DNA of 64,000 nucleotides from assembly GCA_947179485.1 (NCBI GenBank), contig OX359249.1:39294250-39358249 (forward strand), written 5' to 3'. This DNA comes from Allacma fusca. Its lineage: Eukaryota; Arthropoda; Collembola; Symphypleona; Sminthuridae. Shown here piece by piece: positions 1-64,000 of the stretch (the first letter of the stretch is position 1; each line of letters opens with the position of its first letter). The position numbers and the translations under genes are program-made. The notes under the pieces are model-generated. The model had not been told where the DNA came from. It searched no databases and worked only from the letters and a program-made list of their open reading frames with translations.

Positions 1-959
1 TCAGAATAAATGGTACGGTACCATGTACTACCAATCCTACTCAAGTAAAACTATCTCCTATCCTTTCTTCCCGAAAAATTCGATTCAGATAATGATTAGT
101 TTACCACACAGCTAATGCAATGTGTGGGGTACGAGTACAAGCTGCCAACATGGACATTCAAAAGTAGGTATGTAAGTACATAATTATATTTAATAGTTGG
201 CCGATGTACAACAGTACAAGCATTAGATAATTATTATAAACAATGAACAACATGTAAAAATCCTCTTCGATTCCTTTACGAAATGCCTGTCCCACTCCAC
301 TAACAATAAATGATAATGATATTCATGTAAATTTTTTCAAAGGAATGCAGGTAACTGATACAAAACCGAAAGGAACATAACCCTGTAACTACAACAACCA
401 ATCAACTACTCATCTTTATACCGTCTGCAGTTGTCCCTGCAACTTGTAGTTCATATCTACAAAAGTCAATTAGCAGAGGAAACATCACAGAGAAGGAAGT
501 CCAAAGTCGTTAAATAAAGATAAAAGAGCACAGTTCTTTTTGCATTATACAAAATTCACCTACGGTGATGGCAACATCCGTGACAAAAAAAAATACAACG
601 GATCACAGTCTAAAATTTATCCCGGAAACCACCCCAAAATATTATCAACTCTTGATAATAAAATGGATAAAATACTTGTTGAAACTAGTAACAGTCAGGT
701 GGGGTGCTTGCATTCCAATGGACAAGAATATCAGACGTTCTGAGCAATAATTAAGATGACTAATTTGTAAGACAAGTTATTTGTTTGAGTTGTTCCCTAA
801 TATTAATTCTTCTGTCAAGTTCAAAAAATGACGTAAGAATTCATGAGGTATGCACTTGCAAACTGGAATACCTCCACGCTTTCAAGTTTGACAGAAGCGA
901 GGAAAAGCATAGTGAATTACAAAAATATTATTTCCCATGATATTTAATACACGCATACA

Positions 960-979
960 CTCACACACACACACACACA
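960..979. repeat. CA dinucleotide microsatellite
   Basis: About nine consecutive CA units in intronic sequence. Confidence 0.9.
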
Positions 980-3900
980 AACAGTACCATATAATGATTT
1001 TCCCCTCCGATCAAGTTTTGAGCACGACATGGATGTATGCATGTATCTACACGTCAATTACAGGGACTATATGCTGAATCTCTAGTCATCATACAGATTT
1101 TCTTGCCTAAAGAATAATTAGCGTTAGCCTTACTTACAAAAGTTTAAGCGTCTGACAGTTTGTGCAGGGACTTAAACACGAGTTTGTAATTCAAAGTATG
1201 AGAACTTTATCTTCAGGGATACGAAGAGGACTCGAGCGTGCTCTAAACGCGTTTGTAACTTAAAGCACCTGCATTAATGTCCTGACTACTAATGAGTATA
1301 GGGTTCTGGTCCTCCTTACCTCAACAGTTCCTAAGTTCTATAGGCGTTGATACTGTAGACAAGCTCACAATCAGTAAAGTTGTCGGTCGGTCTCACTTCT
1401 ACACCTTAAATATACTCCAAGAAGTTAAAAGCTAGAAAAAAAAAGTTCGGGAGAGAACGGAAGTATGGTCTGGAAGTAAATAATCAAGAGTTATTCGCTT
1501 CTTGCACACTTGATCTAATCGCATCTCAATGGTTCGTGAATTTAACAACAACATCATTTGAGATGAGGTTAAGTACACGGAATTTGGTTCTTTTACATGT
1601 GAAATTATACATCTATGCTTATAATAACTGCATATAAAGTAAGTTTGGCATTTTGTATATCTGTGGATGTACAGGAAGATAGATTGCAATTTTTCGAATT
1701 AAAATCATTATAACTCACAGATAGACAAAAAAGATTCTTGAGTACACAAATAAAAACCTGAGAGGGATAATGATGCAAGACGGTGGTACAACTTTACTGG
1801 GCTAAGATAAAAACGCTCATTGTTACTAGACTTGTGTATGTAGTTACATGGGGAACTGGCTCCTTTACACAGAGACATGTTGCAACCTCACAGCAATCGC
1901 TCAACATTTAAGTATAATAGCTTTATGTTTGATACTAATTAAAAACTATATGAAGTAATTAAGCCCACATCTTTTAAGAGATCACTCAAGAATTCGCCAC
2001 ACTCCTTATTTGTACAAACAAATTCTTGCAACGCAACCGTGCGTGCCAAAAAACATAAAATTATTTTTGTTTTCAGAAAACCTTCAAAAATTACAATCCA
2101 TCTGAACAAAAGAACTTTTATAATACCCTTTTTTTACTGTTTCTCTCTCTGTCTATCTCTTCTGTATGAAACTGAACTTTTAAATTCCAACTATAAGTAA
2201 GTCCTGTACAAGCTAGTCCTGTAACCACATAATATATGCATTGAAAAAAAAGATCACACTACTGAATATTCTCACTCTCACTAAAATAATAAAGGAAGTG
2301 TAGATATACAAAAGCATACACAAGACTCACTATGAACTGTTCTTTTTAAAACCTTAGGACTGAGGGTATTCAAAATTTTATTACGTGCATGTGATACGTA
2401 CCAGAAACAAAACCATTTTACGCATAAAAAATCCTGTCTTAGCTCAATGTGAAAATAATCATACACGAGATTTGATTGCGTTTATATATATTGATTTCAG
2501 CATGTTTTGATTAAGTGTTACCGAACTTAAACCATTTTGAAATACGGTAGAAATTTTTTCTTTATTGAGTAGAAGCAGACACTGCCAATTTTCAAGCATT
2601 TATATATCTATCTGCAAAACCCGTCCTGGGCTAAGCAAGATAATTTGCATAGAGACTCAATAATGTACTCAAAAGGACATGTACCATTTACTTCTTTAAA
2701 AATGTTAACAACAGAACTTAAGTTTAGCAGGTAATAGTATAAAAAGACAATTCGTAAATAATTGTTTGAAAAGTAACACAGGGCAGTGACCCTTATGACT
2801 TGTTGAGCATGTATCGTGTTAAAAAGGTCCTACATATATTTCCGTAATAATTATGCACATGCATGCATAGCTGTAGTTACACCGTGGTGAGAAAACACCG
2901 ATGAGATTTTATTTTGCACAGTAAATACATCCCATTACCAAAACTGCTCACTCAAAAAACATTCTCGCACATTTAGTTAACATTATTAACACCTCTACCA
3001 CCACCATCACCATTAGCTTATGCTTTCCACTCTCCTCAAATAATAATTAAAACTGAAAACCCACTAGTAAGGAAAGTGGCAATCGTCAGTTCAAACGTCA
3101 ATCGTCCTATTATTTTGTTCCGGCAATTAGCCGTCACAAAATATCCATAGATTTTGTGAAGACATACATACATACACAAGAAAGTATTTGTATACAATAA
3201 GGGAAAGTAGATATGTACATATGTACCTACACATATCTATACGTAACTACAAATATGTACACATTTTGGTAACAGTTCCATAAAATAAATTTCATTTCAA
3301 ACTATGGAAAAGAAAACTGCCGGATATACTCTGCAAGTTCACTGTCTGTGGTAATTAAATAGTTGCGTATGAATAAGTAGACATGTACATCTGGCAGTTA
3401 GAAAGGGGAGGATAAAGCCTCACCAAAATCTTGACAAATCAACGACTACGTAGTATAAAATATTGCAATACTACACGGGATTGTCGAAATAGCAGATTAG
3501 ATCTAAACAGTCGCCTCAAAAGTCCTGACCACACCTGTACACAAGACGTCCCAATTATTCATACATACTCGAGAGACTTCTGAGTTGAGATATCTATCAG
3601 AATAGATTTTGACGCTGCCATGTTCCATTTCCCAAAAATATCCTGAGACATTGAGTAACCAATAATTTATCCCATAATGGATTATTCGGCACGACACATG
3701 CGATAACTTTAAACGTGGCTAAAAGCATCCCTTTACCAACCCTTCCTTATCTAGCAACAAAATTTTAATACTTCCAAAATAAATAAATCAACGTGAGGTG
3801 CCAAAAATAGGCATGATCAACATTCGAAATAAAAAATCTCTTGTCTAAATAAGTTTTGCGTGTGATACTCCAGCATATTAGCAACATCCGAGCATATCTA

Positions 3901-6900
3901 TGATTTGTAATACAGGAATAATTTCAGGACACAGCAGAGTCATGATGATAAAATAGACTTTAAATATATTAGCAAGGCTCCTTGGAAGCACTTAGATTGT
4001 GGATTCGATTAGAAAATGAGAAGGTTTCAATTAATAAGATTCATGGTACATTTATTAACGCCTATTTCAAGCCCTCTTGAAAAGATATTCTAAGGAATAT
4101 TGCCCAACCTTTTCCCCTTGATGTGATTATATTCTTACTGATAGTTTCTAGAATATATAGATATATAAGTATAAAGAAAATTCGGTGTATGAATCTCTGC
4201 TGAAACATGTATATAGAATATGATGGTAAATGAAATAGGGACACTGTATTTGAACACAAGACATTAACATACTTTTTCCTTCAGGGCAACAATAAATTCG
4301 TAATTTTTCAAGGCCCACGATTGTTCATTTATTAATTTAATTGAGTGCATGTGCGCTAAAATTTGGACGCACGGTTTATTTGTACCCAAGTCTAAAGTAA
4401 CCAGTCAGTCCATAATACTAAAAATCAGCTATCGTATTTTAAATTAATGCCATGTGTGCCCCCTTATGAAAGCTAAAATTCTACACTGGTAGTTTTACTA
4501 TTTGGGTGAGTGTTCATCCTACCATGCGATATTTCCTCACGCTAGTACCGCATTTGTACACAGAGTAACTGCGATTCTCCACATTTTTTATTGGTCTCTG
4601 CAGCAAACTGAATGAATTAATAACACAATTTATCTACTTCTATGCAGTAAATCGCGAAGGATTCTCACGAAGAGCGATTGTAACCTATTCCCGTATCCCA
4701 TGATTTGACAAGTGCCATGTACCGGGTGCTTCGCATTTGATTAGCCTTAGGTTGGACTCACACAAGATTTCCTTCCGTAACCACTATATACACTTAACCG
4801 CACGGTAAAACGCGTTATGGATGGAAGAAAATTGGCTTAGTAGCATGGACTTTAAATCAAAGTCTGGAAAGGATAAAAATTTGTTTGTGAATACGCAGCT
4901 GAGGCCTCTGCCTACGACCCATTCATATATTGTATATAAGTTTGTTAGTTCCAGTTCCCACTCCGAAATCGGGACATGGTAGAATTTCCAACAAAATAAG
5001 TTCTGCCTAAAATCAATTAGGCATTTGTAAGCTTTGTATTGGCTAAATACATATACTTTTTACCATCCGTATCCATTACAAACTTTTTTAGGGTCGACAA
5101 GATTAAGGGGCAGATATGCATTTAGATAAATGATAGCATTTCGAAAAGCTGATATGCCAAGCCAAGCCTTGAGTTGTAATTTCTCCAAACTTAGTTTTTT
5201 AATTTCCTTTTCCTCATCAGTACAATCGCAGGATTTCAATAATGCTCCCGAAGTACCTGCAATGGAAGAACCGAAACTGAACCTGCTACTGCTACTCCAT
5301 TCTTCTAATTACAATTGCAAGTAAAGACGATAAGTTTCTTAAATACTTTTTTCAGCTTCATATAATTAATTATATATATAACTACTATACCTAAGAAGAT
5401 AATTATAAAGTTGAAAGTGAGCTTGAGTGTGTGAAAGCATCTGGGAAGGTTAATAACTGCACAAAGCTCTCCTGACGATAACCATGCGAAGATCATTGAT
5501 GCATGCAAGGATATAGATCCAGGGAAAAGACGACACCTCAACCACATTTGAAAAATGGTAAAATGATGCCTTGTCTACATCTACAGTCTGTGTGCTTTCC
5601 ACGAATTTCACGCTCAAGTACGGGTGATCTAATGGATCCTATTAAGTTCCCGAAAACGGTAACTGCAAAAACTTAGAAAAAGTTTTAGCTTCCAGCTAAG
5701 CTCTTCTACTGTCAACTATTATGAACCTCACTGCCTGCTTTTTGATGGTAAGTATGCCTTTGCTGCAAAGTCATCGTCGCGTCGGCAGAAGGGACGCAGA
5801 GTCAAAAATGAACTGTGTCGCATCAAAGCAGCTCTCCTTGTTTACTCATCTGTGACCACTGCAACTCAGATAAAAATTGCATGACGAAATACTTCGTAAC
5901 CATCAGTTTCAGATCCGATCATGTTTACTGTCTTGCACATTATTACCAAAAATAAATCAAACATTTTCTACCCCCCTAGAAGAAATAATAACAATAAAGT
6001 AACACATTGGGTAAAGTGTGTACAAGCTCTACTACACTGGATTTCAAAATACAAAATTATGCTTAAATCTTAACTTCTTAAAACCTCAGCATCAGCCCGC
6101 AGAGATACTGACAAAAAAGGAAACTCAGTATTAAATAACAGTCCGTCAATTATTGATAAGGAAACACAAACAAAAATACCATCAATACTTTTAGCTTTAA
6201 TGTTGACGTCTTTTTTTTTAAGACTTAATAAAAGTGCACAAACTCTTCTCCTCACACCACGGCTTCAATATCATGTCAAAGCTCTCTTACATATGCGTAT
6301 CTATAGATACACGCTATATACGCAGTCATAGATAATTCGATCAATGTACTACGGTCGGTCCTTTAATAATTCTAAAAAGCTACAAGAAAATCTAAAATGT
6401 TAAAATATTATCTTTATAGTGGTAAGTTTAGAAATTATGACTGAACTAACAGAAAACAGAAATCCCTGTTATTACAGTACAGTATTATCAATCACTTTGA
6501 GCGCTCAGAAATATGAGGAAAGTGTGATGAGAGACTAGCCGGTGTTAATATCTTCAGCCTTCTCAGATGTGCTCTGTCGTTTGCATGGTGCCACTGAGTG
6601 TAAAGTCGATATAGTCTACATATAATGTTGTGTTAGTAATATGATAGGAACATCAGTCCATTCCATCCTCACGATGACTAAATCGACTTCCATGATTCAC
6701 CTTACTTGTTTTAATATACTACTGATATTTAATATACTGGTACTTGCTGAAAGGTGATTACACAAGTAACTACTACATGTGGGGAGTAACTATGAGAAAA
6801 ATACGATCGATTTCAAAGTTTCCAGGTGATGTTTCTGAACCTATAATTAAGAAATCGGTAATCATTCTCAAATTTTTCACGCATAGGCGACAGCAAATTC

Positions 6901-7352
6901 ATAACTTCCCATGCCTATATCTTCAAAATCTATGTGTGTATAGGGGATTATGTCAAGGCAGCATAGGGGCTAATTTTTATGCACATCACTGAAAACTCCT
7001 TCATGTGATGAACTCAAGAGAACATTGAAAGTACTAGTATAGCATGGATGGGGATGGACATGAAATGAAAACGTAAAACACGGCACGTCAAATACTTGTT
7101 CACACTTTTAAGCCTGCAGCATGTGAAAAATGAAAATTCGTAGAGATGTTACATTCATGCTCTAATTTGGTTCCATGGACTTCCGTTCAATGTAGTTCAT
7201 CATAGGCAGAATAACCCTTTTTCCACTATCCATCCCTCACAAAAAATTGCGTTTACAATCCCACAAGCGGCCGTTCACAAAAATTGAGTTAGGTGAATTA
7301 CAGTATATGTAATCACTTTTGTTTGAGTTATACGTATACTTATATATATGTA

Positions 7353-7932
7353 GAGGGTGTTTCATAACTCATACCCCTTTTCTTCCCCTAGTCTATATAA
7401 GCAGGTGTGGTAAAAAAAAAATTAAGGGAAACTTTCTACAGATTTTTTAAAATTATCAGCTTGACCACTCCAACCAGCAAGCTGCGCCCTTTGAAAGAAT
7501 TTAAGTACAGTGTTCCAGTCTCCTCGCATCTTTCGGAATTGTCCTTACCGCACCTCATTTCCTTCTAATTCCAACGATCTTGCCGTACGTCTGGATCCAC
7601 CGTATCCCCCAGACTACTAATTGTAAGCGCAATGATCTCTATGCTTTAGCAACATTTTGAGGTCAATCAATTTTGCCACATATGAGCTCCAACTTTTATT
7701 TTAGTTCAATTTTATTTTTAAAATGGAAAATCGGAATAAAAGCTTTCCAGGAAACAATCGACTTTGCTTCACGCATTTAATCGTTGTGATCAAATGAACC
7801 CATTGACCTAAGCCTGATGGCTTTAAAAATACTGCCAAAGAGTTCTCTTGAAAATGGAAGAACTGAATATATTGATCAGACCTGACATCATAACATGAGC
7901 TACGGGGGGAAAAAACGCTACGAAACACCCTG
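7353..7932. mobile_element. Non-autonomous TIR element (MITE-like), TA-flanked, 580 bp
   Basis: The left end reads TA-GAGGGTGTTTCATAACTC. The right end, reverse-complemented, reads TA-CAGGGTGTTTCGTAGCG. The inner AGGGTGTTTC is identical and the following bases are nearly so, giving terminal inverted repeats of about 14 bp with a TA on each side (7351-7352 and 7933-7934). TA duplication is the mark of Tc1/mariner-type insertion. The inside has no transposase frame that I recognise; a 75-codon minus-strand frame (7701-7928) has no catalytic motif. So it is probably a non-autonomous element moved by another copy's transposase. The repeats are short, so chance is not excluded. Confidence 0.55.
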
Positions 7933-8071
7933 TATAATATCAGTGCATTATTTCATTTCCCCCAGGACGTTTCATGTAACAGAAAATAATATAATTTTTT
8001 GTATTAATATATTTTCCATTTAGAAAATCATTCCCAACTGTATCCAAACACAGGACTGGACAGGACTAAAG

Positions 8072-8098
8072 TAATAATAATAATTATTATTATTATTA
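8072..8098. repeat. TAA/TTA repeat with palindromic switch
   Basis: TAA units switch to TTA units near the middle, so the tract can fold on itself. It is directly preceded by a short tandem repeat of CAGGACT (8051-8067). Confidence 0.85.
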
Positions 8099-8470
8099 AG
8101 CATTATAGTATAGTCATAATTTCTATCAAATACTGAGCTTGTATATCATGAAACCGGTAGCGGAACTTCAATACACTGTAGGAATACATTATGTGCAAAC
8201 AAGTATGCACAAAAACGTAAAAAAAAGTACTCTTCCGATGCGACCAAAACTTTTAAAATTGTCGAATAAAAAATTCTGGTAATAAAGAAAGAAAGTTTTC
8301 ATTCGAACTTAAAGGGGGGAAATTGTTTTCCCGAAGAGAGCCCCATCAATCCATCAATATGTCTACTTACAATAGGAATCCTACTCGTCAGAAAACACGC
8401 TATGATAGGGGGTGTAAAAACTAGAAGTAATTATGAGTCTTGACTCAATGTAAGACGACAACTACATTTT

Positions 8471-8489
8471 TATGTATGTATGTATGTAG
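8471..8489. repeat. TATG tetranucleotide microsatellite
   Basis: Four to five TATG units. Similar short runs recur throughout the window (for example 40482-40496 and 54940-54955). Confidence 0.85.
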
Positions 8490-9305
8490 CAATGAAAAAA
8501 ACTCTTGAAACACATGCAACACTTGTAACTAACCGGGAACGCTCTAGTCCGAAGATACTACTCAACCCTACTCAAATAAAACGTAAAAGAGTACATGCGA
8601 AAAACTCACTTAGCCATTCAAGGAAATAGTGTGTTCACGTGCTTCATTTCCGGATATCAACCTCTTTCTTGTGCCAGTTCCGGCTGACGTTTTTGAGCAC
8701 GAAATAATCTTCTTATGCATGCATGTAAATGTACCATTTTCAATACCACATTTACCCATTCCCACCTAAAATAATCTCCACGTAGTACTCTCGCCTTTGA
8801 CTCATATGTGGATGTGGATATACAAGAGCTTAACTACCTATTAAAATTTTACCGGTTTTGAAACTCATCAGAAATGTTTCAAAATAATAGTTTTTGTTAC
8901 AGACATGACTGAATTAATGGAAAACACGAGTCAGTGCCAATATTATACGAGGCATGCAATCCCATGAAACAAACAAGGTAACACTTTTGGAAACATGGTG
9001 GTTAAAATGATTCTCCATTATGTATGTATATTTATCCTGTCATTGTCAAAACTGAAATTTCAATGTGTTAACTCAACTAAAAATCTACAACCGATTGAGC
9101 TGATCTTTCGATCCGTACATACGATAGGATGGAATTGCTTAGGGGAGGATGAGGAAAGCGTGGGGTAGTTGTGTGTATTTATGTATGTATATGCATCCTT
9201 TAAGCCTAGGAAGGCTGTGCAGTAGTTGAGTAGACACAATAATCCTATTACATAAAGTGCGCATACATATAGATATATAGATATACAGAGGAGAGTTTCA
9301 CTTAC

Positions 9306-9457
9306 ATTGGTAGAAAGTTGGTTCGTTAACGTTTGAACTTTTTCTTGCGCTTCTCCTAGCTCACGCTTTAATTTCCGAATTTCGTTGGCCTGCCTTTCTT
9401 CCTGACTGCTGTAGATTGAAGAGGCCGTGGACACAAGGCTTAGGGATGAACCATTAA
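9306..9457 (-). CDS. sick: NAV exon 16 of window: SLSLVST motif and start of coiled coil
   Basis: 152 nt: 2 nt and 50 codons, ending in phase 0. The acceptor is ATATTATTATAG and the donor AAT|GTAAGT. It reads NGSSLSLVSTASSIYSSQEE, then a heptad-like charged helix (IRKLKRELGEAQEKVQTLT, NQLSTN). Human NAV2 has GSSLSLVSSTSSLYSTAEEK, then IHKLRRELVASQEKVATLTS in the same order, so this is the clearest match in the window. In the family the coiled coil continues with AHLVAAFE and later the AAA-type ATPase. Those exons are not between 1 and 9305. Confidence 0.96.
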
Positions 9458-9996
9458 CTATAATAATATGTCCATCAAATGATTTTTATTTAAACATGCA
9501 ACGTGATATTGACAGCAGTCTCGACTAGGTATACAAAATTTTAAAGCAGTTTTACTAATTATGATTGAATTTTAAATTTGAGGTTTGTTGGATCAACGAA
9601 GGTTAAAAATGGCTATTAAGAACTGAAAATGAGGAGAAAAAAATAGTTAATAAACGAAGTTTTTATACCCTTCCCAATAATTGCTTTTAAGCACATATGT
9701 ATGTATATATAGATACCAATTTGTAATGAAAGTATGGTGTAGGATACATATTTTTCAGAGTAAGTACTTCTCTACGGCAGAAGAAATAAGTACATCTCCA
9801 TAATACAATAGTACAAGCCTCACATCAAACCCAAAAGAAAAAAAAAAGAACTTTCCATTCATAACCCAATAACCCTTCGTTGGTGTACCTTGAATAATTA
9901 TACGAAAGACAACTAATCTTGAACTCAAAGGCTCTCACATGGGATCTTTTACTACATAAAAAATTTCAATGTAGAAAATAAACCATAAAATCTTAC
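9458..9996 (-). other. Intron, 539 bp
   Basis: Codon split 1+2, giving Ile. Nothing recognisable inside. Confidence 0.88.
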
Positions 9997-10115
9997 TCTC
10001 ATCTTCCTTGGTGGCAATTTTGGCTAAGAACCCGGAATAAGGGGACATACTGAGACGAACACTGTGGTTGTTTGCAGGTGTTGATGAGTATGGTCCTTGT
10101 CCTACACCAGCCAAC
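9997..10115 (-). CDS. sick: NAV exon 15 of window: linker before SLSLVST motif
   Basis: 119 nt: 1 nt, 39 codons, 1 nt. The acceptor is ATGATGAATAG (poor polypyrimidine tract) and the donor A|GTAAGA. It encodes LAGVGQGPYSSTPANNHS, then VRLSMSPYSGFLAKIATKED, then E. The open frame continues upstream of the acceptor, so the acceptor was fixed by the phase of the previous exon. In vertebrate navigators the same place before the SLSLVS motif holds a Ser-rich linker. Confidence 0.88.
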
Positions 10116-11291
10116 CTATTCATCATAACGGACATGAGTATTTCAAACGTGTGCGTCAAGTCATATTTTATTTCATTTTCACGTCCAGTCAAGCCCAATC
10201 ATGAGACCCTTCATAACCCTCCACCAAAGCCTTATATGGTTAACGATGGAAAGGGCTTGAGGCAGACATTTTTTCTCCAACAGAAAATTGATTTTTGCAT
10301 AATGCATGTGTGTTCGAAAGCCGATATGTCCAGTAACTTTACACACAAATTCCATATCCCAACTCGTCTGACCCTACCCATCCTGCCAAGTTCATTTTAC
10401 AAGAGTAAACAAAAACCCCTACCTTTAGGAAACACAAAAAAATTAAACTCAACTCTGGATTGCATAGTTCTCATCTACAGTATGAGTCTGTGTGCACGAG
10501 CCTCAAATATGAATGCAGTCATTATTAAGTATTATTGAAGTATTTCATACATACATATACATATATGGAGGTCCACGACTCAATCTGCTCCCACAACAGA
10601 AACACTATTAAGCTTAAAAAATCTACAAATTTATACGTAAAAAAAAAATTGAAAATATCTTTTTGTACTGGGAACTATTATTATGAATCTTGAATGACCC
10701 AAGGGTTTAATTATAACAACCTATATATAAAGATGAACTGAGCCAAACATGTAATTTTAGCCTGAAAGATGGAAACTGGTCCTCCTTATTTTAATCCATC
10801 CAAAATATTTTTGGTACTTTATATTCCCTATAATAGTTTAATAGAATCATCCCTAATATGCAACAACGGCTAAATAAAGCATCTAGTTCAGGAATGAAAC
10901 AGCTCACAATTAGCCTGGAATTCCTCGCTCACCAATGCTAGTAACACTGCGTAGATCTTTTGTTAATTAAACAGTATTAGTTTTTGATTCATGGTTACTA
11001 CCAAGATTTATTTGTTTTTCTTCAAATGAAGTCACGAAGCCAGCCGAGACAATGATACGACGTCATTATGTGTAACAAAATTTGCATGTAATTACCAGCT
11101 CAGAAAGATCGCAGCTACTTGGGCTCTTTCGTAGTATCATGGTATAACTATTTAGGTTCACAATTGAAAAGTAATTTCAACTGGACAGTTCTGATAAGTT
11201 TTGTCATAACTCATTTCAAATCACACAGCATAATATTTCTCTCCACAGACATGAAAGAAACACCCAGTATCCTTCGTAAAAGTCAACTTAC
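10116..11291 (-). other. Intron, 1.2 kb
   Basis: Codon split 2+1, giving Arg. A plus-strand frame of 156 codons (10068-10538) starts inside the neighbouring exon and runs through this intron. It has no domain and is probably chance. Nothing else seen. Confidence 0.82.
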
Positions 11292-11381
11292 CGACTGGAG
11301 GTACCATGCATTGGTGATGTTGGGATGTTACCAATGCCAGAAGGAAGCTGTGTACTGTAGTATTGATTGACGTCATCTGAC
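11292..11381 (-). CDS. sick: NAV exon 14 of window: 90-nt linker exon, frame-neutral
   Basis: 90 nt: 1 nt, 29 codons, 2 nt. The acceptor is CATGCTGCAGAG (chosen over the CAG two bases earlier, because only this one completes the Arg codon left by the previous exon) and the donor CG|GTAAGT. It reads SDDVNQYYSTQLPSGIGN, then IPTSPMHGTSS. The length is a multiple of three. The longer same-strand frame across 11221-11607 is in another phase and not coding. Confidence 0.88.
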
Positions 11382-14370
11382 CTCTGCAGCATGGATGGAT
11401 ACAGTTTTTCTGATTTTGTCGATCTGTACGAACAAGTAAGTCATTGAGAATCAATACATGAATAAGTTCTGAGCCCCAACTTGGGACCAGGAACCCATGA
11501 AATTGAAACATTACATGTACCATATATGCATGAACCAATTTATTCAAATTTTGAGGACAGGCAACATAAACTAATACGGAAACTTTAAACATTTTTTCCA
11601 GGCACAAACATACACATGAAAAAATGAGATAAAAGCTAAATACAAAACTCTCAATCGTGGGCTAAAAACCTGCCTAAATATGATATAACATACACATGCT
11701 AATTCACCATTTCAAAATTTCAGCGAGCGCAAAACTTTATGTAGGGGGTTACAATTGTCCGTGTGAAATGTAGATGAGAACCCTATTAAATTCCTTCACA
11801 TGTTCTTGTGAAGTTAGTTATACCTATAGATAATTCCAAATGTGTCAAGGAATTGATTTTCACATGTTTATTTGATTTTTTGTCTTAGATTTGCATTGAT
11901 TTCATATGTCATGTAAACCTTCAAGCAAAATACAGAAGAAAAATTTCTCAACAATCACTAGAGCCAATCCAGCCCAACTACTTGTTAGTAACTACGTCTA
12001 CGTAAACTTAATTTGGTGAAAATTAACGCCATACCAGAATAGCAATAATAATTATTGTAGATAGATATATCGCACAAGCATGCTTTTCATCAACAAAAGC
12101 ATCCACCTTGCAGCAACCATAATATTATCTGTAGGTATTCTTATTTCCTTCATTTGCATCTCATGCATAATGCATGGAGGCTGAAACTGAACACACTCTG
12201 TAATGTGAATCCATGTATACATGTATAATAATCCACCTACCAGCTGTAGTATCTGTAGAAATTCGTCCAAAGTAATATCTCATTTCAACTTCCAATACAA
12301 CCCTAATTCTGAGTAATTTATATTACTTCATCTATATGTATACATGCCCTCCATAAATGCACTAATCATGCAAGAAGATTATTTGAAAGAAAGGGGGTTT
12401 AAGGTTCTACAATATAAAATTTAAGATTCAGGACTCAATCTAAGTAATTACGTATAACTCAAGTTGATACCTTTCATTCACAGAAATTTACACAAGCCCC
12501 GTATATTATATATCTAGAGCCTTTCAAACAGCAAAAAGGCAAAAAAAAACATGATGCAGGTGTTTAAGAATACTGCAAATAAACTATGTAATTTGAATAT
12601 ACACGCAGGAGTTTTCCCCTTGGAGTTAAACAAAGCTGCTCGCATTATTAATTTTCATTTCGACAGACCTTGTATAGTCCTATAGGACTGGTGAACCTAT
12701 GGACTACGGGCTGTAATTATGTGCTTAACTAATACAAAAAACTAACAATAAGCTACACAACTAGCTAAGTTAGCTGGTAAAAAAAAGCATGTACTTGCAA
12801 TCTATTTTATCTACTTTTTCAGTTCATTGAAGTTGGAAGCCCGCTTCAACCCTTTGCAGGCATGAAAGCGATGGTAATTAAAATTAAAATGCGGGTGTTT
12901 GTAATGCTTTATACAGTGTAAAATTGACTAGAACCTACTCGAGAATAGCTACAATGAGTTCACATAATAAGTCTGACAACAGATGAAAAAAAAAAGAACA
13001 TACAATTCTATACGCCAAATAAAATGGTTACAGGTGTAGAACTTAAGCTTCACAAAATAGCTGAAACTTGAAACACATTTTCTATCCTACTTTAGCAACT
13101 TGGACTGACTAGACGAAATACGAGAAGCTACAAGAGCACAATGAAATGAGAGGATCCAGTAGTGAAGATTACCTTGGAAAAGTCCTCTCTCGAAAATGGC
13201 TTTACAAGCGAGGAGGACGGGATAAACGCCATTTCATTAAAATCAATAAAAAATTAATTCAATTAGATTTTCAACTTTGACCTTTTAAAACATCACCAAT
13301 GTAAGACATACAAAACTTCACATGAAAACTGACATACTCGGAACTCATACACTCATAAAATCATGAAGTTTGGTTAAACTTGTTAAAACAATATTTAACG
13401 TTCCAGTTTACTATTTACAAAGGATTTGCGATATGCTCCTATGTATGCAACCCAAGTTTAAAAACCCCTTGCTGAATTCGATGAGATGTAAGAATGCTAT
13501 GAATTTATGTTTCATCCACCAATAATAAATTATTATTCTAAGTGGCACGTGGCAAGCAAAACATTATTCTATTAATAAAATCATTTAAAATTTAACATTT
13601 GAAATTCTATCAAATGCTAAATTTTAAATAACTATTGATAAATTATTTGAAATATCGCAATGCCCCAAGAAGCCGATGTTTTAAATATTAAAACCGAATT
13701 GTCATACTATAACAAAAATGTAATTATGTTTCCAAAATTAAGTACTAAAACCCTGCAGGCTCTATCACAATTTCTTACTTATGTTTAAGTAACTAAAATC
13801 AAATTCTTTTTTCAGATAGTGCAGCAAGATATCTCTCAGAAAATATTACCAAGATGCTTTTTCACTCTCATGAATGCTAAGATCAATAAAAGGAAACAAA
13901 AACTAGATTGCTGATATTTTACGAATATACGACAAATAGTTACACATGTGTACACGATACGTATGGATAGTCTGTGCAAGTAGGGCTGAAACGTGATCAG
14001 GAATTATATTTCTTTTGAATAAATAAATTGAGTTACACAAACCCAATTCAGTTATTTTTGTACTTCCTACTGATTGTTAACCATCCGAATTAGAGAGCCT
14101 ATCGTATGATCCTCAAATACTACAAAGAATATTTTAAAGAATATTTGAAACAAAGTTGTAGTATTAGAAGAAAGAAGAAACATTGGATTGCTGATATTGA
14201 GCAGATAAAATGGATCCCTAGAAATATAATTCAGGACTCCCAATTCGTCTGTATGTAAACCATGTTCTTCCTTCGGAAGAATAATGTTTGCTATTCTGAG
14301 GAATGCTTTACCTGAAGCCAATTTTAGAGCGGTTAATGCCAGCATATAATTAATGAAAATATTTTCATAC
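11382..14370 (-). other. Intron, 3.0 kb
   Basis: Codon split 2+1, giving Arg. AT-rich, with no recognisable gene or element. Confidence 0.82.
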
Positions 14371-14539
14371 CTAATGCTGTTACTGCGATTGAGTCTGGGG
14401 CTTCTGGAGGGACTCGTTTCATGTTGATGATTAGAGATTCTTCCTTGAGTAAGGCTATTTGAACGCACGTCGCGTAGCTGGGCCGCCATGGAGGAAGTTG
14501 AACTTAGAGACTCCAAACTTTCCGCTTCTGTCATACTTC
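14371..14539 (-). CDS. sick: NAV exon 13 of window: Ser-rich exon ending SNSIR
   Basis: 169 nt: 2 nt, 55 codons, 2 nt. The acceptor is GATACTTTTAG and the donor AG|GTATGA. It encodes SMTEAESLESLSSTSSMAAQ, then LRDVRSNSLTQGRISN, and ends SRSPRLNRSNSI(R). Human NAV2 has MMRSNSIPAQD at the matching distance before the SLSLVSS motif. The plus-strand frame 14488-14805 overlaps the 5' end of this exon and is not a gene. Confidence 0.92.
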
Positions 14540-15678
14540 CTAAAAGTATCACAAAAGATGTCCAGTGGAAATTTCATCACAGGGCTTTGCACGATGACAA
14601 AAGTAACAAAAACTTACTGCTTGCATTAAAAGTTGCAATTCTTGGTATACATATACACACGCACTTACTAGTTATTGCTAAGACTACAGACGGAACCCGA
14701 GAATGTGGGGTACAAGTACAAATGTATAGTCTATACGTACGTAGTTTTGTACACTTGGCACTCGCTACTACGTGCATCAACACAGAAACAAGAAGAAATG
14801 GGTAAATGAACTTTAGCTGTTCAAATTTTGTAATATTCGCAATTAGTGATAACGGACTACCTTTATATTACGCAATGGGGAATTTCGTTTAAATAGAAGG
14901 GCACAAATTTAGAGAATTGCCTCTACTCTACGTGAACGTGCCAACTTTAGCGTAATTTTCCAGATACATTGAGAAACAACATGATTAGGAACAAACTACA
15001 TCATTTGATTTTACAAACAAGAAATGCACACCGGTGCGGATTATGCTATTCATACCCATGGAGTTTACAAATGAGGTTTCTCCACTTTAATTCTCTAGCT
15101 GTTTCGTAGGTCATCAAAGAGAGTTCCATAGTAAAACTCTCGGGATTTTTGAGGCTCATGAACCCCAAGAAATAATAAATATGAAATCCTTGCCGCATAA
15201 TCATCCCTGAACATCTCCCCTCGCAAAAATAAATAAATCCGAATAGAAAGATTTTATAATAATTATTAATAATAATTTAATCTTGCGTAGTATCGAAACT
15301 GGTGCTAGGAACGCATGATTTTGCAAACGGAATTCTTTAGTTGTTAATTCTGAAATCAGCACTAAAGCCTACTAGTACATGTCTACCATTTTTCCAACCC
15401 ACGGAAGAATACATAAAAGTCGAGTATGCGCGCACTAAATTATTCCATGTTCGTTGTAGTCGAATAAACTGTTAATTTTATTGAAACTTCGTGATAAATG
15501 AAACTGATACCCCAGCTTCCAGCATTGAAACTGCTTGGCTCTAATTCGCAAGTCTACTGCTTTCATCTGTCTGTACTGACGAATAAGATTTCTCAGAAGA
15601 AGTTACTTCGTTCCTTAATGGACTACTCAGTCAATAAGTAATGATATTAGGTCGTACATAAATAAAATTAACACTAAC
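14540..15678 (-). other. Intron, 1.1 kb
   Basis: Codon split 1+2, giving Gly. AT-rich, with a TAATTATTATTAATAATAAT stretch near 15260. No gene seen. Confidence 0.85.
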
Positions 15679-16719
15679 CTCCGCTGATCAGACGATTGGG
15701 TGCACTGGTGATAGAAGACGCATATCCTGTGCTATGACGCATCCAAGAGTAAGGACTGCCCATTGTAGAATTTACGTTTGCAAAAGCTTGGATTTCACTA
15801 TAATTCGAGTAGCCACCAGTATCACTAAGAGATCCATCATTCATGACTTTATTGTATCTTGACATTCTTTCTTTGCTAGCATTAGGAGTTCCGTAAATTT
15901 GCTGGTGCTGCTGTTGTTGGATTGCAGCCAGTATTGCAGCATAATCTGCTGAAGATGTTGCTGCTTTGGGTAAGCTCTGAGAACCCAGAATTCGTTCTCG
16001 AAGACTCTGAGATAATTGTGTAGCAGTCGGTGTGGTCAGAGAAAGAGACTTGTATCCCGGTTGAGACTGAGCAGAAAATGAGCCTGAATTTCTGGAACAA
16101 GTTGAGGATGCGTATTCTGCATCACTCATACCATGCTGTTGCATTTGGTAATGTTGCTGGTGGTGATGGTAAGAATGATGATGCGACTGATGTGGTTGTG
16201 CTGGGTGATTATGTGAATGATGTCGATTCATTTCATGTAAATCATTCGTAGTCTGTGTACCACCACTTATCTTGACTTTAGTCCTGGTTTTAGGACTTGC
16301 TGTGACAACAGATCCTCCCATCCCTGAACCCATAAATGAATTCGGATGCATTTCATTTCCTTTCGAATCAAGTCGAGAGAGCAGAGACACTTGAGCTGCC
16401 TTGTATTCCTCAGCAGTGAGAAGTTCTTTTTCTGATCGACCATCGCTGCTGATTTTTCCACAAGGCGATATACTGTACTTGGTTATGACACAATTTCCCG
16501 ATCCATTTGAGCGTCGGACATAGCCATAGGACGTTGGTGCTGCCTTGACTGAATTCGATCGTTTCCCGTCGGTACTAATATTAGAGTTTCCTTTATGAAC
16601 GTTATGACTGTTGTGACCATGTCCAGAATTATTTCTATGTCGATCTTTACTCTCACGGTCCCGCTCCTCTTTTACGAGTCGATCTGCCATCTCCTTCCCG
16701 TAATACTCTTCTTTCATTC
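15679..16719 (-). CDS. sick: NAV exon 12 of window: 347-codon His/Gln-rich linker exon, frame-neutral
   Basis: 1041 nt: 2 nt, 346 codons, 1 nt. The acceptor is AAATTTGTGCAG and the donor G|GTTAGT. It starts MKEEYYGKEMADRLVKEERD, a charged helix of about 30 residues that may be a coiled coil. A His/Asn stretch and a predicted helical ELLTAEEYKAAQVSLLSRL follow. A His/Gln tract comes next (15 or more His within 35 residues, about 16120-16230), then TQLSQSLRERILGSQSLPK, AILAAIQQQQHQQ and a Ser/Tyr-rich end (YSWMRHSTGYASSITSAP). Its length is a multiple of three with equal phases, so it could be skipped without a frameshift. Plus-strand frames at 16030-16251 and 16595-16780 are shadows. Confidence 0.94.
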
Positions 16720-17080
16720 CTGCACAAATTTTATGGTAACACAAGATCAATTTCCTTTCCACGTGGTTCCACCGCAATAGCAGCAAACTTATTTTAGTAA
16801 ATAAATAAATTACAAATGCTGTATATACCATGCGTAAGGCTTATTGCTTAGTTTATACTTCATACGCAAAAATCTTGTTCTACACGCAACATATGAGAGT
16901 ATACATGGAGCGCTTAGAAAGAAACAACGGGTAAATGATAAGAAAGTACAAACATGAAAAAGTAACTGCACGTTGTGTGTTACTCACCGTAGAATAACCA
17001 AAGGAAAGAAAATGAATTCAAAAACGCATAAAAAGCAACAATGATTAAAATTCAGGGCAAATATCTTGTTAACACCGTAC
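16720..17080 (-). other. Intron, 361 bp
   Basis: Codon split 1+2, giving Gly. It contains no stop in the downstream exon's frame for the last 110 nt, so the true acceptor was chosen as AAATTTGTGCAG by phase. Nothing else visible. Confidence 0.85.
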
Positions 17081-17397
17081 CCATCATTCCCTTCTTCTTC
17101 GAATCTGAATTATTCATGGTTTTGGCGTCAGGTCTCTTGCCACTTGAGGTTGTTTGCTGAGATGATTGACAAAAAAGGCTTGACAGTGCTCCAGACTGAA
17201 TCCCATTGCTAGAATGATGCAAGAGTTGTGATGAACCTGCTAAATTTCCGTGTTTGTCTCCAACCAGAACTTTCCCATTTATTTCTGATCTCAAATTTTG
17301 CTGATAATGATTATTTTCGACCCCGAATAAAGTGTTGTGGCCATTGTCTTTCTTCTCAGGCAAAATACAAGATGTGCTTTCGCGTGTAGCCTGGTTT
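17081..17397 (-). CDS. sick: NAV exon 11 of window: divergent linker exon
   Basis: 317 nt: 1 nt, 105 codons, 1 nt. The acceptor is TATTTTCCCTTACAG. The donor is G|GTACGG, weaker than consensus but giving the right phase. It starts NQATRESTSCILPEKKD and ends DSKKKGMM. It is polar, with His/Asn/Gln-rich parts (NNHYQQNLRSE) and no similarity to vertebrate navigators that I recall, so it is probably a lineage-specific linker. The exon is supported by its open frame and by phase agreement with both neighbours. Confidence 0.85.
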
Positions 17398-17516
17398 CTG
17401 TAAGGGAAAATAAATCCAGAAGTAAGCAATTTTGTGAAACCAAATTATTCAAATGCATTTACTGATATACGAAGACGAGATTTAACAGTTTTCCCAATCC
17501 TATGAGCCAGTCTTAC

Positions 17517-17662
17517 TTAATTGATGAGTTTATGTCGCCCTGAGACGTAGTGTGGCTTCCTTGCTTTTTACTTGAATTTCCACTACGAGAGCCAACAACG
17601 CGATAAATGATACTTTGGGGATCAACTAGTTCTTTCTTTTTTGGTGCTTCTGCGGGGACTCG
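17517..17662 (-). CDS. sick: NAV exon 10 of window: linker exon
   Basis: 146 nt: 48 codons and 2 nt, phase-0 start. The acceptor is TTTCTACCTTTGTAG and the donor AA|GTAAGA. It reads RVPAEAPKKKELVDPQSIIY, then RVVGSRSGNSSKKQGSH, ending DINSSI. No named domain. The basic cluster is consistent with microtubule binding. Too short for an open-frame listing, it is supported by clean splice sites and matching phases. Confidence 0.9.
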
Positions 17663-17798
17663 CTACAAAGGTAGAAATAAAATCACAAGCGTATTTATAG
17701 CTATTTCATGTAAACTTTAAATTTAAAAGTTTTTTGGTTTAAAAAACTTGTACAGGTCGACAATGTTAGGAGAAAATCTCATTTAATTTTCTACTCAC
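17663..17798 (-). other. Intron, 136 bp
   Basis: A short phase-0 intron between the DDSSSLSSG exon and the next linker exon. It has a good TTTCTACCTTTGTAG acceptor. Nothing inside. Confidence 0.9.
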
Positions 17799-17913
17799 CT
17801 GAAGGCTTGCATACGGACTAGATAACTCAGAGTTGACTGAAGAACTTGTCAAATCCGTGGGGATTTCATTCAGATCCGAAATTCCACTTGATAGAGAACT
17901 TGAATCGTCGAAA
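17799..17913 (-). CDS. sick: NAV exon 9 of window: DDSSSLSSGISD motif
   Basis: 115 nt: 1 nt and 38 codons. The acceptor is GGTGTTTCCAG and the donor CAG|GTGAGT, near consensus. It begins FDDSSSLSSGISDLNEIPTD and ends SSPYASLQ. Human NAV2 has WDDSSSVSSGLSDTLDNIS at the same place after the GYMSDGD region, which makes this one of the most diagnostic exons in the window. The segment is acidic and Ser-rich and probably disordered. Confidence 0.95.
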
Positions 17914-20900
17914 CTGGAAACACCAAATATTAAATATTAAACTCCATCAAAAAGTTATGCGCAAAAGTTCTTATCAAAAGATTCCAGAATGCAGTCGATT
18001 TTTATCAAAAATGTATCGGTATAACTGTTAAATTCTACACGAGTAAACTAAATAAACACATTTCCAGGAATCATTTTATTTGTAAAAATTATGGAGTTAA
18101 CGAGATGTTAGTGTTAGTTCAAACTTCTGCAACAGCTACATATTCAATTCCACTTGTTAAAAATCCTCAGATCCTAGTAGTATGTTATAATAAAGTAAAT
18201 CAGGCAACTGCAGACTAGTTGTGACAGAGACATGTGTGCATAATTCAGCACAGGTGAATTCACTCTTCATTTCTTCCCCATAACAAGTACTCACAGTAAA
18301 ATCCAAGTTTTCGTTAGTACAACTTGAGGCACAGACGGTTAGAATTCTAAATTTAAAATCTATTAAAAATGTTCTACAAACTGTAGGCACAAACGACTCC
18401 AAAAAACTTTCTTTGTTCTACTTTTCTTGCTCAGAGCTAATAGATTCTTTAGAAGGCAACAAAAATCTGGAGAAATTATTTGCCCCATTCCAGAGATACA
18501 TTTATCTTAAGCAATGAAGCTGAAAAGAATGCCCGAGGTTGAGGCACAGACTTCTGGAATTCTGACCGGAGTTTTCGTAACATTGTTTCTTCTACCGCGA
18601 ATTCCTTGTTTAGTATGGCTGCAGTGTGCGTCCATACCCGTTTTTATCGGGTTGGATTTAAGTTACGAACGCTTACTTAACGTAATAACTTCATGGATTG
18701 TATCAATATATCCCACAGTACTGTAACAGGATTACATCCTAACCGAAAATAATGGTACATCTGAATAGGGAACGCAGTGTAACTTTGGGTCAAATTTCTT
18801 TTCCCTTCTAATTCGAATCTATGTAAATCCAAAATCTAATCTTTCACTCGTGCTCACTCTTTTCCCAGATTAAATGAAGCGACGCTCTCCAGATCATGCC
18901 TAATTATGTACTACTACTGAGTGATAGCATTGATTATTTACTCATAATGGTATCTTTTTGAGACTCGTACGTTCTTTCAATGATATTTTCTTTTTATTCA
19001 GGATCTTTCTATTCATCGTTGGTTTAAAAAATCTTTCCCTAAAATTCTCTCATTTGGAATTTCGGGCTTCAATCATTTAATGAAAGCTTGTATGCACGAT
19101 TACATTGAATGACGCAAGCGAAGTTATATGGATAAGATTTTCATACTCTACTTTTCCGAAACTTATTCGGATCTCTGAAATGGGGTAGCGTAACCGAAAT
19201 CATATTTCTATTGTAAGTCTCCCGATGATTTCAAGCATGAGAGAGCTCACTCTTGGTAACTTCAAAAGTAATCTTTTCTCGTATAGATTTCCCATTCTGA
19301 AAGAAAATCCTGCTTTCTTGCACAACTAGACCCAAGAAGAAAAGCACAGGTCACGTCGCAAGTACATTGTACTCGACTCCATGTTCTGTGAAGGGATTTC
19401 TTCAAATTCTGGCAAGGATTAATCCAGGGATTACATAAAAATCGGCACATGCACAAAGACATTTTCCACACATATAATTCTCCAAGATGCTCCCGCTCCA
19501 TTGTCGATATCTGTTTATCTGGTAGGATACATATTATTAACAAGATATTACCAACGCAACTAGAATATACGTGGGTTCATGTTACGAAAGAAGGCTTTGA
19601 ATAACTGGAGGAATGTCGTCAATTTTTAACAATAATTGCCAACTACACGTGTATGTATCTACATACAGCCTATTACGAAATTCGTCTCTTTTCCCAAAGT
19701 ATCAACTTTTTACAGTATTCGTATTTCTACATGGGTATTCAACATCTGACATTTCAGAGAACAGCAGCTAAGTTTTACTCTCACACTTTTGTGATATAAT
19801 GGACTGAGAGTGTGTTACAGTAACATAACAAAACTAGAATTTATAATTGGAGCAAGGAAAAGTTCAGCCCAATATCCCCCCGTGAAAGCAAAAAAACAAA
19901 AACAACAAATAAAACTGCATAATACAATATGAATGCACTGTTATTGTCAGCAGGAACATTTCAAATACCAGAACTCGGAAAACAATGCAAAACCACCAAC
20001 CGCCGATTCGGTGAAACACAAACAACAACAAATTAATTATTAGTAAAGCTTAACCAAATAAGAAAGAGCAACACTTCCTGTTACTACAGTATCTTTTAAC
20101 TTGCCGTGTTAGCTACAATTTGATTTCTAAATATCGCGTGCACTCAGTTAATTAATCTTTTACAAGGAACCAGTAGTTATACAGCGAACCTGTATGCTTC
20201 CGTAACACGCTATTGTACATACATACGTAAGAAACTTATTTAATTCATGAAATACAAATTATTTTTGGAGACTCAACGACTCCAATTTTTACACTTCAAA
20301 TTAAACTTGAGCCAGTCACTATACAACAACCACGCGGAAGGAAGTACCTACTGCATTACTGAAGCATGCCAAAATGATGCTTTTCAAATTGCCTGACACT
20401 CCTACCGGGCCCAGAACTTATACTTCTGAATTAAATTTGTAAACTTTTTGAGCAACATATTAAAATTGGACGGAAAAAATGGTCAAAAAGTACAACTTTC
20501 CTCACTTGCCCCTCTAACAAAAAAAGTTTGTGTATGGCATACATGAAATGATAACCACGACGAAGGTAAATTACACGTTGCGAAACTAACTCAGGCCTAT
20601 TGAAGAGGTGATAGAGAAAAGTCAATTTCGTACTTTTCTACTTTTAAACGCTTGTAATAAACATGAAAAGTTTGTTAATCTTTACAAAGCATTTCCTCAG
20701 CCAAGATAAACAAAGTTCCCAGTGGATTAAGTTCTACTAAAACGAACAACATCATGTGCAGATACGATTATACCAACGCTAGACCTCCAAACTCTGGACC
20801 AGTCTATAAGTTATGTATACGGATTATGTAATTAAATTTACCCTAAATAGACCTCCGAAACATACTTTAGTAGTAAGCCATCGAGATTAATACAATGCTG

Positions 20901-23900
20901 TTCTTGTAATGATACCTGCGGTCACCTCAAAAGCACAAAATATTCAAACACTTGGGCAAATTCCTCCTACCAGCATAGACATACAATTCGAATGGCTTCT
21001 CCCGCACTGTGAGCTAATTTATACGAGCATCGCTTTTATGACTACTACAACCATCTCTAACTGCATTTTATGGAAAGAAGGCACTTGCTTTTGATTACGA
21101 ACGCTGCGTTTTAGGGACATAAGTCTCAACGACTCGGTACTTACAACGTAACAATAAACTCTGAAAACATTACAAGTGAATTGAAAAAGGATATTGCAAA
21201 TGTTTGGGACTGGGAAAGGAGTGGAACGAAAATATAATTTTAAGACGTTATTCGCACAAATTCATCCCACAAAATCATGACACATGATTTCGCCATAAGT
21301 TATGCGTGTACTACATACACGGTTGATCGCCTACGCGCAAAGTATCTTGACAAACTGACACATTTTCCCCTGCCCAGAGAACTCAATTTGTGTAAGTGCT
21401 TTGATTAGTACAATACTCCTAATAAATCTAATCTTAGACCCAGCAGACAGATCAACAAAAATTCTTTGATGCTAGGAATATGTGGATAGCGTTCTCAATA
21501 GCGTTATGTCAACAAATCGACAGTAATAGTGATACGTTGAAGAGAGGATAGGAATCAGTGCTGATGCCATTTAAATACCATCGGATTCTTGGACATCGCT
21601 CACTTCTTACCCTTCCAGCTACCCCCTCTAGGTGACATTATCTTTTACGTCAATAAGCGACACCCAAAAACCTTTGCTCATATACTTGCTGGGGTCCTAG
21701 ATATGGTACAATATACAAGAGTCTTAATACCCCTCTCTTCTGAAATGGAAACATCCGTGATGACGAAAAGCTGATCAAAGCTTTTAATGCTATAATTCTG
21801 CACTAACTAAATAACCTGTCCTGACAAATACACCTAAAAGGATACCAGAAGTTGTGAGTGAAAATTAATTAAACCCTCCAGATTTCCCTGTTAGTCTGTC
21901 AGCAAGTGTCTAGCAAATTTAATGCAAATATCCTACAAGTTGCATAATAACATGGCGAAAGTTCCAAGTCATTCGATGAAAGGTATTTCCAGAATTACTG
22001 TTTCCCTTCCGCTGCCACATTAACTGTCCAACTTAAATAGATAGTAAAGAAAGGAGGAAACGACTATCCTCGCCTCACCAAGGAAGCCTTGTTTATGCTA
22101 TGCAATCAAGTTCAAATTGCATACAGAGAGTGGAATTCGGCCCCGAAATCGGGAGGTTGGAGCCACGCAGGAAAAACTAACCTACCTTACTCATGTGCCT
22201 TGTCCCAAAAACCATGTGAATTATGTTCCAAGCTTGAGTCCGCGAGTTTCTCCACAATTGAGAGAAAACTTTTCCAACTAAGTCAGTAAGAGTTGTGCAG
22301 TCCCTCCACTTTGTAACCATATACCTATATGTATTGGAATATAAATCGTACGATTTGCATACACTTCGCCATGACTGCGAATTTCCATGAACCCCGTTCT
22401 CCACTTCCCTGATTTATGAAGATTCTGCACGGAAAGGAAATTCTTTGGGAATGACAGCATATATACAGCAAGAAACTAACTTTCCTTTTAACTTCATTTT
22501 GTCACCGTAAGTCGATATCCGTTGGACATTTATCCATTTCTTGTTTTAATGTCAAACGAAAAACAATCCCATATAGATAAATATAGTCCAGATAAGTCTA
22601 TAAAACGAAATGTGGCCCTGTACTATCTAGATTTCCCTGCTCCTTTTTCTTAGTTTTCTTATTTCTTTCATATTTAGAGCTTATCATGTTTCCACTAAAT
22701 CAAGCATCTATCGTGTGTCCGACAAAAAATATAACTGCACGCTCCAGGAAAACTTCACGGGAGACGGGCGAACATAAACTTCCAAGATGGAAAGTCATGA
22801 GACAGACACACACGCCATTATATGATCACGGTCATTCTCCTGCGTACCTGCACAATATATCTCCGTAACCATCATACATAGTAGTTGGCCCTCGGTTGTC
22901 TCTGATTTTTCCTAGCTAATTAGTGCGAGTCGCGTAAAGTTAAGGAGCACTCCAACGTTTTTTAATACTGTTAGCTGGAAGCTAACTCACAAGACATTAA
23001 TAATTATATTTGTTAGTTTCCACACAAAGCTGGTCACCTTCTGCCAATAAAACCATTAATGGAGAGCAAACATTTTTAACGGACTAAGTAAGGAATGACT
23101 TTAGTTTGTGTGCTGTTAGTAGATTCATATAAAACCAAAGGTAAACTTTAACTCACCGTCCCTTCACTACACGACCAGGTTTGTCACCAACTTTCAGTAG
23201 ATCTGGTCCATTCGCAAGAATATACGATCTACATATGTACGCATAAAAACTTATTAGTAAATAGAAAGGGAGTACGACAAATTTGTTTTTTTTTGCCGTG
23301 CACGTCCAATACTGCGCTTGATAACTGTATGCATAAATAATAATGTTGGTGAAATGCAAGACCTTGAGAACTAACACGGATTACCTAATCTCATTTGATC
23401 AGCTACAAATAATTCAGATGTGAGGGCATTGTTGTGGATGAACAAATCCTTATAAATGGATCAACTTATAACATAAACCAAACAGTGGGATTTTTTTTTG
23501 CGGTTTGAAGCAAACAAACTACAGTAGTAGTGTAGCTGTAGCTTTAGTTACTCACACAATACCACAAAATACCACCCTATATACATATCTATTTGAAATC
23601 TTGACTTGACTGGCAGTATGGTGATCATTATTACAGAGCATAAACCAAAAGCGTACCGTAAAGTTACCCTTTGCTTCCCGCCAAACAAACCAGAATCATT
23701 ATTTACACATGTAATGTACGTGTCTCAAAAACGCACGAAGTATCACAACACAAGGTAACAAAGTATCAACGTAGCAACTACCAAATGTAGAAAAACAAAA
23801 ATCATGTGTATTCTGTGGTTTTCCGCTCTCAACCTAAACTTAATATGCAAAATTGATTCCAGAGGGGAAGTAAACACACCATGCATTGTTTGAGGTAGGT

Positions 23901-26900
23901 AAAACTTCATGAAGTTAAATATGCATGTTGCGTGATTCACGGGGAATATTTCGCTCTCATACGAGAACTTTGAGAAACCATACCTAGGGGAATTATTAAT
24001 ATCTCCATGTGATGTGAAATAACCACAGGGTAAAGGTAGATATCTACATAAATCCAGCAGTGGTAGCGTACCCTATTTACCCCCACAATTGAGGCAATGA
24101 GCTTATGTCCAGGGAGGAAAGACACAGACGCAAATCTTATTGTATACCAACGGCGAATCCTCGAAATCCAGGGATTTAATTGAACCTCAAATTATTTGAA
24201 CTACCGGAGCACGAAACTCCATTATTTCGCCCTGATAATTATTGTACTCCCTCAAATCGAGTCACACTGAACCGTCACAGCCGTAGAGTTGGATGAGGAG
24301 ACCTCATGCCTTTATACGTATTAGGTAACAAAATTCTTAGACTTGAATCTCTCTAGGGAAGCAAACTACTACAAAATGATGGTATATATGGTAAATTTAA
24401 ACTCTAAAATCCAGCTGTACATAATACAAATGGAATATCTTCATATTCTACTGTACACAAGTGTTTAAAACTTTTCGAGTTTCCATGGAATGCGCACTTT
24501 CTGTAACACTCGGGACACGGCACGTGAAATTCACAGTATGTATTCCAGAGGCTGACTTTGAAGAAATGCTTTGGAATGTTTTTTTCCCTAAGATTTCATG
24601 TTGAATTCATTCAGACAGCTTAAGACATTCCTCACAGAATATTTATGATTACAAGATAATAGTCTATGATAAAGTTACTTACGCCAGAAATATATTCAGG
24701 AAGGTATTAATTAAAATTCTACGGACTGTAAATGTTTCAGGCATGTTTTTCGCCTCAGTGTCAGCTTTACCCTCTATATCTTTTTTCTTACATTTGGTAC
24801 AATATTACAAACATGAAGGGTAAAGTGCACTTACTGGATGTCCTTGTCTATCCAGGATTGAGTGCACATATACAACCCGAAGAACTGACAACACGACAGG
24901 TTTTACAGAAGTTTACTTCAATTGAACCGGGAAAGTGTTACTATTATGATGCTCAAACAGAATTATTCAACAAAGATGTACTTACAATTTACACACGACA
25001 CGAACCAATATTATAGCAAAAGAGAAACCCATAAAATTGTACTTACTTCAGCAGAAGAACAAGAGCATGTACCCACAAAAAAACAACCTTGCCGAAAGAT
25101 AAAATTACACTAGTTTTCAACGGAAGATACGAAAGCGTTTCTAAGGGTGACAATAAAACAAGACATCTCGAGTCATGAGCTTACTCCACACTACTGTACA
25201 CTTGTGTTTGGATACTGGGATTCATTGGTTCGTACGGTTTGATGCAAGTCGGGGAGAATTTCCTCCGCTTCTGCACTTCGGACCTGCTCAGACTCCCGGA
25301 TCGATGAATTAGGGGTCCTAAACTCTAACTCTCGACACAGCCATACCAGTCTGCTTTTCCTATCTGAGCTACATACACCACTGCTACATTATTATGCTCC
25401 TAAAATTCCCAACATGTTCCTGCATGCACGCTCTTCCACCCCCTTTGCCTAACTAACCATCGACCCTATTGTTGTTTCGTAAAGGATCTCCCGCATCTAT
25501 TATTCCATTTTCAAAAATACTTCGCTTCATATTCTATTCCATGCGAAAAGATAAATGCACATATGCGTACCACAAAAAAAATGCAAAAACCCGAGCCCTC
25601 CCAGTTTTCACTACCATTTTCTTCCGCATTCATTTGGAGAGGTGTACACAATTTTTGTTCAATTCCAGTTTTCATTCAAGACGCGAAATACAATAGTAGT
25701 TACAATTAGGGGTGTACAGAACGCTCCTGGGTCTGTGACTACCGTCTTTCAATTAATTAGGTAGAGCTCATAGAATTATTATTAATCAGTAATTGCCTGA
25801 ATTTTACTTTCCATCTTATGCGTAATAACTTTCCTTTCTGATTCGACTACAGTTTCCTACGAAAAACATCAGATTCTAAATCACAAAAAAAAATGTACTA
25901 CCCAAGCCCCCACAACCCACGAACAAAGTTACGGATTTCATATAGCGAAAATAGTTGGTGATACTTATAAGGGGTTCTGACTTATAAGGAAAACCTAACT
26001 TCTAATAAGACTAATTCTTTGCAAGAGTATCAATTGGGCAGAAGCAGCTCATTTATTACGGAACAATGACTGCTGAACGTAATAATGAGTATTATGCAAG
26101 GCTATAATTCAAACACGCTTTCGATATGTCATCTTAAAAGCACCGATTTTCCCCTTCTTAAATCTATTCCAATATGATGTAGCTGTGCAGGCTGTGCTTG
26201 TGCTTCGTAACCTATGAGTACATTCAGACTTGAGACTATCCACCCCAGACCCCAGCGAAAGGTGCAAGGCCAAACATCACACCGCCAGATGCGACACCGG
26301 CTTATATTTTTGCATTCAAATTTCTTTCTTCCTCACATGAGTATCTACACTGTGTAACAGTTCTTTTCACTCCACACTCCACTCTTTTCTCTCCCTTCGA
26401 CAACAAACCCAACGTTTATGTAAATGGTCAGCCGGCTGGCTTGCTTTTAATTATAGGCTAAAATCACATAGTTCCCTTCATACTGGATCCCCCACCTACC
26501 ACACTCAACAAATAAATTATGAATGAGTTGCTAAACTCAAAATGAGTCTTCCCTATGTATCAAAACTAACCACCACGTGAAACCCGTTTTGCAAACATAA
26601 TGTAGACCATTGTGTGTGTGCCTACTTGCCTACGATAATGGCGAGCCAAACATTTTCCCACGCCAGTGTACGAGACCTCTGGCTCTGTGAGTGGTACAAG
26701 TATTATCAGTTCATTACAGCAATTTCCATCTGAAAATAGATATACAAAATGAACTCCTCTCATACGCCTTTCTCATGCGTACCTTCATTTACTAAACAAA
26801 CACAGCTGTAAGTACATGGAGGCCTGATCTTCCATCAAGTTTTTGCGTAAACCCAGGTAACTTTCATAAAAATGTCTGTACCGAGTAAAGTGTTATTAAA

Positions 26901-29378
26901 ATCCTTGGATGGAAGTAATTTAATAAGAATCATGAGTGCTTCAATTTCTGGAGGAACTATGGGTTTAAAGAAGATTACAAAGCTGGAACAGCATTTTGCC
27001 GGGTAGGAAAAATGAATCTGTGACTGAGTGTTCCCAACATAATACATACATAATCTTCTCTACTTATGATAAAACGGGGAACAAAGGAAATTACATCTGA
27101 AATCTACGAGGGTAGAAAGCATAATATCAGCTAACTACTGAAGATATGAATTCTTAATTAACAAAGTTGGTTAAATCTTGTTATATAATTATTCTAGAAG
27201 AAATACTTTCAGAAGAAAAACAGCTTCTTTCTGTTTTGTACAGTACATAACGTGCTTAAAACTTTCCTCCCAAAAGAGTGATAGCGACTTGGTGTGGAAA
27301 AATATGAAGCCTGTCTCCTCGAGAATCCCAGAAGGATTCGCACGTTCCAACGATTTTTTTTGCATGGGCAATAGAATGAAATATATGGGAGCAGCTTTGA
27401 TTACCGTAAAATTTAGTTATTTAATTCCCTTCGGGAACAGAGGCATAAAAAGTTAATACAGAGTAGGTAAAAACATATAAAAATTATTGAGTTTCTAGGT
27501 TTAAAGCTTCTCCGAGAGTTTTATTTGCATTAATGCAGAAGTAAGCAACTTCCTTTTCCTTAAACCCTTCAAGAGAAAATGCACTTAGGACGAAAAGGAA
27601 GGATATAATCAGATAATCTTCTACTCCGAATATTATCAAATTAAGTTTACAAAAGCGGTTCAGTCCCTCCCCAACGGGTACAAAAAACATACAATGTAAT
27701 AATAAGTATTAAGCAACTTTCTTAAGGATATTATTAAATCTATTAACTGCTTTTTTTGAGAATGGAGCTCAACTATACTTCAAGTGTATTTTATTCCCAA
27801 AGAAACGAAAAAATCCCCCTAGGAAAGAAAAACCTGAGCATTAAGACGATTCATATGAAAGTGAATAGCTAACAAAGTTACCAAAGACAAACTTCAAGGA
27901 AAAAATTAAGTCGGTCTAAACTTTGAACTTGCATATGTAACAACGGAACAGTAACGCAGAATCATGTGGAACTTCCGATTACACAAAAGCCCATGACGCC
28001 TTTCACAGAATATTACAAACGACCAAAATTGGTAGCTCGTGTGATGAAATGCTTGTGGCCGGAACTAAATGACCAAACTTCACCAAGAATATTGCACGTT
28101 CTAGCATGCAAATTACAACAGCTGGAACGTTTTGCGGTCCGCCCCAATTCCAATTTCTACAACTGTCGGTTTTCTACTTTTGTCAAATTGATTTTTCAAC
28201 AGAGTCCACAAGAGCTTGAAATTCCCATCACATAGTTCAGTTTACCCAGTCAGAAATAGCAGTAATATGACGGCAAAGAAAAATAATATACACCAATGTG
28301 AACACGGGTAACAATTTTCGTGCATAATATCCTGCTATTAATGCCATCCAATAGGAAAATTTTCCTTGGTTTCTCTTTTCTCTTTACGAGACAGGCTAAT
28401 AAAGCTGACAAAATTCCCATTCCATATCAAAATATTCCGACTACGCACTTGCATTACAAGAAACAATACCCCGTGAGTATTTGAGTACACACCAGTGTCT
28501 CAAGAAAAGTGAGTGAATATGCCATCAAGTTTACTTGTTTATTCTGGCAAGTAAAATACACATGCTTGGTACGCCTATCAAAATATTTTTGATGATTTTT
28601 TAATGCGGATGAAATATTTGTCAATGTCTGCTCCTGGCACAACAACATTTTTTATACATAGAGACACATGATGAATCAGTTACAACTTTCGTTTTTCCTT
28701 AGCAGACGTTCCCTTGATTTCATTTATTTGCATTCGTAGCAACTATCAAACTGGGAAGATGTATACGTAAAAGGTGGCAGGGAGAAAAGCCCTAGTACAT
28801 GAACACCCTGTGTTCAGTTTCTCATTTGTAAAGTACAATGCGAGATGTAATACGTACGGGGTACATATAAGGGTAATTTGTGGAGCTAAATGGTAAGTCC
28901 ATATATACACAAAAAAGCACTTACGCATTCAGCACTTGATGATTTTACAGAGAAAGAACAATTTCTATATCAAAAAGGTTCTTTCAAAACTCCCTGGCTT
29001 TGTAATCGCAAGTTTAAAAATTAATGAGAGTAACAATTAGGTTATAAATCCTGATTCTTCCTTACTTGGGTTAATAATTTAGGACGTAGAATAATTTACT
29101 TTTGCCGTCACAATTTAGCCCAGCTACGTAAGTAAGCTCGGCAGAGATTGATAAAATGCTCAGTGCAATGACATTCATGTTTAATTTCGAGTCTTAAGTG
29201 GAGTTTCATTTGAAGTCACAAGTCGCATAAAGACTCTTATACGTACAGGCCATTTCCGCCCCACACACAGCCCTAGTAATATCTGGTATAAGGGAATATG
29301 TACATGCATCCGTGAATTCTAAAGAGAAGAAATCCTCGCAAAAGTGGTAGGTAAATATTTTAACATCTATTCGATTAC
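17914..29378 (-). other. Intron, 11.5 kb
   Basis: Codon split 2+1, giving Ser. It holds the SINE-like element at about 25.2-25.4 kb and scattered short open frames on both strands (for example 24732-25016 plus, 27966-28235 plus), none with a domain I can name. No further exon with matching phase was found. Confidence 0.78.
25200..25377 (-). mobile_element. tRNA-derived SINE-like fragment
   Basis: Read on the minus strand from 25377 the sequence begins TGTATGTAGCTCAGATAGG, which matches an RNA polymerase III A box (TAGCTCAGATAGG, 25358-25370). About 43 nt further on is a B-box-like GAGTTAGAGTTTAGG (25315-25329), the normal tRNA spacing. It is followed by about 110 nt of unrelated, more GC-rich sequence. 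A tRNA-like head with an unrelated body is the design of tRNA-derived SINEs. The T arm is too degraded for a working tRNA. The 3' limit near 25200 is a guess, I saw no target-site duplication, and no second copy was noticed in the window. Confidence 0.45.
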
Positions 29379-29553
29379 CTATCTTCAGTGATGAGAGCGT
29401 GCTTGTTGCTACCGCCTTTAGATGCGTCCTTCGATCTTTGAGACTGATGAATTCGTCGAGAATAAATGGAAGCACCACTTTCAGAAAGGTAACCATCACT
29501 TGGTCGATTCCCATTGTTTCCAGCCATCAATAAATCTCCATCCGACAAGTATC
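29379..29553 (-). CDS. sick: NAV exon 8 of window: GYLSDGD / GYLSESG motif exon
   Basis: 175 nt: 2 nt, 57 codons, 2 nt. The acceptor is GTCTTGTTAAAG (a modest polypyrimidine tract) and the donor AG|GTAATC. It reads (G)YLSDGDLLMAG, then SDGYLSESGASIYSRR, and ends HALITED. Human NAV2 has the paired GYMSDGDILG and GYMTDGGLNLYTRSL motifs in this place, so this is a diagnostic family signature. The open frame continues 8 codons upstream of the acceptor before a stop. No other AG lies in that stretch. Confidence 0.92.
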
Positions 29554-30384
29554 CTTTAACAAGACGCAATTTTAACAAAAGTCAGTCACTTCCTGTGTGC
29601 TTAGAGCTACTGAAGCATAAGGTTTAATATAATGGAAAATCAATATAGAAAATGTTCAACATTCCTATTATACTGCTACTTTCACTGCTCCTTAAATTTT
29701 TACCCTTCTGTCAATATTCTGCAGCCAATCTTGACATAATAGTATAGTAGGTTGATATATACCAGACATTATTTCAATTTCATTTCATATCATTAACCGA
29801 AGGAGACTAGTAAAAGTAAGTAGGAATAGCAATTCATTATTTTAATGCGTACAAAGGTTGAAATAACAACCCAGCTCAAGTCACCCCAGTGGTATGTTCA
29901 ACTAATACATAGAGTTGGAGACACGTGTGTTCCGCCCTCTATTAAACAAACTCACGGCTATTGTACACCAGGAACGAAACGTTCCGGAACGGTGACAGAT
30001 ATTTGGCAGAGTTTCCCAAAGAGGACCTGCCACACTAAATTCCGGAGCTGGAACTATCTTTAAACCAGCATCTCAAAAAAGCTGACTCTAACCGTAACTA
30101 CTTTCTTGCTTCAATCAATATCATACCTATAATAATTAACTTTTAAAGCACATGGTTTAAATAGAAAAAAATGTCCCAGCAAGGTTAAAATATGAACTTC
30201 GTCAACTGAACAACTAGGCAATATGGTTGTAGGGATTTAAGCTTAGGATTTCAAACGGGAAGTCTAAATCTATGTCAAAATGAACACTTTAGGTTTAGAT
30301 TTTATTTACATAATGGCTGAAAAGCATACTATCTGTATTTCCACAATTAACAAGGAATAACATCCACCACGGTATCACACTCAC
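29554..30384 (-). other. Intron, 0.8 kb
   Basis: Codon split 1+2, giving the Gly of GYLSDGD. A 72-codon plus-strand open frame (29845-30063) has no recognisable domain. Nothing else seen. Confidence 0.85.
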
Positions 30385-30591
30385 CAGTTCCTGTGATGTC
30401 CAAATTATCGATTTCTGTATAATCATAATCTCCAGGGGTAGATGAGTAATGACTAGAAGTATACTTGTTGGGTGTTACTTGCTGCCTTCGAACCACGAGG
30501 CGAACAGGGTCACAATAGGGATTGTAGGCATGGCGGTTCGTAATGCTGTTAAGGACTCTGCTGGAGTTATTAGGACTCTCCCGGTGCGGGA
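30385..30591 (-). CDS. sick: NAV exon 7 of window: Tyr-rich linker exon, frame-neutral
   Basis: 207 nt: 2 nt, 68 codons, 1 nt. The acceptor is CCTTGTTTTTAG and the donor G|GTGAGT. It encodes PHRESPNNSSRVLNSITNRH, then a Tyr/Arg-rich part (AYNPYCDPVRLVVRRQQ) and GDYDYTEIDNLDITGT. The length is a multiple of three and both ends share the same phase, so skipping it would keep the frame. I know no domain for it. Position and splice fit are the evidence. Confidence 0.88.
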
Positions 30592-30895
30592 CTAAAAACA
30601 AGGAAAGCGTTAATTTAAGCTACCAGCACCAGCAATGATCGCGATAGTATATACACAGATGCGGACTGCATTATCTGATGAAGTGTTTTAAAAGTCGAGT
30701 ATGACAGAAGACAGACCTCCTGCACTAGACCTATGATTTCGTACTTTTAAAATATATTGGGGGAAGCGGTTGAGAAATAAATCAAAGGTTTAGAGCATAA
30801 TAATAATTTTTTCAACCTAAACATAAACACCAATGACAGCCTATATAACAGAATAACCCAGAATGAGTGAATGTAATGCAATGTGTAAAGCTCAC
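30592..30895 (-). other. Intron, 304 bp
   Basis: Codon split 1+2, giving Val. Nothing visible inside. Confidence 0.88.
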
Positions 30896-32583
30896 CTATT
30901 CGGTTAAGAGGAGGATGATTCGCATTTGGGGATTTAGGAGACAAGAACCCTGAAGAGACACTCGGGGTTTTGACATAACCATATGGGGAGTTACGTAGTA
31001 ATGGTTCCATAGGTGTAACATTGACCATAAGTTCATCTTCCTCACACTCCACTATGACACCGCTTGATGACTTCATGGAGTTCAAATTGAGAGCATCATC
31101 ATTTGTACAAGGACTAGTTGAGGAGTCGGATTTGGACATGGAGGAGATACTGGACGAGTCGTTAGAGAAGGTCTTGTTCGTGTTCCCGTTACTCGGATTG
31201 GATGCCATGGGTGAGGCATCGTAAGGATCCTTATTATCCTCCGAATTTCGGCTTTTATCAAAATTGACAAGTTTTCCCTTCAATAAAATAACACTAGCTT
31301 CCGAGGAGTTGGAATTGGATTGACTCAAAGTGGAGTCCATACTAGACATGGATGTAATGACGTTGGAAGGCGTTCCAGCTCCACTAACACTGGAAACACT
31401 GGGCATGGGAGAAACCATGGCAATACTCACACCATTGGGAACCATTTCATTTTTATTGGGTTTCTTAGGACTGGAGCTGGAGTCCATGGTAGTCATTTCA
31501 GGAGAGAAACCAACTGTGACATTCTCTTTGGACGTCGACTTCGAAGTAAGGACTTGAGTCGTACAAAAACTACCATTAGAAACTACACTAGAAGACATTG
31601 ACGGCACTACTGAAGATGACACTTTATTATTCGGTTGTTTACCATTAGGCGAGGATTTTACATTGTTTACACAGTCTTTGGTAGTTAAATTGGCATTAGA
31701 AGGCTGCGTGGAGGTCGGAATGGTCTCCTTAACTTCCTTGGTGACAGTCATTTTCGTGGTCCCTTTGACTGCTGCAGTGGGTTTCGGAATTCCGGTTCCA
31801 TTCCCAACGAGGCCGTTCACGGAAGACATTGACGCATTTATATTATTTGTATTGGTCACTAAATCCATTTGAGAATTATTTCCTGACACTTCATCTTTTG
31901 AGTTGGAATTTCCATTTACATTACTCAAATTAGCGGCTACAATTAAGCTATTTCGGGTTGGTATTCCCGTTCCAGAGAACCGATTTTTACTTTCTCGAGA
32001 TGTCCCATTCGAAGCAACACCATTTGGTTTGGCTGGTCTCATGAAACTATACCCACTGGAGTTACCATTTGAACTTGCTATGGAATCACTTGAATTCACA
32101 GCACTCACACTGTCCATAGTTTGACGGGGATTTCTTAGCTTCGTTTCGATCTTCACTTGTTTTTCTCTATCTTTATCTAATTTCCTTGCTGGAAGACTAT
32201 TTTCAAACGGGCCTGTCTGGGAAATCGGCACATCTTTACAATTCCCTACACTAACACTACACCCATTTGAGTCTAATTTTCCAGACTGAGCTTTAATGAT
32301 TGGCGATGATCCTTTGGCTGAAGCCGATGAATCCACCACTGACTCCTTCCTTGATGACTTCGGGGAATGACTGACTTTTGATTCTTTGCTAGATATGGCC
32401 TTACCAATCTTCTGCCGGAATCCTTTGATTGCTAAACGCGGAGTAGACACTGAATTGTTGACCAGATTTTGACTCTGAATTGATTCCACGCTAGAGCTCC
32501 CGTTGGCCGAATGTTGAACGATACTTTTAAGGTTTCCCGAGTCTCTGTCTTTATTTGTCACTGTAGGCCCCTCCACCGAACCC
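30896..32583 (-). CDS. sick: NAV exon 6 of window: 562-codon Ser/Asn-rich linker
   Basis: 1688 nt: 1 nt, 562 codons, 1 nt. The acceptor is AATTAAACTAG and the donor G|GTGAGC. It is the longest exon here and is one uninterrupted frame, rich in Ser, Asn, Thr and Lys, so almost certainly disordered. It opens with GSVEGPTVTNKDRDSGN. A basic patch follows (AIKGFRQKIGKAISSKESK), then two TGIP motifs (31959-31970 and 31785-31796). The second reads TGIPKP, like SGIPKP in human NAV2. Near the end is an acidic spot (CEEDELMVN), then YGYVKTPSVSSGFLSPKSP, where several Ser/Thr-Pro pairs look like kinase sites. Plus-strand frames at 31021-31224, 31320-31601, 31663-31872 and 31903-32124 are shadows of this exon. 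Confidence 0.94.
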
Positions 32584-33668
32584 CTAGTTTAATTCAATCA
32601 AGATTCCTTCGTTAGTACAAATTAAAGCTTCCCCACATTTCATTTAATGCCCAACAATTCTTATATTTTCTTTCCATCTGGTCACTCCATCCTGGTTCCT
32701 ACATCCTACCCATTCATCCATTGCTCCCCAAAGCTGGGTAAACATTTTTGAAACATAATTCTGAGCACCATTACAGCGAACACACTAATCCTAGTCCTAT
32801 TTCATACAACGTAACTAAATAACCTGTGACCTTTAGTAGTATCTTTCTTCATTCATTGAAGTTGCAGATCTTCGAACCTCTTCGAAGTTGAAGATGGGAA
32901 AACAATGATTCTCAAAACTTGACCCGCCTTCCATAGATTCTCCAAGGACTTCTGACCAGCTTTGTGGGTACTTCTTCAGGACGCCAAATATTTGTGCCCA
33001 GTATTTACTTACACGGATATAATCCTAAACTATTACAATGCTCATGGCTACTGCTATAAGTTCCTGACCTCCTGACCTGTCTCCGAATGACCAACACGAT
33101 TCATATCGTTTGGCTTATTTCAGTCCTCCTTACAACAACGGCGGGAGTATTCTCTTTAAAGTTTATATACTTAAAAAATTAAATTGTTACGATGAACCCC
33201 TATTACAATATTCAAAAAAGTGTAGCCAAAAACCTGTCTAGATAGTCGTTTCCGCTGCAACATTGACACATTTAATTAAGGTCACCGACCAATAAATGAA
33301 TCTTATTTCTGTACGATGGGTCCGAAACAAAACGATAAAATGTAATATACGTCGACCCCCAGGGGCTGTCAGGCGGTTATGTACACACTAAAGTCGCTTC
33401 AGGACCTTTTCAGATTTGTATTCAACCACAAACAAAAAGTGACAAATGTTCAAAGAGGACTTTCCACTTCAAACAGGATTTTGTTTCAAAAATGTCGCAC
33501 CACCCCAGAATTCCTCAAACTCAATTCCTAAGCTCGAAACTACCAAACGTTTGTGCTTCTTTCTGAGTATTGAGTATTGACTGAAGATCACCTACTACTT
33601 CCAACTTCCCTTTCACATTTACTCAAGTATGACCTGAAGATACATTAAAAATTCTTTATTTAACTTAC
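32584..33668 (-). other. Intron, 1.1 kb
   Basis: Codon split 2+1, giving Ala. I see no gene, repeat or element. Confidence 0.85.
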
Positions 33669-33768
33669 GCCTTGGTCTCACTACTCAGGCTGACGGATGA
33701 GTCAGATCTTTCTGAACGAGCGGAGCTAAAACCACTGGAGCTGGAGGTTCTCTTTGACCCTGTCGAAT
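33669..33768 (-). CDS. sick: NAV exon 5 of window: Ser-rich basic exon
   Basis: 100 nt: 2 nt, 32 codons, 2 nt. The acceptor is TACTAACCGCAG and the donor GC|GTAAGT. It encodes STGSKRTSSSSGFSSARSE, then RSDSSVSLSSETK. Dense Ser with interspersed Arg/Lys is typical of the microtubule-binding navigator linker and of phosphorylation-rich segments. It is too short for an open-frame scan and was found from splice signals and phase agreement with both neighbours. Confidence 0.9.
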
Positions 33769-36700
33769 CTGCGGTTAGTACAAAAAAATCCAACAATTAT
33801 TCTCCACACACACAGAACTAATAATATCTTTCCAAACATAAAAATCATGTAAGTCTTCATCACCATTTATTACTTGGAGGAAGGGAACTTTGGAGGAAGT
33901 GGTGAGAAAAATGTGACCAGAGTATGTTCAAAGACTCCTAACCTTCATATATTGCCAAAACCCTGATTACTCAGAGTACCCCATCAAATGCACAAAGGAC
34001 GGCGTCAGAATCAAGTCCTTTCTAACAGCATTTTTAACCACACGGAGTAAGTAACTAACTAAAAGTACTTACGCCAAACTACAACTACACAGCCCCAAGC
34101 CCCACGCTTTCATGAAACGAAGCTCACCCTTCCCTTCCTCCCTTTATGTATACATATCATTTATATTTTATTAAGACAACATTAACTCACAACTCAAAAT
34201 GTGTATTTGCACGATACAGATTACCATCCACGATTTGAATTTATGATGGTAGGGCCCCTGCATATTGAAGAGGCAAAATGAACTAGAAGGAATTTTTTAG
34301 AAGTAAAAAAAGTTCTACATTTAGTAACAATAAAAATGATCTACATGCACCAGATCTTTCAATTTACATCTAGTCCATACTACTGTTAGTGAAAACTTCA
34401 TGTAGATTATTTTTATTTTAATCTAAATGCAATCATTTTGCCTCATCATTGATGGTATGCATGCCACACCTGTAGTGTGGGTACAGGGTGGCTCGTATTA
34501 ATTACATCACTCTAGTGTATGTATATAATGAAGCGTCTCTATATAAATGATTTCAAGCAAAAATCCAAATTTTTAGGACCTATTGTTACATGCGTCAACT
34601 TGGATCATCAATTCCCCGTGCGAGGGACCCATTCTAATTGATAACATCAACACAGTTCTGTGCTAAATAACTAGTAATCCATTCAGGATACATACATATG
34701 TGTGTACATTTACGAGGATTTGACACAAAGTCTTCCGGAAAGGGTGATGTTGAGTTTTTGAAATACAGTTAAAGTGCTGTGAAATGATTATGTTAACACA
34801 ACACGTCACCCGGGATCCACTAACCCTGTCAGTTGTCACTTATCACAGCTTATTATTCCCACCCACCCATACAACTGTTTTCATTTATGCACGGTCCTTA
34901 AAGGGAGTGACTACCCTAAATTGAGGTCTTTGATTGTGTAGCAAATGTTTTTAGTTTTTGTAGAAGTGGTTTCATTGACCTAGGTCAATATTTGGGATCA
35001 CAGGAGTCGGAAACGTGAAACAAAGGCGGAAGCTTTTAAGGATGTCCGTCGTAATAATTTTTGATTCTAGTGCAATATTTTTTTATGTAATGTTTTGACT
35101 CCCTTTTGTAGGAAATTTTATGAGTTTTTCCATGAGATATCTCTTAAGACCAAACTTTGAGGGTTCAGTCTCTGGGGCAAATGTGAGGAAGATGTGGAGG
35201 AGGAAGAAGTTCTGAGGTTACGTATTTAACAGGCAGGATCCAGCCGTTTTAAACAAAAATCAAAACACTGGGTTTGTTACAAATTGAATGGGGATTTGTT
35301 CGTCTTGTTTCATTATTATAAGTCAAAATTATGACTGGAGTACCGAACACACTGGTGCAAGGTTAGGAATAGTTTTTAGTGAGTAATCGACAGAAAATAG
35401 TTTTACTTTATTTAAGCTTTATTTACTGTCTGGAACTAAAATAACTTGGAATGGATTTTAAGCTGAATCATCTTGGCAAATATAATTTTCTCGTATGTTT
35501 TTGTCTTGATCTCTTTCATGAACATGAGGGTGATATTATGGAGCTATGTCACGTAAAAAGTAAATGTGTTCAATTAAATCAAATTTACTGTCCTACGACA
35601 AGACTGAAAGTAAGGTAAGTTCGTCTAAGTTCGTCAAAAAAACGTCAAACTAAATTTGATTTCTCCAATAATGTGGTTGATTTTATACGGCAGCAGTACG
35701 AACCTACGGTTTTGTAATAACGCAATGGAAAAGTGAGCATAATTCAGAAGCCACATGATTACTCAGTACATATGTATGTTTGTATGTGTGATTTAAGTGG
35801 TTTGAATTTTTTTTACAGAATTTGCTAATTTTATAACTAAATGTCATATTTCCAAATTTGCATGCTGCTTTTAAGTGCGACAGAAAAATAATGGGAGTTA
35901 CAGTTCCGAACTTCAATCGTTTGATTGGACTCCGTTACCTTCGTATCTGACCCATTTAAATTAGAAATTACCAAAAAAAAAAAACTGAACCTTTCGAAAC
36001 TTTCTTATTTATATATCTACACGGTATTATGCTAGTATGTAGTTTGAACTGATTATAAATATTTTCTTGTAACCCTGTACACTTATGACTTCTTAAATTT
36101 CACTAAATCACAAAAACGTTCCTGTTTCTCTAGCAATTAGTGTGGTACATTCCTTTCCAACTGACAATGAGTAGCATATTCGCCCTCTCAAAGAGTTATT
36201 TTGCAAATTCCCTGTCAAGTAATAAGTCGTTCTGACGGAGGAGGTGTCGGCAAAGAGCATGTAAACAACTACATATTAACAGTACACCGAAAAAAAAGTC
36301 ATACTTTTGTACACACATACATTGTTTTTTTTTACAGGTAAATGCAATCATGCACAGCCAATTATCAAGCAAAAACCAGTCCGGAAAACTTGACCTTGCC
36401 GTCTTCAGTTTCAGCACGTAAAATGCAACACTTTGTTTAGTTTTTGGTGGACTCTCTGGCCTGTGTCGTCTAGGATTTTAACTCCATGATATTATATCCT
36501 CTCATTTGGATTTAGTAAATTAGTATTTGGGTGGACAGTAGGTTTGGAAATTGAATTATCAGGAGTTGCTACAGAAACTTCGACGTCAGAACCGGATTAA
36601 AGATTATATTCATTTACTCAGAAAATGTGGTCATAATCAACTTTCACGATAGACTTTGTAGAGCAGGAGCATAAAGGAGGAGGATTAACCCTAGCCAATA

Positions 36701-37200
36701 CTGATCCCGTGTCAGGCCACGCAAAGTATAAAGTCAAACAAGGGAGAATGTAATTATATATATATGTCGTGAGTTCGATATTGTATGAACGAAGAAACCA
36801 TTATTATTACCGTCGTGGCTTCGTTTATGACAGTTTGCGTGTCACACCTCACGTATGTATGTATCTACACATGTATGGTTTCCCAACTATGATTTGTCAT
36901 GTGTGAAAAATCATTGAATTATTGAGAATCGAGCTTTGTAAGACATATGGTAGGGATTAACCAATTAATTAGATAATGCAACATACAACAATGATATATA
37001 TTGTGGTTTCACGACATCTACATATGCATCTGTTGTACAAGCTTCGGTCTGGTTAAATGTTTTGCTTAAATCTGATTTCTGTAATGATGTATGTACGTAA
37101 CCTTCTGTCGCTTGTAACGGACAAAACACAAGAGTTGCCGCACTCAAAATATTTTGATGCATTATTTTGAAAAGTGTAGAAAATATTAATTGCTGCTAAC
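33769..37200 (-). other. Intron, 3.4 kb
   Basis: Codon split 1+2, giving Asn. It is AT-rich with short TGTA runs (for example 35770-35788). No recognisable gene on either strand. Confidence 0.8.
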
Positions 37201-37370
37201 TTTTTATTTTGTCCCCTCCTTTGTCCTTCTCTTTGAAGAACTTGAACTTCTCCAACATGGACGAGTTAGCTTTGCTGTTGGCCACATGATTAGAGGACGC
37301 GAGATTGACAGAGTTGACAGAGTTGTTGTTTTGCGAACGGACGGAAGATTTTGACTGGACTCCACTGTTC
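37201..37370 (-). CDS. sick: NAV exon 4 of window: SMLEKFK motif
   Basis: 170 nt: 1 nt, 56 codons, 1 nt. The acceptor is TTGATTTCAG. The donor is AAAAA|GTTAGC, weaker than usual but the only one giving the phase needed by the next exon. The frame has Asn/Ser-rich sequence (SQNNNSVNSVNLASSN), then SSMLEKFKFFKEKDKGGDK. The SMLEKFK core is the same as in human NAV2 (SMLEKFKLV), in the same position after the CH domain. Without the GTTAGC donor the frame would read on only one codon to a TAG. A different frame of this exon is longer on the same strand but has no family similarity. Confidence 0.88.
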
Positions 37371-38407
37371 CTGAAATCAAAGTAAATAGCACTGAAGTTA
37401 AGGGTCTGGCTTTCAAAACTCCTCTCTCATGAACTGCCCTTCCTTCACAGGCGATAAGATTACTATTTGGATGGGAAATCATTTTTGTCACGAAGATTTC
37501 CGACAACTATGCTCTTGTTTCTGTGTCGTGAGATTTATGGAGGTAGTCACTTACATTGAGGATTGTATATACAAAGTACTACCTTACAGTTGTACTAATA
37601 TTATGCTTCTTGGAAGCTTCAATTATAAATTAATGTATTGGTACTAGAAAATAAAGTAAAATAATAAATTAGTGGGCTCTTGATGGAGCTTAATTAAGTG
37701 CAAGATATCTTGACAAGTGTTACATATATTATGCTGAATATTAATGAAATCGTTCCAACTCTGATAACTACTATCAACGCCTGCCCATTTTTGGAACTAC
37801 AGAAATTAACTTGAGAGAATTAATAGCCGGACTTTAGGCCGGGGCGTACGTACTTAAAAGGGACGAGAATATGAGAAAATACTTAAGCTCAGTACATGCA
37901 TAGAACGGCAGTCCCAAATTTATGGGATGAGTAGAGAGTAGATAACCCTAAATGCCCTAAATTTTGGGAGCAGGATAAGTAAAGAAACTGCATTTAGCTC
38001 ACGAGCTAAGTAATACTAAGTATAGGATCTATGAAGTCGCTTTACTAAAAAGTATACATTATAGTTGCAGTTTACAAGGATGCAAAATGTAAACTTCGTA
38101 TCAATTTCTTTTGCATTTCTCCCTGGACTCTGCGACCCATCTGACTCCTCCAAATGCCTTTGCTATGACTGCAATAACCAGCCAGTCTGGCGTATTATGT
38201 GTTTAATGTAGTGTTATTATGTTGAAGGATTTTATAGTATTAGTCGGAGTGTGACTGTAAGTTTTTTGTCCTCTGCCTTCCATAATAATAATTTTTAGAG
38301 CATTTACTGTAGTTGGAAGGGACAAACTACAGGGATGGGGGGGGGGTTTAGAAGTCCTTGTGTGCTACGTTATAGAGTTGATTTCTCGTACAAATTTAAT
38401 GACTCAC
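37371..38407 (-). other. Intron, 1.0 kb
   Basis: Codon split 2+1, giving Lys. It contains a run of ten G on the plus strand (38337-38346). Nothing else is visible. Confidence 0.85.
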
Positions 38408-38567
38408 TTGACGTTACTGATGTGCTTCTCATGTAGGGACGAGCGAGCACTTGATGGAGCTGATGGAATGGAGGTCCGAGGTGTCGGGATGAAGGACTGT
38501 GGTATTCCCGATACGGCAGATGGGCTTGTTGATCTAGAGCTACTTCCTGATGCCGGCTTCACATTCC
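38408..38567 (-). CDS. sick: NAV exon 3 of window: Ser/Pro linker with three SxIP motifs
   Basis: 160 nt: 2 nt, 52 codons, 2 nt. The acceptor is CTGTCATACAG and the donor AA|GTGAGT. It reads NVKPASGSSSRSTSPSAV, then SGIPQSFIPTPRTSIPS, and ends with SLHEKHISNVK. Three [S/T]-x-I-P motifs (SGIP, SFIP, TSIP) fall within 16 residues at 38464-38511, with Arg and Pro next to them, which is the usual setting for EB1-binding motifs. Navigators are known plus-end trackers. That this cluster mediates it is inference. Confidence 0.88.
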
Positions 38568-41500
38568 CTGTATGACAGATAAGACAACACTCCATTGGTT
38601 TCACTCATTTATCAACATTCAAAAGATTATTAATTATTCACCAGGAAAGTGGTGTAAGCCGTGTACTTTTCAAATGATAATACAGGAGGATGCCGCAGTG
38701 TTGCAGTATATTGCAAGGCGGTTCCATCATACGGAAGCCTATTCATCCTTTCTTTATCATGACAATAATAATGATGTGAGCGTGTATATGCGAAGAGCAC
38801 TATTCACACCCCTTGCAATATTTTAACTGCTGCCATCCATTCGGGGAGTAAGTGCATTGGCACATTAGATGCATGACATGCTTATTTTTTACGGGTGGAG
38901 TTACCATCAACCCCATGTCACTCAAGTCGGCTCTCCAAACAATATTTTAATACAATATAATGTACCACATTGTATTTGCAAGACGGATAGTGTGATTGTC
39001 GTCAGGGATTATTGGAGGCTCCTAATCCTGTAACAATTGTCATGTCACTCCGAGATTACTTGGAAGTCTTTGTTTTTGTCGTGTCGTCCTTAAAGAAACA
39101 TCTATGAGTACAGGCCTACCTTGCAACATCAGTTATATGATTTAAGGGAGGAACAAGTAAAAGGAAATGAACATTGCAATGTGAAGTTGCAAGTAATGAT
39201 TTATAATTTCCAATAATCATAAACATCTGACTGCATCAATCTTGTCATGACTCCAACAGCAATGCTCCTTCACCTCAGGCCCTTTTGAACTGGGGATGAA
39301 GTTCAGGTGTGATTACAGTACAGACACTAATAGTTGACAAATCTTGATGGGAAAGAGTCCCGTTTTATTTTGTCACTCGAATAGCATAAACCTGTCCTCA
39401 AGAGATAGCAATATCATTTTCTCCCTCACGCAGACATGTAAGTATAGGTAATAGGTATATATAAACATCCTGACCACGTGAGATCTTGTTCTGGTTTTTT
39501 TCCCCAACAAGTAATTATTTCAAATGCTGTATGTTCCTGGTTGTCGAGTGAGGGGACCAGTTATCATAAATACCCTACTGCCTACGTCCTCGCGGTGCTG
39601 ATTCAGAAATTCCAGTTATTAAACTCAGACAGGAGGACCACCACGATAGAGCCAACTTATTAAAATGCTTGAGCGTAACTTTACTACAAGCACTTATACA
39701 GATAGGGATTGCAAGTCTTACTGCGCTAGACAATGTTTATTGTGCAAATGAGGGATGTTCTTAAAATCATGTTACACATAGCTGGCCTAAAATTTACACG
39801 GCGAGCCTTCATGTAATTGCCCGTCTGAAGCATATTCCCTAATATGTACACACAGGAGGATCCCTTAAATTTTTTCTTCCAGTGGGGTTGTCCTATTTTG
39901 TGAAAGCTGGGCTTTTGACATATTCGATTTTAAACAGCCTATTAATCTAAGCCGGTTATCTCCTGACAAGTGAGCTAAAACTGAAAAAAATTATCATTCA
40001 AGCATGCAACTATGCAGCTGCTCCTAACAGTATTGTTTTATATGCAGCTAAATATCACCGACTAAATCACTGTGGAGTTAAATTACGCATTAAAATAACG
40101 AGCACGAATTGCAGAGTGGGTTGCACAAAAGGGTTGGCAGGTTAGCATTCTCATCTGATACACACAACACACGCCAAAAATGACTCCTTACTTTTTTTTT
40201 TATTGTTAGTTTGAAACCCAGTAGCTTTGCCTTACACGAAATGTACTTTGAAGTGATCCTCCATCTCTCATTTTATTGACAGTTCAGTGTTCAAAGTTTT
40301 GATAGTCATGTGACAAATGGGAAAATGTCACAATGATTTTTGCAAACGATGAAATAACTTGAAATCCGTTTACAAGCCTCTATACCCCTTTCTTAAAGTC
40401 CATAACCTCGCCCTTGTAAAGTAATGACAGTTTTCCAACCAGCTCAGCACAACAGGATAAAGAATCTGCACATGTGGTATCTATGTATGTATGTAGATAG
40501 GTATGTATATCCCCTCATAAATTTCAAGTGACGCAATTACGTAGAATTTAAGCAGCTTATCTTATTTGGGTACACGCCGAACTCAAGTAGTTATTATTGT
40601 CGAACTTTGAGGCAAACACTACTGCAGTGAAACTATGAAACATGATACACTTTCGTCCTCAGCTTGGAGCAAGTTAATATTTTATTTTTATTCACGACTT
40701 TGCCAATATCTTTACAACATTTTGCACCATAAATAACCCAAACATTGTAAAGATTACTTTTTATAGACTGTCCTCGAGGTGTATAAGTGCACACTACTCA
40801 AAACCAAATAAAAATAATGACTCCGTTCAACCTGAAAGTTGCTCAACAAATCCCTTCCACTGTATGGAAGAGGAATGGTTAATTTAAGTAGTAATGGAAT
40901 CTCACTAATATTTGCAAGTTCACACGGATACAGTTTTGACACAAGGAGTCATTCCAGACAGAATTATGAAGTAAATGCACCACGAAGGAGCAAATGAGAA
41001 TTTACAAGCTCCCCATCCTAAACATAACTGAGCAGTGAGCACGAGGAAGTAATCACAGCGAGAGTTATACTGTGGGAACCAAGTAAGTGTGTGTACACAA
41101 GAGCGTGCAAAAGAGCAAGTACACAGATTCTTCCTTCGAAATGATCCTATTGTTGACTAACGTGAAGAGTTGAAGCTTGAGAGGGTTCCTTTGCATTCAT
41201 TCCCTACTTGCATTTTTGGGCTCATACTGTCTGTCTTTAACCATACGAGAAGGAGAATTCCCCGTGATATTCCACCATGCATCATGCCCAAGATCGTAAC
41301 CAGACCCGCCCACAATCCGATTTCCAAGCCCCAGCCTTATCTCAGCATTCATCTATGTTAATGAAGTTGTCCTATAATTCGGCACCTGATGTTTCTCCTG
41401 TCATTTGCAATCAGAAAATAATCCCACGAAGAATACAGAGTATGCACACAATCATTTTTAATAAAGGCAGGTCAATGCTCATAAGCAATCGATACAAATT

Positions 41501-44500
41501 TCAATATACTCTTCCGCCATTACCTATCCCCCAAGATGTTTAAAACTATTAAAGCCGGACGATTTAAAGTGGTTTTGTATTTTTTTTTTCAAGGATCCAC
41601 CTCCATATAAGAAGTAAACTGGAGCAGAAAAAATATAGCTGCAGTGAAAAATACAAGTTTATCTCCCCTACTCGGCATTTGACTCTAACTACACCCAGCT
41701 TGAATTGTGTAACACCTTTGTCACACACGGGTCGTGGAGGAATAATGTATATATTTTTTTTTGTCAGAATTTATAAATCCCACACATGAGTTAAATATTC
41801 CGAGGATTTTTCTTTTGATGCAGACACATTGTAGGAAATCAGTCCGGGAAGGATACTGCAGACGCCGACACTAAGTGCGCATTCATACAAGGCCCTATCC
41901 AGATCTCTCTATTTGCATTTTTCGGCTCTACGCACAGGTAATTAAATGAATGCAGGTACGGTGTAATCGTAATGACCAGGAATGCTACGACCCAGCTCTC
42001 TATCTCTCCCTCACTCTCACGCAAACGAAAATGGTCAGATGCCTACCAGTTTTTGTATGGCAGTCCTCCTCAACCAGGTTTACACCACGGCTAAATCGAG
42101 TATTTATCTGAAAATCAGACACAAGTAAACAGAGAGACAAGACATTTTAATATGTACTCGATACCAAAAAAGGCACGCTTCCTGAGGGTGTACTGTAAAA
42201 ATAAGGCACTCCATTTTTTCATTTATTTTTCCTTCTTACTACAATGCCCATCATCTCTGACTGCCTTTCGTGGAGAATTGCTACTTTTCATTCCCAAACA
42301 ATAGTGTTTGATACCGTCAGTAGCAATCATGGTAATCGATGGAATAAAATTCGTAATAAAAACACATCCATTTTATTATCACTTCAGGTTGTCTGGAATA
42401 ATATTGGACTGTTGTAGAAATTAATGATTTTGAACTTATGGTTCGTGAATGGATATGAATGTTAAAGTAACTAGCGTGGAAACACTTTTACAAAATGCTT
42501 GACTCAAATATATTCTACTTATAAATATATGGAAGGCCATACTGTTGAAATTTAAGTTAATCATCTACAAAATAAATAGCCCTACCATTGTACGGGGAGA
42601 CAAGGTAACATGTTTAAGTGTCTGCCGTAAATCCTAGCGAGAAATTAAACTTTCATTGTATGATAAACGTGGACGCAATCAGTTGAAATAAGGTCTTTGT
42701 TAATCCAGTCCACTATTCTTCCTTGTGCTCCGACCACACATACATACATACTACCTGCAGGGTTGTATAATGAAAACTTTTCTTACAAAAATTATTTATG
42801 TAGAATGCTAACTATAACATTCCTTAGCTTCACCGTTGGTGAAGTGTTGCTATGAGAAAAAAAACTTATTAAAAAGTTGGTTTATGAGAAGTTGATTCGC
42901 TGCCTTGAGCCATCACATCAGAGGTCTCTTAAATATACCGCAAATGAAATCTATCTTCTGATGCAAAAACAACTTGTTTTTTGCTCAGATAAATGCAATT
43001 TATTGTCACAGATAACTGCAACAATAGGTAATCATGACCATGGTTTAACTCTTCTATGGAATCATTTCGTTTTGAATGTTAGCAAAAAAGTTTGGAAAGA
43101 CACAACCCAGTTTGGGTAGCGTGGTTACCGTTTTGGAGCTATTATTACCAAAACGTCTATGTGTTAGGTACTTCTAATGCCAATAATTTACTGGCAATAT
43201 TGACACGTCCCATTGGTTATAAGCTACAAATTTTTTTTTGTATGGGAATAAAATGGGGCTCAGATTTAAATGGATATCACTGGCAGGACTCTTACCATAT
43301 TGAATTGTCGTTCACATACCAACTTGAGGTGAAATTGTCACAAATGGTTATATTAGTTACAACCACAATTTAGCAAAAGACTAATGGGCACTACATTAGT
43401 AGAAAGCAGTTTCAGCTCCCCTTTATGGCCATAGAACGAGGATGCAATCTGATAAAAAGTAATTTTAACGCCTTTGCACTTGTAACTATGAATGCCCCTA
43501 TGTGAGTACAGGCAGTTTTGCTTTGCTCCCTGGGCACACAAAAAAAAAACTTGAAAAAGTGAAGCAGTAATAATTTTATTTGAGTTGTATTTGTATGTAT
43601 AGTAAAGAAGACGAGTCTGATAGTTTTGCCAGTTGTGGAGTTCTCACAACCTGTAAGTACAGTGGAATCTTGTTTCATGCAAGACAGGATAAAAGGATAC
43701 CATAAAAGATGCACCCAGTTTGTCTTAGAACTTAACATTTCTCCGGGACATTGCGAGAGAGATGAGAGCGTTCCCTTTTGACAGGTTTCATTGTCCCAGA
43801 GTATTTTCAAGAGACATGTTCTAATATGATCGATGGTCAAGCGATTGTGTTTTGAGGAATGAATTCGACAGCAATGATATTTCAGGACCGGTAGAGCGCT
43901 ACGTCCATTCATATACACATAAGCACTTTCATGTACTCCAGTATTTACGTTAGACATGAGCGGAGTTCAGAGTAAAAAAGTCCCTGCAACTGCGAAGCAA
44001 ACAATAATAATATTACTGCCGTTCAACTCTCTTGTTATTCTGTGCGAGGACGAGAACTCATGCACTCATCGCCTTCACTTTACTACTATACCATCACATA
44101 TAATCTCATCCACATAAAAGACAGCCCTCCTGCAGACTCCTAGTAACTAGAAAAAGTTTCAAACAATTTTTTTTTCTAATGTTCCTTGCACATGCAATCC
44201 CGGGGAATCAAAATATAATGAAGTTTTCATTGTGCAATGTAAACACAAATTTTTCCCGAAATTACACTCCGACAACATCAATCTATATAATTAAATATAA
44301 CTTGGAAGAACTGCTAACTCTCGATAAATTGGTATTACCGTAATGACTTGATTGGATGAAACATGAAACAAGAAGTTAAGCAGACAGTATCCGTCCCTGT
44401 CTAATTTGCCAATAACCACCGCACAAGTTCTAACTCACTGGAACATACACATATAAGATTACAGTACAGAGCAGTTCAAAGCACATGTACATGCTATCAT

Positions 44501-45986
44501 TCAATTTTGAAATTACAACTAGGAAATCTGATTCCCAGTACACTGATGCATGAGCACGTTCTTACTATTAAAAAATCTCCCTGTGAGCACACGGTAAATT
44601 ATACGAATACTAATTACACTGCCTGCTCCTACCAATTAAATACGTCTAATGACGGATTTATTGATTTCTTCCGTTACCCACTGATGATCACTTGTACTGG
44701 CCTAAATCACTTATTACTGACGAAACTTTGAATATGAAGACACGTCTTCAATGCCGAAACATAAAAATAGTTTTGTATACCTGCAGTCTTTTGCTCTGCG
44801 AGCAACTGCTCTTTTGATAAGTTTCACCCGTGCGAGTGAAATAGAGAGCCACTTGATGGTAACTGGGAATAAATTCCCGATTCTCTGGTATAAATCTAAG
44901 CCAAAGGGACGGCTACTGAATCCATGGACTAATGCATTTCGGTTTGAGACTGGAGCACAAAACAAGCTTCCTCAATGGGAAAGAATGAGTCACTATCACT
45001 GGGATCTGCTCGTAACTGGAGGGTTCGAAACTCCAGTGAGTAGACGACTCACATGGTCCACTGCCGATACTCGATTTATTCGTATGTTCTAGTTGGATTT
45101 GGCCTACGAAGCCTCCTCCATGATTGGATGAAAGCTGAATATAGATTAGCATGAAATAATAAGCTAAATGAGCTGAATTCTCGGGTAGGGAAGCTGCGAT
45201 GAGTGAGTGTGTTATGGAAGCCCAAAGGTGACGTTTAAATTGTTCGTCTGGATTAGAACTTCGCATATAAGGTATTCAAGCCCAACACTGCACTGATAAT
45301 AATAAGGGTGCACTCGCAATCAGTCAACAATGTTAACCAGGAGCAATTTAGGTGCAAGCTTGGGATGCAAGGCAGAGACCGTGCTTCGAAACTTTTCTGT
45401 ATATTTTTATACGTGGTAATATACAAGTGCCCATGTTTTTCCGCTTTAATAGAGTGTACATACGTGCACACGTCCCTAGCACGGTAAAACTTAATGGTAA
45501 CATGTTCTCCAGCGAAGTACACACACATGACATGGGGTGAACTGATGTAAGAGGGCTGGGCAGCTCTACCTACCCGAAAATCATTAGTGTCTATGGCCAA
45601 AGGGACTCTATTTTCCCAGTAAAAATGAACAATGATAACGTCGGCATAATAATAGAAGGGAAAAAATTCAATGTCAACCCCACTATGCATACTTCTCACT
45701 TGTGGGTCATCCTTTCAGTTTACAGTAATAATTTAATATTTTTGATCTTCATTTTATATTCGTGTATAAGTACTTCCCATTTTTACAAGTGTGTAGGTAT
45801 ACCACAAAGGGAGGATACGAAATGAAAACTCCAGTCAAGTATTTTGTTTATTACTGGAGCGACTGTTCAAGAGAAGAATGAAAAAGGCGGCTGTGAGCGG
45901 CAGTTTCCCTTTTACAATTCCCATTTCTCTTGTTACGATGGGCCGAGCTGATACTCCGCAAAAGAAATAGATGCATTATCTCCTCC

Positions 45987-46008
45987 GTGTGTGTGTGTGT
46001 GTGTGTGT
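45987..46008. repeat. GT dinucleotide microsatellite
   Basis: Eleven uninterrupted GT units inside the 18.4 kb intron. Confidence 0.93.
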
Positions 46009-47814
46009 ATGTGTTCCGAAAGAGAAACGGAATGACACAAAGAGGTCCTCAGCATGAAGGACAAGTTGGGAGTATTATAAATAATAAAATAAGTGACGTG
46101 ATACTTTAATTCTATCCATTGGACAGTACAGTATGAAGAGATTCGGTAAATTAGAAAAAGAATGAATAAATGACAGGTTGAAGATGTGACCGAATGTGAA
46201 AGAAAATTCAGGGAGTGTCTCCTTAACTTCCACATGCAGATAAAGTCTATCCAGAGGAAGACAAAATGATAAGACGCGATATGTAGAGTGTACTTTGGGT
46301 TTCGTCCTTGTATATTTATTGCATTGTCTCGGACAGAATAATTTTTTTTTTTTGAGGGTACGGCAAACGTGGAAGGTACAAGGTTAAAAGGTAAGAGAAG
46401 TTTGTAAAAGCAGCAAAAAGCGAAACCAAATACGAAAAAATCTTTTTCCTGTATGCAATTGTTCAGGTTGAGAGAGGAGCGAGACGACTACGGAAAAGTC
46501 AAGAAAAAAGGGTATGATGAGCCTTGTAAAGACTCGTCTCCCCTTTTTCCCTTAAAAGGAATAGAACAAGTGCTTGACGTATCTCCTTCCTCGGCACGAT
46601 TCAATACCATATAGATAAATTATTACAGTCAATGTTTCCTTTACCCCAACTTTCTTCCCAGCTTTCTGTTCGTGGCTTAAATCCATCTCTTCCTCCATCA
46701 CCGCCACGGTTCGGGTCGTTCTTACAACTAGACCGTTTTGGACTCCCGGAAAAAATTCTCATGCAAAACATTTTTATCACTCAACAACACTCCCGTTGTC
46801 ACAAATTTCTGCTGAATTTTTATTAATGCTACGTTCGCGTGCAGCAATCAGCAGTTCTCTTCTATGATCTTAAATGATCGCTTCTCTTTGACTCAGTAAA
46901 TCCCAGTTGAAAATTTGTCTATAGTTATGATGATGAGTGCAATAACGATTTCCTTCCCAACTACTTAAAAATTACGAGCTGGTGAGAAACTTGAGTGGTA
47001 TATATCTACGCTTCGGTATTCTTTCAGTTTCTTCTCCCAATCTCCGACTCTCCACCGTTCATGATATGTCAAGTTGAGCTGAATGTGTTAGTTGTGTTCA
47101 TAGAAAGCTCTACGGTAAATATTTTGGTTAGACTGTTTTTTTTTTCATATTCAACACCTCAATGAAGCTCCGTTTGATTTAGAGATAGAAAAAGGTGTTT
47201 CGTCGGAAATTTTGATACACACAGATACAGCGATTAATTTCCACCAGATAAAATTACACGGTCCTTTTGTGAGTTATAAGCTGTTGGTTAGTTGTTAATC
47301 AATGAGAATTCATGCCTCTAAGCCATGTATTTTCCAAGGTAGAGTGTGAAAGACTCTCATCAGCATGAGCGCTATCATTTATAATTAATGCCTTGAGGAA
47401 TGTATGTACGAGGTGAGTTAGGAGGTGAATAAACCATTGCCAACGGAGAACTTCAGATCAAACCTCTTGTATTAAATCCGAAACGATTGAAGCACAGAGG
47501 GGAATTGGCTGGAATTTTCAGACTCTAGTTAGAACAGTCTCTTGTAAAGATTAACTTATTGGCTGCGAATTGGCTCTACGTCAGTCTTGACTAGTAGTCA
47601 CGAATAAGAAGGCGACAATCTCCCGTCTGCTGTCTTCAACGATATAGACAGATATGACATCAGTCTTTGGTCAAATTGCACATTTAGTCCTAAATAAACT
47701 TGACTTATTTGGTTTAGAGAATTTTCAGTTTTTTCTTACTTGTTCTTGTAATTTCATTGGATTGCAAGCAATTTAATACATGCAATTTTAGTTTACAATC
47801 CCATACGTCTGCTT

Positions 47815-47835
47815 ACACACACACACACACACACA
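47815..47835. repeat. AC dinucleotide microsatellite
   Basis: About ten AC units in the 18.4 kb intron, followed by an interrupted ATACAC end. Confidence 0.92.
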
Positions 47836-48127
47836 TACACAAACTCGTCGAATTATTTTCAAGCTCGTTTTTCTTGGCATCACAAAAAAAGTTGTCCCTA
47901 TATATTTTGGGGCTAAAAATCTGTAGGCATATTGTACTTGTATATATAATTATGTTAGAAACGTTTAGGGAGAGACAGAATTATACAAAAGTGAGCATAT
48001 ATGTATAGTCTCTATGTTGAGACAGTGTTGTATTCAAAGATATTTACATACATACTCTCCAACTCTCCTGTGAGCATAGGCGGATGAGTTCTGGCAAAAT
48101 CCCGTTTTGACAAGCTTCCCTCAAGAC

Positions 48128-48145
48128 AGAGAGAGAGAGAGAGAG
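48128..48145. repeat. GA dinucleotide microsatellite
   Basis: About nine AG/GA units in the 18.4 kb intron. Confidence 0.92.
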
Positions 48146-49110
48146 TAAAAGGAGAATTTTCTCAGAGGGGAATTCAGACACATTGTCCACAATGACAAAT
48201 GATTTAGAGAACAACAGCTTCGGTGTATGGCTAATGATAGCTCTTAATAAGTACTTAGCTTGGCGGCACTATCCCCTCTTTACTTATACCTACAGGATAG
48301 ATACATGGTAGTGTAACAGAACGTTAATGATATCAGTGAGCACGGTCTTGAAGCACATATTTATTTGTGTGTGTGTGTTGCAGGAGGATAATAATTTAAA
48401 CTTTAATCTCCACTGCCAACTTCAACGGAGTAATCAAAGACGGAGGGAGGCTGAAGGTAGAAGTCTCTTGAATAATATTTTCTTATTATTTTCTCCACAA
48501 TTAAAACATGTTTCTGAATTCAGTGAGGAAGGACAGGGGCAGAAGACATTATGACAAAGAATTGAAATATTTTCTTTGACAGCGACTCCTGCCACTCCAC
48601 TAGTCCGGGGACAGTCACAGTCACAATTATTCCAGAGCCAGTTGAAATGTTCAGAGAGCAAGTGTTGTAATTCAGCTCGAAATTTATGACTGGTACAAGT
48701 GTATCATGAATAAAGTGAATCAAGGAAAGGTAGTCAAGATACTAAAAGAACTACCGTACAGGAGTATCAAGATGAGATGAGAATAAGGATAGAGAGTCAA
48801 CAGCAAACTGAAGTACCGGGTTCCTACCGGGTGAAGAAAGAGCGACCGAAGCGGGACAATTCCCGTCTTGTGCTTTTCCTTGTTCACATGCGTCCCTATT
48901 CATTGCTGTAGCCGTTATTTTTCCCCATTTTCGTCTCTACGAAATTAAATGGAGGGGTATATATACCTGTATGTATTTCCCTGAAAGTAGTAAGCCCGCG
49001 GTGGAGTTTTCCTTACGACAGTATTTTTATAATGTACAGTAAATTCGAAGGGAAAAATGAGTCTGGGTATGTAGAGTCAAACAGTACTTACGTAAAATAC
49101 ATAAATTCAT

Positions 49111-49146
49111 TCTCTCGCTCTCTCTCTCTTTCTCTCTCACTCTCTT
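49111..49146. repeat. CT-rich imperfect microsatellite
   Basis: 36 bp of CT units with single-base breaks (TCTCTCGCTC, then CTCTTTCTCTC). Confidence 0.9.
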
Positions 49147-50880
49147 TCGAACATAACAAGTTCTAGTTGAAAGAATGTATGTTCCATGACAATAAAATTC
49201 TTTAGCTTTAAACCTAAATTCCTATCTTTACTTCCCACCAGCGAAATTCACCCGGGGAGTTTCTCCCAGTCAAATATTCGGTAACCACGCAAGTATTCAT
49301 TTAATCGTTGATACAGTGCTGCATAATTACCCCGCATTTTATTCCCATGCTTTATTTGAGAGGCCCAACAGTTTATTTACAAGGTCTTGAACAAGAAAGC
49401 CTACACTCTGTAAATTAGTTCTTAAGATTTATTGTTCAAGGACTGATTTTATGCACCCAATAAAATTGCTTTTATTTGCATAATAATATGCATCCATCTC
49501 TAAGGGAATGAAAAATGAAACGAGTTTTTGTCTCTTTGAGTTCTCAAGGAATCTGCATTCGGAGAATCCCAGCATGTCATTTTCCAGCCCATAATTTCAG
49601 TCTTCCTCTCTTTCAGAGTTTTGAGATTACGTTCGAACTTTTACAAGCGTTTTTTTTTCATCTTCTCAGTATGAGGACAAAGATCTGACAATACAAGTGG
49701 TTCTTATATGATTGCTACTACTAACACTAGGCAGTACTGGAAGAATCACATCAAGTTAAATACGGCTGAAGCTGTAGCTATTGTTACAGAGAAATTTGAT
49801 GATGATGAGACGCTCTTTGGCCTTTTGTCTTGGAATAAAGTAACAAGATAAAGCCATACGGTACGAAAACACAAGAGCCAGTTCAAACTTGCATATGAAA
49901 TGAGAATTTGGGAAATAAAATCTACTCTGTACTACACATCCATGCATTTAAATGGGTCCTCCGGGGCACATTACAAGAGAGGAGCTAAGCCGCCGAGTCA
50001 GCATAAAAGATAAAATATACTAACCTCAAGTTTTCGCTTGAAAATTGCTACCTGCTAGTTCCTACGTCCACAACAGACAGTCCCACATACCTATCTATAC
50101 GTATCTACTTCTATAGTTGAATTAACAATAACATGAACTCATATCCTGAAACTGTTTTTTATAGCACTGAACTTTATGATATGCAAATTCAAGGAACCAT
50201 TTCTCATTGCTAAGTACAAACACTTTGTGCGTAAACCTTTCATTTAGAAGGTTGTTAACGTGTTCAATCTCCCTAAGAGTAGTTAGTGAGAAAATACTAA
50301 ATGGTGAAGTAATAAGTACAAAAGGAAACGCACTCTGCTAATTGCATAGTTTGGCAGTTACGAATCCGCAACCAACTCGATACTCTCGTATGTAATCACG
50401 GGAATTGCTAAGTTAGCACTGGAGTTAAATACTGCTTTTACGCTCTTTATGTTTACGTAGTGAGTGAATACTTTTAGAAAATCAGTACGTGCTTTTCTCT
50501 CGGGCTGCTTTTTCTTTATGGTACAGGAACCATGTTCACATTTCCCACACAAGCTTTTCTGAATGGAGTGTGACTGCGACGGAGACTCGCATATTTCTAC
50601 ATGTATTTTGGGATCCTTTCAGTCTTTATTTCCAGGTTAGTGACGTTATGACGACGTGACGAGTCTGTATATGTTACTCTCCTCCGTATATCGATACATA
50701 TAATTATGTGTATCTACATCAGAATTTAGTACTACTTGTAGGATGGAACTGTAGATACATCTACGGATTGAGAAGTCAGTTGAATATAATTATTATGGTA
50801 TTTATGGCAAGACTTGAAATCTTGGAATGATCAAGTTTTCTAGTAGGTGCATCAGACTGTGAGTCAAATGAAATGACTTA

Positions 50881-50901
50881 AGAGGGAGAGAGAGAGAGAG
50901 A
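50881..50901. repeat. GA dinucleotide microsatellite
   Basis: A GAGGGAGAGAGAG-type tract of about 21 bp in the 18.4 kb intron. Confidence 0.9.
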
Positions 50902-53900
50902 AGGGAAATACTTTTGGAAAAGGCCCAAAGTTTTGTTGGTACTGAAAGTTTTTCAGGCAATAAAGTTTAAAATTAAGTCGCCGGTTATACCTCCAAATAA
51001 GTTCAAGTTTAAGCTGTTTAAGTGCTCGTTAGCAAAGTTTAATGTGAGCGTCAACCAATGTACTCGAGACAGTTTTCTCAATAACTGGACTTGTGTAATT
51101 TCCATCAGCTGGGTGCTACGGCTCTACCTTAGGGCCAGTTGAGGACCCGTGGGCTTGTACATATAGAATATTCCGTAAAAGTATGTAGACATACATAGGC
51201 ATGATGAAGTCATGTCGGAGGAGTGAGAAGGATTCTGTATACATTAGGATATCTCACGGGGTAGAATTCCTTCTACACAATATGAGCCCTGTGTTATAAA
51301 ATCCGATGGTTGAATTAAAACTGACGCTAATTCCAAAGGAGTAATTGCTCTCTAATTGTTTCAAGCTCAAGGGGGTGGATGTTGTTGCTGGAGGAACGCT
51401 AATATTTTTTTAAGCGTATGGCTCCTTCAATAATTCTGCATATATAGTAGACACCTTTTTTGTGAAGAGAGGCCAGGCCTGAAGAAAAGGATGGTTGTCA
51501 GGCAGAACACTTTACCTCAAAGGCACCAGCTGCTTGTCATCATTCAGCCATTTTCTTGTGGGTTCTTTCCCCAACCAAAAAGCGGAAGAAAATAAGGTCC
51601 CTTGAACATTTGCCTCCAGATATCCCTGTACTGCTGCTGGAGTGTATAATAATATGGGCAAAAATAATTTCTCAAAGTCAGGACATCCTGAAACATTTCC
51701 CCACGCTGGAATTCAAATAATCGACTCACATACCGTGCTCTCAGCTTGAACGTTACCCAAAATGCAACTGCACTTTACCAAACTTGTGCTCATCTAATAA
51801 AATATATGTCTTGGTAATCTCCTTCCTCCTCTCTCTTTGTGATTCAGCTGAAGTTCCATCTCTCCTTTCCCTCTTTATGCATGGGGTATACCACTTTCCT
51901 AAATCAAGTTAACAGCGGACGAAGAAACTGAATCACACACATGTACCATCTTCGGGCTGCACTTTTTTATGCACCATCACTCCTTAAGCCAGCTCAATCA
52001 GTCGATGGAGTTTTATTCGAGAACTTCTACTCAACCATTTTTTCCCAATAAAGTCAACATTTGTACTTGCTTGTCTTGTATTAGTTTTTGTGGGACTTTT
52101 CCCAAGACCATTTCCATACAAGATTAGTAGCTTATCCTCTGTAGAAAAGGGAATACCATCGTGGGATTCTCTCCATACAAATCATGAGCATCCGTGGTAG
52201 TAACATGTTCCAACTAACCAAAACCAAGAGTGGGGAGTATTTACTTTCAGTGAGTATGTACAAGTGCAAGTGGTTTAAGCTAAAATACTGTACAAGTGAG
52301 GGTTCCAGAAACCGACAGTGAACCATGCTTGAAAAATATCTTTCAAACTTTTCAAACCCTCTATAATTCATACTCATATGCGTACATAGTCCTTTGGTGC
52401 AGAGGGACTAGCTATCTACTTATAGACATAGATACAGAATATATCTATATGCCCAAACACAGAGATAGAATGCCTTCCTGTACTAAAATTAAGTACCAGT
52501 CTGCTGATGGAGCATAAAACTCTACATTTTTATGACAAGTTTTGTGCAACTAAACAGTGCAAGACCGAACCAATCCCTACCATTAGCCTGTGTCCGCAGA
52601 CGTGTGAACTTTATCAATTTTTATAAACAGTTTTTATTGTTATTATGTCGTTTCTCTCACACTGCCTGACCCATGTAAAAGCCCTGTTTGTGTCTGAGCA
52701 ATTATGTTTTCTTCACTATACAGCTATGATAATTTAATGTTAAAAGTTCCTGTACCACCAAAATCTATGTTCATCATGTACCTAAAATTATTTGAATTAA
52801 GCCCATTTGACTTTATAGTATACACTTGAAATAAGCACAGGGTAATAGGGAAGGGAAATTTTCTCAAGTAAGTATGCTGTAGCAAAACATCATGCCGAGA
52901 CGAAACATTATTTATTCAACGTATTTGAGGGAGAGAGAAATAATGAAAATAATTGGCGACTATATGTACAAGATTGGTAGTGTGTGTACGCTCCTGCTTG
53001 TTCAGTCATGTAATGTGCTGTGAGGGTGTCAAGCCTAACCATTAAAAATGCTCATGAAGATTCTTTGGAATTAATGCGGAAACCGTTATGGGGCAGGAGC
53101 AAGAACGAACCTCTTCTCAAAAATCCATGTTATCCCGTCAAGTTGAACATTTTCCCATCACATTAAGTCCATTTACAGGAACCAAGAACTAGGTACAATT
53201 ATGGTATTTGGTATCTACGTAAATTGGAAACACGTAAACTATGAATGAAAATAGTACATGACAACTCTGACAAATGCTTGCTCATCTTATCTACATTGTG
53301 AAAGTATTTAATCTTGAAGACTGCTACACTGTCTCTATCTGTGTACTAGTGTGAGTTGAAGGATATTAAAGAATGAAGGAGAGGCTTGGCCCTCATAACA
53401 ATTCTCAAAGGCTTTCCCATGCCTCTACAAAATATAATGCATAGATACATATGTATAAACATCTTACCATAATGGTTTTTCCAACCTATACTGATCCTGT
53501 AAAGCAAGCCTAATGTGAAGTCACGAAGAAATTGTAATACCAAATGATGATCCTATCATGGTTGACTCTCTGGCTACGTTTTATGTACACACACGAACAA
53601 ACAGACAGGACATGATAAATGATATGAAAGGATGATACTGGATCCAAGTTTCCAAGTGAGCACAGGTGCATTTGCATAGCGTAATGAACGTGAAAAGATG
53701 TTTTCCTACCGACTCATTTATGGCTTTGATTAAAAGAATGTGCACAATAACGGAAAGTAAACCCTTTAAAAGAAATATTAGCAAATGTTTGAACACAAGG
53801 GTGGGTTATTTATTTCCAAGTACATACTATTCATACATGATACAAGATACGCTCATGCATAATGATAATGAGTTGCACTGCACTTCCATTAAACTGTACA

Positions 53901-53937
53901 CTGTGTACCACCCCCGTATAAGCTCTCCAAAGAGTCT

Positions 53938-53953
53938 GAGAGAGAGAGAGAAG
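53938..53953. repeat. GA dinucleotide microsatellite
   Basis: Seven GA units, then AAG. This is the last of the GA/CT tracts in the large intron. Confidence 0.88.
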
Positions 53954-56900
53954 AGTCACAAACACGTGAATTTTAATCATGAAAGCTCGTGGTGGTCGGC
54001 ACTTACAATTAGAATGCAATATGATATGTAATGTAAGGATGAGCGTGTTCTCATTCGGGTTTCTCTCCTTCCCATTACAGAATCCATGGGGTGACTTTAT
54101 AGGCAAATTGTTGTGAAAAATTATTCACGAAAAGTCAATAGAGGAAATTATTAATGGTGGCGTCAGTTGGAGTATTATTCTATTATGGTCTCAATTTTTT
54201 TAATAACATCTTCCGTTCCTCACACCCCTTTCCCTGTAAAAATAATTGTAAAGGTTTAATCAATCCCCTCCTTCCAAAATCACAGTCTTAAAAGGATCCT
54301 TCCAAGAACTCTGTTTTGAACTTTGAAATAAAGGTTGTTTAGAAACTTTTTAGAGAGGCAAATTCCCTTAAAGAAATTCTTGGCATCTTATTGATTTCCT
54401 GGATGCATTTACTAATGAAAACACTTTTCACTGAGCTTTTATCCTATCCAAATTGAATTCCATTCTGAGCAGATACACTTGTGTGTCAAAACCATGAGAA
54501 ATAATCATGAGAGCATTGAGTCTGATCCTGACAATGAATTCACTCGCAGAAAGGCAACCTCACAGAATTTCAATATCATTGGCAGGCAGACAGTAGAATT
54601 TTTTATGATGCGTAACGTGTAAGATACAGAGAAATGCACATGTGTACTTCAAACATAAAGTTGACGCTTGTGAGGAGGGTTATACCCTCCGAACGATCCC
54701 ATGTTTGAAATGTACACATAGTAGGTAGTATCTGTGTACACCCTTTTTCCTATGCCTTAACTGCGACAACAAAAGGAGCATGATGCACACGCATTGCAGA
54801 GTAAATACTTAATAACACTGGTTATGCAATTCCTACATAAGGAAAGCCATGAACACGAACTAAGAGCTTATCGTTTCGTAACTAGAAACTTATGAGTGTC
54901 TGAAACATAGATATAGCTAGCTATCCCATAGATGACTATTTGTATGTATGTATGTTTGTACCCCTCTGAAAATATATACAGAGATAAGAGACGTGTGAGA
55001 TAGATGCTATGCAGTGTATACGGGAAGCGTTATCATCGATAAACAATGAACTGAACAGCTGCCCTGTGCAGTATTTGTATGCAGTCTTGAACCGACGATA
55101 TCAAAGTGGCACAAAGTAAGTCCATCAGGAGCGTAAAACTCGGCAACTTTCTCACTCTCACTTGAGCCCCAGTTCATAGACGCAACACATTATTGTTTTA
55201 CGCTCCCATTTATGTCTCCGTAGTTAGTGTAGTATACTGTAACGAATGGCTCTCCGAGACAATCCATGGTAAGCGAAATGACGCGGGATACTTTCCTTGA
55301 GCACTAACGCCGAGATCGAGCAAGTCTCACATTATATTACATGCACTCACAAATGAATTTCCACTCTGAAATTTAGTTTCCGTCAACGAAACTATTGACT
55401 TACTTTTTCGTCTCCAATGTCTACTATAACCGCTACTTTACGCTACTCGGAAGAGAGTAAAAACAGGGAAAGATGACTAACCTCATATGTTCTGTAGGGT
55501 TTGGTTTGTTCCGTCGTCCGAAGGACAACCTATACTTTCGACAACTATAGCCACCCCGTGTTTCCCAAACACAGTAGTAATGATGGAAAGTCAGAAAGGA
55601 AATTTTGTATCAAGTTCCTTGTTATTATGACGCGTGTGTACTAATCAATGAAAGTAGGAGTAGTTGATAATGGGAGCATTTTAAAACAATTCAACCCCAT
55701 CACAAGTCACTAATCTGAGGTGTTTATACAATTCGATACGTTCGTTGCTGCCTTACGAGGAGGGTGATCAGCACCCACAAGTCTTTACAAATTCGAGTTG
55801 CAATAGAGAGGTAGCACGCGAATGGGAAACCTACAACTTCATTCTCATCCACTACTACAAGTTATAATTATTACAGTGCTGTATAGTCCTTGCCGGCCAA
55901 AACCACTTCTATAAAGGCCATGAATTTTCGATTGAGTTACACATTATCAAATGGGCTTGATGCAAAGGTATACTTATTCTGCCAATTCCCGTAGTAGGTG
56001 CTTTCAGTTCTTAGGTTACCCACTGTTACCCCGGGAACTGTCTGACACAAACTTAGATCTTCCAACAACGGTGAATTACGATTTACGATCGTATTTCTCC
56101 ACTACCGCTTTTCCTGGGAAGGATACACACACGGGAAAACACGGAGGAAATGAAAGTAACTGAACAACAGGGAAGAAAATGATATCAGTGCTTAGGTACG
56201 GTGTACCCTATGTAACAACATAGGGGCAGAAAAATGATTCACAGGAACTGCAGTGAGCTTAGGGCACACTTAAACACGTTATATTAAGTCATGAGGGAGA
56301 GAAAAGGGACATTTTCTACAGATCGTAAATCAGAGTTGTTGGGGAAAAACTGTCGGTAAAAGCACGTACTGGAAACTCCAAGTGAGTCCATGCAAAGTGA
56401 AGATCTGAACTTCTGGCCATTCCTTAAGATATCTTATGAATTTTGTATGGCTTGGAGAGAACGACTGAAAAAGAAGAGGAGAGCAACTTCAATTGTTAGG
56501 TTTTGGAGGGATGAAGGGGGGAGGAAAAGATCCTTGTTGGTCTGGGCACTTCTAACATACATAGATACATACATACTTCAAGAAAACTAAATAGGAAAGT
56601 CGTAACTGCGTGGAAGATACTAGGGCTATTCCTCCTCTCGCTTATTACCTACTCTCCATCCTTCAACCAACACACATACACATACTTGATACAACCAATG
56701 CAGACACATTTATTTGGGAATGGTCTGCTCTTCTCCTCTCACTATTCAACCGGGAGTAAAACCCGGGAACTTATCGTTAGTTCCATGCATTTTACTTTAC
56801 TCATGAAAGAAAACTAACGTTGCCCCGCATATGCAATCATAATATACGGACCACATACTTGTCCGTATGTAACAGTCAAGTCCTCATCCCCCAAAAGCTT

Positions 56901-56993
56901 TGAATCCCTTCGATACACTACTGTAGATGCCAGTGCATACATATGTTATTTACAATTCCCCATACATAAAAAAAATCCTTGGGGTAAACTTAC

Positions 56994-57133
56994 CGCATGG
57001 AAATGCGTGAGGGCCATTCCCAATCCCTAGTGCTGATTTTCCTTTTTCTTGAGGAGTCTTCTTCGGTGTGGAGGCATTAGCAGGGATAGGAATGCTCGTA
57101 TTCCCCGCATGTTTATTAAATGGTGGTAGTAAT
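56994..57133 (-). CDS. sick: NAV exon 2 of window: basic linker with a TSIP motif
   Basis: 140 nt: 1 nt, 46 codons, 1 nt. The acceptor is ACACTTTCCAG and the donor G|GTAAGTTT. It starts with LLPPFNKHAGNTSIPIP, followed by a Lys-rich stretch (TPKKTPQEKGKSALGIG) and ends near HAFPC. The phase-0 reading has a stop after five codons, and only the phase chosen from the previous exon stays open. The TSIP at 57088-57099 fits the [S/T]-x-I-P pattern that binds EB1-type plus-end proteins. This exon has no strong family signature of its own. It is supported by clean splice sites and matching phases on both sides. Confidence 0.82.
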
Positions 57134-59845
57134 CTGGAAAGTGTAAAACCAAAATTATTTGTTTTTTTTTTTTTTTTTTCCGTCTTTGAAGCCTCAGCTC
57201 TCTTTTTTTTCTATTACTTAAGTTATTTTCATTGCTTTCATCTCACTGTTATTGCTACATAGTATTGGTGCAGAGATTCGAGGGAAAAAGGAATGTGAAT
57301 GAATGAGATTTGTAAATGCATGGCATTCATGAATGAATACATGCTTTAAGCTGACGAGTACTATTTGCTACATGTAGCTTCATGCCCCACAGACAGGCCA
57401 CCGACACTGGTTTCTCAAACATTTGACAAGTACTTGAAAAATGTACTGTGTATAGCCAGTGTAATGTCAGCCGGTTGGATGGGAGAAACAAAATAAGAGC
57501 TGATGAAGAGGTATTCTCTATTTCTTCGGGCAAAAAAGGATCTGTGTTGGGAATTGGGAATCACAAGGTTACCCTACTCGCTTTTCACTCCAGTACATTT
57601 CATCAAATACAGGCCTTAGCGCCACCTTCTTACTGCTACAAAAACTAAAGTCTCACTTCAAGTTAGTGCACTAATTCATAGAGGGCTAAACCAGCCAAAG
57701 TTAGAGTGGTGTAATAAAATGTGATTTTCTCAAAGTCTAACAAATCAACTGCTTTTCCGTCCAAAATGATACAACTACATTTGGAAATATAATTATTATT
57801 AATGTCTGCCAATGCAAAAAAAAAAAAATTAAATGAACATCCAGAAATTCAACAGGGATAGGATTTTTTTACAATCAAAATAATGTGGCTTTTCGGTTAG
57901 TTAAACATATTTTCTCTGTATACACTCTGGTTTTATCAAATGTCCAAACCGAGAATAGCAAACCAATCTGTAATAAAACTTAAAAATAGGTAATAAATGA
58001 CATGCTGAGAAATCCTATCGAAATTGATTTCTCTTTGTTCCGCATTAATTACAATTTTCATAGGAAATACGAAGGGAAATTTTCCATCAAACAGTAAGGA
58101 AAGGAAATTATATTTTCTGCAATTGATTATTTCTTCAATACATAGCATGAATGTATGGAGCTATGTACGCTAAAATCAGATCTCCTCGAGACGATGGGAA
58201 AGGTTTGAAAATCCGCATGTACACGCGCTGAAATGAAAGGAGAGTAAACACGGTTGCTAAAACAACAAAAAGTTTACGAGTCTCGATCCTTTGAGTAAAT
58301 GCTATTTAAATAAACTAAGAGGCAAGTACAAGTAACATAAACGGCAATCAGAAGTGGGAAAAAGGTTTGAAATGAAATCGAGCATAGAAATAGTCCCTTA
58401 GTGATGTTACGACTTAGCACACCCTGATAAATAAATTTTTTTAATCATATCTACATATTTGGGTAACGTCGCAAAATACATAATCGACGAGGATTCGGTA
58501 GCAAGCAGTCTGCCATCATCAGGCAATCAGCAGTAAATTACTGTGATGAAGCTGGCAGGAAAGGTATAAAGGAAACTTACAAACTTAAACATTTATGAGG
58601 CCCTGTGATTATATAAACATTATGTGGCAGCTTCTCGAAATAATAAAACAAGATCATAAAGCTTTTATCGCCTGGTTACGTCATCTTCCCAAGAGTAAAT
58701 TCCAAATTGTTGAGCTATTAAAAAAAGGAAAAGACTCTAGTGAGAGTTCCTCCGTAAATAGATGGTACATCGGGAAAACAGGAACTCAAATGTCAAATCT
58801 TGTCAGCGAGCAGAGGAAAAGGACAGGAACAAAATGTAAATGGTTAATTATATGGTTTCGAAAGTACAGCATAGTAAGGAAGGAATGCTCAAAAGTTTGG
58901 GCATAGCCCATATTAATATTATGAGCATACAGTGGGATATACGGGCCTTTCATTAGTGCTGGTAGTTAGTCAAAGTCAACCTCATGCTAAGATTTGTAAT
59001 TTCCGTTTTCTCCGTACGTCGCAATTTTATCTACATTGGGTGGCTACTTGATAACGAGATTGTGTGTAGCATATTGAGCTCCTACTATGTATATCTGTAC
59101 AAATGCAGTACATGTGTAAATACTTTAACTGCACTCCAACTTCGGGTGATCCTTCATATTTTTCCTGTCGTTTTCAAGTCCCATATATTTTTCTCTTTGT
59201 AGCTATTGTTTTTATATGCCTACTCCCTACAAAGAGAGTCAAGCCTTTAACGTCAATCTTGCAGGGAAAAATTAAATGACGCAAGCATGCCAAAATCTAC
59301 ATTGTTCATCGGCGTCTTCTGAGCATTTAACAATAAGCGTATATCCTTTGCGTAATAGTACTAATTCAACATTTAGCACGTGTACAAAGGGGTTGTGGAG
59401 AGACTCTCACGCGAAAAATTGTACCTTGTCACTGTCGGTGGCACGTTATTAAAGTGTAATCACGTAATTGAATAAAATTTAAGAAATTAGAGCAGAATTC
59501 ATGATTCGTTTCCATTGTATTGAAATTATCAGGAGTCACATCTAGAAACAATTATAATCCTCAAAGAACTTGGCTCACACACAACACCAATTCCGAATCA
59601 CACTTTGAGGAGAAGTCACAGAACGCCACTGTGGAGGCATATACACTAACTGTACTGTTAACTATACTTTGGAATGACTCTGTTGTGGGCAACATCAAGA
59701 GAGGTTATATTAGAAAAGCATGCGATGCCCTCAACCGAGACGAATCTTAAAGCAAATGAATTGTCAAGCCGTGAAAACTCAGGCTGTCTTGGACTCATAA
59801 ATGTAAAAAAGAGTAAAAGTAATGCCCAAAATTGATGAGACTTAC
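57134..59845 (-). other. Intron, 2.7 kb
   Basis: It separates the CH exon from the next linker exon (codon split 2+1, giving Lys). An uninterrupted T18 tract on the plus strand (57162-57179), which is A18 on the coding strand, lies about 30-45 nt upstream of the acceptor of the next exon. There is a plus-strand open frame at 58595-58906 (103 codons, no recognisable domain). I see nothing else. Confidence 0.8.
57162..57179. repeat. T18 homopolymer
   Basis: 18 consecutive T on the plus strand, about 30 nt upstream (coding sense) of the acceptor of exon 56994-57133. As A18 on the coding strand it is not a polypyrimidine tract. The length may be uncertain in an assembly. Confidence 0.9.
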
Positions 59846-60093
59846 TTGGAAGATTCCTGTGCGTGTTTTGGACCGACCGTTTTTATTCCAGTCTGTTGCA
59901 TTTCTGCTGATTGTTTTTGTAGATTGTGTCTATCACGATCTTGCTGCTTTTGTTGTTGCTTATATCTTGAGAGTTGGAAAAACAGACTTAGAATGGATTT
60001 CAAATGACCATCCCGTATGTCACGCGCAGTAATTCCTTCTAGGGAAACCCCAAGTCCAGCAAGGAATACCAAACACGAGTGAATATTGTCCAA
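59846..60093 (-). CDS. sick: NAV exon 1 of window: second half of CH domain plus Gln/basic tail
   Basis: 248 nt: 82 codons plus 2 nt. The acceptor TTATTTCAG lies right of 60093, and the exon begins in phase 0 with LDNIHSCLVFLAGLGVSLEG. The donor is AA|GTAAGT. The sequence aligns by eye with the C-terminal half of the navigator CH domain. The human counterpart has a VCLSFLAARGVNVQGLS stretch, then an IRNGNLKAILGLFFSLSRYKQQQ stretch; here it reads RDGHLKSILSLFFQLSRYKQ. A Gln/Arg/Asp-rich helix of about 30 residues follows and is probably extended. CH domains of this kind are linked to actin or microtubule binding. The first half of the fold, including the conserved Asp-Trp-Ala helix, must be in an upstream exon that I could not find up to position 64000. 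Confidence 0.94.
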
Positions 60094-63000
60094 CTGAAAT
60101 AATTAATACAAGAAATAAATTTTTTACTATTTGTTTTCAGTTTATTACCCCCCTCCCTTCCCACAGCAGCACAAACTTGGGATTTTCTCCTCCCAAATAA
60201 AAATGCACACACATCGCTATTTTCTTCTCTCGGAGGGAAGAACCCAGTTAATTGATTCTCGCATGAGAGATTTCACGAGTAATCTTACTGTGAAATGTGG
60301 TTGATAGCAACCCCATTCCAAAATACAAGTTCCTGCTCTTTTTACACTCCTTTCAACGACAACAAAAAACCCAAGGAAGTGCTGGATACACATTACTGTT
60401 CACTCCACTCACTCTTACCAGCACTTGATGAAATGAATTATCCTTTGTACTTTATGACGATGGAGGTACGATTACTCATTGAAGTGTTTACCTACACATT
60501 CAATGAGATGTTTTTACTACGGTGGGACTCAAGTTGTAAAAACGGTCTCTCCTTTGGAATCTAAATGGAGAAATTTTACCTCTCTCAATTATTCGGAACC
60601 GTTATGAATGGTCTGAGAAGTGTCTGCAAATTGCACTTATAAACACACTCAAGAGAGTTTTTGCGACCGAGTTTCCTCCTCACTTCCAAATGCTCACTGA
60701 ATCACTTGACTTTGGGTCTCGGGAGTATTAAATATTATTGCTGTATTTCTGTGGAGTGCTTATAACTGACAGGAAATTTCCACCTACTACTTATATCTAC
60801 TGCAACTACCTCTGCATAAAATACAGAGGATTTGAATGTTTGTGAGTAAATGTTGGTGGCCATACAACCTAAAAGTGGTATCAAGTGTCTCCCAAATACA
60901 ACTGACATAGTCTGAAGGTACAGGAATACCTACGTAAAAATTCATATTCGTTTCCCCAGACTGTGCTAACTCGTAACACGTACGATGACGGTTGTTAGTG
61001 TTAGCAAAGTAGAAAATATCATCTTTTCCCCTGCCTACTACAAAGCTCAATATTCAGCAACGAGCCTCATAATATGTCAGATTATGCTGTACATACACAC
61101 ACATAAACAGAGTACTCCTCTAAATGACTAAAAGTCCCTTGGTATTCAATGCGTGGGCTGTTGGGTTATATCTTCGGAAGTAGATTCTCAGTCCTAGGGC
61201 TGAAATGTCATTGTCTGATTCAGTTCGTGAAGGTACGGGTGACTATTTACTTTCGATGCTGGATGCACGTAGCTGTCGAATGTGAGTCAATGTCCACACG
61301 CATATATCCTTTTGATGTATGGGGAACGCGAAACATTGCATGTGTGCAAAAATCGTTTTTTTTATATTTGGCGTGCAGTAACTACTCTACTCATTGGCAG
61401 GGAACTAACTTCATAATTATGTCTGGGGTTGGTTCGAGACTCGGATAGAATGCACACACTCAAGATCATGGCACGAATCATCAGACCACTCAGTACATAT
61501 GCTGCTATATATCCATGCAAGTATGCACTTTCGAGACTGAAATCACCCTCTTCCCTAGTACTCAAGTTGCTGATTGTGAGTCGTACACTTGTACATAATT
61601 ACAGACTAATGTAGGCAGAAGTAAACAAAGGACAATAATTTAGATGAACCCTCTACGAACGTGTACACTTGCACTCTCTTCGTTACCTTGTCATCATGTA
61701 ACCCTGTTCAAATGGATCCTAGGCTGTGCCTAACATCCGTATTTTAGTATTTACTAGTGGTTTTGTATTTAGAGCAGTCGTCACGTAAGTGTGCCCCATT
61801 AATTTAATTCTATTATATTGTAATTCATCATACCATCATTTCAAATCAGCTTGATTCGACGTTTCATTGCTCCACGTAACAAAGACCATTAATTTTTTTA
61901 TACCCTCAGGCTAGCAGAACTTACCACACTAAAGCATAGCAATGCTCAGACATGTCAATTAAATCCACACACTGTGAACAGTCGAATGAAGGGTATTTTA
62001 AAATATTTACAAATGTACTATTGCCAATATTGTTACCTTCCTTATAAGTGCATGCTCACGAAGCTTTCAAATGGAATGCCATGTGGAGGTACAATGGCTA
62101 GGGAAAATTAAATAGAGGAAGATCCATAGAAGCGAAAGTGAGCATACCAGAAAATTGCAGGTAAATGCATGGAGGACAGATAATTATGTATTTTAGACAT
62201 TGAGGGAAAATCCTAAGTGCTCTCTTTTGATGGTGAAGCATTTTGACTGTATTTACTTATTTTGTGGTTCAAGTTGTAGTACTAATTGCATGAATGAATC
62301 GTTTACAATTATTATAATAATTTGTAGAACAAGTTTAAGCTTATCATGTCGAGGTTTCCTTGATAATTCCTAAGAGCACATTAGAACACCATTTACATGA
62401 TAATACTACGAAACAAGTACTTGGCACGTAATTACATGCCAAATAACAGCAATGGGACAGATAGCAGCTCTTACCAGGTTTACCAATAGGACCAAATCTA
62501 AGAAAAAGACTTTAGCCTTCATTTTGTTTTACAAATTATGATGTAAAGATTATTTGGTAAGAAAGTGTAGCTCTCCCCAAATATATAAAGTGGAATGACG
62601 TAAGGGGAATAAATAACTGACCACATAATTTTGAAGAGAATCGCTATGATTATGAGCGTAAGGAGTAGCTCGGCTATCTCACACATGATTCATTTTTTTC
62701 CCTACAGCTGTTACATTATATATTATTCAAGCTTAAAACATCGGCACTTGATACGAACAAGAGTTCTTTCTGTAGAGCATTTCATCTTGTCCGACAATGA
62801 GCATAATTCTTAGCTGTCAAGCCACATTTAACTGTCAGACTATCCTCATTTCTTCATTCACTTGCAACAAGGACGGGGGACTGTGACTGAAGTTGTGAGA
62901 TTGGAATTTCTCATCAAAGTTTGTACATGTATATATATAAATATGTGCTTGTGTGCAATCCAGCCGTTTAAGTAAGTCAATCTCTTCCACACTTGCAAAA

Positions 63001-63229
63001 AAAAAAACTCCGGCTCAAAACAACATACACAATTTTTTTGCTCCACTTGCATCAAATATTTACGTATGACAATAATTCTACTCTATTGTCTGCCAAGTAG
63101 CACCAGAGGCATGAATCCTAAATAATGCTGCCAAAAAAAGGAATCTAATTCATTTTTTTTCATATTGTAAAATGTTAGCTCAGATTTATGTAAATTTAGG
63201 TACAATATAAGCATTCACTTGACTTGTGA
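60094..63229. other. Intronic or upstream sequence, no recognised gene
   Basis: Immediately upstream of the CH exon. The missing first half of the CH domain (a helix with Asp-Trp-Ala-Asn) was looked for on the minus strand and not seen. A 16-codon hydrophobic leader-like start followed by a donor (62475-62522) is discussed as a finding. Otherwise only scattered short frames. Confidence 0.7.
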
Positions 63230-63778
63230 TTATGCTCTGTACTGGAGTACATGCTGTGGAGGTTGTTTCAGTAACTTCACGACGTCGTCGTTAGCGAATA
63301 CTTTATGGCCTCCTTGTCTCAACAAAGCATGCATAAATTTAGAAATGAACCAGTTATGTCTAAGTTCCCATTTGGTGCTTATTTGGAGCAATTGAATTAA
63401 TTCTGAAACTGTACTGGGTGAGTAATTTTCTAGTACCGTCACCATGTCATTGTTCGATTACTACCCTTTTGGTCGGATATGTCTAAGTACATGATCTCCA
63501 TTAATAATGCAGGATGTATGTGAATACAGTAGATGCATGCAAAATCGTTCAGATATTAATGTTGTAATTTCCAGAAGATCTTTTAGCAACCGTCTACGCC
63601 TGTCATTGCATTTAATCGAATTCGCAATTTTTTGCTCCCTCAAATTTACTCTCTCGTTTGCCGTCTCTTCGCTTTGAACACTAAATTCTCTCCGCCACTT
63701 TTGATATCTTCCAGCCATTGCATAAAAGCTAGAAAAAAATGGCCTGTCGATTGGTAATAAATTGACCTTGGTAGAAAT
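63230..63778 (-). pseudogene. Unidentified reading frame broken by two adjacent stops
   Basis: One minus-strand frame runs from about 63778 to the stop at 63230 (183 codons), interrupted only by TAG TAA at 63458-63463. Upstream of the break is an Arg/Lys/Glu-rich, likely helical part: MAGRYQKWRREFSVQSEE from 63718, later RRRRLLKDLLEITTLISERF. Downstream are TVSELIQLLQISTKWELRH and ISKFMHALLRQGGHKVFAND. A TTTTTTTCTAG just upstream of the Met at 63718 looks like a splice acceptor, so this may be a terminal exon of a gene. I do not recognise the protein. Options are a pseudogene or retrocopy with a stop, two unrelated frames, or a gene with an unusual small intron over the break. That the same frame continues on both sides is direct observation; that it was ever coding is inference. 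Confidence 0.35.
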
Positions 63779-64000
63779 CTAACCCCATGAATTGACATTT
63801 ACTGATATTTATTAAATTGCAAACTAAGCAATGATTACCACAACATCTGATTTACTGTCCCCAGTTGCAGTTGAAAGAAAGTATCAACAAGGAATGAAAA
63901 ATATAAATTTTATTCCATTCGTTCATACAGTATAAAAAGGAATCTTAAATGTTTGTCGTCACAACAGGGCATAACTCACTCAAAACCTTAAAATTTACTG
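63779..64000. other. Right-edge sequence, nothing recognised
   Basis: AT-rich sequence with no open frame or repeat that I can support. Confidence 0.6.

Follow-up and report, generated by a model that had tools for sequence, protein, structure and literature searches.

The minus-strand exon chain between 60093 and 9306 is almost certainly the central part of an arthropod Navigator gene of the sickie/UNC-53/NAV2 type, coding for residues 686-2378 of a modelled protein of 3213 residues. The window is the whole stretch of 64,000 nucleotides that was analysed (C5:39294250-39358249), and coordinates that are negative or greater than 64,000 lie outside it. The complete gene model occupies 143,459 bases (~143 kb) of the minus strand (C5:39273201-39416659); counted in window positions, it extends from ~122.4 kb to -21.0 kb. 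Its 31 exons are all in phase and contain one stop codon, the terminal TAA. Three exons lie upstream of the window, two of them placed by CH homology and one by phase alone, and 12 lie downstream.

A first-pass annotation of the window had named a navigator/sickie gene and offered its exon chain as a usable gene model. The name was right, as is borne out by a NAV2-like CH domain, SxIP-type motifs, two coiled coils and the navigator ubiquitin-like and AAA+ lid families, and the placement of the exons was mostly plausible. The grounds given were overstated and the gene was incomplete: the middle 16 exons are plausible, while the start of the CH domain, the remainder of the coiled coils and the AAA+ end were absent. 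The chain covers the middle of the gene only, with both ends missing; its 5' end falls within the CH domain and its 3' end within the first coiled coil. Judged by sequence comparison, the proof of the gene is the homology at these two ends and not the open frame between them.

Homology at the two ends of the chain

At the 5' end, exon r1 alone matches the human NAV2 CH structure 2yrn with an E-value of 1.5e-14. The first half of the CH domain is encoded by two exons, 81806-81689 and 79672-79620, located 16-18 kb beyond the window. When the three CH exons are joined, they match the Pfam CH family (E 5.6e-15) and their best match in the PDB is human NAV2 2yrn (E 3.3e-39), with the other 48 listed sequences at E-values of at least 6.1e-9. 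The alignment to human NAV2 has 63 identical residues out of 107 and no gaps. An N-terminal CH domain of navigator type is thus present, and only its second half is within the window. A genome-wide Pfam search for CH domains returned 39 matches without this gene, the CH domain of which is split by two introns.

Further upstream, exon N1 (628 codons, 122410-120527, minus strand) ends in a phase 0 donor just before the CH exon. It has no match in Pfam. N1 may equal the N-terminal extension of Sickie isoform J, but only phase links it to the CH exon, and the start codon is a guess.

At the 3' end, the exon that follows r16 lies 14.1 kb below the window, leaving a gap of ~23 kb from 9306. The features found beyond this gap are as follows.

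-14100 to -17477, minus strand: predicted rest of the first coiled coil, then linker
-18677 to -19079, minus strand: predicted second coiled coil, then ubiquitin-like domain, AAA+ and lid
ending at -21048, minus strand: stop codon TAA, after the navigator lid

The first coiled coil is divided at 9306/-14100 in phase 0, reading ...TLTNQLSTN and then AHVVAAFEQSL.... In a crude heptad scan of the whole protein, all 25 of the 25 best 28-residue windows start at residues 2375-2396 and 2659-2661, both of them the expected places; nearly all of this signal is outside the window, which holds the first few residues. A 60-residue coiled-coil fragment gave nothing significant against the PDB (best E 0.56).

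A pattern search for Walker A over 264 kb yielded a single hit (minus strand, -19817), and the AAA+ motifs comprise this Walker A (GPSGTGKS) and VIILDN. The C-terminus matches the Pfam families AAA_lid_NAV1 (E 9.4e-48), Ubiquitin_6, described as Neuron navigator 1-like (E 2.4e-27), and AAA (E 4.9e-6). These matches indicate that a navigator-type AAA+ with lid and ubiquitin-like domains is present outside the window. The AAA+ region has no close relative in the PDB (best E 0.028), and a search of genome_contigs and viral_contigs confirmed no relative of this lid exon.

The predicted domains follow the order CH - linker - CC1 - CC2 - AAA+, in agreement with a published review of the family (PMC9877351). 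With N1 included, the modelled protein has a mass of 348 kDa and a pI of 9.08; the values expected of a navigator are a mass >200 kDa, a pI of 8.2-9.5 and a single gene in invertebrates, and the model agrees with all of them. In the genome searched (392.7 Mb in 91 contigs), the AAA+ exon has a single match.

That the two ends belong to neighbouring genes, CH/SxIP upstream and coiled-coil/AAA+ downstream, wrongly bridged by the chain, is very improbable. The domains lie in the canonical order on one strand, every join between CH1 and the stop codon keeps the phase, and the first coiled coil, although split at 9306/-14100, continues in phase. The middle exons are linked by phase and splice sites only and separate precursors of the N- and C-terminal parts of navigators are described outside Bilateria, yet the fly has the fused gene, Sickie (both statements from PMC9877351). 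A single Navigator gene is the preferred reading.

Exon chain within the window

Exons were located with a splice-aware dynamic programme, and the results at three penalties were compared. The codon scores of the programme were trained on obvious exons of the same gene, including the interior of the 115-nt exon, and its splice-site scores come from generic matrices, so that its choice of sites is partly circular. The best chain on the minus strand from 60093 to 9306 consists of 16 exons with 5079 nt, 1693 codons, 0 stops and GT-AG at 15/15 junctions. Candidate exons r2-r15 are placed by open frame, splice sites and position. The listed forms of r1, r15 and r16 were chosen over those of the programme, guided by the CH homology in r1 and by a presumed navigator motif in r16.

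59846..60093, minus strand: r1, 248 nt, entered in phase 0; encodes the CH domain from its middle onward (second half), LDNIHSCLVFLAGLGVSLEGI...SRYKQQQ
56994..57133, minus strand: r2, 140 nt; basic Pro-containing linker; splice scores 5.6/7.1, phase fits
38408..38567, minus strand: r3, 160 nt; SFIP and TSIP motifs (predicted EB-binding SxIP type)
37201..37370, minus strand: r4, 170 nt; weak donor (1.9)
33669..33768, minus strand: r5, 100 nt; Ser-rich
30896..32583, minus strand: r6, 1688 nt; Ser/Asn-rich with two TGIP motifs; 613-aa open reading frame (ORF)
30385..30591, minus strand: r7, 207 nt
29379..29553, minus strand: r8, 175 nt; GYLSDGDLLM...DGYLSESGASIYSRR
17799..17913, minus strand: r9, 115 nt; donor score 8.8
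17517..17662, minus strand: r10, 146 nt
17081..17397, minus strand: r11, 317 nt
15679..16719, minus strand: r12, 1041 nt; His-rich stretch; 388-aa ORF
14371..14539, minus strand: r13, 169 nt
11292..11423, minus strand: r14, 132 nt; alternative acceptor 11381
9997..10115, minus strand: r15, 119 nt; weak acceptor (1.7)
9306..9457, minus strand: r16, 152 nt; predicted first coiled coil begins here, SQEERQANEIRKLKRELGEAQEKVQTLTNQLSTN

The 16 exons, their GT-AG junctions and the open frame between 60093 and 9306 were rebuilt as first claimed. The three named lengths of 100, 115 and 146 nt recur in r5, r9 and r10, which the dynamic programme found without having these lengths as input. Twelve of the 16 exons (r3-r14) were kept with identical edges at all three penalties. 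At two penalties exon r1 came out shortened (59965) and at the third it was absent, r2 was chosen at two of the three and r15 at one. The acceptor of r16 was 9457 at one penalty and 9408 at two. The programme also added exons beyond the model at the three penalties, which were rejected, and at low penalty it returned 120 exons, most of them false. Some exons or edges of the model may be wrong in view of these rejected additions and the inconsistency of r1, r2, r15 and r16.

Weak splice sites occur at the acceptors 32583 (r6, -0.5), 10115 (r15) and 9457 (r16, 0.5) and at the donor 37201 (r4). The exact 5' edge of r6 is uncertain owing to its weak acceptor. Exon r15 may be an alternative start, since an in-frame ATG ATG begins 11 nt upstream of its acceptor. 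For r16, the alternative acceptor 9408 scores 4.9 against 0.5 for 9457, but its use removes NGSSLSLVSTASSIYS, which we take to resemble the stretch preceding CC1 in human NAVs. The stretch GYLSDGDLLM...DGYLSESGASIYSRR of r8 presumably resembles a NAV motif.

The total of 1679 codons given in the first-pass annotation differs from the 1693 codons of the best chain, and one weaker acceptor can account for it with an open frame. In a search of 201 alternative sites above the score floor, taken singly or in pairs within the same or neighbouring exons and with the three named exons fixed, one site kept the frame open at exactly 1679 codons, namely acceptor 11381, which replaces 11423 and is 5.8 log units weaker. 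The 1679-codon form was absent from two other tests of boundary choices. With acceptor 11381, r14 would lose TKSEKLYPSMLQR, which we assume to be navigator-like. The earlier annotation came without an exon list, and 11381 may have been its choice.

ARAGORN, and Rfam at the gathering threshold, found nothing in the window.

Coding evidence against chance

Between the same end points, 1.33e38 open 16-exon GT-AG chains can be drawn (exons >=90 nt, introns >=60 nt), and 5.33e12 are left when splice-site scores >=2 are demanded. GT-AG junctions, closing codons and the lack of stops weigh little in light of these numbers, and splice phase alone, on which the chain had originally been built, is invalid as its basis. 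What stands above chance is the two long ORFs, their 3-periodicity and the protein homology found at either end. The minus-strand ORFs of 613 and 388 aa exceed anything in 40 simulated windows (order-1 Markov), where the longest ORF had 244 aa. The 3-base periodicity of r6 was reached by 0 of 300 null segments and that of r12 by 5 of 300.

Positional base scores and 3-periodicity work for the long exons N1, r6 and r12 and for an ORF within an intron that is described below. Short exons are mostly uninformative when taken singly, and most are inseparable from intron by composition. The periodicity of r4 was matched by 14 of 300 null segments; r11, r14 and r16 are less 3-periodic than most null segments, r11 being without a periodicity of its own (252 of 300 as strong). 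The positional base score is best in the frame of the model for 12 of the 16 exons, with another frame better in r3, r4, r5 and r13; this score was trained on domain exons of the same gene, including r1, and is partly circular. An independent codon-usage set was assembled from 18 ORFs (2364 codons), each the longest open frame in the middle of a chaperonin or other CH locus, with the frame unchecked. By this measure most exons fall inside the range of introns, including the AAA+ exons aaa3 and aaa4 (835 of 1500 null segments as high for each), as do N1 (855 of 1500) and the intronic ORF (764 of 1500). Independent codon usage is not counted as evidence because it failed to separate most exons from intron, even the AAA+ exons.

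These statistics bear on whether the chain is largely a chance construct in which the long ORFs and domain exons are real and most short exons are false. The vast number of open chains, the faint codon and period-3 signal of the short exons and the outcome of a Pfam scan of joined r2-r15 (1560 residues, no match) all speak for such a construct; seven ORFs of the window likewise gave nothing above the curated Pfam cut-off. It is nonetheless unlikely, in that the edges of r3-r14 are stable at three penalties, including the three named lengths, and the frame of the model gives the best score for 12 of 16 exons, both of these arguments being partly circular. The chain as modelled, with some exons or edges open to correction, remains the preferred reading.

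A long reading frame in the intron after r16

The intron downstream of r16 contains an ORF of 426 aa on the minus strand (-3400 to -4677). Read from its ATG (-3427), it offers 1182 nt, or 394 codons, in phase 0 before a good donor of score 6.1 at -4608, and splicing from there would keep the phase into the remainder of the first coiled coil, which resumes at -14100. The ORF has one match in the genome and is 3-periodic (2 of 300 null segments as strong), and it has no match in Pfam. The dynamic programme chose it as a constitutive exon, a reading that was set aside, since the first coiled coil would then be interrupted.

Most economically, the ORF is read as an alternative first exon belonging to a short isoform; it may instead be a nested gene. 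There is about an even chance that an internal promoter gives rise to an additional short navigator that would lack the CH domain and the SxIP motifs and carry a unique N-terminus from this single-copy ORF. If so, the actin- and EB-binding N-terminus would be replaced by a unique one. Such a short form would have a precedent: according to PMC9877351, abolishing the CH-containing Nav2 transcript of the mouse leaves a shorter one in place.

Predicted action of the protein

Four of nine [ST]x[IL]P sites have a basic, non-acidic context, defined as four residues on each side in approximation of the published rule. They are found at residues 839, 846, 1163 and 1221, in r3 and r6 within the window. 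The predicted motifs combine a basic context with a location in the N-terminal half, as the SxIP criterion has it.

The domains and motifs are established by sequence, and the activities are those that membership of the family would predict. According to PMC9877351, navigators track plus ends and use SxIP motifs to bind EB proteins; their CH domain is thought to meet actin, and the activity of the AAA+ is described as not known. By analogy, the SxIP motifs in the middle of the protein would recruit it to EB proteins and microtubule plus ends, the CH domain would engage actin, the coiled coils would mediate oligomerisation and the C-terminal AAA+ would act as a nucleotide-driven engine. Combined, these parts may couple guidance cues to changes of the cytoskeleton as axons grow. 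In flies, loss of Sickie leaves the mushroom-body lobes smaller and the axon branches shorter, and its action on cofilin goes by way of slingshot (PMC9877351).

Comparison with known navigators

Profile searches of the same genome counted at least 150 Chitin_bind_4 matches and 53 matches to the gustatory-receptor family 7tm_7. The odorant-receptor family 7tm_6 had 0 matches in this genome, in a search that was likewise silent in control genomes. With these families taken as markers of arthropods and insects, the counts point to an arthropod that may lie outside the insects.

The locus is an ordinary ortholog within an already known family. It yields an almost complete model of a navigator gene from an arthropod, in which the CH-to-AAA+ form of the family holds, and the biology is otherwise as expected. 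For genes with long introns, GT-AG junctions and an open frame fit astronomically many false chains, and such models call for RNA or for anchoring by homology.

Compared by description, Drosophila Sickie has the same order of CH - SxIP motifs - CC1 - CC2 - AAA+. The source (PMC9877351) presents it as the single fly Navigator, with isoforms B of 2197 aa and J of 2707 aa, and gives isoform J an extra N-terminal part; here, the 628-codon N1 would supply one. The modelled protein, at 3213 aa with N1, is longer than these Sickie isoforms. Vertebrates have three paralogs in the same account, whereas the AAA+ exon here matches one genomic place. Human NAV2 shares the 63 of 107 identical residues in the CH domain, and the model also carries the navigator-specific lid and ubiquitin-like families at its C-terminus.

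Candidate additional coding segments of the navigator gene

The features considered are as follows (window coordinates; negative positions and those above 64,000 lie outside the window):

10126-10115, minus strand: ATG ATG in frame with exon r15, adjoining its weak acceptor on the upstream side
-3400 to -4677 (C5:39289572-39290849 on the contig carrying the window), minus strand: 426-aa open reading frame in the intron between r16 and the next navigator exon
122434-120500, minus strand: upstream 645-aa open reading frame

The intronic frame shows 3-base periodicity, has a donor matching the phase of the next navigator exon and gives one match in a search of the whole genome; it may be an alternative first exon of the navigator gene or, instead, a gene nested in the intron. 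Given the adjacent in-frame ATG ATG, r15 may serve as an alternative start.

Profile searches of the whole genome returned 53 matches to the gustatory-receptor family 7tm_7 and at least 150 to Chitin_bind_4. Matches to 7tm_6, the odorant-receptor family of insects, numbered zero there and likewise in the control genomes with the same search. On this pattern the genome may be that of an arthropod other than an insect.

The 645-aa frame, without a Pfam match, is predicted to join from a donor at 120527, in phase 0, to the first of two CH-domain exons upstream of the window, and is a candidate N-terminal extension of the navigator protein. Its proposed counterpart is the N-terminal extension of isoform J of Sickie, the Drosophila Navigator, as presented in PMC9877351.
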